DNA from: Forficula auricularia
Lineage: Eukaryota > Arthropoda > Insecta > Dermaptera > Forficulidae
Length of the DNA stretch: 64,000 nucleotides
Direction: 5' to 3'
Assembly: GCA_024734495.1 (NCBI GenBank)
Contig: JALMQS010000032.1
Coordinates: 248,001-312,000, forward strand
Of the stretch, positions 1 through 64,000 are shown one piece after another. Positions within the stretch are counted from its first letter, which is position 1; each line of letters starts with the position of its first letter. A model generated the notes under the pieces. That model worked only from the letters and a program-made list of their open reading frames with translations. It was not told the DNA's origin and ran no database searches. The translations under genes and the position numbers were made by a program.

Positions 1-147
1 AAAATAAATAATATTAATAACAAAGTACTCTTTAGATCTTGATATTAGAACGGATGAAAAATTGATGCACTGCTTTAACTAAGTTCTTGGTGGGATTTTT
101 CAAAACTTGTTCGATGCGTTGAGGGGGATCTCTAAAGTGTGGTTGTA

Positions 148-932
148 TTAGGCTCATATGGTTCAAAATAAATAAACAAAATATCCTGCAAGTTTAAATT
201 CTCTATCTCAATTTTAACCTTTGCCCCAGAGCGACCCAAGTTTCCCATCTAAATAACATGGGGTTTTTGGCATTGAACTATCAATTTCTTATTCTGGACA
301 AAGTATTTTTATTTTTTTAATTTATTTATTGTCACTGGAACCCAGCTCATTAAGACAGCACATCAGTAAAATTTTAGTAGTGTTAGTGAGGGAGCCGAGT
401 TTTAGCCGGTCGAAATTTTATACGTTAGCAAGGCTCGAACCCGGGCCTCCCGTTTGAATATCATCATCAAAGATGCTGAAGCGGGACCAGCGCCTTAGCC
501 AGCTCGAACAACCCGAATCCCCCTGACCAAAGTAATGGTTCAAAAACATTGAAACTCTGTAGACTTAAGCATTATAGCAGCTATTCTTCAGAATTTTTAC
601 AGATTTTTATCTATTATAATTTTGGAGTTACAGCTAGATAGAATACTGCTATTTCTTAGCGTTATTAAGTTATATAGTTCAAAATTATAATAGATAAAAT
701 TCTATAAAAATTCTGAACGATAGTTACTATTATAAGTATAAAGTCTACAAAGTTTTAAATCTTTCGAACCATTGCTTTGGCTGGAATAAAAAATGTATCG
801 TTCATTGCTAAAAACCCCATGTTATTTAGTTGGAAAACTTACATCGCTGTGGGGCAAAGGTTAAAATTGAGATAGAGACTTGAATCTTGCGGGATATTTT
901 CTTTTATTTATTTCGAACCATATGAGCCTCTG
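148..932. mobile_element. Foldback element with long inverted arms, split by a SINE
   Basis: The stretch around 148-298 (CATATGGTTCAAAATAAATA onwards) reappears inverted at about 795-932, and 528-645 reappears inverted at about 690-778, so the two halves form one long imperfect hairpin. The left arm is interrupted at 299-534 by a tRNA-derived SINE that the right arm lacks. No coding capacity is visible. The superfamily cannot be assigned because no clean termini or target duplication could be fixed. Confidence 0.75.
306..527 (-). mobile_element. tRNA-derived SINE with 7-bp target duplication
   Basis: Read on the minus strand, this has an A-box-like segment (GAGCTGGCTAAGGCGCTGG, near 485-505) and a B box (GGTTCGAGCC, near 431-440), the internal RNA polymerase III promoter of tRNA genes. 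It ends in an A-rich tail with AATAAATAAA at about 306-330. CAAAGTA at 299-305 and again at 528-534 is a target-site duplication. A truncated relative lies at about 41150-41300. The family name is unknown to me. Confidence 0.85.
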
Positions 933-935
933 GCA

Positions 936-1960
936 GTATAAAAATTCTAAAATATCCAAACTAAGTACCACCCTTAATGTACCTATATGTTTATTTTCGT
1001 CAAGCACATGGCAATCGCTCTTTATAAAATCTTTTAATATCTTCCTAAAGATAATTCCAAAAATGTTTCTTATTTACTACAATATATTTTAGAAATAAAA
1101 AATTCTTAATCAAGTAGCCTAAAGTCTAAACCGTTCTTCGTTTTATTAGCAAATAAATTTTCTATGAAAGTATACTTATTGTCTATATTAGTTATCAAAC
1201 CATCTTTACATAAAATATTCTGATTAAAAAGTTTGGCTATTTATAAAGTGGAAATGGTTACTATTATCATAATATAGAAATAAAAATGAGGAAAAAAATC
1301 TTCTAGTAACTTTTCGAATAAAAACTATTCATTAGATATTTATTGGTTATTTCGCCAATATTGCCTCCATTTTACTTCTTTTTAGTTCATTTTATGATTG
1401 CTAATGAACGAAACGTGAATTCTATTTACAAAAATTACTCCAATAAAAGAAGATTTGTTGGTTACATTAAAAAACGTCGATCTCTTTTGAATTCATATCG
1501 TGTATTTTTTTGCCGGCCTTCGATCGCAAATAAATAGTCCCCGTTTGCAGTTTGCAATGGGAAACAAATTTTATCTATTGTTTTCTCTAGGAATGTTTTC
1601 GTTTTTATAACAGGGGACATACAGGCAACAAAAAAAAAAAAAAGGGAGTTTGCACACAAAGTTAGCAACTCATTCAATATCGAGTCCCAGGTCAAAAGTT
1701 TGTTCCTTAAATGAAAAAAAAAACTTATGTTTTATTCATATTTGTTAGTTTGAATTCGAATAGGAATTGAAATATATGAACTAAAGGGGTTAAACAAACA
1801 CGTGAATCATTTGGGAGAATGTACGGGGGCTCGATAATAATTATTTTATAAATAACTAGAATTTCGAAAACGTGTGCAATAAAGATGAACTACTGCTTAA
1901 ATTGAGATAGTTATTAAAATTTATAGATTAACCACATTATGTTTCTAAATATATTGTATT
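936..1960. other. AT-rich stretch, no gene seen
   Basis: Very AT-rich sequence with short homopolymers. The open frames of 60-77 codons lack recognisable motifs and overlap on both strands, as expected by chance. I see no RNA gene or repeat with clear ends. Confidence 0.5.
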
Positions 1961-2673
1961 TTTAACCGACTTCAAAAAAGGAGGAGGTTCTCTATTCGAC
2001 TGAATTTTTTTTTTTTTTTTTGTGTTAGTCTATGTTACCTCATATCTCCGCCAATTGTCAACCGATTTTGAAAAAAAAATTTGCATTGGGTTCAGTCTAG
2101 CTTCCTATTGGTCCCATTTTTTTATTGTTATTAGACCTTTTTTGTTAGGTTTGTTCAGGCCTAACTTCTTTGTTTATGAACCGATTTCGATGGTTCTTTT
2201 TTTATTGGAAAGGGGGTATTTTAGGGATGGTGCCATATTAATTTGGTCAAGTTCTGATGATATGATCACTATTAATAACATCAGTAAAAAGAGAAAAAAA
2301 AATAATTTTTAAGAAAAAAATAAAACTTTCAAAAAATTAAATGCAACAAATAAAATACACTAAAAGGTATAAAATAATTATTATCTTATTTAGTTACAAC
2401 TAAACGACGAAATATTAACATGAAATTACTTTTTGATGTCGGTACCAAACAAACTATACCTATAATCGAGCATACCCTCCAAACGTACTAAGTAAGATCC
2501 GTCGAGTGCGATTCATAAAGTAATTTAATAAAAGTAATTTCATCTTAATATTTCGTAGTTTAGTTGTAACTAAATAAGATAATAATTATTTTATACCTTT
2601 TAGTGTATTTTTATTTGTTGCATTTAATTTTTTGAAGTTGGTTTTATTTTTTCTTAAAAATTATTTTTATAAA
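1961..2673 (+). repeat. CCGACTTC foldback repeat, copy 1
   Basis: Starts TTTTTAACCGACTTCAAAAA with GGAGGAGGTTCTC and has two parts. A roughly 340-bp head contains the recurring strings CCTCATATCTCCGCCAATTG and AACCGATTTCGATGGTTC. It is followed by an approximately 370-bp palindrome whose arms carry ACACTAAAAGGTATAAAATA and whose loop holds a GC-richer core (CGTACTAAGTAAGATCCGTC). The same design recurs at 3467-4915, 26574-27322, 45000-45764 and 54540-55253. It resembles repeats I recall from lepidopteran genomes. In-frame reading through the head is A/T-driven and not judged coding. Confidence 0.8.
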
Positions 2674-3466
2674 TATTTTCCTCATGGAGGTATGAAGTAA
2701 GAGAAGTGATCAAAGTGAAAACAAAAAGACCACTATTTAGTAAATGGTTCTTGACACTACACAATCTCGTGTTCAAAAATATAACTAAAACAAACGAGTA
2801 AGCTGTACAGTTTTCAATCATGCCCAGAATAATTATTCAAAATTGAAATGGCGAATAATATTTAAATAAAGCACTTAATATTGCATAAGATGGTAAACAA
2901 AAAACTAATGTTTGTACTGGCAGCACTTGTTACCAATTAATCATTTTTCCTTTTCTAGGGTAAATAAATAGCTTTCAACTATTTTTGTTTGAAAATTTTA
3001 TCATTTTAATTATTTTTGACTCTCCTATAGGCCACTATTCTTTTAACATCAATAGTCATTTACTTAAGGTCGTAGAGGTTATAGAGTGCTTATGCGAAAT
3101 TTCGGTTTGATATTCACACTTTATCAAAATATGAAGTTTGATCCGTTTTTGAGGTATTTTGAAAAAACGAAGCAAAAAACTTTTTTCATGCACGATTACA
3201 CCCTCTATGGTAGATTAAAAATTTAATTTAATAAACTCTATAGATAAAATTTCATTTTTTTTGATTTAATAATTATCTATTCATAATTTAAATTAATTAA
3301 TTTTAATTTATAAGAATATTTGTATAGAATTATTAATGAGGGTTTTAATATAATAATTAAACCAATTAATTAAATGGAATTGAAAATATTCCAGTTTATT
3401 TATTATCCTTTTAGAATAACAACGATTTAAAATATCTTTTAAATTATTCAAAAAAAGAAGATATTT
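2674..3466. other. Mostly featureless AT-rich spacer
   Basis: No gene seen. About 3075-3200 resembles 34800-34915: both hold a TTTTTGAGRTATTTYGAAAA-like string and TTTTTTCATGCACRATTAC, indicating decayed copies of one dispersed element. Confidence 0.5.
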
Positions 3467-4915
3467 TTAACCGACTTCAAAAAAGGAGGAGGTTCTCTAT
3501 GAATTTTTTTGTGCCTATGTTACCTCATATCTCCGCCAATTGTCAACCGATTTTGAAATTTTTTTTGCATTGGGTCCAGTCTAGCTTCCGATTGGTCCCA
3601 TTTTTTTTCGTTTTTTTTCCATAGGTATTAGACCTTTTTTATTAGGTTTGTTTAGACCTAACCTCTTTGTTTATGAACCGATTTCGATGGTTCTTTTTTT
3701 ATCCGAAAGGGGGTGTCTTAGGGATGGCGTCATATTAATTTGGTCAAGCTCCGATGATATGATCACTATTAATAACATCACTAAAAAAATAATTTTTAAG
3801 AAAAAATAAAAACCGACTTCAAAAATTAAATGCAACAAATAAAATACACTAAAAGGTATAAAATAATTATTATCCTATTTAGTTACAACTAAACGACGAA
3901 ATATTAACATGAAATTACTTTTTGAAGTCGGTGCCAAACAAACTATACCTATAAGCGAGCGTACCCGCCAAACGTACTAAGTAAGATCCGTCGAGTGCGA
4001 TTCATAAAAGGTATATATTTGGCACCAACTTCAAAAAGTAATTTCATGTTAATATTTCGTCGTTTAGTTGTAACTAAATAAGATAATAATTATTTTATAC
4101 CTTTTAGTGTATTTTATTTGTTGCACTTAATTTTTTGAAGTCGGTTTTTATTTTTTTCTTAAAAATTATTTTATTTTTCTCTTTTTAGTGATGTCATTAA
4201 TAGTGATCATATCATCAGAACTTGACCAAATTAATATGACACCATCCCTAAGACACCCCGTTTCGGATAAAAAAGAACCATCGAAATCGGTTCATAAACA
4301 AAGAGGTTAGGTCTAAACAAACCTAATAAAAAAGGTCTCAATACCTATGGAAAAAATCGAAAAAAATGGGACCAATCAGAAGCTAGACTGGACCCAATGC
4401 AAAAAAAAATTTCAAAATCGGTTGACAATTGGCGGAGATATGAGGTAACATAGGCACAAAAAAAAAAATCAATCGAATAGAGAACCTCCTCCTTTTTTGA
4501 AGTCGGTTAAAAAGAGAAAAATAAAAATAATTTTTAAGAAAAAATTAAAAACCGACTTCAAAAAATTAAATACAACAAATAAAATACACTAAAAGGTATA
4601 AAATAATTATTATCTTATTTAGTTACAACTAAACGACGAAATATTAACATGAAATTACTTTTTGAAGTTGGTGCCAAATATATACCTTTTATGAATCGCA
4701 CTCGACGGATCTTACTTAGTACGTTTGGCGGGTACGCTCGCTTATAGGTATAGTTTGTTTGGTACCGACTTCAAAAAGTAATTTCATGTTAATATTTCGT
4801 CGTTTAGTTGTAACTAAATAAGATAATAATTATTTTATACCTTTTAGTGTATTTTATTTGTTGTATTTAATTTTTTGAAGTCGGTTTTTATTTTTTTCTT
4901 AAAAATTATTTTTAT
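3467..4915. repeat. CCGACTTC foldback repeat, compound copy 2
   Basis: Head at 3467-3790 on the plus strand, first palindrome at 3791-4180, an inverted head at 4181-4513 ending in GAAGTCGGTTAAAAA, then a second palindrome at 4514-4915. The two heads face each other, so the whole 1.45 kb can fold into nested hairpins. This is the most complex copy in the window, probably two insertions or a rearranged dimer. The loops around 3950-4010 and 4690-4745 hold the same core in opposite orientation. Confidence 0.8.
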
Positions 4916-5742
4916 ATGCAATTTTAGACAAGTAGTTTTGAAGCTAAAGAAAGCTAATCAATTCTCCGCGTTGAAAATACCAACATTTCGACCCCAGAAA
5001 AAACGTTCTACGAGTTTTCTTTCTTGACTTATCGTGACTATCGTAATTCAGATATACAGTGACTCAGACTTTAGAATTAGAACAAAATCATGGTCCAAAA
5101 TGATATATATTTCTCCATGTTTTAAACATTTTTATTCACAGTGTCCTGCCTCATGTGCGTCCCGAGTAATGAATCAATTTAAGGGAGAAATCGATTGCTA
5201 AACCCAAACAAAAAGAAACAAAAAATGGATGCAAAGTGTGTTAATAGAATTTTTGACTGGATTAAGTAATGTTACATTTTAATTAAGAATTGACCTATTT
5301 TAAAAGATTCTCTTGATGTTGGTTTAACGATGCAATCCTTGAAAGAGCTTAATGCTATTAAGAAAGTAAGAGATGGAGGGAAAATTCACCTCCTTCCTCA
5401 TCACGACTCATGCCAACTAGATGCAAAGTCTCTCGTTTTGATTTAACAAATAAACAAGTTAAGTAGCTTGCCTTCACTTGCTATATGCTATACCTATGTG
5501 TTTATGTATAATGCATACAGAGATTTCATTTAATCTGATAATAGTATTTATTATTTTAAATGCGTAAATTCTTGATTCGAATGTGGTTGTATTAATTAGG
5601 ATCGTAAAGATAGAAAAACGATAATCTGCAAAAGTTTATATAAAAAAAACTAGCTCCTTTAACCTATCACTGCAAAATTTTGTACATTTAGTCTGTGGAC
5701 TGCCAAGGATGCTTTTATTGCTAAAACCATTTACCCAAAAGG
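4916..5742. other. No gene seen
   Basis: AT-rich, apparently single-copy sequence. No promoter, RNA gene, or repeat with recognisable ends could be supported. Confidence 0.45.
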
Positions 5743-6110
5743 GGCCGTCCATAAATTACGACACACGAATTTCAAGATTTTTAGACCCCACTCCCACTCC
5801 CACTGTGTCACATTCTGTTAGATTTTCATTGAGACACAGGGGGATTGTGACGTCACACTATCACGTTTTAAGTATTTTTGATAAAAATTGCTTTCTTACA
5901 ATTTTTTGTCTAGATTTATTTTACCAATATTTTCAGTTTGGAATAATAATAACTTGAAATCTAAAAATATATATTTGAAAATTTTGAAAAATTTTTAATT
6001 TGACTTTTCTGTCATCACAATTTTTAAGATCCTCAGGCCCCCTGTTACATTTTGTAACAATTCTGAGATCACCCCCCCTCCCTTATGAGGGACGTAATTT
6101 ATGGACGGCT
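5743..6110. mobile_element. Short TIR element (GCCGTCCATAAATTACG termini)
   Basis: The inverted termini GCCGTCCATAAATTACG at 5744-5760 and CGTAATTTATGGACGGC at 6093-6109 match perfectly over 17 bp. The interior has no coding sequence of note and includes runs of C and (CCCACT)n-like sequence. A half-copy with the same terminus and interior lies at about 26050-26280. It is a non-autonomous DNA transposon (MITE); this terminus recurs in arthropod genomes, but I cannot assign the superfamily. Confidence 0.8.
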
Positions 6111-6699
6111 CTAAAATTCCACCCCCTTTAATCAAATTATGTACAATTAGACTGTGGTCACTTAGGATACTATTAATTCAAAATTCAATTATCCGTGTGT
6201 AAATTTTATTTTTGGAATCACTAAATTATACAAAATATTTTTAAAATTGTATTTAAATGTTTACCTTGGCTATAAGTACATGAAGATTTGAACAATTTTC
6301 CATAAAGCACTAGTCAACAAAACGCGACACAGAGAAAAAACAACTACATGTATTACGCACTTGCCCCGCTGGTTGTTCGACTCGAAATGAAATAAATTCA
6401 TTTCAATGCAAAAAAAGAGCAAAGGGAAAAGAGTCCCGTTACTTGATTAGATATCAGAAAAGAAAATAATTTCAAATAAAATAAAAACTTATTCAAGACA
6501 TGCCCAATTGATTTGAGAATGTTTAATAAAAAACTAGCGTTCGCGTCAAGTGATTTTCACTTACCTTTTCTTCATTAATTAAAAAGACAACATTTTAGAG
6601 GAATCATCTTTTAAATAAAATAATAAATAATCATCTAATTGTAATAAATTCCATTACAAATTTACAAAAACAAATACAGATCTTTAGGTAAAACTTAGG

Positions 6700-6880
6700 G
6701 AACGCGGTGTTGGTTTATAATGAAACATTATAAAAATTATATTAGATTGGAGTTGGTGGTCTTTCACAAAAAGGAAAAATAAAATAGTTAACTTAAAAAA
6801 ATATATATAATGATTATTTTATTTTTCCTCTTTGTGAAACACCACCAACTCCAAGATAATATAAGTTTTACAGGTGTTAT
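6700..6880. repeat. Hairpin repeat with GGAGTTGGTGGT arms
   Basis: About 6737-6785 is repeated inverted at about 6815-6864, with GGAGTTGGTGGT on the left and ACCACCAACTCC on the right, separated by about 30 bp. The left part with GAACGCGGTGTTGGTTTATA also occurs inverted at about 29566-29640, so this is a dispersed repeat. It carries no coding sequence. Confidence 0.7.
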
Positions 6881-7204
6881 GACCATCTATTAATGATTAA
6901 AAATATACACTACCCAATCACACAATCATTAACAGAAAAAAAACATAAATGTTCACTTACGAGGTAAATTAGCTATTTTTTTTTAATCAAAATAGTCCGA
7001 CTATTTTGAAAATAGGAAGCAAAAGGAAAAAAAAGCTCTATAATATTATTTTGACAAATAAGACAAAAATTAATACTATTGTTTAACAGTGGATTCGGGA
7101 TTTTATATTAATATTTTTAGAGAGAAATAAATAATATTTGCTTAAAAACTTTTCCATCGAGCATCAGGACACTTACGATTTTTTTAAAGGGTTGTTTTGA
7201 TAAA

Positions 7205-7624
7205 AGTCTGTGGAGAGGGCCCTCGAAGCATTATCTTGCCACTCTGGATGCAATTTAGAAACGATCAATTAAACTAATAGGAGACCCGGCCCTAACAAAC
7301 TCACTCGACTCCCTGGCTCACCGAAGAACCGTTTCTGCCCTTTCCTTGTACTACAGATACTATCATAGTGTCTGTTCAGTCTAGCTGAAATCAATTATCT
7401 CCCCTAAAGCCCTCTTTACGAGAAACACGCGGTTTTCGAAGGCTCATCAGCCCTTCGCTGTCAAATTGGATAAAAATCGAACCAGCGCTTTCGCCAACCC
7501 TTTTATCCCTATGACCTTCAGAGACTGGAACTCGCTTCCACTTACTGTCTTCCCCGCAACTTATAACCTTCAGCTGTTTAAGATACGCATCCACAGATAT
7601 CTTCGATTCCTACCCAGCCCATAA
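7205..7624 (+). pseudogene. LINE reverse-transcriptase protein, C-terminal remnant
   Basis: Reading plus-strand frame to the stop at 7622-7624 gives a peptide typical of the C-terminal end of Jockey/CR1-type non-LTR retrotransposon ORF2 proteins. It contains KLIGDPALTNSLDSLAHRRT, then SLYYRYYHSVCS, then PFIPMTFRDWNSLP, then FKIRIHRYL. The WNSLP block followed by LQLFK is characteristic of this region. Two in-frame TAG stops, near 7254 and 7384, show it is dead. The catalytic palm is absent, so this is a 5'-truncated insertion. The downstream CT-rich stretch to about 7710 is probably its 3' UTR. The family call is good; the clade is uncertain. Confidence 0.8.
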
Positions 7625-7710
7625 TATCCCCTCTTCTTCTTCTTTTCACGATGGAGGGGACAACTCAGACCTTTAGGGGATGCACCTCTTTGGTGTAACT
7701 TCTTCTTTCA

Positions 7711-8697
7711 TCAATTTAATTTAAAAAAAGTGTCGCCACGTTTGGGACATTTTTATATACAATAAATAAGGAAACAAATCGATTTAATTTAATTTTTCGG
7801 TACAATCCAGAGAGAAGTCAAAGTGAAAATAGCTAAATTGCCTATACATGTATTCTAAAATATTTACCTATTCAAGGGATTTAATTTAATATTAAGCCTT
7901 CTAGGTTTAATGATCAAAGATTAAGTAAGAATGCTGTGAAAGTTCCCGTCTGTTAACTCTCGAGTATATCTTAAAACCTTTCCCCAGCCGGGTTTCTTAT
8001 TTTTTGGAACAAAAATAAAAGCAGTCTTCTTCCTTAAGACGACCCAGCTTTATATTGATGGATTACGACTTCAAAATACACGGCGCAAGAAACACTTGAA
8101 AACCCTCGCTCTTTATTATACAGTCAAAATAGGCTTGGCGGAAAAATAAGTTCATTAGATGATTACCGCGTAATCAATAAAGCTTAGTTCATTAGGGCGC
8201 GATGTGATAGGAATTCTCTTGTCAAAAATTCATTAATTAAATTTTTTCTAGTTATATATTGTTGAGGATGCTTTTGTATGAGAGCAGACAATGTTTTGTT
8301 GGGTTACTCAAGTTGCTGTGTCTTTAGAGATTGAGGGTTGTAAGCCCTTAGTGTTTCCCCTTTGGCATTAATCAGTCTATTCTAAAGGCATCGACATTCT
8401 AGAGTTTGAAGAGAAAACCGCCAATAACATCGCAATGTGTCCTCGAGATTGATGGGCCATAACAAAGTAATTAAAGATGAAGCAAATAATATCAAAATAG
8501 AAAAAATAAAGTAAACGATTCAGCATACTCTTCAGAGAAAGGTTTAAACTAGAAAGATTAATTAGACGTAAAGTATAGTTTATTAATACCACCAATCTGA
8601 CTGCTGAATTTTCACTCAATTTTAGCGGTTTTATGTATTAAAAATAAGGGCAGAATCTAATCAATTTTTCCTATTTGTAAATAGATACATTTTACTT
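7711..8697. other. No gene seen
   Basis: AT-rich sequence with isolated moderately GC-rich patches. The 80-codon minus-strand frame at 8377-8619 has no recognisable motif and biased composition. I support no feature here. Confidence 0.45.
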
Positions 8698-8835
8698 ACA
8701 TCATCATTGGGTACACAGTCCTAAGATTGGTTTGACGCAATCACTCGTCTCCTCTCCCCTTACGATCTTGTTCCGTGCCAACTCTTTGACATCTCATATC
8801 CTTAAGGTAGTTCTTTCACAAATCCAAAAATTCAA
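8698..8835. repeat. Dispersed repeat with TGGTTTGACGCAA motif
   Basis: GTCCTAAGATTGGTTTGACG at about 8720 resembles CTCCTGAGACTGGTTTGACG at about 59466. This string is one I recall in many arthropod interspersed repeats. The following CT-rich 100 bp (GTGCCAACTCTTTGACATCT) is part of the same unit. The class is unknown. Confidence 0.5.
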
Positions 8836-9386
8836 GAAGTCTTTCAAACTTGGAATATAAGTCATTAAAAGCATAATACACACACTGTTGAAATTTGAAG
8901 ACGATTTACAACAGCAAACATGAAATAATTGCAATTAAAAATGACATTTTTTACAAATGGTAGATATGGAAAGTGTGGGGAAATGATCATTATTTTATTT
9001 TTTTCATTGAAGGACTTTCACCATCATGATGAAAAACTAATATTTGTTACAATAATATATTCGGAGTAACTTAAAAAAAATTGAAATTATTTAAATCTTA
9101 GTTTTGATAAAAAAAACAACAACATATTTGTGCGATTATTTTTAGTGGAGGGGATATAAGATCAATGGCTTGAAAACGATCCGGCAAGTATGTGTGTATC
9201 CATATAGACATTTCGTAGTGTGAGTGGTACAGTCACATTAAAAAACATAACATAAAATTTTAGTTCCGTTCATATTTATAGAGTGGTTACGAGGCTGAAA
9301 CTTTTTGTGTGGATTGTAGCGAAAGAACCTCCTTAATTACAGTTTCTGGCGAATTTTATACTATTAATTGCCTGCGCTTGATTTAT

Positions 9387-10165
9387 TATACGAATAGTGG
9401 AATTTGAATAACACAATATAATAAAAAAATTTAAATTAATTTATTTAAATAAAAACAATTGAGTTTTTTGAATTTCGAAAAAATGTCTGTAAGTATATGT
9501 TTCCTATTCCCGATAAAACACGACGCTCGTAGAGAAATATTGTTTTTTACTAAAATGTCTGTATGTATTTAAAAAAGAAAAATTTATTTTAGAATTTTTA
9601 GCTTTATAATAATGTATGATTGGATATTAGAAAATCAATGAGGTTATTCTCTTCTTGATGTAAATAATCATAATATCTATACGATATATAAATAAATAGG
9701 TACACAAATCTTTTATAAAACAATCTATGAAAGTTTATTAAAATCAGAGTTTCAAGAGAAATGTTCCCTTTATCAATGGAAATTTGAAAAATTTGGAAAA
9801 TAGCAACTATAAACGAAATTGAAAATTTCATATTATATATAATAAATGTATGTACATATACATTACATATATATTCATGATATTATGATTATTTACATCA
9901 GAGAGAATAACCTCATTGATTTTCTAATATCCAATCATACATTATTATAAAGCTAAAAATTCTAAAATAAATTTTTATTTTTTAAATACATACAGACATT
10001 TTAGTAAAAAACAATATTTCTCTACGAGTGTCGTGTTTTATCGGGAATAGGAAACATATACTTACAGACACTTTCGAAATTCAAAACACAATTGTTTTTA
10101 TTTAAATAAATTAATTTTAAATTTTTTTATTATATTGTGTTATTCAAATTCCACTATTTGTATAG
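9387..10165. repeat. Long inverted repeat, about 275-bp arms
   Basis: 9387-9665 is repeated inverted at 9893-10165 with few differences. Matching blocks include ATAGTGGAATTTGAATAACA, the segment around CGGGAATAGGAAACATATAC, and AAAATCAATGAGGTTATTCT. The loop is about 230 bp. A third, direct copy of part of the left arm and loop (9595-9830) follows at 10247-10498. The arm contains a decayed hammerhead-like string with ATTGATAAAGGG on the minus strand, linking it to the Penelope-related repeats elsewhere in the window. Confidence 0.8.
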
Positions 10166-10246
10166 CATGCGCAATGTAATGTATATATGTAATATATATA
10201 TATAACGAATATATCATAATATCATATTTCATAATATGAAAAATTT

Positions 10247-10498
10247 ATTTGTGAATTTTTAGCTTTATAATAATGTATGATTGGATATTAGAAAATCAAT
10301 GAGGTTATTCTCTTCTTGATGTAAATAATCATAATATCTATACGATATATAAATAAATAGGTACACAAATCTTTTATAAAACAATCTATGAAAGTTTATT
10401 AAAAATCAGGTTCAAGAGAAATGTTCCCTTTATCAATGGAAATTTGAAAAATTTGGAAAATAGCAACTATAAACAAATTGAAAATTTCTTTTTAAGAA
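10247..10498 (+). repeat. Direct partial copy of the 9.6 kb arm
   Basis: This matches 9595-9830 almost base for base (TATCTATACGATATATAAAT, GTACACAAATCTTTTATAAA), with small indels. It is a truncated third copy in tandem with the palindrome. Confidence 0.8.
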
Positions 10499-10747
10499 AC
10501 TATTTTATTAAATTTTTTGAAATTCCATTGATAAAGGGAGAATTTCACCTGAAAGGTCTGGATTTTTAATAAACTTTTCTAGATTGTATTAGAAAAGATT
10601 TGTATTTGTTGACATACATAGGTACACAAAACAATCTATAGATTTTTTTCACAATACTTATATGTTAATGTATATTTATATGCATATATAAATGATGTGT
10701 TAGAGACTATAATTTTTGAAGGCTTGACTTTCATTTTCGGTCTTTTT

Positions 10748-10972
10748 AGCCGACTTCAAAAAAGGAGGAGGTTCTCAATTCGACTGATTTTTTTTTGTGT
10801 GTCTATGTTACCTGATATCTTCGCCAATTGTGAACCGATTTTGATCATTTTTTTGCATTGGGTTCAGTATAGTTTCCGATTTGTAAAAATATAAATTGTC
10901 ATTGGTATTGGACCTTTTTTGTTATGTTTGTTCAGGCATAACTTCTTTGTTTATGAACCAGATTTTAATTAA
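10748..10972 (+). repeat. CCGACTTC repeat head fragment, copy 3
   Basis: Starts AGCCGACTTCAAAAAAGGAG and keeps the head as far as TTTGTTTATGAACC, then stops. The palindromic half is missing. The sequence is more diverged than the other copies, so this is probably an older truncated insertion. Confidence 0.75.
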
Positions 10973-12699
10973 TTTTCTGCGTTTTTGGTTATAAATATGG
11001 TGATGATGCGGGTCGTTGGAGGGGCTGCGATTTGTACATATTATATTACTATACCGTATATTACTATGTATATTATAAATTATATTATATTATATGTGTT
11101 ACTAAGCTGTACTCTAAATAAGTCTCCTTATACTATTATGTTACTTTTTGTTATCTGGCTCTATGAGGCGAATCGCCTCAAAGCATCAAATAATTGAATA
11201 AATAAATGAAATTTTTTTTGAAACTATAGTCTTTAATAAATAAATTATATATATATATAGATATTTATATACGTTATAAATAGGATATAGATATATAATG
11301 TTTATATTTGAATCAAGCGTAGGACAATCCCAATGGTTTCTCCATATGAATAAATCTACTGTTATATTTATATAATTTTATGGAATTTCAACAGAAAAAA
11401 TAAATAAAAAATAATAAAAATAAAAACACTCATGTACTGACCAAATTACCTTTAAACAATTAAATCAAAAAATAGAAAATTTTGAATAGAGTGAATATTT
11501 AATTTTATTACAAAGACGGCTCTAATCTTAGCTGATCTCAATTTATCATATTCCTGCTGCAGGTACCGACCCTTGAAAATTTTTTCACTTTTTCTTCTAA
11601 TTATTGGTTTGATTTTAAGAGATCGAACAGTCACTCGAAATCTGAAGAGAGCTTAAGAAATTAAATTAACAATGTTTGTTCTCTTTTTACTGAATTCACT
11701 TACTTATTAAAATATTAAACCACTTCATTCATTCATTTGCAATTAAGCAAAAGTTAAGTATCTTTTGACTGTTTATTATAATTATTTCTCCACGTTTTTC
11801 AAAAACAATCATAGGATTAAATCAGAGCATTTTTTTGGTCATTTAACGTTTTTGTTCCTTCCACTCAAAGAAACAATTCTCATTCATAATACAGGAAAAT
11901 TAGAAAAAAATGAATGACAAAGATAAACAATAAAAAATTTTAAATAACCAGTAAAAAGTGATTATATGAAAGACAAAAGCTGCCCAGGAACCTCTTAGAG
12001 CGGCCGACTTAACATTTATAAAGAGGACAAGTATTTTATATAGAAATGCGAAGAGAACAAAAGCAAATTATTTCTCAAATTTATTATAATTACTCAAGTA
12101 AAAAAAACGATGATAATAATAATACGATTATGATTTGTGTATTTTTGTTTCAACATCAAAGTTTGTTTAACTTTTTTTTAGGCTTCTAAACCATAATCAA
12201 CAACCGGAATAGATTGATTTTACGAACGCATGAGTAAAGATGGGAAATATTTTTTTAGTTTTTAATTAATTTAAAAAAAATCATGGTGTATACGCTACAA
12301 GACTTTCACTTACTTCGTGTACCTTTTTTAAAATCAACAATTTTAGCTTTCCAAATGAGAATTACTGGATGTACTTTTTCAAGACTCGGAACGCTAATGA
12401 TAAATGATAAATATCTAAATGTGATATAGATTAAGATACCCACGATAACAGAAAAAGAAAATCTTGTGGCAAGTTCATTATGGTGCCAAAATGTTTGTAT
12501 TTAATAAAAAAAGGATTAAATTCTCAAGATAAGTTCTCCAACCTTAATATGTGCATGAGATACTTTCGAAGTTAAAATCATCCTGTGAGCTTGTTACAAA
12601 CAATTTACTTAATGATTATGCAACCTTATATATAGTGCACAATTGTACAACCAAAAAGGCGACCTAATTTTTCAAAATATTTGAAATTACATATATAGT
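10973..12699. other. No gene seen; possible old repeat debris
   Basis: AT-rich, including (TA)-rich tracts near 11246-11300 and a GAATCAAGC motif near 11310 shared with other repeat ends. No coding or RNA signal is supportable. Confidence 0.45.
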
Positions 12700-13481
12700 T
12701 TTATTAAAATTTTATAAAAATTTTATTTTAATCTTCCCTTTGTTTTTTGCAAATTTCAGCGAATACGGCATCATTTTCGTTATTTTTCAATTTTTAAAAA
12801 AATATATTTTGGAACCTATGACCCAAAAATGGATGATGCTTTATGTGAGTGAGTTTAGGAGTCAGAAATTAAATCTTATGACTTAAACTCCACAGTCTCT
12901 GAGATGGAAATCGACATATCTTCTACAATGAATCAGTCTGTCCTATATAAGAACATCTTAAATTTCTTCTAATTCTATAACTATCAGTAAACTATGACTT
13001 GTCTATAGCACTCTTAAGTTATTTCCGATCTTATTTATTGAGAGATCTTAGAAATGGATTAGTCTAAAGATTCTCGAATCATCTTTATTTATTCCTTTTT
13101 GTATTATTTCCATGTTAATAGTTCCTCAGCGAGAACAATTTTGATTCAACTAAAAGTCGTTTGGACTTGTCTTTGTCATGCTTGAACTAGAAGATATATC
13201 TACCAGTTTCGGATTTCACACCTTCTAAACAGACCCTTTTCGGAAAAATCATTCATTTTAATTACCCCTTGAAACTATGGAACAATTTTATTTCATTTCG
13301 AGAACCAATATACTTTTCAAAACAAAAAATGTTTTTTATAGAAATATTTGAAATAATGGATAATAATTTGAAAATGTAAAGATCCCCTTGAAATTTTGAA
13401 CTTGATATTTATGAAAATATTCTAAATGTTTGAAATTTTAGGGATACGCCGCATCCACAGCATCCATGGACTGCACGCCTC
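12700..13481 (+). mobile_element. hAT-like non-autonomous element, copy A
   Basis: Shares about 750 bp with 21274-22109 and with the minus strand of 35964-37296. Common blocks include GAGTGAGTTTAGGAGTCAGA, TTCCTCAGCGAGAACAATTT and CGCATCCACAGCATCCATGG. The right end (CACGCCTCGG) has lost the CGCCACTG terminus that the other copies keep, and the left end is also degraded. Copies B and C show CAGTGG-type termini with 8-bp flanking near-duplications, typical of hAT. No transposase frame survives. Confidence 0.7.
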
Positions 13482-14773
13482 GGGTACACAAAAATACAAT
13501 AATTTTTAAGTCCATAAAAAATGTTTAATATTTAAAATGTAAATTTTAAATTCAATAATTTGAAAAGTCTGAAATGTTTAATGAGAAACTATATAGATTC
13601 GCTATTCTGAGATGTCGTGGCTGACTTTGTGCTCTTTTGAATAAATATTAAAAAAAAATTCTAATAAATAATTTTTAAAATTCCCTTTGGTATAAAACAA
13701 TGAAAACTAGAAAAATTAAAAAAGTTTTAATATGTTTATTTTTATGTACTTAAGTATTTTAAAATAAACATTCATTATTAAATAATTTTTTAATTTTTAC
13801 TTTCAACTTTAAGATAAAATATTTTCATAGAGAGAATTTAATTTTTCATCAGATGGAATTTTTCAGCTTAAATTCGACAATCTTAGTTTTTGACAAATTT
13901 GCCAACGTCATTTGCCAAGTGCAACAAACTCGCAATGAGATTTTTTAATATAAATAATGAAGTCTTTAAAAGTAGGCGTGAATAAGATTTTTTTCTTCAA
14001 TTTTCTAATGATAATATATATAGAAGTAAAGACTTAAGGCTTATGATGTCAGCATATTTTAAGACCGCGACTCATCTCCTCCAGATAATAGTGTTGGATT
14101 ATATATATTTCATATCATATTTAATTTTTTTTTCGTTTTTAATTCCAATATCAATTTCACACATTTTTATAATTTTTTTACATTAATTTTTCTTTTTTAA
14201 TAAAAAAAAATTCAATTTATGTGTTAAAATATTAAATGAGGTGAATAAGCATATATTATGTAAAAATAATGAGAAATCACCTTCTCATCTTTCTCTCTTT
14301 AAAAGATGATTATTTTTTTTCTATTAAAAAATAAAATAAATAAACAAGAGTGTAAGATAATTTGAATTCTTATTTTGTGCTTGGAATAAGGAGGGATTGG
14401 AAACCAGTGGTGCGTGAGTGCTGAGTGCTGGGTGAGTTCGGGGACTCTTAAGAAAGATAGAAAATAAGGTTAGCTAATTCTTAGTAAAGAAAGAGTGTTA
14501 AAAGTTGTTGACGCGAAAACTTGTTAAGAGTTGGAGACTTCGAACGGGCAAGTTAAAAGGGAATAAGAGAGGCCATGATAGGAGAGCTAGATGAGATGCT
14601 TCCAGTGATCAAATTGAACAATTGAAATCGCCAAGGATATTGTTTTAATATGATAAAATAAATGCAGATAAACGTAAACGTTTTAGTTTTATTTAGTAGA
14701 GATATAAATAAATTTAAAAATCATCGAAAAGAAAAACAAATTAACATTAAACAAAATTAATTAATAATAGTAC
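13482..14773. other. No gene seen
   Basis: Very AT-rich up to about 14370, then a purine-rich, moderately GC stretch at 14380-14610. No motif, RNA gene or repeat boundary is recognisable. Confidence 0.45.
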
Positions 14774-16320
14774 AAGATCCCGACTTAGGTCGACCTTCAC
14801 CTATCAAGTTTCCTAATGAAATTAATATTTTGATAATATATAATATTAATAAACAAAAATTGATAGGGTCGACATCCAATTTCCCTGCATAGCCATTTTA
14901 TCAAATTTATTAGATTTATTAATTTATTTATTTATTATATATATTTTTTTAATTATCTACATTTTCATATATAACAATGAAGGAAAGTCTATAACTACAA
15001 AATACTAAGTCGAAGTTACCTGCTGATACCCTGTCTACCTGGACTTATGCTTGGAAAATAGATGGCGACCCAACTTTGGCATTTTATATACATATTTTAA
15101 TCTCGATTGGTAATATATTAATCCGGAAACTCTAACTACATTAACTACATTTATGTAATAAAATTAACAACTTTAATTTTTTTATTAAAAATAGCTATGC
15201 ACGGAAATTGGATCTCGACCCTATCAAGTTTTGTTTATTAATCTATATATATAAAATTAAGGTTTTGTCTGTACATTGCTCCAAATCACGCCAAATTTTG
15301 GTTGCACACGTTTCAAGCAAAGTTATGAACGAAAACACCCTTAACAAAATGTTTGTCTGTCTGTATGTATGTCTGTTTCAGTGGTTTCCGAAAAGTTGCT
15401 CACGATTCACATAAAAACGGCTGAAGGGATTATTATAAAATTTCATATTTACATCAGATGTCTTCTAACTTACGTTTTTTAGCTATATAACGTTTTGATA
15501 TTTTGACCCCAGAAGGGGGTTTGGGGGGGGCGCACGAATGAAAATTATCAAATAACTCCTAAACTATTAACCCTACGGCAAATTATATAATAAACAAAGT
15601 TGTAGGGGATGTGATTTCTGACAACTTTTGTTTAAAAAAATTTCCCCAAAAGGGGGGAGGGGGGTGAAAAATATAAACTCTTGCCCTTGGACCAAACTCA
15701 ACCAAATTTTGTATACATAATCTCTGGGCCCCTAGAGAGCTAGAAATGCAAAAACTAACCACACAAAATGTGGGGGGTTAAAAAATGAAAATTCTTTCTT
15801 TTGGGCCAAACTCAACCAAATTTTGTATACATAATCTGTGGGTCACTAGAAGGCTAGAAATGCAAAACCTGGGTGCGGGGTGGAGTCCAGGGGCATAGCG
15901 GGGGTGGGTTCCAGGGGTTAGGCGGGGCTGTGGTGCGCAGGGTTGGAGGGCACGGGGTGGATGGGGTGCGGGATCCGAGGTGGGCGGGGTGCGGGTTGTG
16001 GTGTGGGGGCGGGGGTTGTGAACGGGTGCGGAGTGGGGGTGCTGGAGGGGGTTTTAGGGGTGGGGTAGTGGGTTAGGGTGGGGAATGGAGTGTTGGGGTG
16101 GTGGTGTGGGGGCGGGGGTTGGGCATGGTGCGGGGTTCTGGGTGGGTTTCGGGCGGTATGGGGGGTTAGGGTGGTGTTCGAGGGCTGGGGGTCCAGGGGG
16201 CGTGCCCCCTGGCTAGTAAGAGGGCCGCCGAAGGCGGGCCTTGCAGCTAGTACATTATATTATCAAAACATTAATTAATTAGGAAACTCGATAGGTGAAG
16301 GTCTTCCTAAGTCTGGATAT
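14774..16320. mobile_element. Foldback element carrying a Helitron in its right arm
   Basis: The left arm at 14774-14900 (GACTTAGGTCGACCTTCACC to TCCCTGCATAGCCATTTTA) is repeated inverted at 15187-15241 plus 16251-16320. The right arm is split by a 1,009-bp Helitron. Removing 15242-16250 restores an uninterrupted arm about 125 bp long. The loop at 14901-15186 is AT-rich and non-coding. No target duplication could be fixed, so the class is open. Confidence 0.85.
15242..16250 (+). mobile_element. Non-autonomous Helitron, complete termini
   Basis: Begins TCTATATATATAAAATTAAG and ends CTTGCAGCTAG, inserted exactly between A (15241) and T (16251), the Helitron signature of 5' TC, 3' CTRR and an A/T target. 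A short hairpin (GCCGCC-GAA-GGCGG, near 16224-16238) precedes the 3' end as expected. The interior has two copies of a roughly 110-bp unit (AACTCAACCAAATTTTGTAT) at about 15695-15865, then a G-rich block at 15870-16200. There is no Rep/helicase gene, so movement would need enzymes in trans. The Gly-rich frames in the G-rich block are composition artefacts. Confidence 0.92.
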
Positions 16321-16659
16321 TAAATTATAACACTTTCCAAATACATTTTGTTTATAAGGACAAATCAATGCTTGATGCAAATAAAAATATACCTATATAA
16401 TAATGAATATACATGATTTATTTCTAAGATTCTTTTGTGAAGTGAGCTATGAGCTTACTATTGAAACAAAAATAATTTACTGACATTTATTCGGGTATTT
16501 GAACTCACCAGGAATAACAGATAGAATATTTCTAATTAAAAAATAGAAGAAGAATAGAATATTTCTAATTAAAAAAAAAATCATGACGAAGGACGAAACT
16601 AGAGTCTCTAACAAATAGGTTATATTAAATTTTTTGCCGAGATTAGCAGAATATTATAA
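16321..16659. other. No gene seen
   Basis: AT-rich spacer. GAATAGAATATTTCTAATTA occurs twice in tandem-like form around 16520-16570. Nothing else is supportable. Confidence 0.4.
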
Positions 16660-16798
16660 ATTGAAGGAGACAATAAAAGAGTGTGTCTTCTGCTGGAATT
16701 ATAAATTTTTAATTTATTTATAACGAGACTATAGTTTAATTAAAAATTTATAATTCAAGCAGAAGACACACTCTTTTATTGTCTCCTTCAAATAGGTT
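16660..16798. repeat. Perfect-arm hairpin of the GAGACAATAAAAGAG repeat
   Basis: TTGAAGGAGACAATAAAAGA through TCTTCTGCTGGAATTATAAA is repeated inverted up to TTTATTGTCTCCTTCAA at about 16796. The loop carries the AACGAGACTATAG sequence that elsewhere (56581, 60733) belongs to a hammerhead-bearing Penelope-type repeat. It is thus a terminal palindrome of that family without the ribozyme core. Confidence 0.75.
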
Positions 16799-17157
16799 AT
16801 ATATATCATCATTTACTATTATAATCCGCTTGATCGCGACGACGTCCTAATCTGCCTGATTGCTGGCCAAAGAGATCCATTAGAGGTCAGTGATTGTCCG
16901 TGTTTAGGCAAAGCGTTGAATAAATACGTTCAAAAATAATTAAAAATCTAAAATTTTTAAACAAAAATACTAGAAAGCTATTTCCCTAGAAGAAACAACA
17001 TATTTAAAAGGAGAGATTTGGTTAAATGCCAATGAACCCAAAATTTAGTAATGAGGGGTTTTTCGTAAATTATTATAAATTATTTTATTAATTATAATTT
17101 ACTATTATATTCGGTGATTAGAAAATCATTTTGGCCTGTTCTTAATTTTGACAATAC

Positions 17158-17190
17158 CAGTGGCGTACCGAGGGCTCCGTGATTATAGAT
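17158..17190 (+). repeat. Solo hAT-like terminus (CAGTGGCGTACC)
   Basis: CAGTGGCGTACCGAGGGCTC resembles hAT-family terminal sequences and the terminus near 50759 (minus strand). No partner end was found nearby, so this is probably a truncated MITE. Confidence 0.4.
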
Positions 17191-17924
17191 TATTTCATTA
17201 TGGGGGGGGGGGGGTAACCTCTTGGACAGTTCGATGTCCGCCAATCGTTTTTATAATTATAGTATAAGTAAATCTTCAAACGTTTAATAAAACCATTTAT
17301 ATTTTCATAATTGTTTGAAAATTGATTTTTATAAAAGATTTGTAGGTACATATATTTATATATTCATTATATTTGTATATCTTTATTTGTAACAATCATA
17401 GAATAACCTCATTGATCTCTTTTTATGAGTCAACAACCCTGCTACTCTCAGCAAATTAAATTGGGAACCTGTCGTTGCACAAAAGAATAGAAATAATATA
17501 AAACATCTCATACTTTTCTTGTGGGGGAAATGAAATGAAAATGAAAATATTAAAAAAGTTGAAAAAAGATATTAAAAACCTCGCAATGAAAAATTAAAAG
17601 CTTGCAAAATGAAAATAATTAGAGAAAAAAAATTGGAGAATATAAACGCCAAACCAAAATAAGCAAATATAGACGATCAGTGATTAAATGTGATGATGAT
17701 AGAGGGGCGATCATGGTGGCTATATTTACTAAATGACGTCACGGGGGGTATTCTATGATTCACTCTAAATTTATTAAATTACACATTTTGTTGCCTAAAT
17801 TGTTAAACCTGTTTCTGGATATATTAGAAAACCTGATTTTAAAAATAGCACTAGTTTTTTAGATAAATTTGTTTTTCGAAAAATACGATTTTTGCCTAAT
17901 TTTTAGGCGTAATGATTCAGAACA

Positions 17925-18540
17925 GCATTACTTGAATTCAAAATATTTATATTCTTTATAGATGGTAAATAATACTGCGACCAATATCTTGCTATAATAT
18001 ATTTTATTTAATTTCCGTCTACGTTTCGGATTCTTCAAGGTAGTTAACAAATATTAATATTTTAATCATTCAAATGAAAATGCGTTGAAAAATTGAAGAT
18101 TGAAGTTTCTAAAGGGTCTAAGTGAAAATAATGTGTAATCAAGATAATCAAATAAAAGTATCTTGATAAGTAGTAAACATCAAGTTGGTGCTTTCCCACA
18201 GCGGATGAAGACCTACATACACTGCTGACACTTCTACATTTGCAATATAGGCTTGACACATAGACCTTTTCTACATGTATAACTCAAAATACTGCCACAT
18301 AGACCCTTTAGAACATAGAACTTACACTCTTCATTTTTAAATACGTTCGAATCGAATGACAAAAATTTGTTGAAAGTTTTAATTATTAAATTTAATAATA
18401 GTTAACTAGCCTCTGGTCTGAAGAAGGATACTGTTGGGAGTACGAAAGGAGGCGGATAGGTAAGCGGATGTCTAAATAAAATATATTACACCGAGATATT
18501 GGTCGCAGTTTTATTTAAAATCTATAAAATATACATATAG
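17925..18540. repeat. Inverted repeat with decayed hammerhead-like arms
   Basis: ACTGCGACCAATATC near 17971 is repeated inverted as GATATTGGTCGCAGT near 18497, each adjoining a TAATATATTTTATTTA-type string. Arms are about 90 bp with a spacer of about 400 bp. On the minus strand the left arm has TTGAAGAATCCGAAACGTAG, a hammerhead-like string that has lost stem II. The right arm has CTGAAGAAGGATACTG followed by GAAAG. Both ribozyme cores look inactive. Confidence 0.6.
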
Positions 18541-18740
18541 GGAGCCAGGTTGGCCGAGTGGTTAAAGTGCATGCCTTCTAATCAAGATAGCGCGGGTTCA
18601 AGCCAAACGAGCTGCAAATGTTTGACCGGCTATAATCTGATTCCTTCAGAGGAAGGCAATGGGAAACCACCCCTGTAAAGAGGATACTCTCCATAGTAAT
18701 CGCTTACGCTCGTAATCGAGTATGGCACTTGAAGAAGAAG
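18541..18740 (+). mobile_element. tRNA-derived SINE with GAA-rich tail
   Basis: The 5' part reads like a tRNA: A box TTGGCCGAGTGGTTAAAG (about 18550) and B box GCGGGTTCAAGCC (about 18592). A tRNA-unrelated body follows, with GAGGAAGGCAATGGGAAACC and an end TATGGCACTTGAAGAAGAAG. The same body end (TATGGCACTTAAAGAAG) closes the SINE at 45836-46120, so the two share a 3' module and probably the same LINE partner. Flanking duplications are not clear here. Confidence 0.8.
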
Positions 18741-18900
18741 AAAGTATATAACATTTATCAATGTCTTCCTTCATCTTCACATATCAAACTATTTAGTTTT
18801 ATTAGACGAAAACGTTTTGTAATTTCTCTGTGATCGAACCGAGGTGTCAAATCGCAATCCAGGCTAATAGATATTCTTTGCGAATCAGCTGTTATGACAT

Positions 18901-19046
18901 AAAGATAAGAGTAAATAAATATTATATTTAATATTGATTTACTATTAGTTAAGGATACTAGGTCACTTATTTCACATTAAATGACCTAGTATCCTTAACT
19001 CATAGTAAATCAATATTAAATATAATATTTATTTACTCTTATCTTT
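18901..19046. repeat. Near-perfect hairpin, 65-bp arms
   Basis: 18901-18965 is inverted at 18982-19046, including AAGGATACTAGGTCA and TGACCTAGTATCCTT, around a 16-base loop. Such a palindrome may be a foldback transposon remnant. No hammerhead core is present. Confidence 0.8.
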
Positions 19047-19477
19047 ATTAAAGATGTTTCACCTCGCACCAGCACCACAATCTCTACTAATTATGTTATG
19101 ACATATACTACCAGCTAAAAAATTTCAGTCGAAGGGCTCTGCGACTTCATGGTAAAATTTCGGTGGGGAGTGAATCAAATTTCCAATGAAGATGACAATA
19201 CATAAGGAAACAAACTTAGGTGATTAAGCCTAGAGTACTGCTTCGACATTAGTCTGGATTGTTATTGACAAGTGTTAAATGACTTGGGTTAAATTTCTCA
19301 GGGATATCTTTTGACATAATTTAAAAGGAATTATCACATTTTGGTACATTGATTCGATTGCCAAAAAGGTTAACATGGCACTTCTGATATGTAATAAAAA
19401 TTATTTAATATGAAAGACAAATGCCGATAGTAGTATGGTTAACATTTATATTGGAAATTAAGAGAGATGATCAACTA

Positions 19478-20236
19478 CTAAATCCGAGGTGTCAAAGATT
19501 AATTGTATTATGTCAGTTGGCCTCTTTCACCAATTCGAGAAGACTTCGCTTGTCCACATAGGTGTAACCACATCTAACACATATCGTAGTACGGGTAAAA
19601 TTATTGTTTCGCTCAAAGAATCGATCTTCATCGTTTCTCTACTTATTCGGTTAAGCGGAGCGTGTATATTATATTCACTTTGTGATATAATGTTACCATA
19701 TTCTTGCACCAAGAGTATAACGCTGGGTTACATTAATAAAATAAATTCATTGGCATTCGAATTTCAAAAATCGAAACTCTCAAAATATTTTAATCAAAAT
19801 ATATGGTTTGGCTTTCTGTACGTTAAGATTGAGAATCAAGTGACCGCGAAATTTTTTACTGATGAATATCGATTCTTTGAGTGAAAACATTTTACGCATG
19901 CTATAGTTAAATAAATTTATTCCTCTACCCGCTTAGAGGCAGAAGTCCTCGGTGTCTAGGTCAACCAATCATCAATACCAATCTAATTTCAACAAATTAA
20001 GAAGCATCAATACAAAATTATAAAAAAAATTAATAAATAACAAAAAGGTACAGAAAAAAAATGATATGAATGCTCATTAAGAAATGACCATAGATTTTCA
20101 TCAAACGACAAAAATTAATTTAAAAATTCTGTGCAAACGACGAGTTATAAGCCAAGCTTTTTGGGGATTCACTTCCCGGAGGGGCTGAAACAAACCTTCT
20201 AACTTAGTAAAATAATCCATAACACCTCGGATTTAG
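19478..20236. mobile_element. TA-flanked TIR element, 759 bp
   Basis: The termini CTAAATCCGAGGTGT (19478-19492) and ACACCTCGGATTTAG (20222-20236) are perfect 15-bp inverted repeats, each directly bordered by TA (19476-19477 and 20237-20238). A TA duplication fits the Tc1/mariner/pogo group. The interior contains a 131-codon plus-strand frame (19489-19884) with no DDE motif that I recognise, so the element looks non-autonomous. Confidence 0.75.
19489..19884 (+). CDS. Open frame of 131 codons inside a TIR element, unrecognised
   Basis: The longest open frame in the window. It opens within the left TIR and, from the listed start, reads MSKINCIMSVGLFHQFEKTS at its N-terminus and ends TAKFFTDEYRFFE. 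The first codon is not ATG in the sequence (GTGTCAAAG), which weakens it as a real start. There are two moderately hydrophobic patches (around residues 45-70) but no clear signal peptide, zinc site or DDE triad. It may be a remnant of an element gene, a chance frame, or antisense to one. I cannot assign a function. Confidence 0.2.
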   Translation: MSKINCIMSVGLFHQFEKTSLVHIGVTTSNTYRSTGKIIVSLKESIFIVSLLIRLSGACILYSLCDIMLPYSCTKSITLGYINKINSLAFEFQKSKLSKYFNQNIWFGFLYVKIENQVTAKFFTDEYRFFE

Positions 20237-20238
20237 TA

Positions 20239-21190
20239 GCTGACCATTGATTTTCTTTAGAAATTATTAATTTTTAATGAAAAAGTTATCAAATCCCAAA
20301 AAATTAGAAGATCGACCGAAACCTATGATGTCTTGAAAATGTATTCAATTTTTCTTCAAATTTATTTTTAATTTTGAATTTAATTTAATTTCTAGATTAT
20401 TTATCTTATATAAATAATTATCGCAGGATATGCTGTCTAGTTCCTCTTCTAGCTGATCGCATAAATGAACATAATAATTAACTTCTATTTTGAAAGTTGT
20501 GACAGTTTGTATCCTCGCCAGAGCCCACACCTATCATCTCAATAAGCCCATTGTATTGAACAACATCCAACCAAGTTTTCCCCGGAATACGTTGTTCGAA
20601 GATTCCGATTATTAAGAACAACTTCAGGGCTCATTAGATTCACATCTTAAATCATCATGGCTGACTTGAGATCTTAATGGGGTTAGACGCGGGGGAGGGG
20701 GGGGCTGAAGCTGGGAAGCCCCGGGTTAATTTGGCGCATCCCGGATCTTAACGAGTCGTGTCCCAAGAAAACAGTTCCAGTTGACTCCTGAGGGACACTT
20801 GGGGACTTTCTTCTCATTAAAAATAACATTCACTCTGCCATTTGTCATCACCTGATGATATATATGTCTATTTACAGTGGGTCTAATTTATGATATTTCC
20901 CTTCTACAAGGTTCATTTAATTTAAATAGTGGAGAGAAAAAATAAAATTAATTAATGAGTTTATTTATTTTTTTAAACATATGAATAAATGAGGGAAGTT
21001 TCCTATTAGCAGATTTAAAAAAAAAAATGTTTAATTTATTAGAAAGAAAATTCTTAAAATATTAAGGAGCAGACAAAAAACAGCAAATTGCAAGTTGGGA
21101 GACATCCTGTGAGATCCCTAGCTTCGATTTCCATTTTAAAACAAATTAGTAACCGATGTTTCCATTTACTAAGAAATGATTCTTTTAAAA
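20239..21190. other. No gene seen; one GC-richer patch
   Basis: 20570-20830 is noticeably richer in G+C (for example AAGCCCCGGGTTAATTTGGC) than its surroundings and includes a G run near 20690. It has no open frame or repeat partner in this window. The remainder is AT-rich. Confidence 0.4.
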
Positions 21191-21191
21191 A

Positions 21192-21240
21192 TACAGTGGA
21201 GTCCCTATATACGAGGTCGGTATATCCGCGGGTACCAATC
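21192..21240 (+). repeat. Solo pogo/Tigger-like terminus
   Basis: TACAGTGGAGTCCCTATATA with CGAGG just inside resembles TA-flanked pogo/Tigger termini such as those at 27805 and 62842. No inverted partner is seen, and a hAT-like element begins at 21274. Confidence 0.35.
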
Positions 21241-21273
21241 AATGACGTTAAAACAAAAAAAATACATATGTAA

Positions 21274-22109
21274 AAGTGGCGGTTGGTGACTTTTCAATCA
21301 GGGATGATGCCCAAAAAAGTACCCTTCATTTTTTGAAATTTTATTTTAAACTTGGCTTTTTTTTTGAAAATTTCCCGAATACGATATCATTTTCGTTATT
21401 TTTCAAATTTAACATTAGATTTTTAAAAAATATATTTTGGGACCTTCGCCCCACAAACGGTTAATGGTTTGTGTGAGTGAGTTTAGGAGTCAGAAATTAA
21501 ATCTTGTGACTTGAACTCCACATTTCCTGAGATGGAAATCAACAATATTCTACAATGAATCAGCTGTCCTATAAAAACATCTTAAATTTCTTCTAATTCT
21601 ATAGCTATAAGCAAGTTATGACTTGTCTATAGCTCTCTTAGTTATTTCCGATCTTATATATTGAGAGTTCCTTAGAAATGGATTAGTCCAAAAATTTCCG
21701 AATCATCTTTATTTATTCCTATTTTGTATTATTTCTATTTTAATAGTTCCTCAGCGAGAACAATTTTTATTCGAATTAGAACTTGTCTCGACTTGTCTTT
21801 GACCTGCTTGAACTGGAAGATATACCAGGCAGGGACTTCAAACCTTCTATGAGCAGCCTTTTAGGAAAATCATTCATTTTAATTTCCCCTTGAAACTATG
21901 CAACAATTTTATTTCATTTCGTAGAACCAATATACTTTTCAAAACAAAACATGTTTTTTATAGAAATATTTTAAATTCCGGAAAATAATTTGAAAATTTA
22001 AAGATCCTCCTGAAATTTTGAAATCGACCTTATATATGTGAAAGAACTTTAAATGTTTGAAATTTTAGGATGCGTCGCATCCACAGCATCCATGGGCCGC
22101 ACGCCACTG
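21274..22109 (+). mobile_element. hAT-like non-autonomous element, copy B
   Basis: Begins AAGTGGCGGTTGGTGACTTT (C1 mutated) and ends GCACGCCACTG, giving short CAGTGGCG/CGCCACTG inverted termini. The flanking octamers ATATGTAA and ATATCTAC match at 6 of 8 positions, compatible with an aged 8-bp hAT duplication. It is the best full-length reference for copies A and C: 836 bp, no surviving transposase. Confidence 0.75.
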
Positions 22110-22357
22110 ATATCTACGTATGAAAATCAATTAGCATACCTAGGTTGATTTATTAGTTTCTAAAATTTCAAAATGCATACGTTGGTAAAACTTATCCCAA
22201 AAGTATAAAAATTTGAAATTGTGATATTTTTTAATAATTAAATAAATACCTACTGTACATGAATCTTAATTCCAATTTCTTACACGCATTAATAAAAATT
22301 AAAAAAAAAATGTTTTTTTATTTATTTAGTAGCTAATAAATAATACGTTTCTTTTAG

Positions 22358-22612
22358 CCCTCCGTCAGAGCGCAATATTCGAATTCCTCAAATCGGGCGC
22401 AATGCGTCTAACTATGTTATTAACATTATATTTTAAAAAGTTGTTATAATTTTACCCAGTAATTATAATATATTCGAAAGGTTATCATTTACTTTTTTGG
22501 GATGTTTAAAAAGAAAAAACGTAATACCAGGGTACCAGAAAGGACAGACTCATTCCATTTTTAGGGCTGAAAGTGTGAATGAAACGTCAGTCCCATTGCG
22601 CCAAATGGAGGG
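22358..22612. mobile_element. piggyBac-like MITE, 255 bp
   Basis: Left end CCCTCCGTCAGAGCGCAAT preceded by TTAG (22354-22357, one change from TTAA). Right end ATTGCGCCAAATGGAGGG followed by TTAA (22613-22616). Inverted CCCTCC termini with an internal GCGC and a TTAA target are characteristic of piggyBac. There is no coding sequence inside. Confidence 0.75.
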
Positions 22613-22929
22613 TTAAATATATTGACTTATTTATCCTTCTTGTTTTAAAATTCAAAATCGCATTATCCACGGGGCACTTAACCCCAATTAGCACTGAAAA
22701 TCGGGATTACTGTATTATCTTGTTTTCATGAAAAAATACAAAGTTGAATTTGTTTCAAAGTCTCCTTGAATTCATTTTTTTAACAAAATCTATATTTGGA
22801 GGTGGCTCATTATATTAACAATTTTTCAACTAGACCTTTAAATTAATTTTCGAAATGATGAATTTATAAGTTTTGAGTAAAAAGTATGCTAAGAAAGTTA
22901 TAAAGGAGATTTTACTATTTTCCATTATT

Positions 22930-23040
22930 TTTTTAGGGTTCCGTTGAAAAGTAAAACGGGAACTTACTATAGTGTTTCCACAGTTTCTATCTCTCGGCAA
23001 TTTTCATTGTCTTAGTGAAGTGATATCACATATATATTAA
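22930..23040 (+). repeat. GGGTTCCG-type dispersed insect repeat
   Basis: TTAGGGTTCCGTTGAAAAGT, ACGGGAAC and TACTATAGTGTTTCCACAG match the layout of a repeat I recall from insect genomes (GGGTTCCGT, AAAACGGAACCC, then a TATAGTGTCTCC-like string). Only one copy is present here. The assignment is from memory. Confidence 0.5.
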
Positions 23041-23915
23041 GAGCAGATTCTTGAAATTTAGTACTTTCCAATTAAATATGTTAAGTGAAACGGATATCCG
23101 AAATCGGACAAAAAGAAATTCTCTTTTATGGTAGCGTTTCGATTTTTAATTTTTATCCAATCTTCCGAAAAAATCGGTTCACTTCAATAAATCTCCTTTT
23201 TTCAAACTCAATAAAAGATATTATTAAATTTTCCCTTTTAACTTGAATACAATTTTTTCTACTGTTTAATTTTTTTCTTAATATTACCAGATTTTTTTTC
23301 CGAAATAAATAAAAAAAAAAGATTCATTCAAGTTCCGGGGATGCCTATAACTACCCCTTTTTCAAAGCGCTTTGTGCAAGTACGCAGAAATAAACGGAAT
23401 GGCATATAATAGAATCCATTTCTATAAATGGGGGACAGTACTTGAACATCCCCCAGGCATCTGGGGGGTGGATCCATTTGTCTTTACCCGGCCAGCCATA
23501 CCTATATGCTTCCTACTCTCGCCGACAGACACACACCCTTTAGGCAAGTACAATATAGAGCTCTCTTATTTTATGTAGCGAGATTGTAGGAAATCGTCAA
23601 ATGAAACAATTGAAACGAGGCACCCTCTCCGGGCGTCGCACCTGTCTCGTATCCCGATGGAAAAACAATAATTAAAATTTCAATACGCCCCCGCACGCCT
23701 ATCTTTGGAATGGTAAGTGGTAGCATGTTGCCTGAAAGGGGAGAAGTGATATTAAATGCTTCTTCACTCCATTGCCTTCAGGAAACGTCAAGTGACACGG
23801 TTTCATAAATTTTCTACTGTTATTTAATTAGAAAATTCTTGGGGGAAAAGTAATGTATAAAAATAATACTAAGTCATGGTAGACATTATAAAAAGTAATT
23901 AATTTAATTAAGTTA
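23041..23915. other. GC-richer unique stretch without a recognised gene
   Basis: About 23340-23800 approaches balanced base composition, with strings such as GAGGCACCCTCTCCGGGCGT and CAGGCATCTGGGGGGTGGAT. The 68-codon frame at 23372-23578 shows no motif. It could be conserved non-coding DNA or an exon of a gene otherwise outside this window; I cannot decide. Confidence 0.35.
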
Positions 23916-23921
23916 TATATT

Positions 23922-23966
23922 GAGCCACTGAAGAAGTAAAAAATAAAGTGACGAAACGTTTGACAC
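23922..23966 (+). ncRNA. Hammerhead-like motif, stem I and II eroded
   Basis: CTGAAGA (23928-23934) and GAAAC (23953-23957) are intact, but stem II has shrunk to about two pairs and the stem I strands (GAGCCA and TTGACA) no longer pair well. It is related to the copies at 33711 and 59835. Probably inactive. Confidence 0.45.
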
Positions 23967-24230
23967 ATAAACGTAGTTGTTCCGCCAAATGGGTTTTTCT
24001 TAGGATTTTTGAAATTTAGATATATTATTATTTAAATACTTCTGCATCGATTGGTGCAAAACGAAATTTATGAACAATATAGTTCCGGAGATATTAAATT
24101 TCAAAAATAGAGTTTTTCAAGCTCTTATACATTGCACTAAACGGGATATCGGAAAATTTACATACAAATTTAATTATAATTAAAAAACCCTTTTTACCAT
24201 TTTTATAAAAACTAAACCTACATTAAACAA

Positions 24231-24975
24231 CGAGCTTTTCGTGCGTGCCTTCGGCACGACCTCGAAGCTCGGCCCTCCGGGCTGGTGCCCTGGCGGGCGG
24301 CGTCTCGGTCCAAAAATTTTATTCCTCTTAAAAAACCACACTCCAAATGTATACCTGTAAACTCCCGAAAATACATAGTCTCTTAAAAGTTTTGCCTCAT
24401 TTTCGTCCTGACACAGCTACAGAAATGAGGCTCTAGAAATGAATCTGGAAGTATTTTTTTTTCTATAATCTACAGCATTGTGATATTTTTTGTGTGGAAA
24501 TAGATTTATTTAAATAAGTGGTATCGTGTGAGGAGGAGAATTATATTATATCATTTTTTTAAAATTTGGGATCGATAATCGATATAAGGCTCCAAATATT
24601 TAAAAGAGATCAGGTGTTGTTTGTATGACAGGCTGCTCCAGTATTGCAATGAGAAACTCATATGGGCATGCGTGTCTTAAGTCTTTCAACTTTGTAAAAA
24701 TCAAAAAATAAGAATAACAAAATTTAGATTTTTAAAAAATTATAAAAAAGTGGCAAATTATTAAAAAATAAACAAATAATATATAAATCAAATAAGATGT
24801 GATTGATTTCTTTTTCTGTGCGCAAAGAAAAGCGAATTGAATATTTAATTTTTGAGTGGTGAAGGGGGGGGTAATAATTATCAATATATTTAATGTTTCT
24901 TAATTTAAAATCAATTGGAGTCTTTCATTTCGAAATTTGAGTCCAAATTACGATTATATTTCAAATTTGCCGCAA
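24231..24975 (-). mobile_element. Helitron-like element, second family, copy 1
   Basis: On the minus strand the 3' end has a hairpin GTGCC-GAA-GGCAC followed by AAAAGCTCG and then T, a CTCG variant of the Helitron CTRR end. The adjoining GC-rich segment (ACCGAGACGCCGCCCGCCAG) and the distal part near 24840-24975 both match 48955-49278. Relative to that copy, this one holds about 430 bp more between 24405 and 24840. No Rep/helicase gene is present. Family 2 is inferred, since the 5' TC end is not located. Confidence 0.5.
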
Positions 24976-26049
24976 ATATACCCATGGCGCTCTCTCTCGG
25001 CAGCATTACGTCAGCGTTGAGGCAAATTAATCTAGACAAATAGATATAGTATAAACAATACATATTTTAAGACAATTTTGATTCATAGTTACAACACAGT
25101 TTCTGAGAAAATAATGAATAAATAATGAAAAATGTATAAAAAATAATTTACACTAAAAACAATTTGGCAACAGCGCATTGATTAATCCAGCAAAAGATGT
25201 ATAAAGCACGCATGCGTTAGATTTTTTAAAATTATAATTTTCATAAGGTGTAACGTAGGCGTTGATTACATTTGTTAAAAAATAACAAAACGATTTTTAT
25301 AGAAATAAATCGAGCTTCAAAATGTATTTTATATCTCATTTTAATATAAAAATATTCAATCTCTTACAATGGTGCCAGATTTGTCAAACGAGCACGGGAT
25401 TGTGTAGAATCGGTACATAAACAGGAAAAAGTTTTGGGCTTATGAATTATGAATCCTTATTATCTGTTCTATATACTCTAGCATTAACTTTTTGCTAGTA
25501 TTGTCGTGAAACAACTACCTTAAAGAATAAAATTATCTTTTTAGTTTAATTTTTATCCAACTCCCTACGGTTTCAATTAACAATTTTAATTATGAATGTG
25601 ATTAGTTAAACAGTATATAAAAAGATATTAAAATAATGATTCTGTAAAACAAAATACTCGCTAGTGTTAAATTTCAATTGCCTTTGCAGATGGGGGTTGC
25701 AGGCAGCTAATGGGAAAAACCTTTCTAGTTATAGATTTAAATTTATAGAGAACTCGACAAAATATATTTTTTGAAAAACATGTAACTAAGAAAATCACAA
25801 GAAGTTGTTATCTATTAGATCCTAGATAGAATAGATTATTTTTATTTATATGTCAGGAGCGTTGTTTTTTACCCCTCGGAAAGTGTCTGTCTATAATATC
25901 AGAGTTTCGAAACCTACAATAACTCAAGAACAAATAAATTTTGTGCCGAAATAATTGTATTGCCAAAAAGAAGAACCTATTTTAGATTTCAAACTTTCTA
26001 AACTTAGATCTTGGACCAGATGAAAAAAATCGAATTTTATTTAAGCGTT
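24976..26049. other. No gene seen
   Basis: AT-rich. A short GC patch at 24985-25020 (GGCGCTCTCTCTCGGCAGCA) has no partner here. No coding or RNA feature is supportable. Confidence 0.45.
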
Positions 26050-26280
26050 TGGGGCCGTGCATAAATTATGACATACAGTAAGGGGGAATCTCAGATTTGT
26101 GATAAAATGTGAAATGGAGGCCCGGGGATCTTAAAAATTGTGATTTCACAAAAAGTCAAATTAAAATTTTTTTCAAATCTATTTATTTGATATCATGTTT
26201 TTATTATTCCAACCTGAAAAGGTTGGTAAAATAAATCTAGAAGAAAAATCCCTTTAAGTTTAATTTGTTAAAAAAAATTC
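26050..26280 (-). repeat. Half-copy of the GCCGTCCATAAATTACG element
   Basis: GGGCCGTGCATAAATTATGA, then GGAATCTCAGATTTGT, AAAATGTGAAATGGAGGCCC and GATCTTAAAAATTGTGAT parallel the inverted right half of 5743-6110. The other terminus is missing, so it is truncated. Confidence 0.7.
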
Positions 26281-26456
26281 TACAATATTATTAAATTATA
26301 GGGTATAATATAGTAAGTTAAACTTCAATTTTTTATTAAAAAATATAAAATATAAAACAAATTATGACATTGATAAGGACATTTTTTGAATTTAAAAATG
26401 TGATTTATCTTAAAGTCAATAAGTTCAATGATGCAATTTAAATGAAGATATAGTTA

Positions 26457-27381
26457 GGGGGGTCGGGTAGGCTAGGGCTTAGCGTGTCAGCCTGCTAACC
26501 AAGTGGGCCCGGGCTCGAATCCGACTCGAGGCATCCGGCTAAAACCTGACCACGGGGTAGAGACAAATTTAAAAAAAAATTTTAAGAAAAAAATAAAAAC
26601 CGACTTCAAAAAATTAAATGCAACAAATATAAAAAATACACTAAAAGGTATAAAATGAATTATTATCTTATTTAGTTACCAACTAAACGACGAAATATTA
26701 ACACGAAATTACTTTTTAAAGTCGGTGCCAAACAAACTATACCTCATAAGCGAGCGTACCCGCCAAACGTACTAAGTAAGATCCGTCGAGTGCGATTCAT
26801 AAAAGGTATATGTTTGGCACCAACTTCAAAAAGTAATTTCGTGTTAATATTTCGTCGTTTAGTTGTAACTAAATAAGATAATAATTATTTTATACCTTTT
26901 AGTGTATTTTTATATTTGTTGCATTTAATTTTTTTGAAGTCGGTTTTTATATTTTTTCTTAAAATTTCTTTTATTTTTCTCTTTTTAGTGATGTTATTAA
27001 TAGTAATTATATCGTCAGAACTTGACCAAATTAATATGACACCATCCCTAAGACACCCCTTTCGGATAAAAAAAGAACCATCGAAATCGGTTCATAAACA
27101 AAGAGGTTAGGTCTAAACAAACCTAATAAAAAAGGTCTAATACCTATGAAAAAAAATCGAAAAAAAATGGGACCAATCGGAAGCTAGACTGGACCCAATG
27201 CAAAAAAAATTCAAAATCGGTTGACAATTGGCGGAGATATGAGGTAACATAGGCACAAAAAAAAAAAAAAAAAAAATTCAATCGAATAGAGAACCTCCTC
27301 CCTTTTTTGAAGTCGGTTAAAAAATAAAGTAGTATCGTAAATTGGCTTATGACTGCTAGAAAGGCCGAAAAGGAAAAAAAA
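26457..27381 (+). mobile_element. tRNA-derived SINE split by a CCGACTTC foldback
   Basis: The first part (26457-26573) has a tRNA-like head, GGTCGGGTAGGCTAGGGCTT and B box GGGCTCGAATCC, ending GTAGAGACAAATTTAAA. The second part (27323-27381) continues AGTATCGTAAATTGGCTTAT and GCTAGAAAGGCCGAAAAGG plus an A-rich tail. The intact sibling at 33907-34090 has these joined. The 750 bp between is a complete foldback repeat. This shows the order: SINE first, foldback later. Confidence 0.88.
26574..27322 (-). repeat. CCGACTTC foldback repeat, copy 4, inside a SINE
   Basis: Palindrome at about 26575-26960 with the GC-richer loop (GTACTAAGTAAGATCCGTCG), then an inverted head ending CTTTTTTGAAGTCGGTTAAA. 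Because the interrupted SINE defines the outside, the element's true ends can be read here: AAATTTTTAAG on one side and GGTTAAAAA on the other. The frames reading through the head (27144-27425 minus) are not considered genes. Confidence 0.85.
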
Positions 27382-27804
27382 TAGGGGTGCAAAATGCAAC
27401 TAACTATCTGACCTATCAAATTCATGCAAGCTGATTTTGGGACGTGTCTAATAAGTCTACCTCATATAATAATATATTCTCATCTGGTCATCGGGTCATG
27501 CACCCAAGTTCAAACTGCGCCACAAGTTGGTTCATATATTATGAAACATTCGTGTAGGTATTTAATAAATATTTCACAAGGAAATAGTTCCACAAGCAAC
27601 TCTAATACAAGTCCTTTGGGCAAAGTGGTTGAAGGGATGAATATTTCTCCTTAGAAGGTAACATGAGCAGCAACATGACACCATGTCTTATCTTTGCTAA
27701 TAATCCACACCAACCAGCGCCAATTGATAACCAGAACACCTTGAATATTTTACCTTTAATTAAATATTCTATATTAGAATCGCAAATGTTACTGGATTTC
27801 TAGA
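27382..27804. other. No clear gene
   Basis: A 76-codon frame (27424-27654) opens here with mixed composition (MQADFGTCLISLPHIIIYSH at the start), but it shows no motif and no codon signal strong enough to call it a gene. Confidence 0.35.
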
Positions 27805-27806
27805 TA

Positions 27807-28592
27807 CAGTGAACGCTCTATATAAGCAACTCATTTGAACCAATTTCAATAAAAAAGTTTCTTATTGGGAAAAGTTGCTTATAGGGAGTATAAAAATACG
27901 TTAACCATCCATCACTTGCTACAAATGTTTCAGGTCCATTATTTAATCTATTTACTTCGAGTGCTTTTAATTTTATCATTTCATTTGGAACTAAATCGTT
28001 TAATTGTCGCCGCTCCAAGAACCAAGAAAACACTATATCGTCGGTTTCACTATATTTTATTGTCTTCATTCGCTTAATCTTACTCTGATTCACATACGTT
28101 TTGGATGCATATTCTTCTAAATTACTTATTGTAGATTTAGCAACTTTATATTCGTTACAAATGTCCTTTGTTTTCTTACCATTTTCAATGTCCTTTAAAA
28201 TGGATAGTTTATCTTTTAACGAAATTGAACGTCTTTTTTCTTCTGATTCATATTTTATGGTTGAATTTAAAGCACAAAAATATTAATTAATTAATTTATT
28301 AATTAACAGAAACTAACAGAATTCAAGTAACTATTCTATTTAACAGAAATTCACTCAATACTGGCAGCACAAAACACAAACATATTCCAATAACATAATT
28401 TTTTACAATTTGAGGTTATGTTGTTGTTTACAGTTAATTTCACTTCTGAATTGGCCTAAACTTAATTCAAATATTTAGCTTTAAAAAAATAAGTTGCTTA
28501 TACAGAACAGTTGAACTAAAAAAGTTGCTTGTATAGAGTTGCTTATAAAGAATGTTGCTTATAGAGAGGTTGCTTATATAGAGCGTTCACTG
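27807..28592 (-). mobile_element. pogo/Tigger-like element, internally deleted
   Basis: Perfect 24-bp inverted termini, CAGTGAACGCTCTATATAAG onwards at 27807-27830 and its complement at 28569-28592, bordered by TA at 27805-27806 and 28593-28594. Subterminal TTGCTTATA-type strings repeat several times at 28490-28580. The element carries only the N-terminal DNA-binding half of a pogo-type transposase on the minus strand; the DDE catalytic half has been deleted. It cannot move by itself but could be mobilised by a related transposase acting on its intact ends. The perfect termini suggest fairly recent activity. Confidence 0.9.
27818..28282 (-). pseudogene. pogo/Tigger transposase fragment: CENP-B-type DNA-binding domains only
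   Basis: The minus-strand frame is open from 28282 to a stop at 27818-27820. It encodes an N-terminal helix-turn-helix of the CENP-B N/psq type (RRSISLKDKLSILKDIENGK, then KDICNEYKVAKSTISN). Next comes a second CENPB_DBD-like domain (YSETDDIVFSWFLERR ... ETFVASDGWL). The frame then runs into the terminal repeat and ends after about 25 unrelated residues. Family proteins bind their own element's ends in the nucleus and normally continue into a DDE domain, absent here. No ATG lies at the expected start; ACCATAAAA at 28253-28261 may be a mutated start. An ATG at 28091-28093 would give a 91-residue protein with only the second domain. Confidence 0.85.
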
Positions 28593-28769
28593 TAATACAT
28601 ATATCGTGAGCAATACAACTTTCACTTAGCTCTTTTAATTTTTGAAATCTACATTTTTAACTTTTAATATTACCTAAAATATTATTTAATAGAGTAAAGG
28701 GTGTGTAGTTTCACAGTGAATGAAATAAAACTCAAAGAGGTTTATACAAACTCAATATATTTCGGATTA

Positions 28770-28800
28770 TTATTAGTCCATCATCAGGAGTTTACAAGTT
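28770..28800 (-). ncRNA. Hammerhead-like motif, inverted array copy
   Basis: The minus strand has AAACTC, CTGATGA (28781-28787), a loop two or three bases longer than in the sister copy, and CCGAAATATATT followed by GAGTTT. All core residues are present. Stem II is weak, as in the direct copies. Confidence 0.55.
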
Positions 28801-28815
28801 AAGTACTTAACTTGT

Positions 28816-28858
28816 TAACTCCTGATGATGGACTAATAATCAGAAATATATTGAGTTT
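28816..28858 (+). ncRNA. Hammerhead-like motif, first direct copy, stem II damaged
   Basis: CTGATGA at 28822-28828 is intact, but the base before GAAA is A instead of C (ATCAGAAAT), breaking the closing pair of stem II. Stem I is reduced to five pairs. Probably less active than the second direct copy. Confidence 0.55.
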
Positions 28859-28939
28859 GTATAAACCTCTTTGAGTTTTATTTCATTCACTGTGAAACTA
28901 CACACCCTTTACTCTATTAATTAATAAGTATTAACTTGT

Positions 28940-28982
28940 AAACTCCTGATGATGGACTAATAATCCGAAATATATTGAGTTT
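28940..28982 (+). ncRNA. Hammerhead-like motif, second direct copy, core intact
   Basis: Stem I AAACTC (28940-28945) pairs perfectly with GAGTTT (28977-28982). CTGATGA is at 28946-28952, GAAA at 28967-28970, and the predicted cleavage triplet ends in AUU just before stem I. Stem III is the self-complementary AUAUAU, so efficient folding may need a dimer. Stem II is short (GGA/TCC) with one extra base after CTGATGA. Confidence 0.6.
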
Positions 28983-29565
28983 GTATAAACCTCTTTGAGT
29001 TTTATTTCATTCACTGTGAAACTACACACTCTTTACTCTATTAATTAACATCATGTTTCACCTAAAACCTACACCACTTTCAATAAGTAAAAAAAAAAAA
29101 AAAAACTAAAATATTATAACTGAAGATAATAAGTCTTCGTTCTTTATGAATCCCAATAACTGATACTCCTTAGGTACTCTTATTTCCTTTATGTCTTCTA
29201 ATCTTTCTCTACTTTTTTCTCTTCTTCCCCTCCACAATTTGTGTATTGGTGAACTCTTTTGCCAACTTTGTAAAATATTGTTGCTAAATTGTGTATAAAC
29301 ACTAGGTGGGACCTAACGTCTTATGTTTGTATACTTTTAAAATAAATAAAACAAATAAATAATAATGAAAGAAGTGGTTCTCAAACTTATTACCCCTGAG
29401 GCTTCTATATTATAAAGGCCTTAACCTGTTCTTTCTTAAATTCAACAAAATTATTGGAAATTTTTTTGGAAATTTACTATAGTAAGTCATTAATCACTTG
29501 ATTTCTAATTTAATTTACTTTTTTTTTGTTTCATATTTTTGAAATATCTCTAAAAGGACTCAAAT

Positions 29566-29640
29566 AGTCACCAACTCCAACCTAATTTAATTTTAACAAT
29601 GTTTCACTATAAACCAACACCGCGTTCCCTAAATTTTATC
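29566..29640 (-). repeat. Copy of the 6.7 kb dispersed repeat
   Basis: CACCAACTCCAACCTAATTT, AATGTTTCACTATAAACCAA and CACCGCGTTCCCTAAA are the inverse of 6687-6765. It is a single arm without the hairpin partner. Confidence 0.65.
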
Positions 29641-31417
29641 AAATAGTCTGCTTATCAAAACAATCGGTCTACAATAAAACATTGTAAAGTAAAATTCGTA
29701 AATTTATATTTTACGAGATCATTTGACCAAATAATCTGTTAGTACAATATGTTTTACTAAATTTTGTGTTCTTTCTAGCTCAGAAAGGTATCAAAAAGAA
29801 ATTTTATATTTAGTTTTATATTTATATTTATATTTAGATTAAAAGCAGAATAGATTTTGGTTGAAATAATAGTGAAGGGGTAAATCAAAATTGTAATATT
29901 TTGTCCGATTTGGACGAAATTTTGCACGTATTTACGAGGGAAGAGTGAAAAAATGTCTGAGAGTATGTGTGTGGTAACAATTTTGAATACCTACTCTTTA
30001 GCTCAAAAACATATTTTCATTAAAAAGAAATTTTCTATTGAAATATTTTATATTGAGATTAAGAGCTGATTGGATTTTGGTTGGAATCGGATGAAAATTA
30101 TGAAAGGGATAAGATTTTTAGCTTTCTGTCTAATTCGGACCAAATTTTTCATAAATATACGAGTGTGTGGGAGATGACCACATCACATAATTTTTTAATA
30201 ATTATTCTTAAAATAAATACTATTATTTAGTTTTTATTTAAAATAAATACATTATTTTTTCTGACTTGGGGCATTTTTATCTGAAAGAAAGTAGAATTTG
30301 ACCTCTTTTCAAACCTTTGGCGACCTAAAGTTTGAGAGCCAATTGATGTAAGGTTTGAAATTCGAAATAATAGTTACCTTAAGAAAGAAATATAAAATAA
30401 AATAGTTGCTTTCTTTAAAGCAACTATTTTTTCGAATATCTTAAATATTCCAATGAAAAAAGGAGAATTCCTTCCGAAACGCCGGGTATTCTGATAAAGG
30501 TTTGAATGTTTTTTTTTTTTTTTTTTTTATAAAAGATCTAACTATAATTATTAGTTGTATAATCAAAACAGTCAATAAAATTTATTATTTGCATCAAGCA
30601 AAGGACAACCTCATTGATTTTTCTCATGAACAAAATTCTAATTTGTCGCTGTTTTGATTTTCGAACTTTTTATTAATGATTTATGAATGGAGGACAAGAA
30701 TCGCGACGCTGGTCACATTGTTATCTTTGACATCGTGTAAATTTGGTTTTAAATGTAATATTCGGTGTATGCAAATGTAGAGTAGGAGGGGATACAAGCG
30801 AGGCGTATTAAAACAGACAGACAGACAAGCCGGGACAGATCATATTAGCCACTGTTAGCTATTCTATTCTATTCCTAATAACATTTCGACCGAGAAATCC
30901 AATCCAATTTGCGCATCGTTTAAACAGGACAATAGATTAACTACTGATAAAGGGGTTCTGCTTCCAAATGACTATCTATCCCTCCAATGGGATTTTTATT
31001 TTATTTCACACGAATCATCCCTTAGTTCGAAACGAACCGATAGACTAAACTATTCAAATTAATGCCTTAGATAATTTTGATTATTTCAAGTGAATTATTT
31101 GCAAAACAATTGTAAATTATACATATAAATAAGTGATGTTCAATTATATCAGCGATCGTATTATTTAAATTCACACGAAATATTTATTTATTTATTCACT
31201 TATCCGTCTTTATGAGTTTCAGAAATGTGTAGTAAAATTTTCAGAAATAAATTTTTCTAATATTATAGGATATAGTTTAAAACATTCTCAAAACTGGGTA
31301 GGCTTCCAGCAGATATTGAAGGGTGTCGGGGGGAGTGAGCTATCGAAACCAGCTTTATTATTGATTAATTTTGTATTTTGTAATTCTTTTTTGTTTTTTA
31401 AGGTTTATTGTAAAATG

Positions 31418-31471
<54 letters not shown>

Positions 31472-32599
31472 TATGCAATTTAAAGAGAATGAATGGCCTC
31501 TGGTCACCTAATAAATAAAATTAAAAAATGTATTTATTAATCATAATAAATTGAGAATTGATAGCAAGGCAGCCCTAGGATAATAAAAAATAAAATTTAG
31601 GATAAAATAATTTATTTGAACTTTACTTTTATATTAACAGAGGTTTTGGAGGATTTTCCTCCTTCTTTAGGGATGGTTTAAAAGAGTCAACCCTAATGAA
31701 AGGAAGATACTCCAAATCGTCGCTTTTTATGAGAATGAAAATGAGGTTTCAATAAATTATTTTATTCAAAATTTTATTTTTCATTACCCTTGGGCTGCTT
31801 TTCCATCAATTCTCCATCTGAAATTATATACTCGAAAAGAAACCGCTCCTAATAATACTAAATTTAGAAATTAATAAATATAATAATAATAAAAATAATA
31901 AATTTAAATATAAACAATTATTATAAAATTTTTTAATATATTTCCTAATTTTCGTTAAACGTCTAGAAGTAAAAAAAAAATTATCCGTAAAAATCTAGCT
32001 TATCTTATATGTATTACGATACAATTAACAGTTATCAAATCTATTATTTCGAAAATTAATAGAATATATAAAAAATATTCTATTAATACCAACTTAGTTA
32101 ATTATTAATTATTACATGAATATATAGATCAATATAAATATATGAATTTTTAGATTTCAGCACATTATTTTCCAATTTAAACGGCACTCTCAAAACCTCC
32201 CCTCTTTCCAAGGCTGAATAAAGATAGAGACACACGAACAACAGACAGAAAATATCATGTGTTGAAAATCATTTGAGATATTTTTAAAAAACAATTAGCA
32301 AAAAAAATCAGTGCATTTAATACTAGACCGGCTGAGAGGCAATTGCCTGCTTCCCAGGCGTACCGAGAAATACGTAGCAACTAATACTTCACTTATTTTC
32401 TTATGTACCAGGTGCGATATGGAAAATTTTTCGGGGAGGGCCCTCTATTTCTCTCTCTCTGACGAACGCATCGACAAGTCCTAACAATAAAATTTCCTGT
32501 AGCGACCTGTCGTGTATTGGATTAAACTGGACGTGTCGGACTTTCCAAAGGTCTGTTGACTTTTTTGATAGGGGAGCATGGTATGGGTTGGAGGGGAAT
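29641..32599. other. Gene-poor stretch with two diverged repeat fragments and (TA)n
   Basis: 29830-30180 holds two diverged units (AAGAGCTGATTGGATTTTGG and AGCAGAATAGATTTTGGTTG), similar to the segment after 34570. 30440-30500 has GGAGAATTCCTTCCGAAACG, a hammerhead-like relic. A (TA)n tract runs 31422-31468. 31640-31720 has another decayed GGAGG/CCTCC hammerhead-like pair. No coding sequence is recognised. Confidence 0.5.
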
Positions 32600-33166
32600 A
32601 TATATATATATAAAATTAAGGTTTTGTCCGTACATTGCTCCAAATCACGCCAAAAAGCAATGGTGCAGGGTGGAGTGGAGGGTTTAGTGAAGGTCCAGAG
32701 GCGTAGCGGGGTGGGGTCCGGAGTGGGTGGGTGCGGGGTGATGGTGTGAGGCATGGTGGAGGCCACGGGGGGTGTAGTCGTGCAATGAGGAGTGGGGGTT
32801 CAGGTGAGGATCTAGAGGCTTAGTGGGGTGGTGAGGGGTGGAGTGGGTGGGGCGCGGGGTGGTTGGGCGGGAGTGCAGGGGTGGGTCCCGGCAGATGGTG
32901 GAGGGGTGGGGTGGAGCAGGGTAAAGTGGGGGGTTCAGGTGAGGGTCCAGAGGCGTAGTGGGGTGGTGCGGGGGCTGGGGTGCGGAGTGGTGGGGTGAAT
33001 GCGGTGGTTGGGCACGGGTGCATATTGCGGGGGTGGGAGGTTCTGGGTGGGGTTCGGGGTGTGTGGTGGGTGGGAGTGGGGTATTAGGGTGGGTTCATGG
33101 GTTGGGGGTCCAGGGGGCGTGCCCCCGGCTAGCAAGAGGGCCGCCGAAGGCGGACCTTGCAGGTAG
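32600..33166 (+). mobile_element. Helitron, degenerate copy of the 15.2 kb family
   Basis: Starts in a TATATATATATAAAATTAAG run (the TC start is lost in an expanded TA tract), continues GGTTTTGTCCGTACATTGCT, then jumps into a G-rich block of about 450 bp. It ends with the GCCGCC-GAA-GGCGG hairpin and CTTGCAGGTAG, a mutated CTAG end, followed by T. Most of the AT-rich interior of the 15.2 kb copy is deleted. The Pro- and Gly-rich frames are composition artefacts. Confidence 0.8.
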
Positions 33167-33319
33167 TATTTAATAAAATTAAAATTAACACTGCTATGTA
33201 ATTTAACAAATAAAGGAAATTTTATAGCAATTTGAGCCGCTTAAGTTGAATAATGTAATCAATAATTTCTTATGTTAATTCTACATAATTAGAAAATTTT
33301 TGAAAAAAATAAATGAATT

Positions 33320-33400
33320 GAGTACCCGACGAGATTCGAACTCGTGTCTCTCTCCTTTAGCCGAAGAGGGCCTTTACCAACTAGGCCAAGGATGATCACA
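33320..33400 (-). repeat. tRNA-like sequence, probable SINE head or tRNA pseudogene
   Basis: The minus strand contains TTGGCCTAGTTGGTAAAGG (A box) and a perfect T-arm ACGAG-TTCGAAT-CTCGT (B box). The anticodon arm does not fold with a normal 7-base loop, and I find no matching acceptor stem, so it is unlikely to be a working tRNA gene. Confidence 0.55.
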
Positions 33401-33710
33401 CCAGGAAGGCTCTTTAGATTGAATGTCATTTTTCCATTTCGCGGTTTTTTCTATTTAAAGTATGGTTACTTATGTTTAAGATAAATTAACTTTTAAACGT
33501 TAGTTTTAATTTTTTCTTAAAGCAATTTGAGACCCGAAAGTTAATTTTGTTTCAGAAGCCTATAATAACTAAATAATATATCACCTATACCTTTTTTCTT
33601 TCTTAGAAAAAATATATACCTACTAATTTGTATCATTCGCATCCATAGCAAATTTATAACAGGAATAGCAGGGAATTGGACAAAATTAAAAAAACAGAGT
33701 ATTTATTAAA

Positions 33711-33756
33711 TGGGCCAGACGTTTCGTCAATTTATTTTGACTTCCTCAGTGGCCCA
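33711..33756 (-). ncRNA. Hammerhead-like motif with perfect 7-bp stem I
   Basis: Minus strand: TGGGCCA, CTGAGGA, one extra A, stem II GTCAA/TTGAC, GAAAC, GTC, TGGCCCA. Stem I pairs over all seven bases. The G at core position 7 is allowed, since that position is the least conserved. Stem III is minimal (ACGU), so cleavage probably needs a dimeric fold. The extra base between the core and stem II also occurs in the plus-strand hammerhead of chrysanthemum chlorotic mottle viroid. Relatives are at 23922, 35001 and 59835. Confidence 0.65.
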
Positions 33757-33906
33757 TTTTATCACTCCTTGTCAAAAAACAAGTTCACTATAAGACAAAA
33801 CATCTATTTTTAATATATTCTTGACTCAAATTAATCAACAATCAAGTAAAGTTAAAAAAGTCACTTCCAAGATTGTTGATTAGAATATGTTAAAATAAGC
33901 TGGCGT

Positions 33907-34090
33907 GGGGGTCGGGTAGGCTAGGCGGTAGCATGTCAGCCAGCTAATCAAGAGGACCCGAGTTCGAATCCGACTCGAGGCATCCGGCTAAAATCTGACC
34001 CCCGAGGTAGAGACAAATTTAAATAAAATAATTAGTATCGTAAATGGCTTATGGCTAGAAAGGCCGAAAAGCAAAAAAAAAAAAAAAAAA
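33907..34090 (+). mobile_element. tRNA-derived SINE, intact, 9-bp target duplication
   Basis: Flanked by AGCTGGCGT at 33898-33906 and 34091-34099. Begins GGGGGTCGGGTAGGCTAGGC; the B box GAGTTCGAATCC lies near 33961. The body GGCATCCGGCTAAAATCTGA and GTAGAGACAAATTTAAAT leads into TAGTATCGTAAATGGC, CTAGAAAGGCCGAAAAGC and a poly(A) tail. The clean duplication and A tail indicate a recent LINE-driven insertion. It serves as the reference for the split copy at 26457. Confidence 0.93.
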
Positions 34091-34189
34091 AGCTGGCGTA
34101 TTCTGATGTGGCCATCCACTTGACTTTACTATACAACCTGGCCTCTCACTTATATTTAATATTTAATAGAATTATTTATAATCATGTAG

Positions 34190-34575
34190 GGGAGGGGTTA
34201 GTTTTTGCATTTTTAGATTACTGTGTGCCCACTGATTATGTATACAAAATTTGGTTGAGTTTGGAACAAGAGCCTATATTTTCATTTTTTGACCCCCCCC
34301 CCCCCCCATTTTCGGAGGTTAGTTTTTCCATTTTTAGACTTCTGGGGTCACACTGATTATGTATACAATATTTGGTTGAGTTTGTTACAAGAGCCTATAT
34401 TTTCATTTTTTGACCTTACACCTCCCTTCCCCCATAAATTTTGGGCGGTTAGTTTTTGCATTTTTAGACTTCTGGGGTCGCACATGATTATGTATACAAA
34501 ATTTGGTTGAGTTTGCTCAAATAGCCTAGATTTTTAATTTTTAACTCCCCTCCACCCCCCCTTAATTTTGGGTCG
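34190..34575 (+). repeat. Three tandem 110-130-bp units related to the Helitron interior
   Basis: GGTTAGTTTTTGCATTTTTA and GATTATGTATACAAAATTTG recur three times, spaced about 120-130 bp, each ending in a C-rich run. Inverted versions form the two interior units of the 15.2 kb Helitron, and the last 60 bases of the window carry another piece. No Helitron ends are seen here. Confidence 0.75.
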
Positions 34576-35000
34576 ATATGCACCAAAATCTAATCAGCTC
34601 TTAATCTTAATGAACCAAAACTACTTGTGAATATTTGGTTTCGATATTATCACAGTAGTTTTTGAGCTAGCTCGTCCACAAAAATTTGGTAACGCACAGA
34701 CTAACGGACAACCAGACAGACTAACTAAGATATTTTGACAAAACAATTATTATCTCGAAAAATATAATTTTTTCGATGTTAACTTATTAGAAGCTTTTTG
34801 TAGAGCGAAATGCCATGGTATCGCTCAATTTTTTTAATGAAAATAGTTTGAGCCGTTTTTTGAGATATTTCGAAAAAAATAAGGAAAAACCAATTTTTTC
34901 ATGCACAATTACAATACTTCTGAAGGTAAAGTAAAAAGATTAATGATGTTTTCTCTGAATGTTCTGTCCTCTTGTGAAATTGTTTTTTTGAGAAAGAGTG

Positions 35001-35045
35001 ATAAAATGAGGAAGTCAAAATATATTAACGAAACGTCTGGCCCAT
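35001..35045 (+). ncRNA. Hammerhead-like motif, 5' stem deleted
   Basis: ATGAGGA, then GTCAAAATATATTAAC, GAAAC, GTC, TGGCCCA. About seven bases of the 5' stem I strand and the first core C, present at 33711, are missing. This copy should be inactive. Confidence 0.6.
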
Positions 35046-35186
35046 TTAATAAAAACTCTGTTTTTTTTTTAATTTTGTCCAATTCTCTGCTATTCTTGTT
35101 ACAAATTATTATTTGTTTTCAAATTGTGTACGTTGTATATTAAAAGATTAAAGTAGCATTGTGGATTTTTGTTTCCGTTTTTTATT

Positions 35187-35757
35187 AGTTTCCTGGCCTT
35201 TCTCTAGTTAAACCCTTCTTAGTTACTTCTCTAAGTATTCTCCAAGCTGATATTAAGAAAATCTCTAAAATTCTGAAACACACTTACGTTAATTTAAATG
35301 AAATGGGTTTAAGCGAATTTTACAATTCTAGATACGATGAAATTAGAAATATAATTTATATAGTTTTAATGTTCCCCGAGGACAATAAAGAATTGCGATA
35401 ATGAAGAAACATTTATTCTAGTTTAAATAGCACCTGGGATTTAAAGAGTTATTTTAATTCATAAGCATGTAATAAATAATACCAAGGTATATTTATTTAT
35501 AATTTTTCTAGATATAAAACATCTCCGATTGTAGGTACGTTCAATTAAGTGAAGACAAATTGATTTTAGCCCTCAGAGAAGAAAACACTCAAAGAATTAA
35601 ATACATATTAGCAAATAGTATAAAAAATAAACACTACTCTAGTTGGCATGATAAAAGCACTGGTTCCAGATGGATCACAAAAGTTAAGCTACATAACATA
35701 GAAATAAAAGGATTTATTTTTCTGATGGTAGAAGTGGAAGATTCAAATCAATGAGGT
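35187..35757 (+). pseudogene. Possible broken coding segment, unrecognised protein
   Basis: Two adjacent frames look more protein-like than the background. The first (about 35187-35400) reads ILQADIKKISKILKHTYVNL, then NEMGLSEFYNSRYDEIRNII, and stops at TAA. The second (about 35540-35753) reads QLSEDKLILALREENTQRIK, then YILANSIKNKHYSSWHDKST, and ends in VEVEDSNQ with TGA. Neither has a convincing ATG. CTTTCTCTAG and CCGATTGTAG precede them and could be splice acceptors, so this may be two exons or a frame-broken element gene. The second frame ends inside the AATCAATGAGG repeat motif, which favours a mobile-element origin. No family is recognised. Confidence 0.3.
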
Positions 35758-35884
35758 TTTCCTCTGCTTAATGCATTTGTTTGTGTAGTCGTCAGCTTAC
35801 TGAGTCAATAAAACGAATTAACACATATCCAATTGGGTATTTCAATTCATGAGAAATAACAGTTACCATAAAATATTTCTAATT

Positions 35885-35935
35885 AAATAAGTCTGATGAT
35901 AAAGGTAAAACCTTCGAAACTATTGTCACTAATAA
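35885..35935 (+). ncRNA. Hammerhead-like motif, core intact
   Basis: CTGATGA (35893-35899), stem II AAGG/CCTT with a short A-rich loop, GAAAC (35916-35920), stem III with one mismatch, GTC, then ACT pairing with AGT at the 5' side. It is related to the 56535 type (CTATAGTC end, AATAAATAAA downstream). The short stem I and offset stem II suggest weak or no activity. Confidence 0.5.
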
Positions 35936-35963
35936 ATAAATAAATATATATATATATATAAAT

Positions 35964-37296
35964 CAGTGGAGTGCGGTCCATAGTGCATGCGGCACATCCC
36001 TAAATTTCAAACATTAAGAGTATTTTCATAAATATATAAGGTCGACTTCAAAATTTCAAAGAGAATCTTTAAATTTTCAAATTATTATCCGTTATCTATT
36101 CACAAACAAATTTTGAACAAGATTCCGTTCTTGAGTAACGAAATTCAAACAAACCATCTAACATTAGAAAAAAATCATGTTTGAAGATTATTTATGAACA
36201 TGAAAATTGTAATGGCTTGAGCAGTGTTTTATACACAAGTGTTTTTATATATACTGTTTTTATAGATACACACGTGTGGCATGTAAAAAATATTTTTTTC
36301 GATGAAACAACGTCAGCGCCTCTCTGGGGAGAAGCAAACAAACAAGATGCCCGATAATAGCTTTTTAGAAATCTTTCAACTGTAAATATTATTTTTGGTT
36401 AAGGGAACAATAATTATAAACCTGGCCAAAAATTTAGATATACCAATCGGAGCACGAAACGGACATTTGTTGCTAATATAGTTTCGATACGTCCAGTGGT
36501 TTAGGCTTGAAGCATAAGAGTTAGTCACAGCAACGCGTGGTCGGGTCAGCTATTATCTATATAAATTTTAACCATAAACCGAGAAGCTCCCCGCCAGGGG
36601 CTAGGTGGCGCCCGGCGTCAGCTAGTTTCAAATATTTCTATAAAAAAAACATTTTTTGTTTTGAAAAGTAATATTGGTTCTCAAAATAAAATAAAATTGT
36701 TGCATAGTTTTAAGGGGCTATTAAAATGAATGATTTTTGAGAAAAGGGTGCAGATAGAAGGTTTGAAGTCTCCTGGTGAATATCTTCCAGTTTAAGCATG
36801 TCCAAGACAAGTCCAGACGAGTTTTAGTCGAATCAAAATTGTTAATACAAAAAAAGGAATAAGTAAAGAAGATTCGGACTAATTCATATCTAAGAACTCT
36901 CAATATATAAGATCGGAAATAACTAAGAGTGCTCTGGACAAGTAATAGCTTGCTTATAGCAATAGAATTAGGATGAATTTAAGATTTTCTAATAGAACAG
37001 GCTTTTTCTTTGTGAAAGATGGTCGATTTCCATCTCAGGAACTGTGGAGTTTAAGTTACAAGAAATAATTTCTGACTCCTACCCTCACTAACACAAAGCA
37101 GTATCCGTTTGGGGCGAAAGTTCCAAAATATATTTTTAAAAATCTAATGTTAAATTTGATAAATAACAAAAATGATGCCGTATTCGATGAAATTTGCAAA
37201 AAAAAAAAAAAGAAACGACATTAAAATAAAATTTCAAAAATAAGCGTACTTTTTTGGACAGCATCCTCTGGTTGAAAAGTCACTAACCGCCCACTG
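35964..37296 (-). mobile_element. hAT-like non-autonomous element, copy C, interrupted
   Basis: Minus-strand orientation; ends CAGTGG at both sides (35964 and, inverted, 37296). The flanking octamers ATATAAAT and ATATAATT agree at 7 of 8 positions, fitting a hAT duplication. Removing the Helitron at 36095-36625 leaves about 800 bp colinear with copies A and B. No transposase frame remains. The 60-codon frame at 36721-36903 is a chance reading of this element. Confidence 0.82.
36095..36625 (+). mobile_element. Helitron inserted in hAT-like copy C
   Basis: Begins TCTATTCACAAACAAATTTT and ends GGCGTCAGCTAG, between A (36094) and T (36626). The uninterrupted site, TTATCCATTA joined to TTTCAAATATTT, is preserved in copy A near 13340-13366. 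A palindrome CCCC-GCCA-GGGG lies shortly before the 3' end. Inside, GGTCGGGTCAGCTATT followed by ATCTATATAAA looks like a second 3' end abutting a 5' start, suggesting nested or tandem Helitron ends. There is no Rep/helicase gene. Confidence 0.88.
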
Positions 37297-37314
37297 ATAT
37301 AATTATATCATAGG

Positions 37315-38412
37315 TAGAGACCGGATTTTTATGGAGTAAAAACTGCCAAAACATGCCATAAAATATGCAGTTAAAAAGCCTTAAATATGTAAGTAATATG
37401 CAGAATACGTTGAAATATGGAAATATATCCAGTAAAAATTGGCAAAATAAATTTTTTTATGCACTAAAAAATTAAAATTTAAGACAAACAGACTATATAT
37501 TTGAAGGAATGGTATGAAAGGAATAAAATGATAAAGTAAGCTATAGACACCAAGTGTCAAATATGTAGTTTTATTGGGTAAAAAATTTCACAAAATTAAA
37601 AAATCTTTAAACTCAAAAAATATTAGGTTCTCTTGAATTAAAATCAACATAATAAATATAATAATGTTTCAAAAAATGTGATCGAAAAAAATACGGGGGG
37701 GGGGGGGGTAGTTTTATTTAACAGACACGATTGTATTGTATTGCTTTTATTTTTTTATATGAACAAGCTATTCATATTGACGTACAAATAATAGTAATAA
37801 GCTAATAAAATAATGCAAATATTTGTCCGGCTATAATCTGATCACTACACTAATTTACACACACTTTCACACACATGTACACACACACACGCGCGCGTGC
37901 GGACACTCATTGACCAAAATGGGCTATAGTTACCGAAGGCCATTTAAAAAATAATAATAATAAAAAATAATTAACAAAGGATCTTAAAGATAATTAAAAT
38001 TTGATTGTAATTTTGAATAATTTATTTTTACACGTATTTTCAAAATTATCTTCAGGTTATTATGTCTACGGTCACTTAAATTTGATTTCTACGATGAAAA
38101 GGAGAGCTCCACATCCTCAGATATAATGGGGGCAAATTTAAAGGAACATAATAATATATTTCTTCATTTTTTTTTCATTCTTTCTCCGAAAATTTACTTT
38201 TGAAACATCTGTAATTGGCGCGAAACGCGCAATATTTGACAAAAAATCTTTGAAATATGCAATTTAATGAAATATTGCTCAATTATGCAAAAATATGCAG
38301 TATAAAATTTAGCCCACAGTATCCTAGATGCATAATTTGGATAGATAATTGATCCCCTGGGTCGTATGTGGCGGCAAACAAAATATGCAATTGCATAGGA
38401 ATCCGGTCTCTA
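37315..38412. mobile_element. hAT element, non-autonomous, perfect 8-bp duplication
   Basis: The termini TAGAGACCGGATT (37315-37327) and AATCCGGTCTCTA (38400-38412) are inverted repeats. ATCATAGG occurs immediately outside on both sides (37307-37314 and 38413-38420), the 8-bp duplication diagnostic of hAT. The interior is rich in AATATGCAG-like words and contains a G run (37697), a CCGGCTATAATCTGAT SINE fragment near 37829 and an (AC)n/(CG)n tract at 37860-37900. No transposase frame is seen, so it depends on an enzyme in trans. Confidence 0.92.
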
Positions 38413-38420
38413 ATCATAGG

Positions 38421-38999
38421 GTATTTCACGTGAGATTTTTAATTTTTTCCCGACCGATTTTGATTTTCCTGCAATTGTGATATGTTTTTCTAGACAAAAA
38501 ATAATCGACACGTATTTTTTTTTTTGAAAGTGTATTATAAGAAAAATACAATTACGTATTAAGTTTTATCATTAAGTTTAATTATTTCTTTTTATATATG
38601 TATATATATTTTTGGTAGTAACTGTACCTACATAGAATGGTTGTTTTAACTAATTAATCTCGATAAAAAAACACTCTAATTAAACTTTTGTTTTTACTAG
38701 ATTGTCCTACTCTACTATATATCAATTAGATTAATTATATGGAATGGAAATAGTAAATATTGAACGTGTTAATACCTTATACCGGAATTGTATGTGTATT
38801 TAAACCAATTTGAATTTAAAAGAAATTACTTTCAATCACGCAATTGTATCTAGGGATAGAGACATTTAACCACAATGGGTCAGATATAACACGGAACATT
38901 ACACAAAATACGAATTTCGGGCCAACAATTTGAAAATGGAAATCCTTAAGCCCTTAGCTTTTATCTATTCTATATAAAACTTCAACTATATTTATTTAA
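38421..38999. other. No gene seen
   Basis: AT-rich spacer between the hAT element and a Helitron. No supportable feature. Confidence 0.45.
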
Positions 39000-39875
39000 C
39001 TAGCTGCAAGGCCCGCCTTCGGCGGCCCTCTTGCTAGCCAGGGGGCACGTCCCCTGAACCCCCAAAACTCGAACCACTCCACGCACTCCCACCCACCACA
39101 CCCCGAAACACTCCCAGCATCCCCCCCCACCCCCGCACCATGCCCCCCACACACCACCACCCCAACACTCCATTCCGCACCATAACCCACTACCCCCCAA
39201 CCCCCTCCAGCATCCCCACCCCCGCACCCGTTCCCAACCCCCGTCCCCACACCACAAACCGCACCCCATCCACCCCGTGCCCTCCAACCCTGCGCACCAC
39301 CCCCGCTTAGCCCCCTGGACCCCACCCCCACTATGCCCCCTGGACTCCACCCCGCACCACGTCCTGCACCACCACCCTACTCCGCCTCACTCCTCACCCC
39401 ACCCCCATTCCACCCGCACCCAGTTTTTGCATTTCTAGCCTTCTAGTGACCCACAGATTATGTATACAAAATTTGGTTGAGTTTGGCCCAAGAGAAAGAA
39501 TTTTCATTTTTTGACCCCCCCCCCCATTTCGGGTGGTTAGTTTTTGCATTTCTAGCTCTCTAGCGGTCCAGAGATAATGTATACAAAATTTGGTTGAGTT
39601 TGCTCCAAGGGCAAGAATTTACATTTTTTCACCCTCTCCCCCTTTTTGGGTGGGTTTTTGAGAAAAATTTTTTAAACAAAAGTTGTCAGAAATCATCCCC
39701 TACAACTTTGTTTATTATAAAATTTGCCGTAGGGTTAGGAATTATTTGATAATTTTCATTCGTGCGCTCCCCCCCCAAACCCCTTTCTGGGGTCAAAATA
39801 TCAAAACGTTATATATCTATAAACGTAAGTTAGAAGACATATGATGAAAATATGAAATTTCATAATAATCCCTTA
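39000..39875 (-). mobile_element. Helitron, 5'-truncated copy of the 15.2 kb family
   Basis: The 3' end on the minus strand, CTTGCAGCTAG followed by T, lies at 39000, with the GCCGCC-GAA-GGCGG hairpin beside it. A C-rich (G-rich on the element strand) block runs to about 39420. Two interior units (GATTATGTATACAAAATTTG) follow at about 39425-39640, then sequence matching 15420-15660. Homology stops at AATAATCCCTTA (39875), so about 170 bp of the 5' end is missing. Long Gly-rich frames on the minus strand are not genes. Confidence 0.87.
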
Positions 39876-41094
39876 TTAAGGTAATTTGAACAAATTATCC
39901 CTTCCTTCAAAATTATCTTGCTTAGACTTTACCTAAACAAATGTAAATACAAGAAATCTTATATTTTCAAAAAAAAAAATGCTCCCATCAAAATTTCGAT
40001 AATTCGTATACTTGGAATATAATTACTAAATAAAATTATAAGTATTTTCTTGGTGACTGTGTGCTAGATATCAATAGAATTTGATTGAAAGTCAGCCCAG
40101 GATAATGAATCAATTTTCAAAGAACCAAAAACAATGCTGTACAAAAAGGCAAAGTTCTATTAATAAACAGTTTACCAGCAAAATAAATTATATCTAATGT
40201 AGCGCGAAGTTACTATTATCAGTAGTAATTAGGTCGAGAAAATAGTATTTTCTATTAAAACATTAAGATATATTAAATTAGGGAATGAAGAAAAGATTTT
40301 GCTGAACCTTTTATCTATAATAAAAAAAAATCTTTTCTTGGTTGCCCAATTTAATTTAATTTATAATTGTCTTACTAGCGGCCTCGTTGTGAATGCGCCC
40401 CGGGGTAAAGAAAAATATTTTTGACCTTTGGGTTTGTGATCGATTGGGAGTCGTTTGAATATAGTTTGAATATAATTATGCTATCTATTTTACAGGTGGA
40501 TCTAAATTTATAGATTCTACAGGTTTCATTGAAGATTTAGCCCATTATAATGTCAGGAATTTAATACATTTAATTTAATAATACAACGCGTAACGGCTGT
40601 AATTGGTTAAGTTGGAGAAAAATAATTTTAATTAAAAATGTAGAATCTATAAATCTAGGGCATGTAAAATGCAAAGGACACGTTTCAATTGAAAATTCTA
40701 TTTTATCGGCTCAAATGCTATTAGGAAGTTCATTTGGTAGCACATTAGATCTCAGAACTTTTCGCGCAAAGACTAAATCGAATTTGGCCATTTTTTTCAG
40801 AAGTGTTTTTGGTGGAATTCTTTTTTCTCCAAATCAAAAATCGTATTAAAATTGTAATTGAATGATCATTTTGGTGAGGTTGACATTTTTAATGAGGTCA
40901 AAAATAAAAAATAAACTATTTTATTAAATGAGATATCCCTGGAAAGATCTCATTAGGTAGAATTAGGATATATTTATTTTAATTTAATTCAATTTAAAAT
41001 TACAGTGCATCAATCTGAGAATTTTTAGGTGATTTTTATCTGTTGACGTTAAAAAAATGGCTAAACTTAAAATTGTTCTTAAATTTACTCATTC
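39876..41094. other. No gene seen
   Basis: AT-rich, apparently low-copy. TCTACAGGTTTCATTG and flanking sequence near 40490-40680 show TAGATTCTAC/GTAGAATCTA inverted strings only. No coding or RNA feature is supportable. Confidence 0.4.
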
Positions 41095-41142
41095 ACTCAT
41101 AGACTGATGAAGATGGCAAAGTCCTCAAAACTATAGTATCTT
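41095..41142 (+). ncRNA. Decayed hammerhead-like motif
   Basis: CTGATGA at 41104-41110 is intact, but the GAAA box reads AAAA, changing an invariant G, and stem II no longer pairs (GATGGC versus GTCCTC). It is of the CTATAGT-end type and probably inactive. Confidence 0.5.
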
Positions 41143-41149
41143 TTATTTA

Positions 41150-41300
41150 TTTATTTATTTATTAAATGTCACCGGGAACAAAGTCCATTTAGACAGCACA
41201 TAAGTAGAGTGTTAGTAGGGTTAGTGAGGGAGCCAAGTTTTCAGCCGGTAGAAATTTTTATTTGCCAGCTAGGATCGAACCTCCATTCCAACATCCCCTA
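41150..41300 (-). repeat. Truncated SINE of the 306-527 family
   Basis: TTTAGACAGCACATAAGTAG, GTTAGTGAGGGAGCCAAGTT and AGCCGGTAGAAATTTTTA match 345-430. The tRNA-like head is mostly missing beyond GGATCGAACCTCC. Confidence 0.75.
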
Positions 41301-41769
41301 TAGTATCTTTATAAATAAATAAAAAAATTATTTTTCCAGCAGTAAACAAACTCTTTTATTGTCTCCTTTAATTCAAAATATTTTTGATATTCAAAATTAC
41401 TCGGGTTTTAGACAAACAACAATACTGAGAAGAAATATCGGTCAAATTCTTTTAACGTCACACATCCTAGTTTTGGGAAATAATACCTAATTTCTAAAAA
41501 GTCGCCAACCAAATAAAGATCAATTTATAAAAAAATAGCTTGCACCTATATCGTTTTTAGATCTAACATGTTTATGCATTTTCTATTCAAATTAATATTT
41601 TAGAAACAAAGATTCTTTTCGATGATACGATATACAGTTTTTTTATCTCTTATCATAATAATATGGTTGCCGTTGAAACTAATACAGTTTTATTCTCTTG
41701 GATTAATTTTTAATGAATCTATTCACGCCTCTTTTTCTGTTTGTATCGATAATATTTAATATTGAATAT

Positions 41770-41985
41770 ATAAATGAAGTAAAAGTAAAGTGATTTTTTT
41801 AATAAGATTGAAGAAGATAATTTAAACTATCATTTTATTCATAAACCGACGTTTCGGAGACTTATTCCCTCCTTCTTCACTGACCTTTCAAAACCATGAG
41901 GAATGATGGAATAAGCCTCGAAAACGTCGGTTTATGAATAAAAAGATAGTTCAAATTATCTCTTTTTATTAACTAAAATGAATTT
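41770..41985. repeat. Inverted repeat with two decayed hammerhead-like motifs
   Basis: CATAAACCGACGTTTCGGAG (minus reading CCGAAACGTCGG) near 41840 faces CTCGAAAACGTCGGTTTATG near 41918, and both arms continue into a TAATTTAAACTATC/GATAGTTCAAATTATC pair. Each arm has GAAA-CGTC plus a stem II remnant, but the CTGA box is changed in both (GTGAAGA, ATGAGGA). Both should be inactive. Confidence 0.6.
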
Positions 41986-42006
41986 AGGTCGAATGAATGA
42001 TTTTAA

Positions 42007-43218
42007 TATACCGGGTGAGTTTTTTTATCTTGAGACAGTCTTATAACTCAAAAACAGTATATTATATGAAACAAGTTTCAAATAAAAGATTATTTATATC
42101 GAGGGCGAAGCTAAACTACGCTATTGTTTCTCGATCTAGATTCTAGAACAAGCTTTCAAGGGTATTTCAAGGTAAATTTCTGTTTTTTAAATAGAAACCT
42201 ATATATTTCTTTTCATATTCATAATCTAAAAAAAAAACTGAGCAACTTTCATAAGAACTATTTTTTTATTCGACATCAAATAAAAAAAATATTAAATCAA
42301 TTATTAGATCTCAAAAAAAATCCTAATAATTATTTTTAACAATTATTCAACTTAATTATCAATTAATAAGGATCAAATATTTAATTATTAAATAAATAAT
42401 TTAATAATAATTAATTTAATAATTTTTCCGACAATGTTCTGTGACATTCCAAATCGTTATCGCAAGTCTTCTGGATGAATTCCAGTTCCAATTTTGTTTT
42501 TTGGCCTGTTTCAGTCTATTCGTACCCTTTACATTTCCTGTTTTTTTTTTAAACAGATTTTACAACACAATAAAATGAAGCTTGTGAAGGTGTATTCATA
42601 TCAGGAAAACGCTCGGCATCCATTTCAATGGCAGCCTATGACACACTTCTTCCACATTCACCATAAATTAAGACCGTTTCAATTTTGTCTTCAACAAAAA
42701 ATTTTTTAAACTCAAAAAGTTTAAGTAGTTCAATTATGTAAAATAATAATCTTTTATATCTGTGTATAATGAAGTTTTAAGATTATTATAAACATTTATT
42801 TTCATTGTTGTGACTTTTCGATTTAATAATTATTTAATTAATAATTAATTATTTAATCATTATTATTTGATAATTAAATTGAATAATTGTTAAAAATAAT
42901 TATTATGATTTTTTTGGAGATCTAATAATAATTGATTTAATATTTTGTTTATTTGATATCGAATAAAAAAATAGTTACAATGAAAGTTGCTTAGTTTTTT
43001 TTTTGTAGATTATGAATATGAAAGAAATATTTATGTTTCCATTTAAAAAACAGAACTTGAGCTTAAAATACTCTTGAAAGTTTGTTCTAGATCGATAAAC
43101 AATAGCGTAGTTTAGTTTCCCCCTCCATATGAATAAACTTTTATTTGAAACTTTTTTTATATAAAGCACTGTTTTTGAGTTATAAGACTGTCTCGAGATA
43201 AAAAACTCACCCGGTATA
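42007..43218. mobile_element. Large foldback/TIR element (TATACCGGGTGAG ends), 1.2 kb
   Basis: TATACCGGGTGAG (42007-42019) and CTCACCCGGTATA (43206-43218) are perfect inverted ends. Homology extends inward for about 330 bp on each side (GAGACAGTCTTATAACTC with GAGTTATAAGACTGTCTC; AAACTACGCTATTGTTT with AAACAATAGCGTAGTTT). The central 500 bp is AT-rich and has no recognised transposase. Long inverted arms and a palindromic outer tip suggest a foldback DNA transposon, with the TA at each tip possibly the duplication. Confidence 0.8.
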
Positions 43219-44500
43219 TCTTTATATTGCACGCAGGAGGGTCCTGCCTCCTCAGGAGTTGAACCCAAGCACTAGCTTACTTTCCGGGCAACTATTCTTA
43301 TCTTCTTTTTTTGAATTTGGGACTGCCTTATCAATATCCCTCAGTGTATAGTATATATTTTTTTTTATTCACCATAAATTTAAATGTAGAAATTAGAGAA
43401 AACAGTCAAACATTTTCTAAACTCGGTACGTTGTTTGAAGTTTCTGTGAATTAAAAAAATAATTTATTTATATTACACCTTGTCGATTGATTTTTATTTT
43501 TTACTATAGAAACAGAAAGGGTTTTGAAATTTGTAGAAGTTTTCCAGAATAAATAGATGAAACGTCATAAGTAAACTAAATACCCTAAGCAATTTCCTAA
43601 TTTCAGCATTCACCCCTAAAAATGCTCCAGCTGATAATCAAAGTCACAATAAATATATTTATTTCCCGATTATTTATTGATGATTTTTCTTTTACTAGAT
43701 TTTAATGTTTATTTTTTACTAAAAAAAATTCTGGTTTGATTTTTATTTAAACAACAAAATATATAATTTACATAACTCCATTATTTAACGCAAGTTCGTT
43801 TAATCAAGATGGATTGCCTATTTATTTGAAGTATCAACCTACGCTAACCTGCTATTATTAATGAAAAGTATAATAATATACAATTAGTGGTCAAAATTTA
43901 TGAACAAAAATTATTATTATAGCATCAAACACATTACCTTGTTATTTGAGATAATGTGATAACATAATGATAATGAAATCAAATTGATATTAATTACAAA
44001 TGGCACTTGGCGCTATTTATTAACGGAAGAGAAATTAAATAAACAAATAAAAATAATCACAAGCTATAAAGAAAATTCGGGGGTGGATTTGGTCGTGACC
44101 TTCATTATCCAATTTCGAAAATGAGGTGTTGATTGTTATTTTTTTTTGGTTTTGGTTTTGTGATAAAAGATTAGTAAAATCTGAACTGGTTATTTACATA
44201 TAATAAATTGCGAATGTTCATGCAAGGGAAAAGTGAATTAAATATATAATATTATGTTAATGTATATTATTTGTATTAATTAATCAACTTTTTCAAAAAG
44301 GCAATATCATTCTCAATATATCATGACGGATTTAATTAATTTTATCGGCTCGTGTTTTGTAGGTTCAGCGACAAGAACTCCTCGGGCACCCATGTTGGGT
44401 ATTAAATTCACCTAAAAATTTTCTGATTTATTTATTTATAAAAATTAGGATTGATGGCAGTCCAAAGATAAATAAAAAAGTAAATTCCAATAAAATAAGA
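43219..44500. other. No gene seen
   Basis: AT-rich, with several runs of T and no supportable coding sequence, RNA gene or bounded repeat. Confidence 0.45.
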
Positions 44501-44509
44501 TTTTTAGAA

Positions 44510-44740
44510 ACTTTTCATTTTATATTTTTGATTTTTCGGAGGATCTTCCCTCCTTCTTAAGGGTTTCAAGGGTCATTGAAGGAAGCATGTAAAAATGTTC
44601 AATCTTGTCTTCTTTCAACGATATTGTTGTTGAAGAGATGGTATATTTTGTCTTGCCATCATCAAGAGTATATCAATGAAGGACCCTTTGAACCCCGAAG
44701 AAGAAAGTAAGATCCTCCGAAAGTTAGGTTCAAAATTGTA
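44510..44740. repeat. Inverted pair of decayed GGAGG hammerhead-like motifs
   Basis: Minus-strand AAGAAGGAGGGAAGATCCTCC followed by GAAA (44530-44560) and plus-strand GAAGAAGAAAGTAAGATCCTCC followed by GAAAG (44695-44725) are inverted relatives of the intact motif at 50977. In both, CTGA is changed (CTTA, CCGA). Confidence 0.55.
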
Positions 44741-44999
44741 AAAAGAAAAGTTTCCGATAAATCTTCTTTATTGGGTATCATTTTTCTTTTTTATCCTGGA
44801 TTACCTTCCATTCAATACTCAGTTTTATATCTATCAGTCAGTCTCCGAGAAAAACATCTAATAATTTATTTACTTTTTTATATTCGTGTACAGAATTATC
44901 AATATCATACAGTATATTGATCTTTGTGCCTATTATTATAGGTCAAAATGACAAAAAAGGCCATGTTTTTAGCTCATTTAGAATTCGAGTTATAACTAT

Positions 45000-45683
45000 A
45001 AAAATTTTTAAGAAAAAAATAAAAACCGACTTCAAAAAAATAAGTGCAACAAATATAAAATACACTAAAAGGTATAAAATAATTATTATCTTATTTAGTT
45101 ACAACTAAACGACGAAATATTAACACGAAATTACTTTTTAAAGTCGGTGCCAAACAAACTATACCTATAAGCGAGCGTACCCGCCAAACGTACTAAGTAA
45201 GATCCGTCGAGTGCGATTCATAAAAGGTATATGTTTGGCACCAACTTCAAAAAGTAATTTCGTGTTAATATTTCGTCGTTTAGTTGTAACTAAATAAGAT
45301 AATAATTATTTTATACCTTTTAGTGTATTTTATATTTGTTGCACTTAATTTTTTGAAGTCGGTTTTTATTTTTTTCTTAAAAATTTTTATTTTTCTCTTT
45401 TTAGTGATGTTATTAATAGTGATTATATCATCAGAACTTGACCAAATTAATATGACACCATCCCTAAGACACCCCCTTTCGGATAAAAAAAGAACCATCG
45501 AAATCGGTTCATAAACAAAGAGGTTAGGTCTAAACAAACCTAAACAAACCTAAAAAAAAGTTCTAATACCTATGAAAAAAAATCGAAAAAAAATGGGACC
45601 AATCGGAAGCTAGACTGGACCCAATGTAAAAAAAAATTTCAAAATCGGTTGACAATTGGCGGAGATATGAGGTAACATAGGCA

Positions 45684-45717
<34 letters not shown>

Positions 45718-45764
45718 CGATCGAATAGAGAACCTCCTCCTTTTTTGAAGTCGGTTAAAAAAAC
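45000..45764 (-). repeat. CCGACTTC foldback repeat, copy 5
   Basis: Palindrome first (45000-45395, loop with GTACTAAGTAAGATCCGTCG), then an inverted head with a long poly(A) run at about 45686-45714 and ending GAAGTCGGTTAAAA. It has the same layout as copy 4 and is highly similar to it, so both probably spread recently. Confidence 0.85.
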
Positions 45765-45835
45765 TAAGACCTTATGTTTTTATCTATGTTTATTATCCTT
45801 TATATTCACGTAGTTGTAGTTTTTTAGTTATAACT

Positions 45836-46120
45836 GGCGACTGTGGGTCAGTGGTTAGAGGTTAGAGTGTCGAGCCGCTGGCCTAAAATTTGCTGGTTCG
45901 AGACCGAGTCTCGGCAGATATTTGCAGTCGCCTTCTCTTAGCAAGCAATGGCAACCTACCAAGAGTATAATTGCCTAATAACCCCTCCAAACTAGCCGTT
46001 CGGAACCGGCGTTAAAAAGTATGTCCCGTATATCTGTGTAAAAACAGCTAAACACACTCAGCACAGGCATATGTGGAGATCAGCCAAAACGTCAGGGAGA
46101 CCTGATATGGCACTTAAAGA
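45836..46120 (+). mobile_element. tRNA-derived SINE, 285 bp, 10-bp target duplication
   Basis: Flanked by AGTTATAACT at 45826-45835 and 46121-46130. The tRNA-like head has A box GTGGGTCAGTGGTTAGAGG and B box GCTGGTTCGAGACC. The body includes AAGCAATGGCAACCTACC and GGCATATGTGGAGATCAGCC, and ends TATGGCACTTAAAGA. The 3' module resembles the SINE at 18541. There is no long A tail. Confidence 0.9.
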
Positions 46121-46159
46121 AGTTATAACTCGAATTCTAATTGAGCTAAAAACAAGTGG

Positions 46160-46560
46160 TAGATTGAAAATCAAAGAGGGAGCTGTTTTCTATTACGTCA
46201 ACAAAATATTTTGTAAATAAATAAAATATATATACAGATATATCATCTTGATATATATGTGTATATGTTTATTTGCATCAAGCAGAAGACAATCTCTTTG
46301 TTTCTCTTTGAAAATATTTTGATTTCAAATATTGCTGTTTAATTTCTAATGGGATTCGAAAATAGGTCAAAATTGCATTTTTTCGTCTTTTTGACCGATA
46401 ATATCTTAAAATTCTGTCGTGTTGGAAAAAATTACATGATAATCATCGTATAAAACTACTAGAATCCATAGTTAGGTTTACTGGGAGAAATTTTTGTTTA
46501 GTAGTGTTATTAATAAAAAATAATTTAAAATAGACCGAGTTCTAAAAACATTTAACTCTC
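46160..46560. other. Repeat end motif, otherwise no gene
   Basis: TGCATCAAGCAGAAGACAAT at about 46272 belongs to a motif also seen (either strand) near 9650, 30598, 35745 and 60620, apparently the end of the Penelope-related repeats. Nothing else is recognised. Confidence 0.45.
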
Positions 46561-46574
46561 GATGTTTACATTTT

Positions 46575-46794
46575 TAGCCGAGGGTTCGATATCCAGGTGT
46601 TAGTATTTGGCATTTCCTCAGGCGGAGACTTGAACGCGCGTCATCGAAGGAGGAGGCCGGCTGCCATTGGCCAGACACAGTGTAGTACTCTTTCGTTCCG
46701 GTGCACTGTGCACCAATTACACTTCTCGCCTGTCGACAACATGGCATCCATTAGCGAGCGCAATCTTCTCAAGGTCAAGACTTCTTCATTTTAA
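46575..46794 (+). CDS. Candidate promoter-proximal first exon (low confidence)
   Basis: A compact GC- and CpG-rich island in AT-rich surroundings. ATG at 46741-46743 follows CGACAAC and opens MASISERNLLK, after which CTCAAG/GTCAAG offers a possible splice donor at about 46773. If unspliced, the frame ends after 17 codons. Upstream, GCCATTGGCC contains a CCAAT-box core (ATTGG) and may be a proximal promoter element. The upstream frame from 46597 lacks an ATG. A housekeeping-type first exon is plausible, but no downstream exon is identified in the window, so this is inference. I do not recognise the protein. Confidence 0.35.
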
Positions 46795-46799
46795 TTCAA

Positions 46800-48082
46800 A
46801 TCTAAGTACAAGAATAACAATCTACTACTCCAACTAATAGTGAATAAATTATTTATCATTAAAAACATAACATTGGTTTCACTTGAAAGGTGGGAACTTC
46901 TTAATAAAAAATTGTGCGTTGGATAATTGTATATATTATATATATAACAATAATAATTACCTTCATATTTTCATTTCAAGGATGTAACCAGGGGTGGTCT
47001 TGGGGTGTTCAAGTTTAACTTCTCTCTCCCACCAAATTTTCTGAAAATATTAAAATTCATTAGATTTAATGTAATAATAATAATAATAATAATAAAGTTA
47101 ACATTCCTGAGTATATATAGAATTAGGTATCGATACGTGAACGGAAGAGATTAAATAATTTGCTATGTGAAACATTTGGGGATTTCGTCTATAAATGGTT
47201 AATACAAACTTTGCCCCAAACTTAATTTTAGTCGTTCAAGAGCATCACCAATGAGATTGTTTTCTTATTTTGTGAATTACACATCTTGAAGTTCTGAATA
47301 TAGGAATCCAAAATATAATCAGATTTTCATAGCAGAACTAATTTTTTTTGAGTTTACGTTCTTAAATTATTGTAGATATTGAAATCCAGATAGAGAGTCA
47401 TAAAGACACAGACACAGAAACTGAAGAGAAAATATACTTGAATTTATTTATTTTTACTCTGACATTTCTATACACGAATTATCTAAGAGCATTGAAAAAT
47501 TTTGAATGAGTTTAATGCCTAGGCCGCCTGGCGAGCTGGAAATTATTTTATAGTTATCAAAATTATTTTTACCCACAGTATTATTTACTTTCTAAGATTC
47601 CTACATATTTTTGAATCATTGAGTACAAAGTTAAAAGCACTAGACTGTGTAGGCTCATGGCTCGACTGCGGCAAAAAAATAAAATCCATATGATAATATA
47701 AACTATTTATAAGGTCAATTAAAATACATTTTAGAAACATACGTAGAAATATAAAAGTTGAAATTACAAAAAAAATATATTTAATTAAGGTGACCATACG
47801 CAGGAAGCTCCAGGTGTACCCACACAGGGTCCAGTCTTTAGGGATCCCTGAAAACGATCCCGAGATAAAGATAAATGAAAAGTAAAACATTGAATTGCTT
47901 ACTATTAGTACAGTACTTTTTTTGGTTATTGGACCTCGTTGGTCATGGAACGTAATCAGGAGTACCGGACCATATACTAATACTTATGTTTATGGACCGG
48001 TATGTACCAAAAATTAATTGTCGTTTCATTTTGTTAAAGTAATGGTAGGTTTTCAATTTCATCGAAATCATTAGAGAAACCA

Positions 48083-48141
<59 letters not shown>

Positions 48142-48360
48142 TGTTTGAACATTTGGTCTAGAAGAGGTTTTCTGGATACTAGGAGATATTCTAGACATTT
48201 TGAAGAAATCTTAAAGACAATAAGAGCTGAACAAGATATCTTCTAAAGCGAGTGTGCTATCTGGGTATATACAAGAATTACTTAAAGGATCGAATAATTT
48301 TTATATGTCTTGGTTTTAAATTTGAAAAATTAGTCACCTCATGTTCAATATGTTTTACAG
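46800..48360. other. AT-rich stretch with microsatellites
   Basis: A (TAA)n tract at about 47072-47096 and a (TA)n tract at 48088-48140. Frames of 69 and 101 codons here arise from TA repeats or have no motif. No gene is supported. Confidence 0.55.
48088..48140. repeat. (TA)n microsatellite
   Basis: Uninterrupted alternating TA for about 52 bases. A comparable tract lies at 31422-31468. Both can form cruciform or slipped structures and are probable length polymorphisms. Confidence 0.9.
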
Positions 48361-48721
48361 TAGAACCTCTTGTGTATCGAGCTTGAAGGTTAGTGGAAAA
48401 AAATTCGATATATAGGCATTTTGATACTTTTATAAATATACATATTGTAGATTTTTCAACATTTTCTTACAAAAAACAATTATGCATAGTTAATTTTTTA
48501 GAGTTAAAGGAAGAGTCGATTGTCGAGTGGTCAGTTTTTCGCTTTTAGAGTTTATCTCTTTCAAACCCTTAACTTTTACTACAATTACTATAATCCTTTA
48601 AGAATTTTGAGCTTCTAGTTTTGAAAACTCAGGTACCACGCGTCCCATACTATATATAAGAGCCTAGATTAATTTGTAACAACGCTGAGAGAATTTTCTT
48701 TACAAAAATTACCCTCTTGCC

Positions 48722-48790
48722 TAGAATCAAACCGACGAACTCTTGAACTAAGGGCATCCGCTCTAGCCATTACACCAATGCAACATTAAT
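48722..48790 (-). repeat. tRNA-like sequence, probable SINE remnant
   Basis: The minus strand has TTGGTGTAATGGCTAGAGCGG (A box) and GTCGGTTTGATTCTAG (B box) at tRNA-like spacing. The arms do not fold into a full cloverleaf, so a SINE head or tRNA pseudogene is more likely than a tRNA gene. Confidence 0.5.
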
Positions 48791-48954
48791 ATTTATATCT
48801 TGATTTCTGTTACTAAAACTATATATTTTTGATTTAGACTTTGTGTCGAGATAATATTGTATTCATTTGAACTCGAATGAAAATGAAAAAATACCAATAG
48901 ATTTTAAATTAAGAAACATTAAATATATATTAATTAACGAGGCAAATTTGAAAT

Positions 48955-49278
48955 ATAATTGTCAGCTCGGATTTTAAACTGATTGGAGAATCGATTTTCA
49001 TTAACCAGGCAAATTTGAAATATAATTATAATTTGGACTCGAATTTTGAAATGAAAGACTCCAATTCATTTTAAATTAAGAAACATTAAATATATTGATA
49101 ATTATTCCTCCCCCCCCCTCAAGCCACTCACAAATTAAAGAGGCGAAACTCTTAAGAGACGATGTATTTTCGGTAGTTTACGGGTATACATTTGGAGTGT
49201 GATTTTTTAAGAGGAATAAAATTTTTGGACCGAGACGCTGCCCGCCAGGGCACCAGCCCGGCACGCCCTCGAAGCTCG
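48955..49278 (+). mobile_element. Helitron-like element, second family, copy 2
   Basis: Matches the minus strand of 24231-24975: GGACTCGAATTTTGAAATGA, CCCCCCCCTCAAGCCACTCA, GACGATGTATTTTCGG, then GGACCGAGACGCTGCCCGCC and the end GAAGCTCG before T (49279). It lacks both the terminal GTGCC-GAA-GGCAC hairpin segment and about 430 bp present in the other copy. GGCAAATTTGAAATATAATT also occurs twice at 48952-49030. Confidence 0.5.
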
Positions 49279-50690
49279 TATAATAGAGAAAACTGAAACA
49301 AGATAATTTTCTATGGTTGAATTATATATCTCCATTGAAATGGTCTTATAAATATTACCAATTTCTTAAAGTAGTTTGCCTTGAATTGCCTCTTTACAAT
49401 TAGCAATTAGTTTAAATGTAATGCAACATTAATTTAGAAATAATTGACTTTGAGCAGAGCAGCTATTGAGTGAGCTCCCAACTCCCACCAAGCACCTGCC
49501 TCATTAGAAGTGTGTAATTCAGTTTGAATGGCGCACTAGACAAAAACAACAACAAAGAAGGACTTTGCTCGCATTGTGATTTCATATAAACGAGAAAATA
49601 AGTTATAAATAGGCTTGACGATAGATCCTGAGGCCTCAACTGAAAGAAGAGACGGACCAAGGGTGAGAATAACCCGGGACAATAGCCTGGCTTAGATTGA
49701 ACGCAATGACTCGACTGAAATTATAATAACAGCCGCTACCTCAAACCGCTCTCCGCTCTTAAAGCCACCAGCCAAAATCCACTTGACGCTACGTGGGTGT
49801 CCCGAATTCCTGCGCGTGGAATTTTCGGGACACGGCAGAATCCTGGTACACACTTAACACCCGATAAATAAATAAATTCATTAACGAAGGGTGGGGTCCG
49901 ACCCAAGTAATTATTCGTCATTAGTCGAGAATTTCTAACAGGAAGACGCGTTTATTTATTTTTCATTTGAGTTGATAAGTTTATCCATGGTTAAATATTA
50001 AAGAGAGAGATGGCCGGTTGTTAAAGCACGCATGATTAATTATTATTTCTAACTTGATTCCTTTGTATTAGCATTTTCCAAAAATTTTCCGACTGGGGAT
50101 CGGTATTTTCTGTAATATTTTTGTATAAAATATCATTTTTTTGGATGATATAATTGAGATTCAGATACCCATAATAACTTAAGATAGATAAGTCGTAGAA
50201 AGTTCGTTTTAAAATGATTGTAATTCCAAAGGGGAAACTGATTAGATTTCGGGCTTTCTAGTTTTTAACTTCAGGTTAAGAAATGCAAGTAACATATTTT
50301 TTTGGATGATTTTATTGAGATTTTAATGCGATGTATTTATCATATATAGGTATAAATGCATAACTTAAATTTATGTTTATTATTTATTAGAGTGTCTCAG
50401 CGAAAAAATGTTTTCACTTATTTTGTTATTTAAGAAATCTGTGGGATACTTAGTACTTTTTCATTTAATAAATAAAAGTAAAGTAATAAAAATGAATGGT
50501 TATAAATAAGAGAAATGTAGTTCACTTCAGGAAATCTTAAAGACATAAAAACATTCTTTATGATTAATATATCAGCAAGTTCTCTTATAGAAGATGACTT
50601 ATCTATTTCGTATCTAAAAGTGGATCAAAAACTGAGAATTTCCTTGACAAACGAGAACGAATTTTGTAATAATAAATGTTAGGATCTTCC
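49279..50690. other. No recognised gene; GC-richer region 49440-49930
   Basis: 49440-49930 has balanced composition, unlike the rest, with no partner elsewhere in the window. It includes a hairpin at 49798-49832 (TGTCCCGAA and TTCGGGACA). The 61- and 65-codon minus frames show no motif. It might be regulatory or exonic DNA of a unique locus. 49930-50690 is AT-rich and featureless. Confidence 0.4.
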
Positions 50691-50770
50691 TGTGCTCGCG
50701 GCCCTCTTGGACCGGGGGCCCGTGTCATTTTACCCGACATGCCACCCTATTGTTACGCCACTGTGTGTGG
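50690..50770 (-). repeat. hAT-like MITE end fragment
   Basis: Minus strand: CAGTGGCGTAACAATAGGGT followed by GGCATGTCGGGTAAAATGAC and GGGCCCCCGGTCC. The CAGTGGCGTA start is typical of many hAT MITEs. No second end is found. Confidence 0.5.
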
Positions 50771-50976
50771 GATACTTTCATTAAAATATGTTCGAGGAAA
50801 ATTTCTAAAAAGAGCGCCGATAGAATGATATCTCTTTATTTAGAGCTAAGACATCAATAGGATGCTAAATATAAAGCGAGACCAGTGTCAGACTAGTAAA
50901 GATAAATTCTTTAATTTATCCTATTCTAGGAACGGCCTTTTGACTCTGGATAGGAAAATGAATCGAAATTGAAATT

Positions 50977-51018
50977 GAACCCTGAAGAAGGAGTGAAGAT
51001 CCTCCGAAACGTTGGTTT
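50977..51018 (+). ncRNA. Hammerhead-like motif, core intact
   Basis: GAACC (50977-50981) pairs with GGTTT (51014-51018). CTGAAGA is at 50982-50988, then one extra A, stem II GGAG/CTCC with a T-G-A-rich loop, GAAAC (51006-51010) and GTT as the predicted cleavage triplet. All invariant core residues are present. Stem III is minimal. Decayed relatives are at 44510-44740 and 41770-41985. Confidence 0.6.
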
Positions 51019-51054
51019 CAAAACATTTCCAATAAATACTCTTTTTTGGAAATA

Positions 51055-51288
51055 GGGACCGTGCATTAAACATAGAAAATCACTACTGAAGAAGGTAGCG
51101 CTCTCTTGTGTTTAATTATTCAAATAATTTGGGAGAATTAGGGTCAAATATTGTATTATAGTATATATCATTTATAACAGAGCCTAGGAGGCCGTGAGCA
51201 AGTCTCTTTGTCTTAGGCGTTTAATAAATCATCCCCTAAAGCTTAGATTTTCGTCATTGGTGGCGCTAAAGTCGCGACGCACGGTCCC
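51055..51288. mobile_element. TA-flanked MITE (GGGACCGTGC termini)
   Basis: GGGACCGTGC at 51055-51064 and GCACGGTCCC at 51279-51288, with TA directly outside each. The interior of 234 bp includes TTGGTGGCGCTAAAGTCGCG. It is non-coding. The TA flank suggests the Tc1/mariner group, but the family is not identified. Confidence 0.65.
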
Positions 51289-51291
51289 TAT

Positions 51292-52837
51292 ATAATTATA
51301 GTCTCTTGTTTATACTAGATGAAGGAGGAGGTATCAGCCAAAGATGGCTGTTTATTTCTGGACTGCCTTTCATCCAATCTTGAGCTATTATCATCAGATT
51401 TAGACATTTAGCATTAAAAGTATTAATTCACCGAAACTGCAAACAGCGTACCGAGTCTTGAAAGAGTTTCACTTTTTCTCCAATTAATATTTCAAATTGG
51501 TCAAAATGAATTTGTAATTTTATAAATGTTTTTATGAGTCTTTAAGTATGGTAGCCCAAAAAAATCTATGTTGTGGTTTCAATTTGGTTTCCTTTTCCTC
51601 TTTGTTATCACTGTTGATCAATAGATATATACGTGTATTTTAATTGTTCCCTCTTCTAGTAGTGTGTTTGCATTGAGAGTGTGATGTCGAGGGTTTCCCC
51701 GGTAGAGTTAGTCATCCGGAGACAAATGAGACTTTGGACATAATGTAACAATGTCTATCATCCCTCTATTATGACATTCGCACATCCAAACACTCCTATT
51801 CTATATATTATGCATATAGTTTGAAATAATTGAAATGAAAAGCGGAAGGGGTGGAGGGTTTGAAATTGTTTTCTCCCCTTCATTTTAACACGAATGATTT
51901 GACACTTGTCACTGGTGTAGTTTGAGGCAATGCGGTTCGGTCTGCCTTGGAAACGTCGGCCTCATTTTACCCCGTTTCACCCCTTTTGTTCATTTACAAT
52001 TATATTCCACGAGGGGATTTAAATTATTCTTCAACAAATGATTAATATTTGGAAAATTTGATGGATTTCGCCATTAAGAAAATTTAATTGCACTTAATAT
52101 GTTATTGATTATTATTATGATAGAATGGGGATACATTTACGTAAATACTTTTGAAATTTAATTGAAATAGAGGGAAAATCTCTATATTAAAGTGAATGAA
52201 AGAGAACGTTTTTGAATAGATTTGAATAGATTTGATATCAGAATCAATATCAGACATAATCATTCAACTTTCACAGTAGATCACTAGTATTCGTGTCTTA
52301 TACTTTGACGCCAGTGTTACAGTCGTGAAAGTCAATGTACTAATATGAAGACCAATTACGTTTATTATTTTTTCTCTCCTGGCTCTTGTTTTCATCAGTA
52401 GAGCCTTCTTTTTATTTCTTTGAATTTGTTTTCTAATGAATTTTGGGTTTAAAAAAGATACATTTTTTGTTTTTTAGACTTAATTGGATTGGCCTCTGAA
52501 CGGCTCATACGTAGACATATATATATATTATACCTATACTTAAATTTATTTAGGTTATTCCTAAGAATTATTTCAAAACATTTAGAATTTATTTCTCAAG
52601 AAAAAGTGTTGCCTTGTACGCACCATACACCTGAATATAGGCAATCAGTTCGTCACCTTTTCTTCAAGGCTCCGTAAAATTTAGGCTCTACCGTAAAATA
52701 CCATACTTCCCTAATTTATTTATACATTAAAACATCCCTGATGCCCAAAGATATACAGATGGTAGCCAACGCACAGAATTGAGTATAGAATTCGAAGAAG
52801 ATAATATTTTATACCTAGATTTATTATTATATAAAAA
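51292..52837. other. No gene seen
   Basis: AT-rich to balanced sequence. The 62-codon frame at 52489-52677 is preceded by a T-rich run and TTTTTTAG, so a small exon cannot be excluded, but nothing is recognised in the peptide. Confidence 0.4.
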
Positions 52838-52890
52838 AAAAATTCAGTCGAATAGAGAACCTCCTTCTTTTTTGAAGTCGGTTAAAAATA
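52838..52890 (-). repeat. CCGACTTC repeat, terminal fragment
   Basis: AATTCAGTCGAATAGAGAAC then CTTTTTTGAAGTCGGTTAAA: only the outermost 50 bases of a head, in minus orientation. Confidence 0.75.
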
Positions 52891-54539
52891 AAATTATTAA
52901 AGAAATAGGCTAAAACGATTTTTCTCGAAGTCATAAAAAAAGTCAGAAGAGAATTTAAAATCTTCTAAACGTAACTTAAACTCGTATATTCAATTTGTAA
53001 ATTGTCATTCCATAGCCCTTCGAATTATTTTTTTTTTTTGAATTTTTCAAATTTCCATTAATAAAGGAAAAATTTCCCCTGAAATGTTTGGATTACTAAT
53101 AAACGTTTTTATATTGTTTTATAAAGGATTTGTATTTATTTAAAAAAGGATGTATAAAAGTACCTGCTCAATTCCTGGTGTCTCATAATATGTAGTACAT
53201 ATAACATATTTAATCAAAATTGTAAACTAGAATTTCTTCGAAAATTGAATTAATTTGACCTCAGGAATACCGCTCATGTAATATCAACATTCCATGGTTA
53301 TTATGAAAAGCAGTAGAGAGAGTGAGAGAGATAATCATATAATCACTCTATCTCTTTTTCTCTCTCTAGTTGTCTGTATTTAGCAAAACAGAAGATACAT
53401 TCCAACATGCAGAATTTATTATTTAATCTCTGTCTCTTTCTTGCTCTGTATATTATATGGAATCTATATGCATGGCAAGGACCAAGGAGGCAAGAAGGCG
53501 CCCCGGGGCACAGACACTGGCCAAAGTGCAGGCGCTTAAGAACTTAAAGGCCTTTGTTCTGCGCTCTCGAATGATTTCTTTTTTTCTTTTTTTGTTCCCT
53601 TAACTCAAACCTTCATTCTATTTGCTTATAAACAACGATGAAACAAGAAAAACAACACCACGCACACACGCACAAACACACACAAAATATGTAACCATTA
53701 ATTTATTTATTTTTTATTTTTTAATTAAAATTATTATCTTCTCCCTGAATGAAACAAAGTGTCATAAATAGAGTACGGGCTTTTTTTTTACTTCCACTTC
53801 AAAACAAATGAAATACTCTAATATGATAAACTTTTTTAAAAAAATTAATCTTATTCATTTGAATAAGAAAAAGAAGAAGAAAGCCCGCTTCTCCTTTTAT
53901 GTTTAAGAATAAAAAGAGATAGGACGAAAAAGAAAAAAAACTTTAAATGAGAGCAGACTGGACTAGAGATTTTTTAAGATGACCATATCCTTAAGGATAG
54001 TGATGAGTGGAGGGGGAGGACACAACATGTCGGCGCCTTTATTTTATTTTTTTAATCCGAATTTTAATAAACTTTTTATTTTCAACATGCTTTTTTGGTG
54101 GGTTGAACTATTTCACGGGGTTTTAACGTTTTCTCTAGTTTTATAATCCATGTGTTTGTGGCTGACAGTTGATAAATGTTAAAAAAATATTGTCCAAAAA
54201 ATAGAAATTTAAAAAAAAATTTTAAATTAAATTATTTAATATAATAATGCATAAAAAGAAACAAGTGAGTTTTTTGAATTTCAAAAGTTATGGTTATACT
54301 ATATTTCATCACTCAGGTAATTCCCTCAATTTTAAACTTTGCAAGTGAAAAATAATTTTTAGTAAAAGTATTTCAAAAGCCATAATAAATCAAGGTAGTT
54401 TTGAGATATGTTTAATTTCATGTCAAAAGGGATCATCTACTCTGGAGTTAAACAACTCTATCTTAATATACCAATGTTATGATTTTTTTTACATTATAAA
54501 ATTATAATCTAAATTAATTATTGATTTTATTATTAGAAG
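52891..54539. other. AT-rich with one small GC island; no firm gene
   Basis: 53470-53575 is a sharp GC island. It holds a 43-codon frame from ATG 53472 to TAA 53603 beginning MARTKEARRRPGAQTLAKVQ. The first five residues equal those of histone H3, but the similarity ends there, so I regard it as coincidence. 53060-53130 has a decayed AATAAAGGAAAAATTTCCCC hammerhead-like string. Confidence 0.4.
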
Positions 54540-55253
54540 AAAAATTTTTAAGAAAAAAATAAAACCGAATTCAAAAAAATTAAATTCAACAAATAAAATA
54601 CACTAAAAGGTATAAAATAATTATTATCTTATTTAGTTAAAACTAACGAAATATTAGCATGAAATTACTTTTTGAAGTCGGTGACAAACAAACTATACAT
54701 ATAAGCGAGCGTACCCACCAAACGTACTAACTAAGATCCGTCGAGTGCGATTCATAAAAGGTATATGTTTGGCACCGACTTAAAAAAGTAATTTCATGTT
54801 AATATTTCGTCGTTTAGTTGTAACTAAATAAGATAATGATTATTTTATACCTTTTAGTGTATTTTATTTGTTGCATTTAATTTTTTTGAAGTCCGTTTTA
54901 TTTTTTTCTTAAAAATTTTTATTTTTCTCTTTTTAGTGATGTTATTAATAGTGATCCTATCATCAGAACTTGACCAAATTAATATTGCACCATCCCTAAG
55001 ATACACCCCTTTCCAATAAAAAAAGAATCATCGAAATCGGTTCATAAATAAAGAAGTTAGTCCTGAACAAACCTAACAAAAAAGGTCTAATACCTACGAA
55101 AAAAATGGGACCAATCGGAACGTAGACTGGACCCAATGCAAATTTTTTTTTCAAAATCGGTTCACAATTGGCGGAGATATGAGGTAACATAGGCACACAA
55201 AAAAAAAATTCAGTCGAATAGAGAACCTCCTCCTTTTTTTGAAGTCAGTTAAA
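54540..55253 (-). repeat. CCGACTTC foldback repeat, copy 6
   Basis: Palindrome at 54540-54930 with the loop CGTACTAACTAAGATCCGTC, then an inverted head to GAAGTCAGTTAAAAA. It is somewhat more diverged than copies 4 and 5. The 66-codon minus frame at 54996-55196 reads through the head and is not considered a gene. Confidence 0.85.
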
Positions 55254-55378
55254 AATAAATAATATTATAAAACAATCAATAAAATCTTTGTTTGAACAAC
55301 GAACGTTTCAAGAAAAATATTCCTTTTATCAATCAAAAAATTTTAAAGGAATAAAAATATAAACATTTTGAAATTTGA

Positions 55379-55452
55379 AAGAGACAATAAAAGTGTGTGT
55401 TTTCTGCTGGAATTCCAGCAGAAGACACACTCTTTTATTCTCTGCTTCAATA
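55379..55452. repeat. Short hairpin of the GAGACAATAAAAG family
   Basis: GAGACAATAAAAGTGTGTGT faces ACACACTCTTTTATTCTCTG, joined directly at GCTGGAATTCCAGC. It is a tip-to-tip palindrome of the family end also found at 16660, 55825 and 60672. Confidence 0.75.
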
Positions 55453-55897
55453 TATAAAAATTCTGCTACCCCCGGCACAAAAATTTTCAATTTTTGAAAT
55501 TCTTGACAATGCTCTAAATTTAGTTGAAGAAAGAGGTTGCCAGATGTATTGCTATATCACCTATTTCTATTAAACTCGTTTTAACATGTTATTAGAGAAA
55601 TATATACAATAATTTTATAAAAACAATATCAAAAAGTTTATTAAAAATCTAAACGTGACGTAAGAAAGTATAAAGAAAATTTATATGTTAGTCGCTATAA
55701 TATATCATATTCTTTTTAGTTTTCCTTTATTGATAAAAGTAAAATTTCACCCAAAACTTTTGGATTTTTAATAAACATTTTGAGATTGCTTTTATAAAAA
55801 TGTTTTATTTAATACGAAAAATAAATTGAAGGAGACAATAAAAGAGTGTGTCTTCTGCTGGAATTATAAATTTTATTTATTTATAACGAGACTATAG

Positions 55898-55940
55898 TTT
55901 TGAGGGCTTTGCCCTCTTCATCAGTCTATTACAATGGATT
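55898..55940 (-). ncRNA. Hammerhead-like motif, left arm, core mutated
   Basis: The minus strand has CTGATGA (complement of 55918-55924), an extra A, a perfect 6-bp stem II GAGGGC/GCCCTC with AAA loop, then AAAA where GAAA is expected, and CTATAGTC. The G-to-A change at the invariant G (55901) should abolish cleavage. Confidence 0.6.
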
Positions 55941-56075
55941 TACAGGAATTAATTTATGAATGAAAGGTTAAAATCTTTCATGTGGTTAGGTTAAGAAAAT
56001 ATACAGTGTGGGCAAGTTAAGAATTAAAATTTATACTTGTTTTATTATTTTGGCTGTAGGTGGCGTTCGTGAAGT

Positions 56076-56432
56076 TTATATTTTAGCGGCTATTTTTAAA
56101 ATAAAGCTCTCGGGAATTTCTATTTTCCAATTTAAGAATTTTTTTGTTGAATTATTGTATGATTTTAAAATTTCTAACGATTCGAAAATACTAATTTTTA
56201 AGGGATCTAATTCTGATCTAATTAATTTAATATTTGATCCATCTGGAAAACAATGTTTCTCGAGATTAAATGGTCTGCAAATGCACTATGCCCGAACCCC
56301 CTTTAAAAACCCTTTTGTGTTCCGAAATGCGTGTGTTTAAATTTCGTTCTGTTTTTCCTATATAGGTCGAATCACATTCTCCACATGTTATGGAATAGAC
56401 ACTTTTTTTGTCCATTTTTTGAATTTTGTCTT
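56076..56432 (-). pseudogene. GIY-YIG endonuclease domain of a Penelope-like element, frameshifted
   Basis: Minus-strand frame opening after a TAG near 56432 gives MDKKSVYSITCGECDSTYIG, then KTERNLNTRISEHKR. The VYSI, CxxC, TYIG, KT and RxxEH signposts match the Penelope-type variant of the GIY-YIG nuclease, where the Tyr residues, Arg and His contribute to the active site. The frame stops soon after; a second frame carries on with SELDPLKISIFESLEILKSY and ends at 56076-56078, as expected for the family's C-terminal end. At least one frameshift separates them. In an intact element the domain nicks target DNA during insertion. The 110-codon plus-strand frame over the same bases is its antisense shadow. 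Confidence 0.85.
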
Positions 56433-56534
56433 TCTAGTATAAATTTCAATTCTTAACTTGCCCACACTGTATATTTTCTTAACCTAACCACATGAATGAT
56501 TTTAACCTTTCATTCATAAATTAATTCCTGTGAA

Positions 56535-56595
56535 TCCATTTTAATAGACTGATGAAGAGGGCAAATCCCTCGAAACTATAGTCTCGTTATAAATA
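56535..56595 (+). ncRNA. Hammerhead-like motif, right arm, core intact
   Basis: CTGATGA (56549-56555), extra A, stem II GAGGG/CCCTC, GAAA (56572-56575), CTATA, GTC (56581-56583). Stem I forms from GA/TC, a small internal loop (TA against G), then TAA/TTA and further A-T pairs. The loop in stem I may allow the tertiary contact typical of natural hammerheads. Stem III (ACTATAGT) is self-complementary. Partner of the mutated motif in the left arm. Confidence 0.65.
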
Positions 56596-56648
56596 AATAA
56601 AATTTGTAATTCCAGCAGAAGACACACTCTCTTATTGTCTCCTTCAAT

Positions 56649-57460
56649 ATATAAAAATTCTGCTACTCTCGGCAAAAACATTCAATTTAACGAAAAATAA
56701 ATGATAATAGATATTTTAAAAGCAAATACACTAACTTTTTGCTTACACGCTTTAATATAAGTCTGTATGCTTATGTTAAACTATATTTATATATGTATAT
56801 ACAAAATAATGTTTAAAAAATCTTCAAATATTTATTAAAATCAATCGTTTAGGGAGAATGTCCTCATTTATCAATAAAATTTTGATTTTCGAATAGTAAA
56901 AAAAAAAAAAATGCTTTAGGTAGGTATGTATTGAATATAAACCAACACTATTTATTTATATAATACATAAATAAACGTTTTTATTTTTTACTATCAAAAA
57001 ATTAAAATTACCTTGAATAACGGAGAAATTCTCCAGAAACGTTTGGTTTTTAATAAACTTTTTAAGATTGTTTATTAAAAGATTTGTAATAATTTATATT
57101 ATAATACAATCAACATTTTTCTTTAATATCTATACTTATTATAAGCGACGACACCGACGTTTTTTAATCTTAAACCCCACTAATAGTTGATGACAAATAC
57201 AATGTATTAAAATTAGGAAATTTAAATTAATATTTTGATGAGAGGAGGATTGGAAATATGGAATTTGAATAATTATCGGAAAAGAGTTTTTTTATTTAAT
57301 TAGTTTTTCCTCTTATTAAAGACAAGAACTACAAAGATGATCAAGGACAGTCGATGGTGGAGAAGTAATCTCCGGAGTCGAAGCTAAAATACAATGTATA
57401 CATTAATTAATGTAAAATAATTGGATTCATAAAATTTATAAAAAAAAAAATATATTTTAA
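56649..57460. other. No gene; decayed hammerhead-like relics
   Basis: 56850-56880 and 57000-57070 carry the string family TTGATAAAGG/GAAACGTTTGG with AATAAACTTTTTAAGATTGT downstream, also present near 9745, 10400, 10520, 53060, 55300 and 55724. The copy near 57011 keeps GGAGAAATTCTCC and GAAACGTTTGG but has lost CTGA. No coding sequence is supported. Confidence 0.5.
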
Positions 57461-57464
57461 AACT

Positions 57465-57531
57465 CCTCACGCATTCCAGGGCGCGTAGTCCCCTGGCCAG
57501 GAAGATTTCCGCCGAAGGGGGCTTTGCAGCT
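57465..57531 (+). repeat. Helitron 3'-end fragment
   Basis: GGCGCGTAGTCCCCTGGCCA then CCGCCGAAGGGGGCTTTGCA and GCTGGT resemble the 3' end at 16195-16251, with hairpin and terminal CTAG changed to CTGG. The rest of the element is absent. Confidence 0.65.
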
Positions 57532-58980
57532 GGTATATTCTTCTTCTTCATGTGATTATCCGGTCCCCGGACGTTGGCTATAACTATGGCTAAAGCTGTC
57601 TGGTCCTCTGCCATGTGGTATATATAATATGATTTCGTTTGTATTATCTTTGCCGATTTTTCAAAATGATTTATTATCATATAATTAATAAGCCTGTATT
57701 GTTGGTTCATTGATAATATATTTTAAAACACATATCCCAAGATTAGCATGAACAGAGGATGTGCTAATTAATTGTATAATTCCTCTATGAATGAATGAAT
57801 GCTGGGTCGGAGTGTAAATCAGAGCGAATCGAACATCGCTAACGCTAATAGTGCAATTGGCCAACGCGATTAAAGGGCTCGAGCCTTAAGCCAGCCAATA
57901 TAATGGCAAGATAGATAATGGGGTAAAATGATGATTTAGGGATTAACAACGATCCAGCTATCGGAGCGATTCAATTTAATGGACAGTTTCCCGAGATAGT
58001 TCAAGATAATAATGATTCACTTACCAGCCACTATCAATTGTACAAAGATAGTAGCAGTTTATAGGTTTTACACATCAATATATACAGGACAAAATTATTA
58101 ATTATAGACTGTTATTTTCTCTATTGGTAACTCAAAGGAGTAGGGTTGTTTTTGGAGATTGGGTTAACACCATGTGAAGGGTGAATAAATTGAGTAAAAA
58201 TATAATGTTGTAGATTAATAAATGATAAAATAAAGATTCAAGATCGTCATAAAATAATAATCGATTCGAAGACTGGTTTAACGTCCCCTTAAAAATTCAT
58301 TTATACAGGGTGTCGTGTATCACAACGATAAACCGTGAACAAGGATAGGCCAGTTTATGATGGCCCAGAAGGTAAAAAAAATAGTAAAAGTCTCATAGTT
58401 TTTCGAGTTATAGGCATTTTTTGAAAATGGTGAAAATCGCTACCCTGCCCTAAATAATGAGATGCTGTGGATACAAATATATTTTATTATTCTAATTTTT
58501 GTTAAGCAATCCTGAATAATTCTGATAATGACGAGAATTAAAAAAAAAACATACCTAAGTATACTTTTGGAGATTTTTTTTTGCCGGATTCATGTGTTAA
58601 AAAATTTTGATCAGCTAACTTTGAATCTTCTTAAATGTAATAAAAAGTCTACTATCCTAACATGGCAAGTTATTTAAGAAATTGACCCAATTAGTCATGA
58701 TTTCAAAATTGTACTACACTTAGTACTTAAGAAAAAAATATTTCTATTTTTTTTGCAAAATTATCTAATTTAAAAACATATTTTGATAGTGGTTATTTAT
58801 TTAATATGTTAATCAATTATGTCTCATCTTGATTGAACTAATCTTTGGCTAATAATGGCATTATTAATAGCTATTATAGCATTAATTTAATGTCCATATG
58901 TTCTGAAGCTTCAAACCCTAAGTATCGGAATTCAGACAGACAAACAGAAAATAAATTTATTAAGGGCTTAAATAAAATAG
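57532..58980. other. No gene seen; one ACAGGGTGTC repeat end
   Basis: TACAGGGTGTCGTGTATCAC near 58306 is a terminus-like string common in arthropod DNA transposons, but no partner is found. 57780-57950 is GC-richer, with no motif. The remainder is AT-rich. Confidence 0.4.
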
Positions 58981-58984
58981 GTGT

Positions 58985-59230
58985 AGATTCTATTTATTTC
59001 TTTTTATTTATGAACTCCCGCTAACGTTTCGGCTATTGGTTGTAGCCATCATACATACATAGGATATATACAAAACTATGTATACTTCTTGTATATAGTT
59101 TATCTGATGACTTGAGTATCCAAAATTTTTTTTAATATAAATATTGAAAAATTCCCGCTCTGAAGATGGCTACAATCAATAGCTGAAACGTTAGCGGGAG
59201 TTCATAAATAAAAAGAAATAGATAGAATCT
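58985..59230. repeat. Inverted repeat with one intact and one truncated hammerhead-like motif
   Basis: GAACTCCCGCTAACGTTTCG at 59012 onwards is the inverse of CGAAACGTTAGCGGGAGTTC ending at about 59203, and both arms continue into AATAAAAAGAAATA-type sequence. The right arm has the complete motif at 59151-59201. The left arm lacks the CTGA box and the 5' strand of stem I. Confidence 0.75.
59151..59201 (+). ncRNA. Hammerhead-like motif, best preserved in the window
   Basis: Stem I ATTCCCGCT (59151-59159) pairs with AGCGGGAGT (59093+100 to 59201) over nine positions including one G-U. CTGAAGA is at 59160-59166, then one extra T, stem II GGCTA/TAGCT, GAAA at 59185-59188, and GTT (59190-59192) as the predicted cleavage triplet. 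Every invariant core residue is present. Stem III is minimal (ACGU), so a dimeric transcript may be needed. Confidence 0.7.
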
Positions 59231-59648
59231 GCACGTATTTTATTTAAACTCTTACTAAATTAATATAACAGCTATAAATAATTCCTAAAATAAAGAAAAT
59301 AAATTATATTAAAAAATTACTTTTCTACAAGTTTCAGACATTTCTATACACAAATAATAATCAGCCAGCTGCCAGCATGCCAAACGCACCGGGTGTAGTA
59401 TAATATGAATATATTGTAATACATGTCAAAATAAACGATTAATCATCATTATTAGGTATTTAATCACTCCTGAGACTGGTTTGACGAAACTACTAGCCTT
59501 CAAAAAGATTTTAGAATTTTAGAAATAAGGGAAAATTTAATTAATTAATAGAATAGAAAAGGAAAAATAGTCTATGATTGTAAATTGAACAGAATTTTTC
59601 GAAAAGAAAGTATTTTTCACAATTATTATTATTTTGACATTTAAAACA

Positions 59649-59690
59649 ATAATTGCTGATGAAGTCAAAATAGATCGACAAAACGTTAAA
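59649..59690 (+). ncRNA. Decayed hammerhead-like motif
   Basis: CTGATGA (59656-59662), stem II GTC/GAC, then AAAA for GAAA and CGTTA. The invariant G is lost as in two neighbouring copies. Probably inactive. Confidence 0.5.
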
Positions 59691-59834
59691 ATCTGATTGA
59701 TTTTTTTTGAAAAAATTATTCATTCTAAATCCCTACGAATATCTAATTTAAATTATTATTGTTACTTCATTCGTATCCATAGTAAATTTATAACAGGAAA
59801 ATTTGGGAATTGGATATATAGAGCTTATTTTTAA

Positions 59835-59880
59835 ATGGGCCAGACGTTTTGTCAATTTATTTTGACCTCCTCAGTGCCTC
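59835..59880 (-). ncRNA. Hammerhead-like motif next to the assembly gap, core mutated
   Basis: The minus strand has CTGAGGA, stem II GTCAA/TTGAC, then AAAAC in place of GAAAC, and GTC with TGGCCC. Stem I is weakened (GAGGCA instead of GGGCCA). It is the same family as 33711. Confidence 0.6.
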
Positions 59881-59891
59881 ATTTTATCACG

Positions 59892-59991
59892 NNNNNNNNN
59901 NNNNNNNNNNNNNNNNNNNNNNNNNNNNNNNNNNNNNNNNNNNNNNNNNNNNNNNNNNNNNNNNNNNNNNNNNNNNNNNNNNNNNNNNNNN
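59892..59991. other. Assembly gap, 100 N
   Basis: Exactly 100 unresolved bases, usually a placeholder for a gap of unknown length. It begins a few bases after the repeat at 59760-59890, so collapsed repeat copies may be missing. The frames reported across it are meaningless. Confidence 0.98.
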
Positions 59992-60671
59992 TGAACATTG
60001 CTATTGCAACACATAATTTGAGTCCCAACCCATTTCGAAAAATTTGCACTATAAAATTTAAACAAATTGAATGAACGCGAGAGTTGCCTATTTTAAGGCG
60101 AAATTCTAACAGCTCTTTTTTAAAGAATCATCACAATATTTTATTTAGAATTATTAGGTTATGCCCTTATAGGCATATCATTAAAAACATTTTTCAGTTT
60201 TTTTACAAAATGTGCATGTTTCACGAAACACAGAGGTTTGGAAACGATGATAATTAGATGGTTTAAAAAATATTCAACTGACCATGTTTCTTTCTTCGTT
60301 AAGCCGAACATTCTTTTATGCCTCAAGCGAAAAGAAATACTTTCCTCCTAAAACAAAAGAGAAACATTATTTCAGTAAAAATTATTTACTAGAGAACAAA
60401 ATACATCTTTACACATTTTTAAATATTGTATTTTAACTTATAACTCTAAATTAGCGTTGTAAAAATATTTATACATAATTAAAATTTTTTAAATTATTAT
60501 TTAAAAAAATATCGCAGAACTTGATAATATTCTCCCAATAAAATAATTTAATTTAAAAGATTTTGTTTTGCCTAGAGTAGCAGATTTATTGACTCATTAA
60601 GAGAAATCATGGTTGTCCTCTGCTTGATGTAAATAAACATATTATATAATATAGAGATATCTTATCTTAAA

Positions 60672-60780
60672 TTGAAGGAGACAATAAAAGAGTGTGTCTT
60701 CTGCTGGAATTATAAATTTTATTAATTTATAACGAGACTATAGTTTCGAGGGCTTTGCCCTCTTCATCTTTTTTTATCTT
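60672..60780 (-). repeat. Penelope-type repeat end with truncated hammerhead-like motif
   Basis: GGAGACAATAAAAGAGTGTG to TTATAACGAGACTATAGTTT and CGAGGGCTTTGCCCTCTTCATC matches 55825-55923. On the minus strand GAAAC and stem II are perfect, but the sequence before GATGA is unrelated, so the CT of the core and the 5' stem are lost. Confidence 0.7.
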
Positions 60781-61328
60781 AAATTATTAAATGAACAATT
60801 CTTGTATACATATATATATATATATTTTCTTTATACATCTTTTTTTTAACTTAAATTATTAAATGAACAATTCTTGTATACAAATATATATATAATATTT
60901 CGATGAAATTCATGGGTTAGGTTAGGGGGTTTGTTGGTTGACACTTCGATCTGTCGGGGTCTCATCTTCAGGGAACTTTAATTTGATATGATTTTTGTTA
61001 ATTAAAAAAATTATTCACAAGTGATTGTGTTATAGATAACGAGATATTTGCATAAACGGATTTGTTAAAGATTTTTCACACTGTCAAATATAGTATTGAT
61101 ATGGTTTTTCAATTTTAATCATCACTCTATGCGTGCGGATCACGTTGTGTGTCGGATAAATAAATATACTCAAAAACTCTCATAAATATTTTAAAGAATC
61201 ATTTTTTGAATTTGTATATCTATCACGATAGGTCAAAAGCAAAATACCGTAGAAAGCTTATTCTGGTGCTTGGTATTTTTTTTCAATTAAATTTAATCAA
61301 ATAAATGCGAAGTTCGGATCCTTAATAG
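60781..61328. other. No gene seen; short tandem duplication
   Basis: TCTTAAATTATTAAATGAAC and TTCTTGTATACA recur at 60777-60815 and 60850-60885, a duplication of about 70 bp. The rest is AT-rich with no supportable feature. Confidence 0.5.
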
Positions 61329-61960
61329 TCCAAGAGCTGGTGACACATTTTGACTACGGATTTGACCCATCTAGAAATAATGCGTAATAGTACCGTCTAT
61401 GATAGTTGTACAAGGAATGGCCAGTCTGGCTGGTCTAAGCAGGTGGACCAGGTACTGCGCATGGTGTGAGTGCGGTAAAAAATACATATGTGTTAAAAAA
61501 TATTTTTGACCCACAATGAAATTATAAAAATTATAATTTATAGTCAATTATAAACTTAATATATTCACTCCAGACCATTTGAGTGGTGGAACGTGGAACC
61601 AGACCACCCCAAAGTGTATTTTTACAACATGAAAAAATAGCATCTGATGCTATTTTTTCATGTTGTAAAATACACTTTGGGTAGTCTGGTTCCACGTTCC
61701 ACCACTCAAATGGTCTGGAGCGAATATATTAAGTTTATAATTGACTATAAATTATAATTTTTATAATTTCATTGTGGGTCAAAAATATTTTTTAACACAT
61801 ATGTATTTTTTACCGCACTCACACCATGCGCAGTACTCTGGTCCACTCCGTTTAGCCAGCCAGACTGGCCATTCCTTGTACAACTATCATAGACGGTACT
61901 ATTACGCATTATTTCTAGATGGGTCAAATCCGTAGTCAAAATGTGTCACCAGCTCTTGGA
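61329..61960. repeat. Near-perfect 630-bp hairpin
   Basis: TCCAAGAGCTGGTGACACAT at 61329 is answered by ATGTGTCACCAGCTCTTGGA ending at 61960, and the arms (about 310 bp each) match almost throughout, including GGTGGAACGTGGAACCAGAC and TAAACTTAATATATTC. The centre is AAAAATAGCATCTGATGCTATTTTT at about 61633-61657, so there is practically no loop. A transcript would be a long dsRNA, a possible Dicer substrate. The 64-codon frame at 61741-61935 lies in the right arm and has no motif. Confidence 0.88.
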
Positions 61961-62843
61961 TTATAAAAGGTTGCATTTCTTTTTTATGCACTAAGACAAT
62001 GGCTGGGTCAGGTCATTTTTCTTAAAGACTTGGAGACTTATTATAATAATCTCCATCACTTTTAACCAACTTATCATTTTATATAAATTTATTTGATACA
62101 TATATATATAGATACTGTCAACTTTATATCTCATAAAATTGTATGAAAAATAAATTATTTTACGTGAAAGATGTTCATTGCAAATGTCAATGATATGCTT
62201 TTACTTGACAGTTCATCATATGTTGTTATCTCCTCTGTCTTCCCCCAACCTCCTTAAATCGCCACGTGCTAAAATTTAAACAAAAAAATTAAAAATAACG
62301 ATTAAAATCTATTAGAAATATTAATTAATTAATCATTTCAAAAGAAAATGTTTTGATCATTGTATCGCTCTGCTTGCAATTTTTTCCCTTATAATATGAT
62401 TTATTAACCTTTGGCAGAGATTAAATTAATGATTTTTAGATGGATGTAATATTCTTTCCCCGGGGAATTTCGCCCATCATCACGTCAATCTCGAGAACCA
62501 TCCTCCTATAAGGATTGTCATTTAATATTAAAGAAAAGAAAAAGTCAAGATGAACTCGTGTATTATGGAAAGAAAAAAGGGCTGAGATAAATCTACAAAA
62601 ATTCAATAGGCTGAGTCGAAAATATTCGTTAAACTGGTTCATAAAAATAGCAAAATTTGTAAAATGGAATGAAAAAGAGAATAAATTATTAATTATTGAA
62701 TTTGTTAATGCGAGAAGTATTGTATTCACCCCTTCGTGAATTGAACCTGAATGGTAGAAATGCAATACGGCACTTGCTTGACTTATGAGGCGAAAATATT
62801 TAGCTGCTTAGAGAGTCGTAACTATCGGCAATTTTTTGCAATA
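61961..62843. other. No recognised gene
   Basis: AT-rich. The 109-codon minus frame at 62436-62765 (MHFYHSGSIHEGVNTILLAL at its start) is Phe/Ile/Asn-rich and without motifs, so I do not call it a gene. Confidence 0.4.
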
Positions 62844-63248
62844 CAGTTGACTCTCGATAATTCAAATCGGAGCGAATATGAAGAATAATTCAAATTATCG
62901 AGACTTAGAATTATCAAGAAGTTTGAATTATAAGGAGGAAAGAAAAAAAATTCAAATTATTAAGAATTTTTTTTTTTTTTTGAAAAATATGGATCATCTT
63001 ACTTAAATTTTATATATAGCCTCAAGTAAAAAGAACAAAAATTACATATTTAAGTGGAAAATGAGAGGTAAACTTTGCTAGGAAAAATTCGAATTACAAA
63101 GAGGGAAGTGGCCAGTTCGGATTAGAGAACGCTCTCTCTCTCTTGTTACGAAAAGGATTTCGAGTTATTGATTTTATCAAAATACACTGCATTTTTTCGA
63201 TTTACCGAAGTTAACAGCTGAAGAGTTCGAATTATCGAGAGTCGACTA
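62844..63248. mobile_element. pogo/Tigger-like MITE (CAGTTGACTCTCGATAATTC ends)
   Basis: Left end CAGTTGACTCTCGATAATTC preceded by TA (62842-62843). Right end GAATTATCGAGAGTCGACTA, the complement with two changes at the tip. Subterminal strings (TTCAAATTAT, ATTATCGAG, TTCGAATTAC) repeat inside, as common in this group. 405 bp, no transposase. It is unrelated in sequence to the 27807 element. Confidence 0.78.
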
Positions 63249-63930
63249 CTTACTGGGAGGCAGACAATTCACTAATAAATTACCTTTTTTTTTGTTCATT
63301 GTGTTGAAAAATGTCTGAAACGCAGGAGAAAAATAATTTTCAACCGTTTGATTATTTTTCTATCTCATCTGTCTGGATTCATACACCGACATAACTTAAG
63401 AAAGGAATGGCATAGAAAGTTCATTCGTGTGCTAAAATGCTTATATTTTCAAAACAGAGAACTGAATTAATTTTAGGCTTTCTAACTCCAGATCTTCCGG
63501 TTAAAAAACGTAAAATTACTTCCAAAAAATATAATTTTTTTGAGATTTTAATTAGTTTACGTAGTAAAAAATAATGATCAATTGAACAGGCAGGGTTTCG
63601 AATTGATTGGATTTATAATTAATTATTTTTTTTAATCCACTGAAACTGCAACAGCATATCGAGGCTTGGAAAATTTTCACTTTTCCCTCCAATTTATATT
63701 TAAGTTTGATTTGTGTAAAAGCAAATAAGTTTTTTTTTTTACTTTATTTGTTTTACTTTCAATCTTTAAGCCCAGCTTAGTCATTATACAGGGAGGGGCA
63801 TAAAAATATACTACACTTTGAAGAGTATAAAAAAATGAAAAAATTTAACTAGAAAAAAACGGAATATATTTTTGAAAAGAACATAAAATATATATTTTTT
63901 TTAATCTGTTTTAAACATTATATCAGATTA
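63249..63930. other. No gene seen
   Basis: AT-rich. ATACAGGGAGGGGCATAAAA near 63788 resembles a transposon end but has no partner in the window. Confidence 0.4.
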
Positions 63931-63935
63931 CAAAA

Positions 63936-64000
63936 AGGGGGGGGGGGGGGGGGTCAAAAACGAAAATTCTAGTCCTTTTCTTCCAAACTCAACCAAATGT
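63936..64000 (+). repeat. Fragment of the Helitron interior unit, cut by the window edge
   Basis: A G run (about 63937-63953) followed by TCAAAAACGAAAATTCTAGT and CCAAACTCAACCAAATGT parallels the unit at 15660-15700. It probably continues beyond the window. Confidence 0.6.

Follow-up and report, generated by a model that had tools for sequence, protein, structure and literature searches.

The window analysed here, a 64,000-nucleotide stretch of Forficula auricularia DNA, holds many hammerhead-ribozyme-like motifs, which raises the question of what they are and how they came to lie there. We conclude with considerable confidence that they are the pseudo-LTR (pLTR) ribozymes of several Penelope-like element (PLE) families, present in 5'-truncated copies.

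Hammerhead motifs in the window

With a strict scan that tolerates no mismatch in the core and asks for 3 bp or more in each of stems I and II and 2 bp in stem III, we find 7 intact motifs in the window. One hundred dinucleotide shuffles (100) give 0.01 on average and never more than 1, which rules out a chance origin. The invariant core CTGANGA...GAAA with its three stems, by which type I hammerheads are recognized, is present, and by predicted fold the window motifs are minimal type I hammerhead ribozymes. Six intact motifs had been listed in a first-pass annotation, and all hold at core level; the one placed at 33711 is indeed intact, although it lies on the minus strand. The decayed motifs listed there are present as well, and Table 1 marks the further ones that we add. 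The same annotation had described an extra base after CTGANGA and a minimal stem III, and this is borne out: the extra base is found in 7/7 intact window motifs and in 48/52 motifs of wider genome scans. The Rfam hammerhead models, a search proposed at the time, gave 0 matches in the window at gathering scores and 0 up to E=10; the Rfam matches up to E=10 were to miRNA and other models, all under gathering scores. Since Rfam misses the window ribozymes, Rfam-based annotation would miss them too.

Because multi-family alignments misaligned in the stems, the covariance model rests on three sequences of equal length, drawn from families B and D. The model also matches members of other families, with rough E-values: families A and E reach no better than 0.05 and 0.14, B_L read in antisense obtains 0.026, and the match 59831-59886 is itself one of the three source sequences. 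In a viroid hammerhead, an extra nucleotide reportedly follows A9. The extra core nucleotide named in the title of De la Pena and Flores 2001 is like ours, with the difference that it is a single viroid case whereas ours recurs in several retroelement families. Minimal PLE hammerheads (Cervera and de la Pena 2014; Lunse et al. 2017), as papers citing these studies describe them, share with our motifs the CTGANGA / GAAA core, a stem III of about 2 bp and the tie to PLEs; the extra base may set ours apart.

Table 1. Ribozymes, arms and inserts in the window (arm ends, given with a plus sign, are counted from the core position C3)
Coordinates	Strand	Feature	Ribozyme	TSD
11217..11264	+	C/E-like fragment (added here)	truncated; starts at GAAA
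16626..16788	.	E insert; left arm tailed, right untailed	no core	14 bp, exact: 16612-16625, 16789-16802
23916..23972	+	B-like ribozyme	decayed, C3 23928
28686..29105	.	family A insert; inverted arm 28686-28809, direct units 28800-28924 and 28925-29105	intact C3 28787(-) (added here) and 28946(+); 28822(+) with broken stem II	CTAAAATATTAT: 28674-28685, 29106-29117
31628..31682	-	D-like ribozyme (added here)	decayed, E=7e-4
33633..35107	.	family B insert; left arm tailed, to +116; right arm to +98; other repeats between arms	left, intact C3 33749(-); right, decayed 35002-35049	no significant one
35878..35944	+	family C ribozyme; partner arm not found within window	intact C3 35893(+)
41099..41372	+	E arm, pieces 41099-41143 and 41298-41372, divided by another insert	decayed
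41786..41986	.	head-to-head pair, family G (close to D)	decayed, 41835-41890 and 41887-41938	not significant
44520..44735	.	head-to-head pair, family D	decayed, 44520-44568(-) and 44687-44734(+), the latter a covariance-model match at E=0.021 only
50970..51025	+	family D ribozyme; partner arm not found	intact C3 50982(+)
55377..55491	.	E insert; left arm untailed, right tailed; 22-bp palindromic junction	no core	10-11 bp, weak (matched by 19/400 random placements)
55827..56689	.	E insert; left arm untailed, right tailed	left, decayed C3 55924(-); right, intact C3 56549(+)	ACGAAAAATAAAT: 55814-55826, 56690-56702
56079..56433	-	PLE ORF remnant, three frames, broken; residues 392-510 of the 510-aa frame of genome copy L056, GIY-YIG end
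58958..59293	.	family F insert; left arm untailed, cut at ribozyme core; right arm end at +133	right, intact C3 59160(+)	AGAAAATAAATT: 58946-58957, 59294-59305
59642..59700	+	ribozyme	decayed, C3 59656
59767..59890	-	tailed B arm; abuts assembly gap	C3 59874(-), one core mismatch; match 59831-59886
60674..60771	-	lone E arm	5'-truncated within core; decayed, 60770(-)	14 bp, one mismatch (probable): 60660-60673, 60772-60785

Several families keep one fold

Stems I and II pair inside families and rarely pair after their strands are swapped between families. The earlier claim that several families keep one fold under selection is thus supported by the cross-family strand swaps. Copies within one family decay after insertion, and the case for selection on the fold, which we regard as supported, is the one made between families. 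In a comparison of families A, B, D/G, E and F we detect no similarity between them downstream of the ribozyme, and a conserved 3' stem-loop was sought with 0/7 giving z below -1.6.

Classed inserts pair a tailed with an untailed arm

Most window motifs sit in inverted head-to-head pairs, an arrangement missed by the first-pass annotation. TSDs were clear at first only for the E insert at 55827 and the inserts at 16626 and 60674, and extending the flanks also located those of A and F; for B, G, the D pair at 44520 and the E arm at 41099 none was found, wider flanks included. The family A insert has a 22-bp palindrome at its junction and contains no ORF that we could find.

To describe this architecture across the genome we used two sets. 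The first comprises 40 E copies scored from 1768 first-look candidates and chosen to cover C3 to +140, a choice that ensures a tailed arm in every copy and biases the 5' ends of tailed arms; the second comprises 26 unselected pairs, free of that bias. A head-to-head partner within the 3.1 kb fetched was found for 36/40 E copies (none was shown for L018, L029 and L036), with a gap of -5 to +11 nt between the arms in 31/36 pairs. TSD scores of at least 10 occur in 31/36 E copies versus 5/1260 cross-locus controls, and in 17/26 unselected pairs; exact TSD lengths are 10-15 bp, with one of 19.

The two arms of an insert end at different places. Classing arms as tailed (at least 128) or untailed (90-115), family B excepted with its reference ending at +118, we find one of each in 34/36 selected pairs, the remaining 2 being unclassable, and in 23/26 unselected pairs, with 3 unclassable and 0 having two like ends; the third unclassed pair (A 28679) is tailed plus untailed if its outermost unit is taken. 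A smaller unselected set gives the same result in 8/8 rows (L001, which repeats a window insert, was left out). Over the 57 classed pairs, 34 of them selected and 23 not, the arm ends fall near +98 on one side and near +139 on the other, about 41 nt apart. Where TSDs place the ends (17/26 pairs, families E, D/G, A and F), untailed arms end at +95 to +102 (one at +116) and tailed arms at +133 to +146. The untailed-arm reference for the 36 E pairs stops at +97; with a reference reaching +140, untailed partners end at +96 to +111 in 34/35 and at +87 in one. Head-to-head inserts with TSDs and ends about 98 and 139 nt downstream of C3 are thus shown for families E, D/G, A and F, the window A arm departing from the rule with an end at +160. 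Family B arm ends are putative, seen by homology only.

Link to Penelope-like elements

The genome copy L056 has a 510-aa ORF directly upstream of a family-E hammerhead, with matches to RVT_1 (3e-13) and, in the same frame, GIY-YIG (PF01541, 3e-5), both above cut-off, and with YVDD and GVY..YIG motifs. Its insert is head-to-head with a 14-bp exact TSD, the ORF copy being 5'-truncated; homologues are RT proteins that are either unnamed or uncharacterised, and those with a name come from insects. The window E insert keeps the last 119 codons of an L056-type ORF, broken, and one related family has a 147-aa frame with GIY-YIG (6e-7). A retroelement ORF directly upstream of the ribozyme is therefore shown for family E and, as a GIY-YIG ORF only, for that related family. 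We saw no ORF between C3 and +140, none for families A, B, D/G and F, and no full-length element; pattern searches of viral contigs and genome contigs gave 0 matches. A reading as PLE-derived elements without coding parts was dropped once the RT and GIY-YIG ORF was found. Among 30/36 window ORFs (at least 85 aa) run against Pfam, only a Tigger-like remnant scored above the curated cut-off; its 5 homologues are all unnamed.

RT and GIY-YIG in one frame, the pLTR arrangement, the tail, the TSDs and 5' truncation are all those of PLEs. Canonical PLEs with GIY-YIG, namely Adineta vaga Penelope (available sections of PMC3846280) and Anolis carolinensis Poseidon (PMC11167929), share the single RT plus GIY-YIG frame, an ORF-adjacent hammerhead, inverted pLTRs, palindromic junctions, a tail on one inverted pLTR, and TSDs. 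The tail here is about 41 nt and on one arm only; in PLEs, one inverted pLTR may carry a tail of 30-40 bp. The Anolis ORF starts at stem II (PMC11167929), whereas here C3 lies about 150 nt beyond the end of the family-E ORF; copies here are mostly short 5'-truncated pairs, and their TSDs are mostly 10-15 bp compared with the 8-10 bp given for A. vaga in that portion of PMC3846280.

A model for insertion and the role of the ribozyme

We propose that an element protein would make a staggered cut in the target, and that the 3' ends on both sides of the break would serve as primers for reverse transcription, each at a different one of two internal start sites of the element RNA. Each cDNA would then halt independently, often near -37 (perhaps the RNA 5' end) or in the ribozyme core or stem II, and the two cDNA ends would be joined via microhomology or palindromes, gap filling leaving the TSD. 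Two-sided priming alone, with two separately primed cDNAs per insert, seems to us reasonably likely. The PLE protein of Anolis acts on both strands, cutting and extending each, and initiates internally at two positions that flank the tail (PMC11167929). We lean slightly toward the stricter form, in which the two start sites, separated by about 41 nt, would obligatorily contribute one cDNA apiece. The hammerhead would keep a distance of about 98 nt upstream from the first of them across otherwise differing families, serving in some 10^5 copies as a structural landmark of the integration complex. Counting against the insertion model, no difference in start site between the two strands was seen in Anolis (PMC11167929), whereas each insert here has one of each start.

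Head-to-head repeats could also arise if one cDNA copied itself or primed on an antisense template, the view preferred and argued for A. vaga elements in PMC3846280. The 22-bp palindromic junctions of the A insert and of 55377-55491 (5/500 random pieces reach that length) agree with such fold-back copying, as do inner ends within 3 nt of each other in 7/36 pairs (1.7 expected; 0/2000 shuffles reach 7). However, fold-back predicts a copy ending at the cDNA start, and the arms end about 41 nt apart in 57/57 classed pairs; inner ends lie more than 10 nt apart in 28/36. On these two grounds we reject it as a general answer and consider it improbable, while the nearly equal inner ends and palindromes fit fold-back or palindrome-guided joining in a minority of inserts.

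A role in processing 5' ends is attributed to the ribozymes of other retrotransposons (PMC7761336, in the section available), and 16/36 untailed arms end close to the ribozyme, at +1 to +28, as might be expected if the ribozyme made the 5' end of the retrotransposed RNA. Those ends, however, sit upstream of the cut, and 0/36 fall at +29 to +68. Because 34/36 untailed arms cross the predicted cut site, the RNA copied into them was uncleaved, and the Anolis protein inserts RNA with or without a working ribozyme in vitro, mutants inserting normally (PMC11167929). A 5'-end role is therefore decidedly unlikely. With an uncleaved template, the ribozyme probably does something other than make the template's end: it would either work on tandem or read-through RNAs or, once folded, mark a position at constant distance from the start sites.

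The first-pass annotation had named PLEs and retrozymes as candidates. Metazoan retrozymes, in the text of PMC7229834 that we could draw on, likewise bear type I hammerheads within numerous short repeats of the genome, and family A holds a 124-bp direct tandem, the sole one in the window. Retrozymes, which move as ribozyme-cut circular RNA, are however direct tandem repeats, expressed as circles of about 170-400 nt (same source), whereas head-to-head order is the rule here: among same-family neighbours within 1.5 kb, 60 are arranged head to head, against 4 each in direct and tail-to-tail order. Family E moreover has an ORF with RT and GIY-YIG. We reject retrozymes as a general answer, with very little probability left to them, and the PLE candidate stands on its RT plus GIY-YIG ORF, inverted pLTRs, tail and TSDs. 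That the repeats are TIRs of DNA transposons (MITEs) that acquired a hammerhead, as the inversion of their ends, the TSDs and the abundance of short copies might suggest, is extremely improbable and was rejected, since arm lengths are unequal, TSD length varies, 60674-60771 is a one-armed insert with a probable TSD, and the L056 insert contains an RT and GIY-YIG ORF.

In elements of an already known kind, three features look new: the rule for arm ends, the recurrence of the extra base and the motif density. The role of PLE hammerheads is called a mystery in the consulted part of a 2020 review (PMC7761336), and our findings bear on it as well as on PLE integration, inverted repeats and the identity of the tail. 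The many copies, some of them young, allow statistics beyond the reach of single elements, and yield falsifiable constraints: a tailed and an untailed arm per insert, read-through of an uncleaved ribozyme and a near-fixed distance from ribozyme to start site.

Density in the genome

The density of motifs had been described as notable for this window. It is high, and sampled places indicate that it is genome-wide and not special to the window. We find 18 motifs in 158 kb near E inserts plus the window against a shuffle mean of 0.1, with a stem rule looser than the strict scan and a shuffle control that covers this set only. Ten 10-kb places (98 kb without N) hold 23 motifs, in 8/10 places. A rough scale-up gives 1-2.5 x 10^5 motifs per genome.

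Hammerhead folds in the window

A stem-aware scan of the window recovered all six intact hammerhead motifs of the first-pass annotation and added a seventh. Under strict rules the window holds 7 motifs, whereas 100 dinucleotide shuffles average 0.01. For the bare pattern CTGANGA-N8..30-GAAA, we count 20 occurrences versus 3.0 expected. The single additional base before stem II (after CTGANGA) that had been described is present in 7/7 strict motifs. An Rfam search of the window gave no hammerhead matches at curated thresholds and none up to E = 10. A covariance model built from two sequences of repeat family B and one of family D recovered family F (E = 2e-8), the decayed B-like ribozyme B23 (6e-9), the decayed right arm of B (3e-8), the G copies (1e-4 and 9e-4), and a previously unlisted decayed copy (7e-4); families A and E were weak (0.05 and 0.14).

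Across six family representatives, 21/24 cells are paired in stem I and 22/24 in stem II. Swapping 3' strands between families lowers the mean to 10.7 and 13.8 paired cells, respectively, and the true pairing is matched by 2/720 permutations for stem I and 1/720 for stem II, the true one counted. Because the stems pair within families and seldom after between-family swaps, one fold is kept by differing sequences. The earlier proposal of selection on the fold therefore holds across families; inside families, however, copies merely decay.

Paired arms in a Penelope-like layout

The majority of window motifs occur as inverted pairs, arranged head-to-head, whose ribozymes point outward. Junctions with 22-bp palindromes are found in family A and in one other place (that length is reached by 5/500 random pieces), target site duplications (TSDs) of 13 bp at the window E insert and 14 bp elsewhere are matched by 0/400 and 1/400 random placements, and a 3' extension is confined to one arm of an insert. 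Together, these features identify the known layout of Penelope-like elements (PLEs). Excerpts of PMC3846280 describe pseudo-LTRs (pLTRs) in direct and inverted orientation, where one inverted pLTR may bear a tail, palindromes at the head-to-head junctions, and TSDs of 8-10 bp; minimal hammerheads are placed in PLE pLTRs by excerpts of PMC6155905 and PMC7761336, and pLTR hammerheads also appear in PMC11167929.

From the host assembly (1.06 Gb, 845 contigs; the window is C240:248001-312000), the 40 E matches listed were fetched with flanks. Counting from core residue C3 (+, downstream), the query arms of this sample are selected to end at +138..140. A head-to-head partner lies inside the fetched 3.1 kb for 36/40 copies, and one of the four partnerless copies (L023) has its partner 1.8 kb off. 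The gap between arms is -5..+11 nt in 31/36 pairs, and a TSD score of at least 10 is seen in 31/36 pairs versus 5/1260 cross-locus comparisons, with exact lengths of 10-15 bp and a single case of 19.

Where both ends could be classed, these inserts join one tailed to one untailed arm. With the reference extended to +140, partner arms end at +96..+111 in 34/35 E pairs; classed separately, 34/36 selected E pairs are tailed plus untailed, the partner being unclassable in 2. When arms of E, A, B, D/G, and F were paired free of this selection, using the window together with the adjoining 50 kb, ten 10-kb places, and flanks, we obtained 26 head-to-head pairs, 23 of them tailed plus untailed (E 13/14, D/G 5/6, A 2/3, B 2/2, F 1/1), 0 with two like ends, and 3 unclassable. 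A further such pair lies in L056, the extended L023 locus (3237-3416 and 3522-3601 of the reverse complement). Where TSDs place the ends (17/26 unselected pairs), untailed arms end at +95..+102 (a single one at +116) and tailed arms at +133..+146; the window A arms end at +102 and +160. This end geometry is common to the families despite their mutually dissimilar sequences downstream of the ribozyme, where we found no similarity among A, B, D/G, E, and F except between B and its own variant. Neighbors of the same family, selected ones counted in, are 60 head-to-head, 4 tail-to-tail, and 4 direct.

Already known are hammerheads in PLEs, their minimal stem III, and the inverted, tailed or untailed pLTRs. 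The literature and passages covered gave no earlier mention of a strict pairing of one tailed with one untailed arm, of a ribozyme-to-start spacing shared across families, of inverted pLTRs explained by two-sided priming, or of the extra base as characteristic of PLEs; such absences are weak.

Proposed two-sided priming, and cDNA ends

Based on these copies and on data for an Anolis PLE, we propose two-sided target-primed reverse transcription as the probable origin of the inserts. At a staggered break, each side would prime its own cDNA, with one cDNA per start site and two start sites used; each cDNA would halt independently, and the two ends would then be joined. The Anolis PLE protein cleaves and extends both target strands, its cDNA starts internally at two sites bounding the tail, and RNA with a mutated ribozyme is still inserted (PMC11167929). 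Two-sided priming would explain the head-to-head layout, outward 3' ends, one-arm tail, and TSD, as well as the unequal inner ends (more than 10 nt apart in 28/36 E pairs) and the scarcity of shared or filler sequence at the junctions. Counting against it, inner ends are nearly equal in 7/36 E pairs versus 1.7 expected, long palindromes form two of the junctions, and no difference in start site between strands was seen for the Anolis PLE (PMC11167929). Fold-back copying, which the A. vaga paper (PMC3846280) prefers as the origin of head-to-head arms, seems unlikely here, as it leaves arms ending at different places unexplained.

The predicted E cut falls between +34 and +35. Among 36 untailed arms, 0 end at +29..+68, 2 halt earlier, and 34 cross the predicted cut, so the templates of those arms were uncleaved. 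Ends fall within +1..+28 in 16/36 untailed arms, seven of them at +24/+25, just 3' of stem II, and cDNA may be stopped by the ribozyme fold. Ends at -35..-38 (16/72 of all arms, tailed arms being selected) perhaps correspond to the RNA 5' end. The distance from ribozyme to start site is nearly fixed, and the core pattern is retained in 37/40 tailed E arms. We also observed AATAAA at +38..+49, 4-15 nt past the predicted cut, in 6/7 family representatives (A-G; absent from A); its chance in a random 30-nt stretch is 8%.

A coding partner for family E

Upstream of E copy L023, in the same direction, lies a 510-aa ORF (measured stop to stop) that encodes RVT_1 (3e-13) and GIY-YIG (3e-5) domains, carries the motifs YVDD and GVY..YIG, and ends ~150 nt ahead of C3. 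The insert carrying it is head-to-head, with an untailed arm and an exact 14-bp TSD; since it is 5'-truncated, no intact element was seen. Two longer remnant pieces in the window are 95-96% identical to this ORF, and C-terminal pieces survive at five more loci (L006, L008, L013, L019, L027). A second frame in L056 (147 aa, GIY-YIG, 49% identical) lies upstream of a related ribozyme. Of 176 homologs found, 120 were listed, many of 800-890 aa; among the matches listed, those with a named source come from the insects Euphydryas, Parnassius, Maniola, Bicyclus, Coccinella, and Bemisia, which makes an insect host probable.

Density across the genome

Outside selected inserts, we counted 23 motifs in ten 10-kb places and 18 in a separate 158 kb (shuffle mean 0.1). 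This spacing, ~1 motif per 4-9 kb, roughly extrapolates to ~1-2.5 x 10^5 per genome; for axolotl retrozymes, excerpts of PMC7229834 give up to 120,000 copies. The extra base is present in 27/29 motifs in one scan (the window's 7 counted in) and in 21/23 in the ten-place scan.

Features located in this analysis (window positions unless a locus is named)
Feature	Position	Strand	Remarks
Intact motif	33711	-	one of the six
Intact motif	28787	-	seventh
B23	23916-23972	+	decayed
Decayed copy	31628-31682	-	previously unlisted
Palindromic junction	55402-55423		22 bp
TSD	16612/16789		14 bp
ORF remnant	56433-56079	-	residues 392-510 of 510; window E insert, three broken frames
Arms starting in or at edge of ribozyme	60772, 59050, 16737, 11217, 59656, 41897, 41099		-5..+24 from C3, upstream of cut site
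B-like ribozyme pair	59656 / 59874	+ / -	tail-to-tail, contrary to head-to-head rule; 100-N assembly gap after second
Tails of E, a C-like copy, D/G, and D44 (D pair, 44520-44735)	56653-56689, L010, L032, 44735-44790		common motif like CTC(G)GCAAAAA / GTCTCCAAAAA by eye
D/G insert	L055:7316-7620		apparent exact TSD of 20 bp, above most others
Tigger/pogo-like transposase remnant	27805-28594	-	HTH_Tnp_Tc5, CENP-B_N; inverted ends 26 bp
tRNA-derived SINE-like insert	41143-41298		divides E arm; by eye, flanks TATAGTATCTTT, B-box-like GGTTCGATCC on minus strand
Strongly strand-asymmetric elements	15659-16260, 32400-34561, 38996-39653		GC skew up to +/-0.3; C- or G-rich runs, tandem units 114-121 bp
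279-nt dispersed repeat	2350, 3839, 4579, 26634, 45055, 54589		six copies, several as inverted pairs
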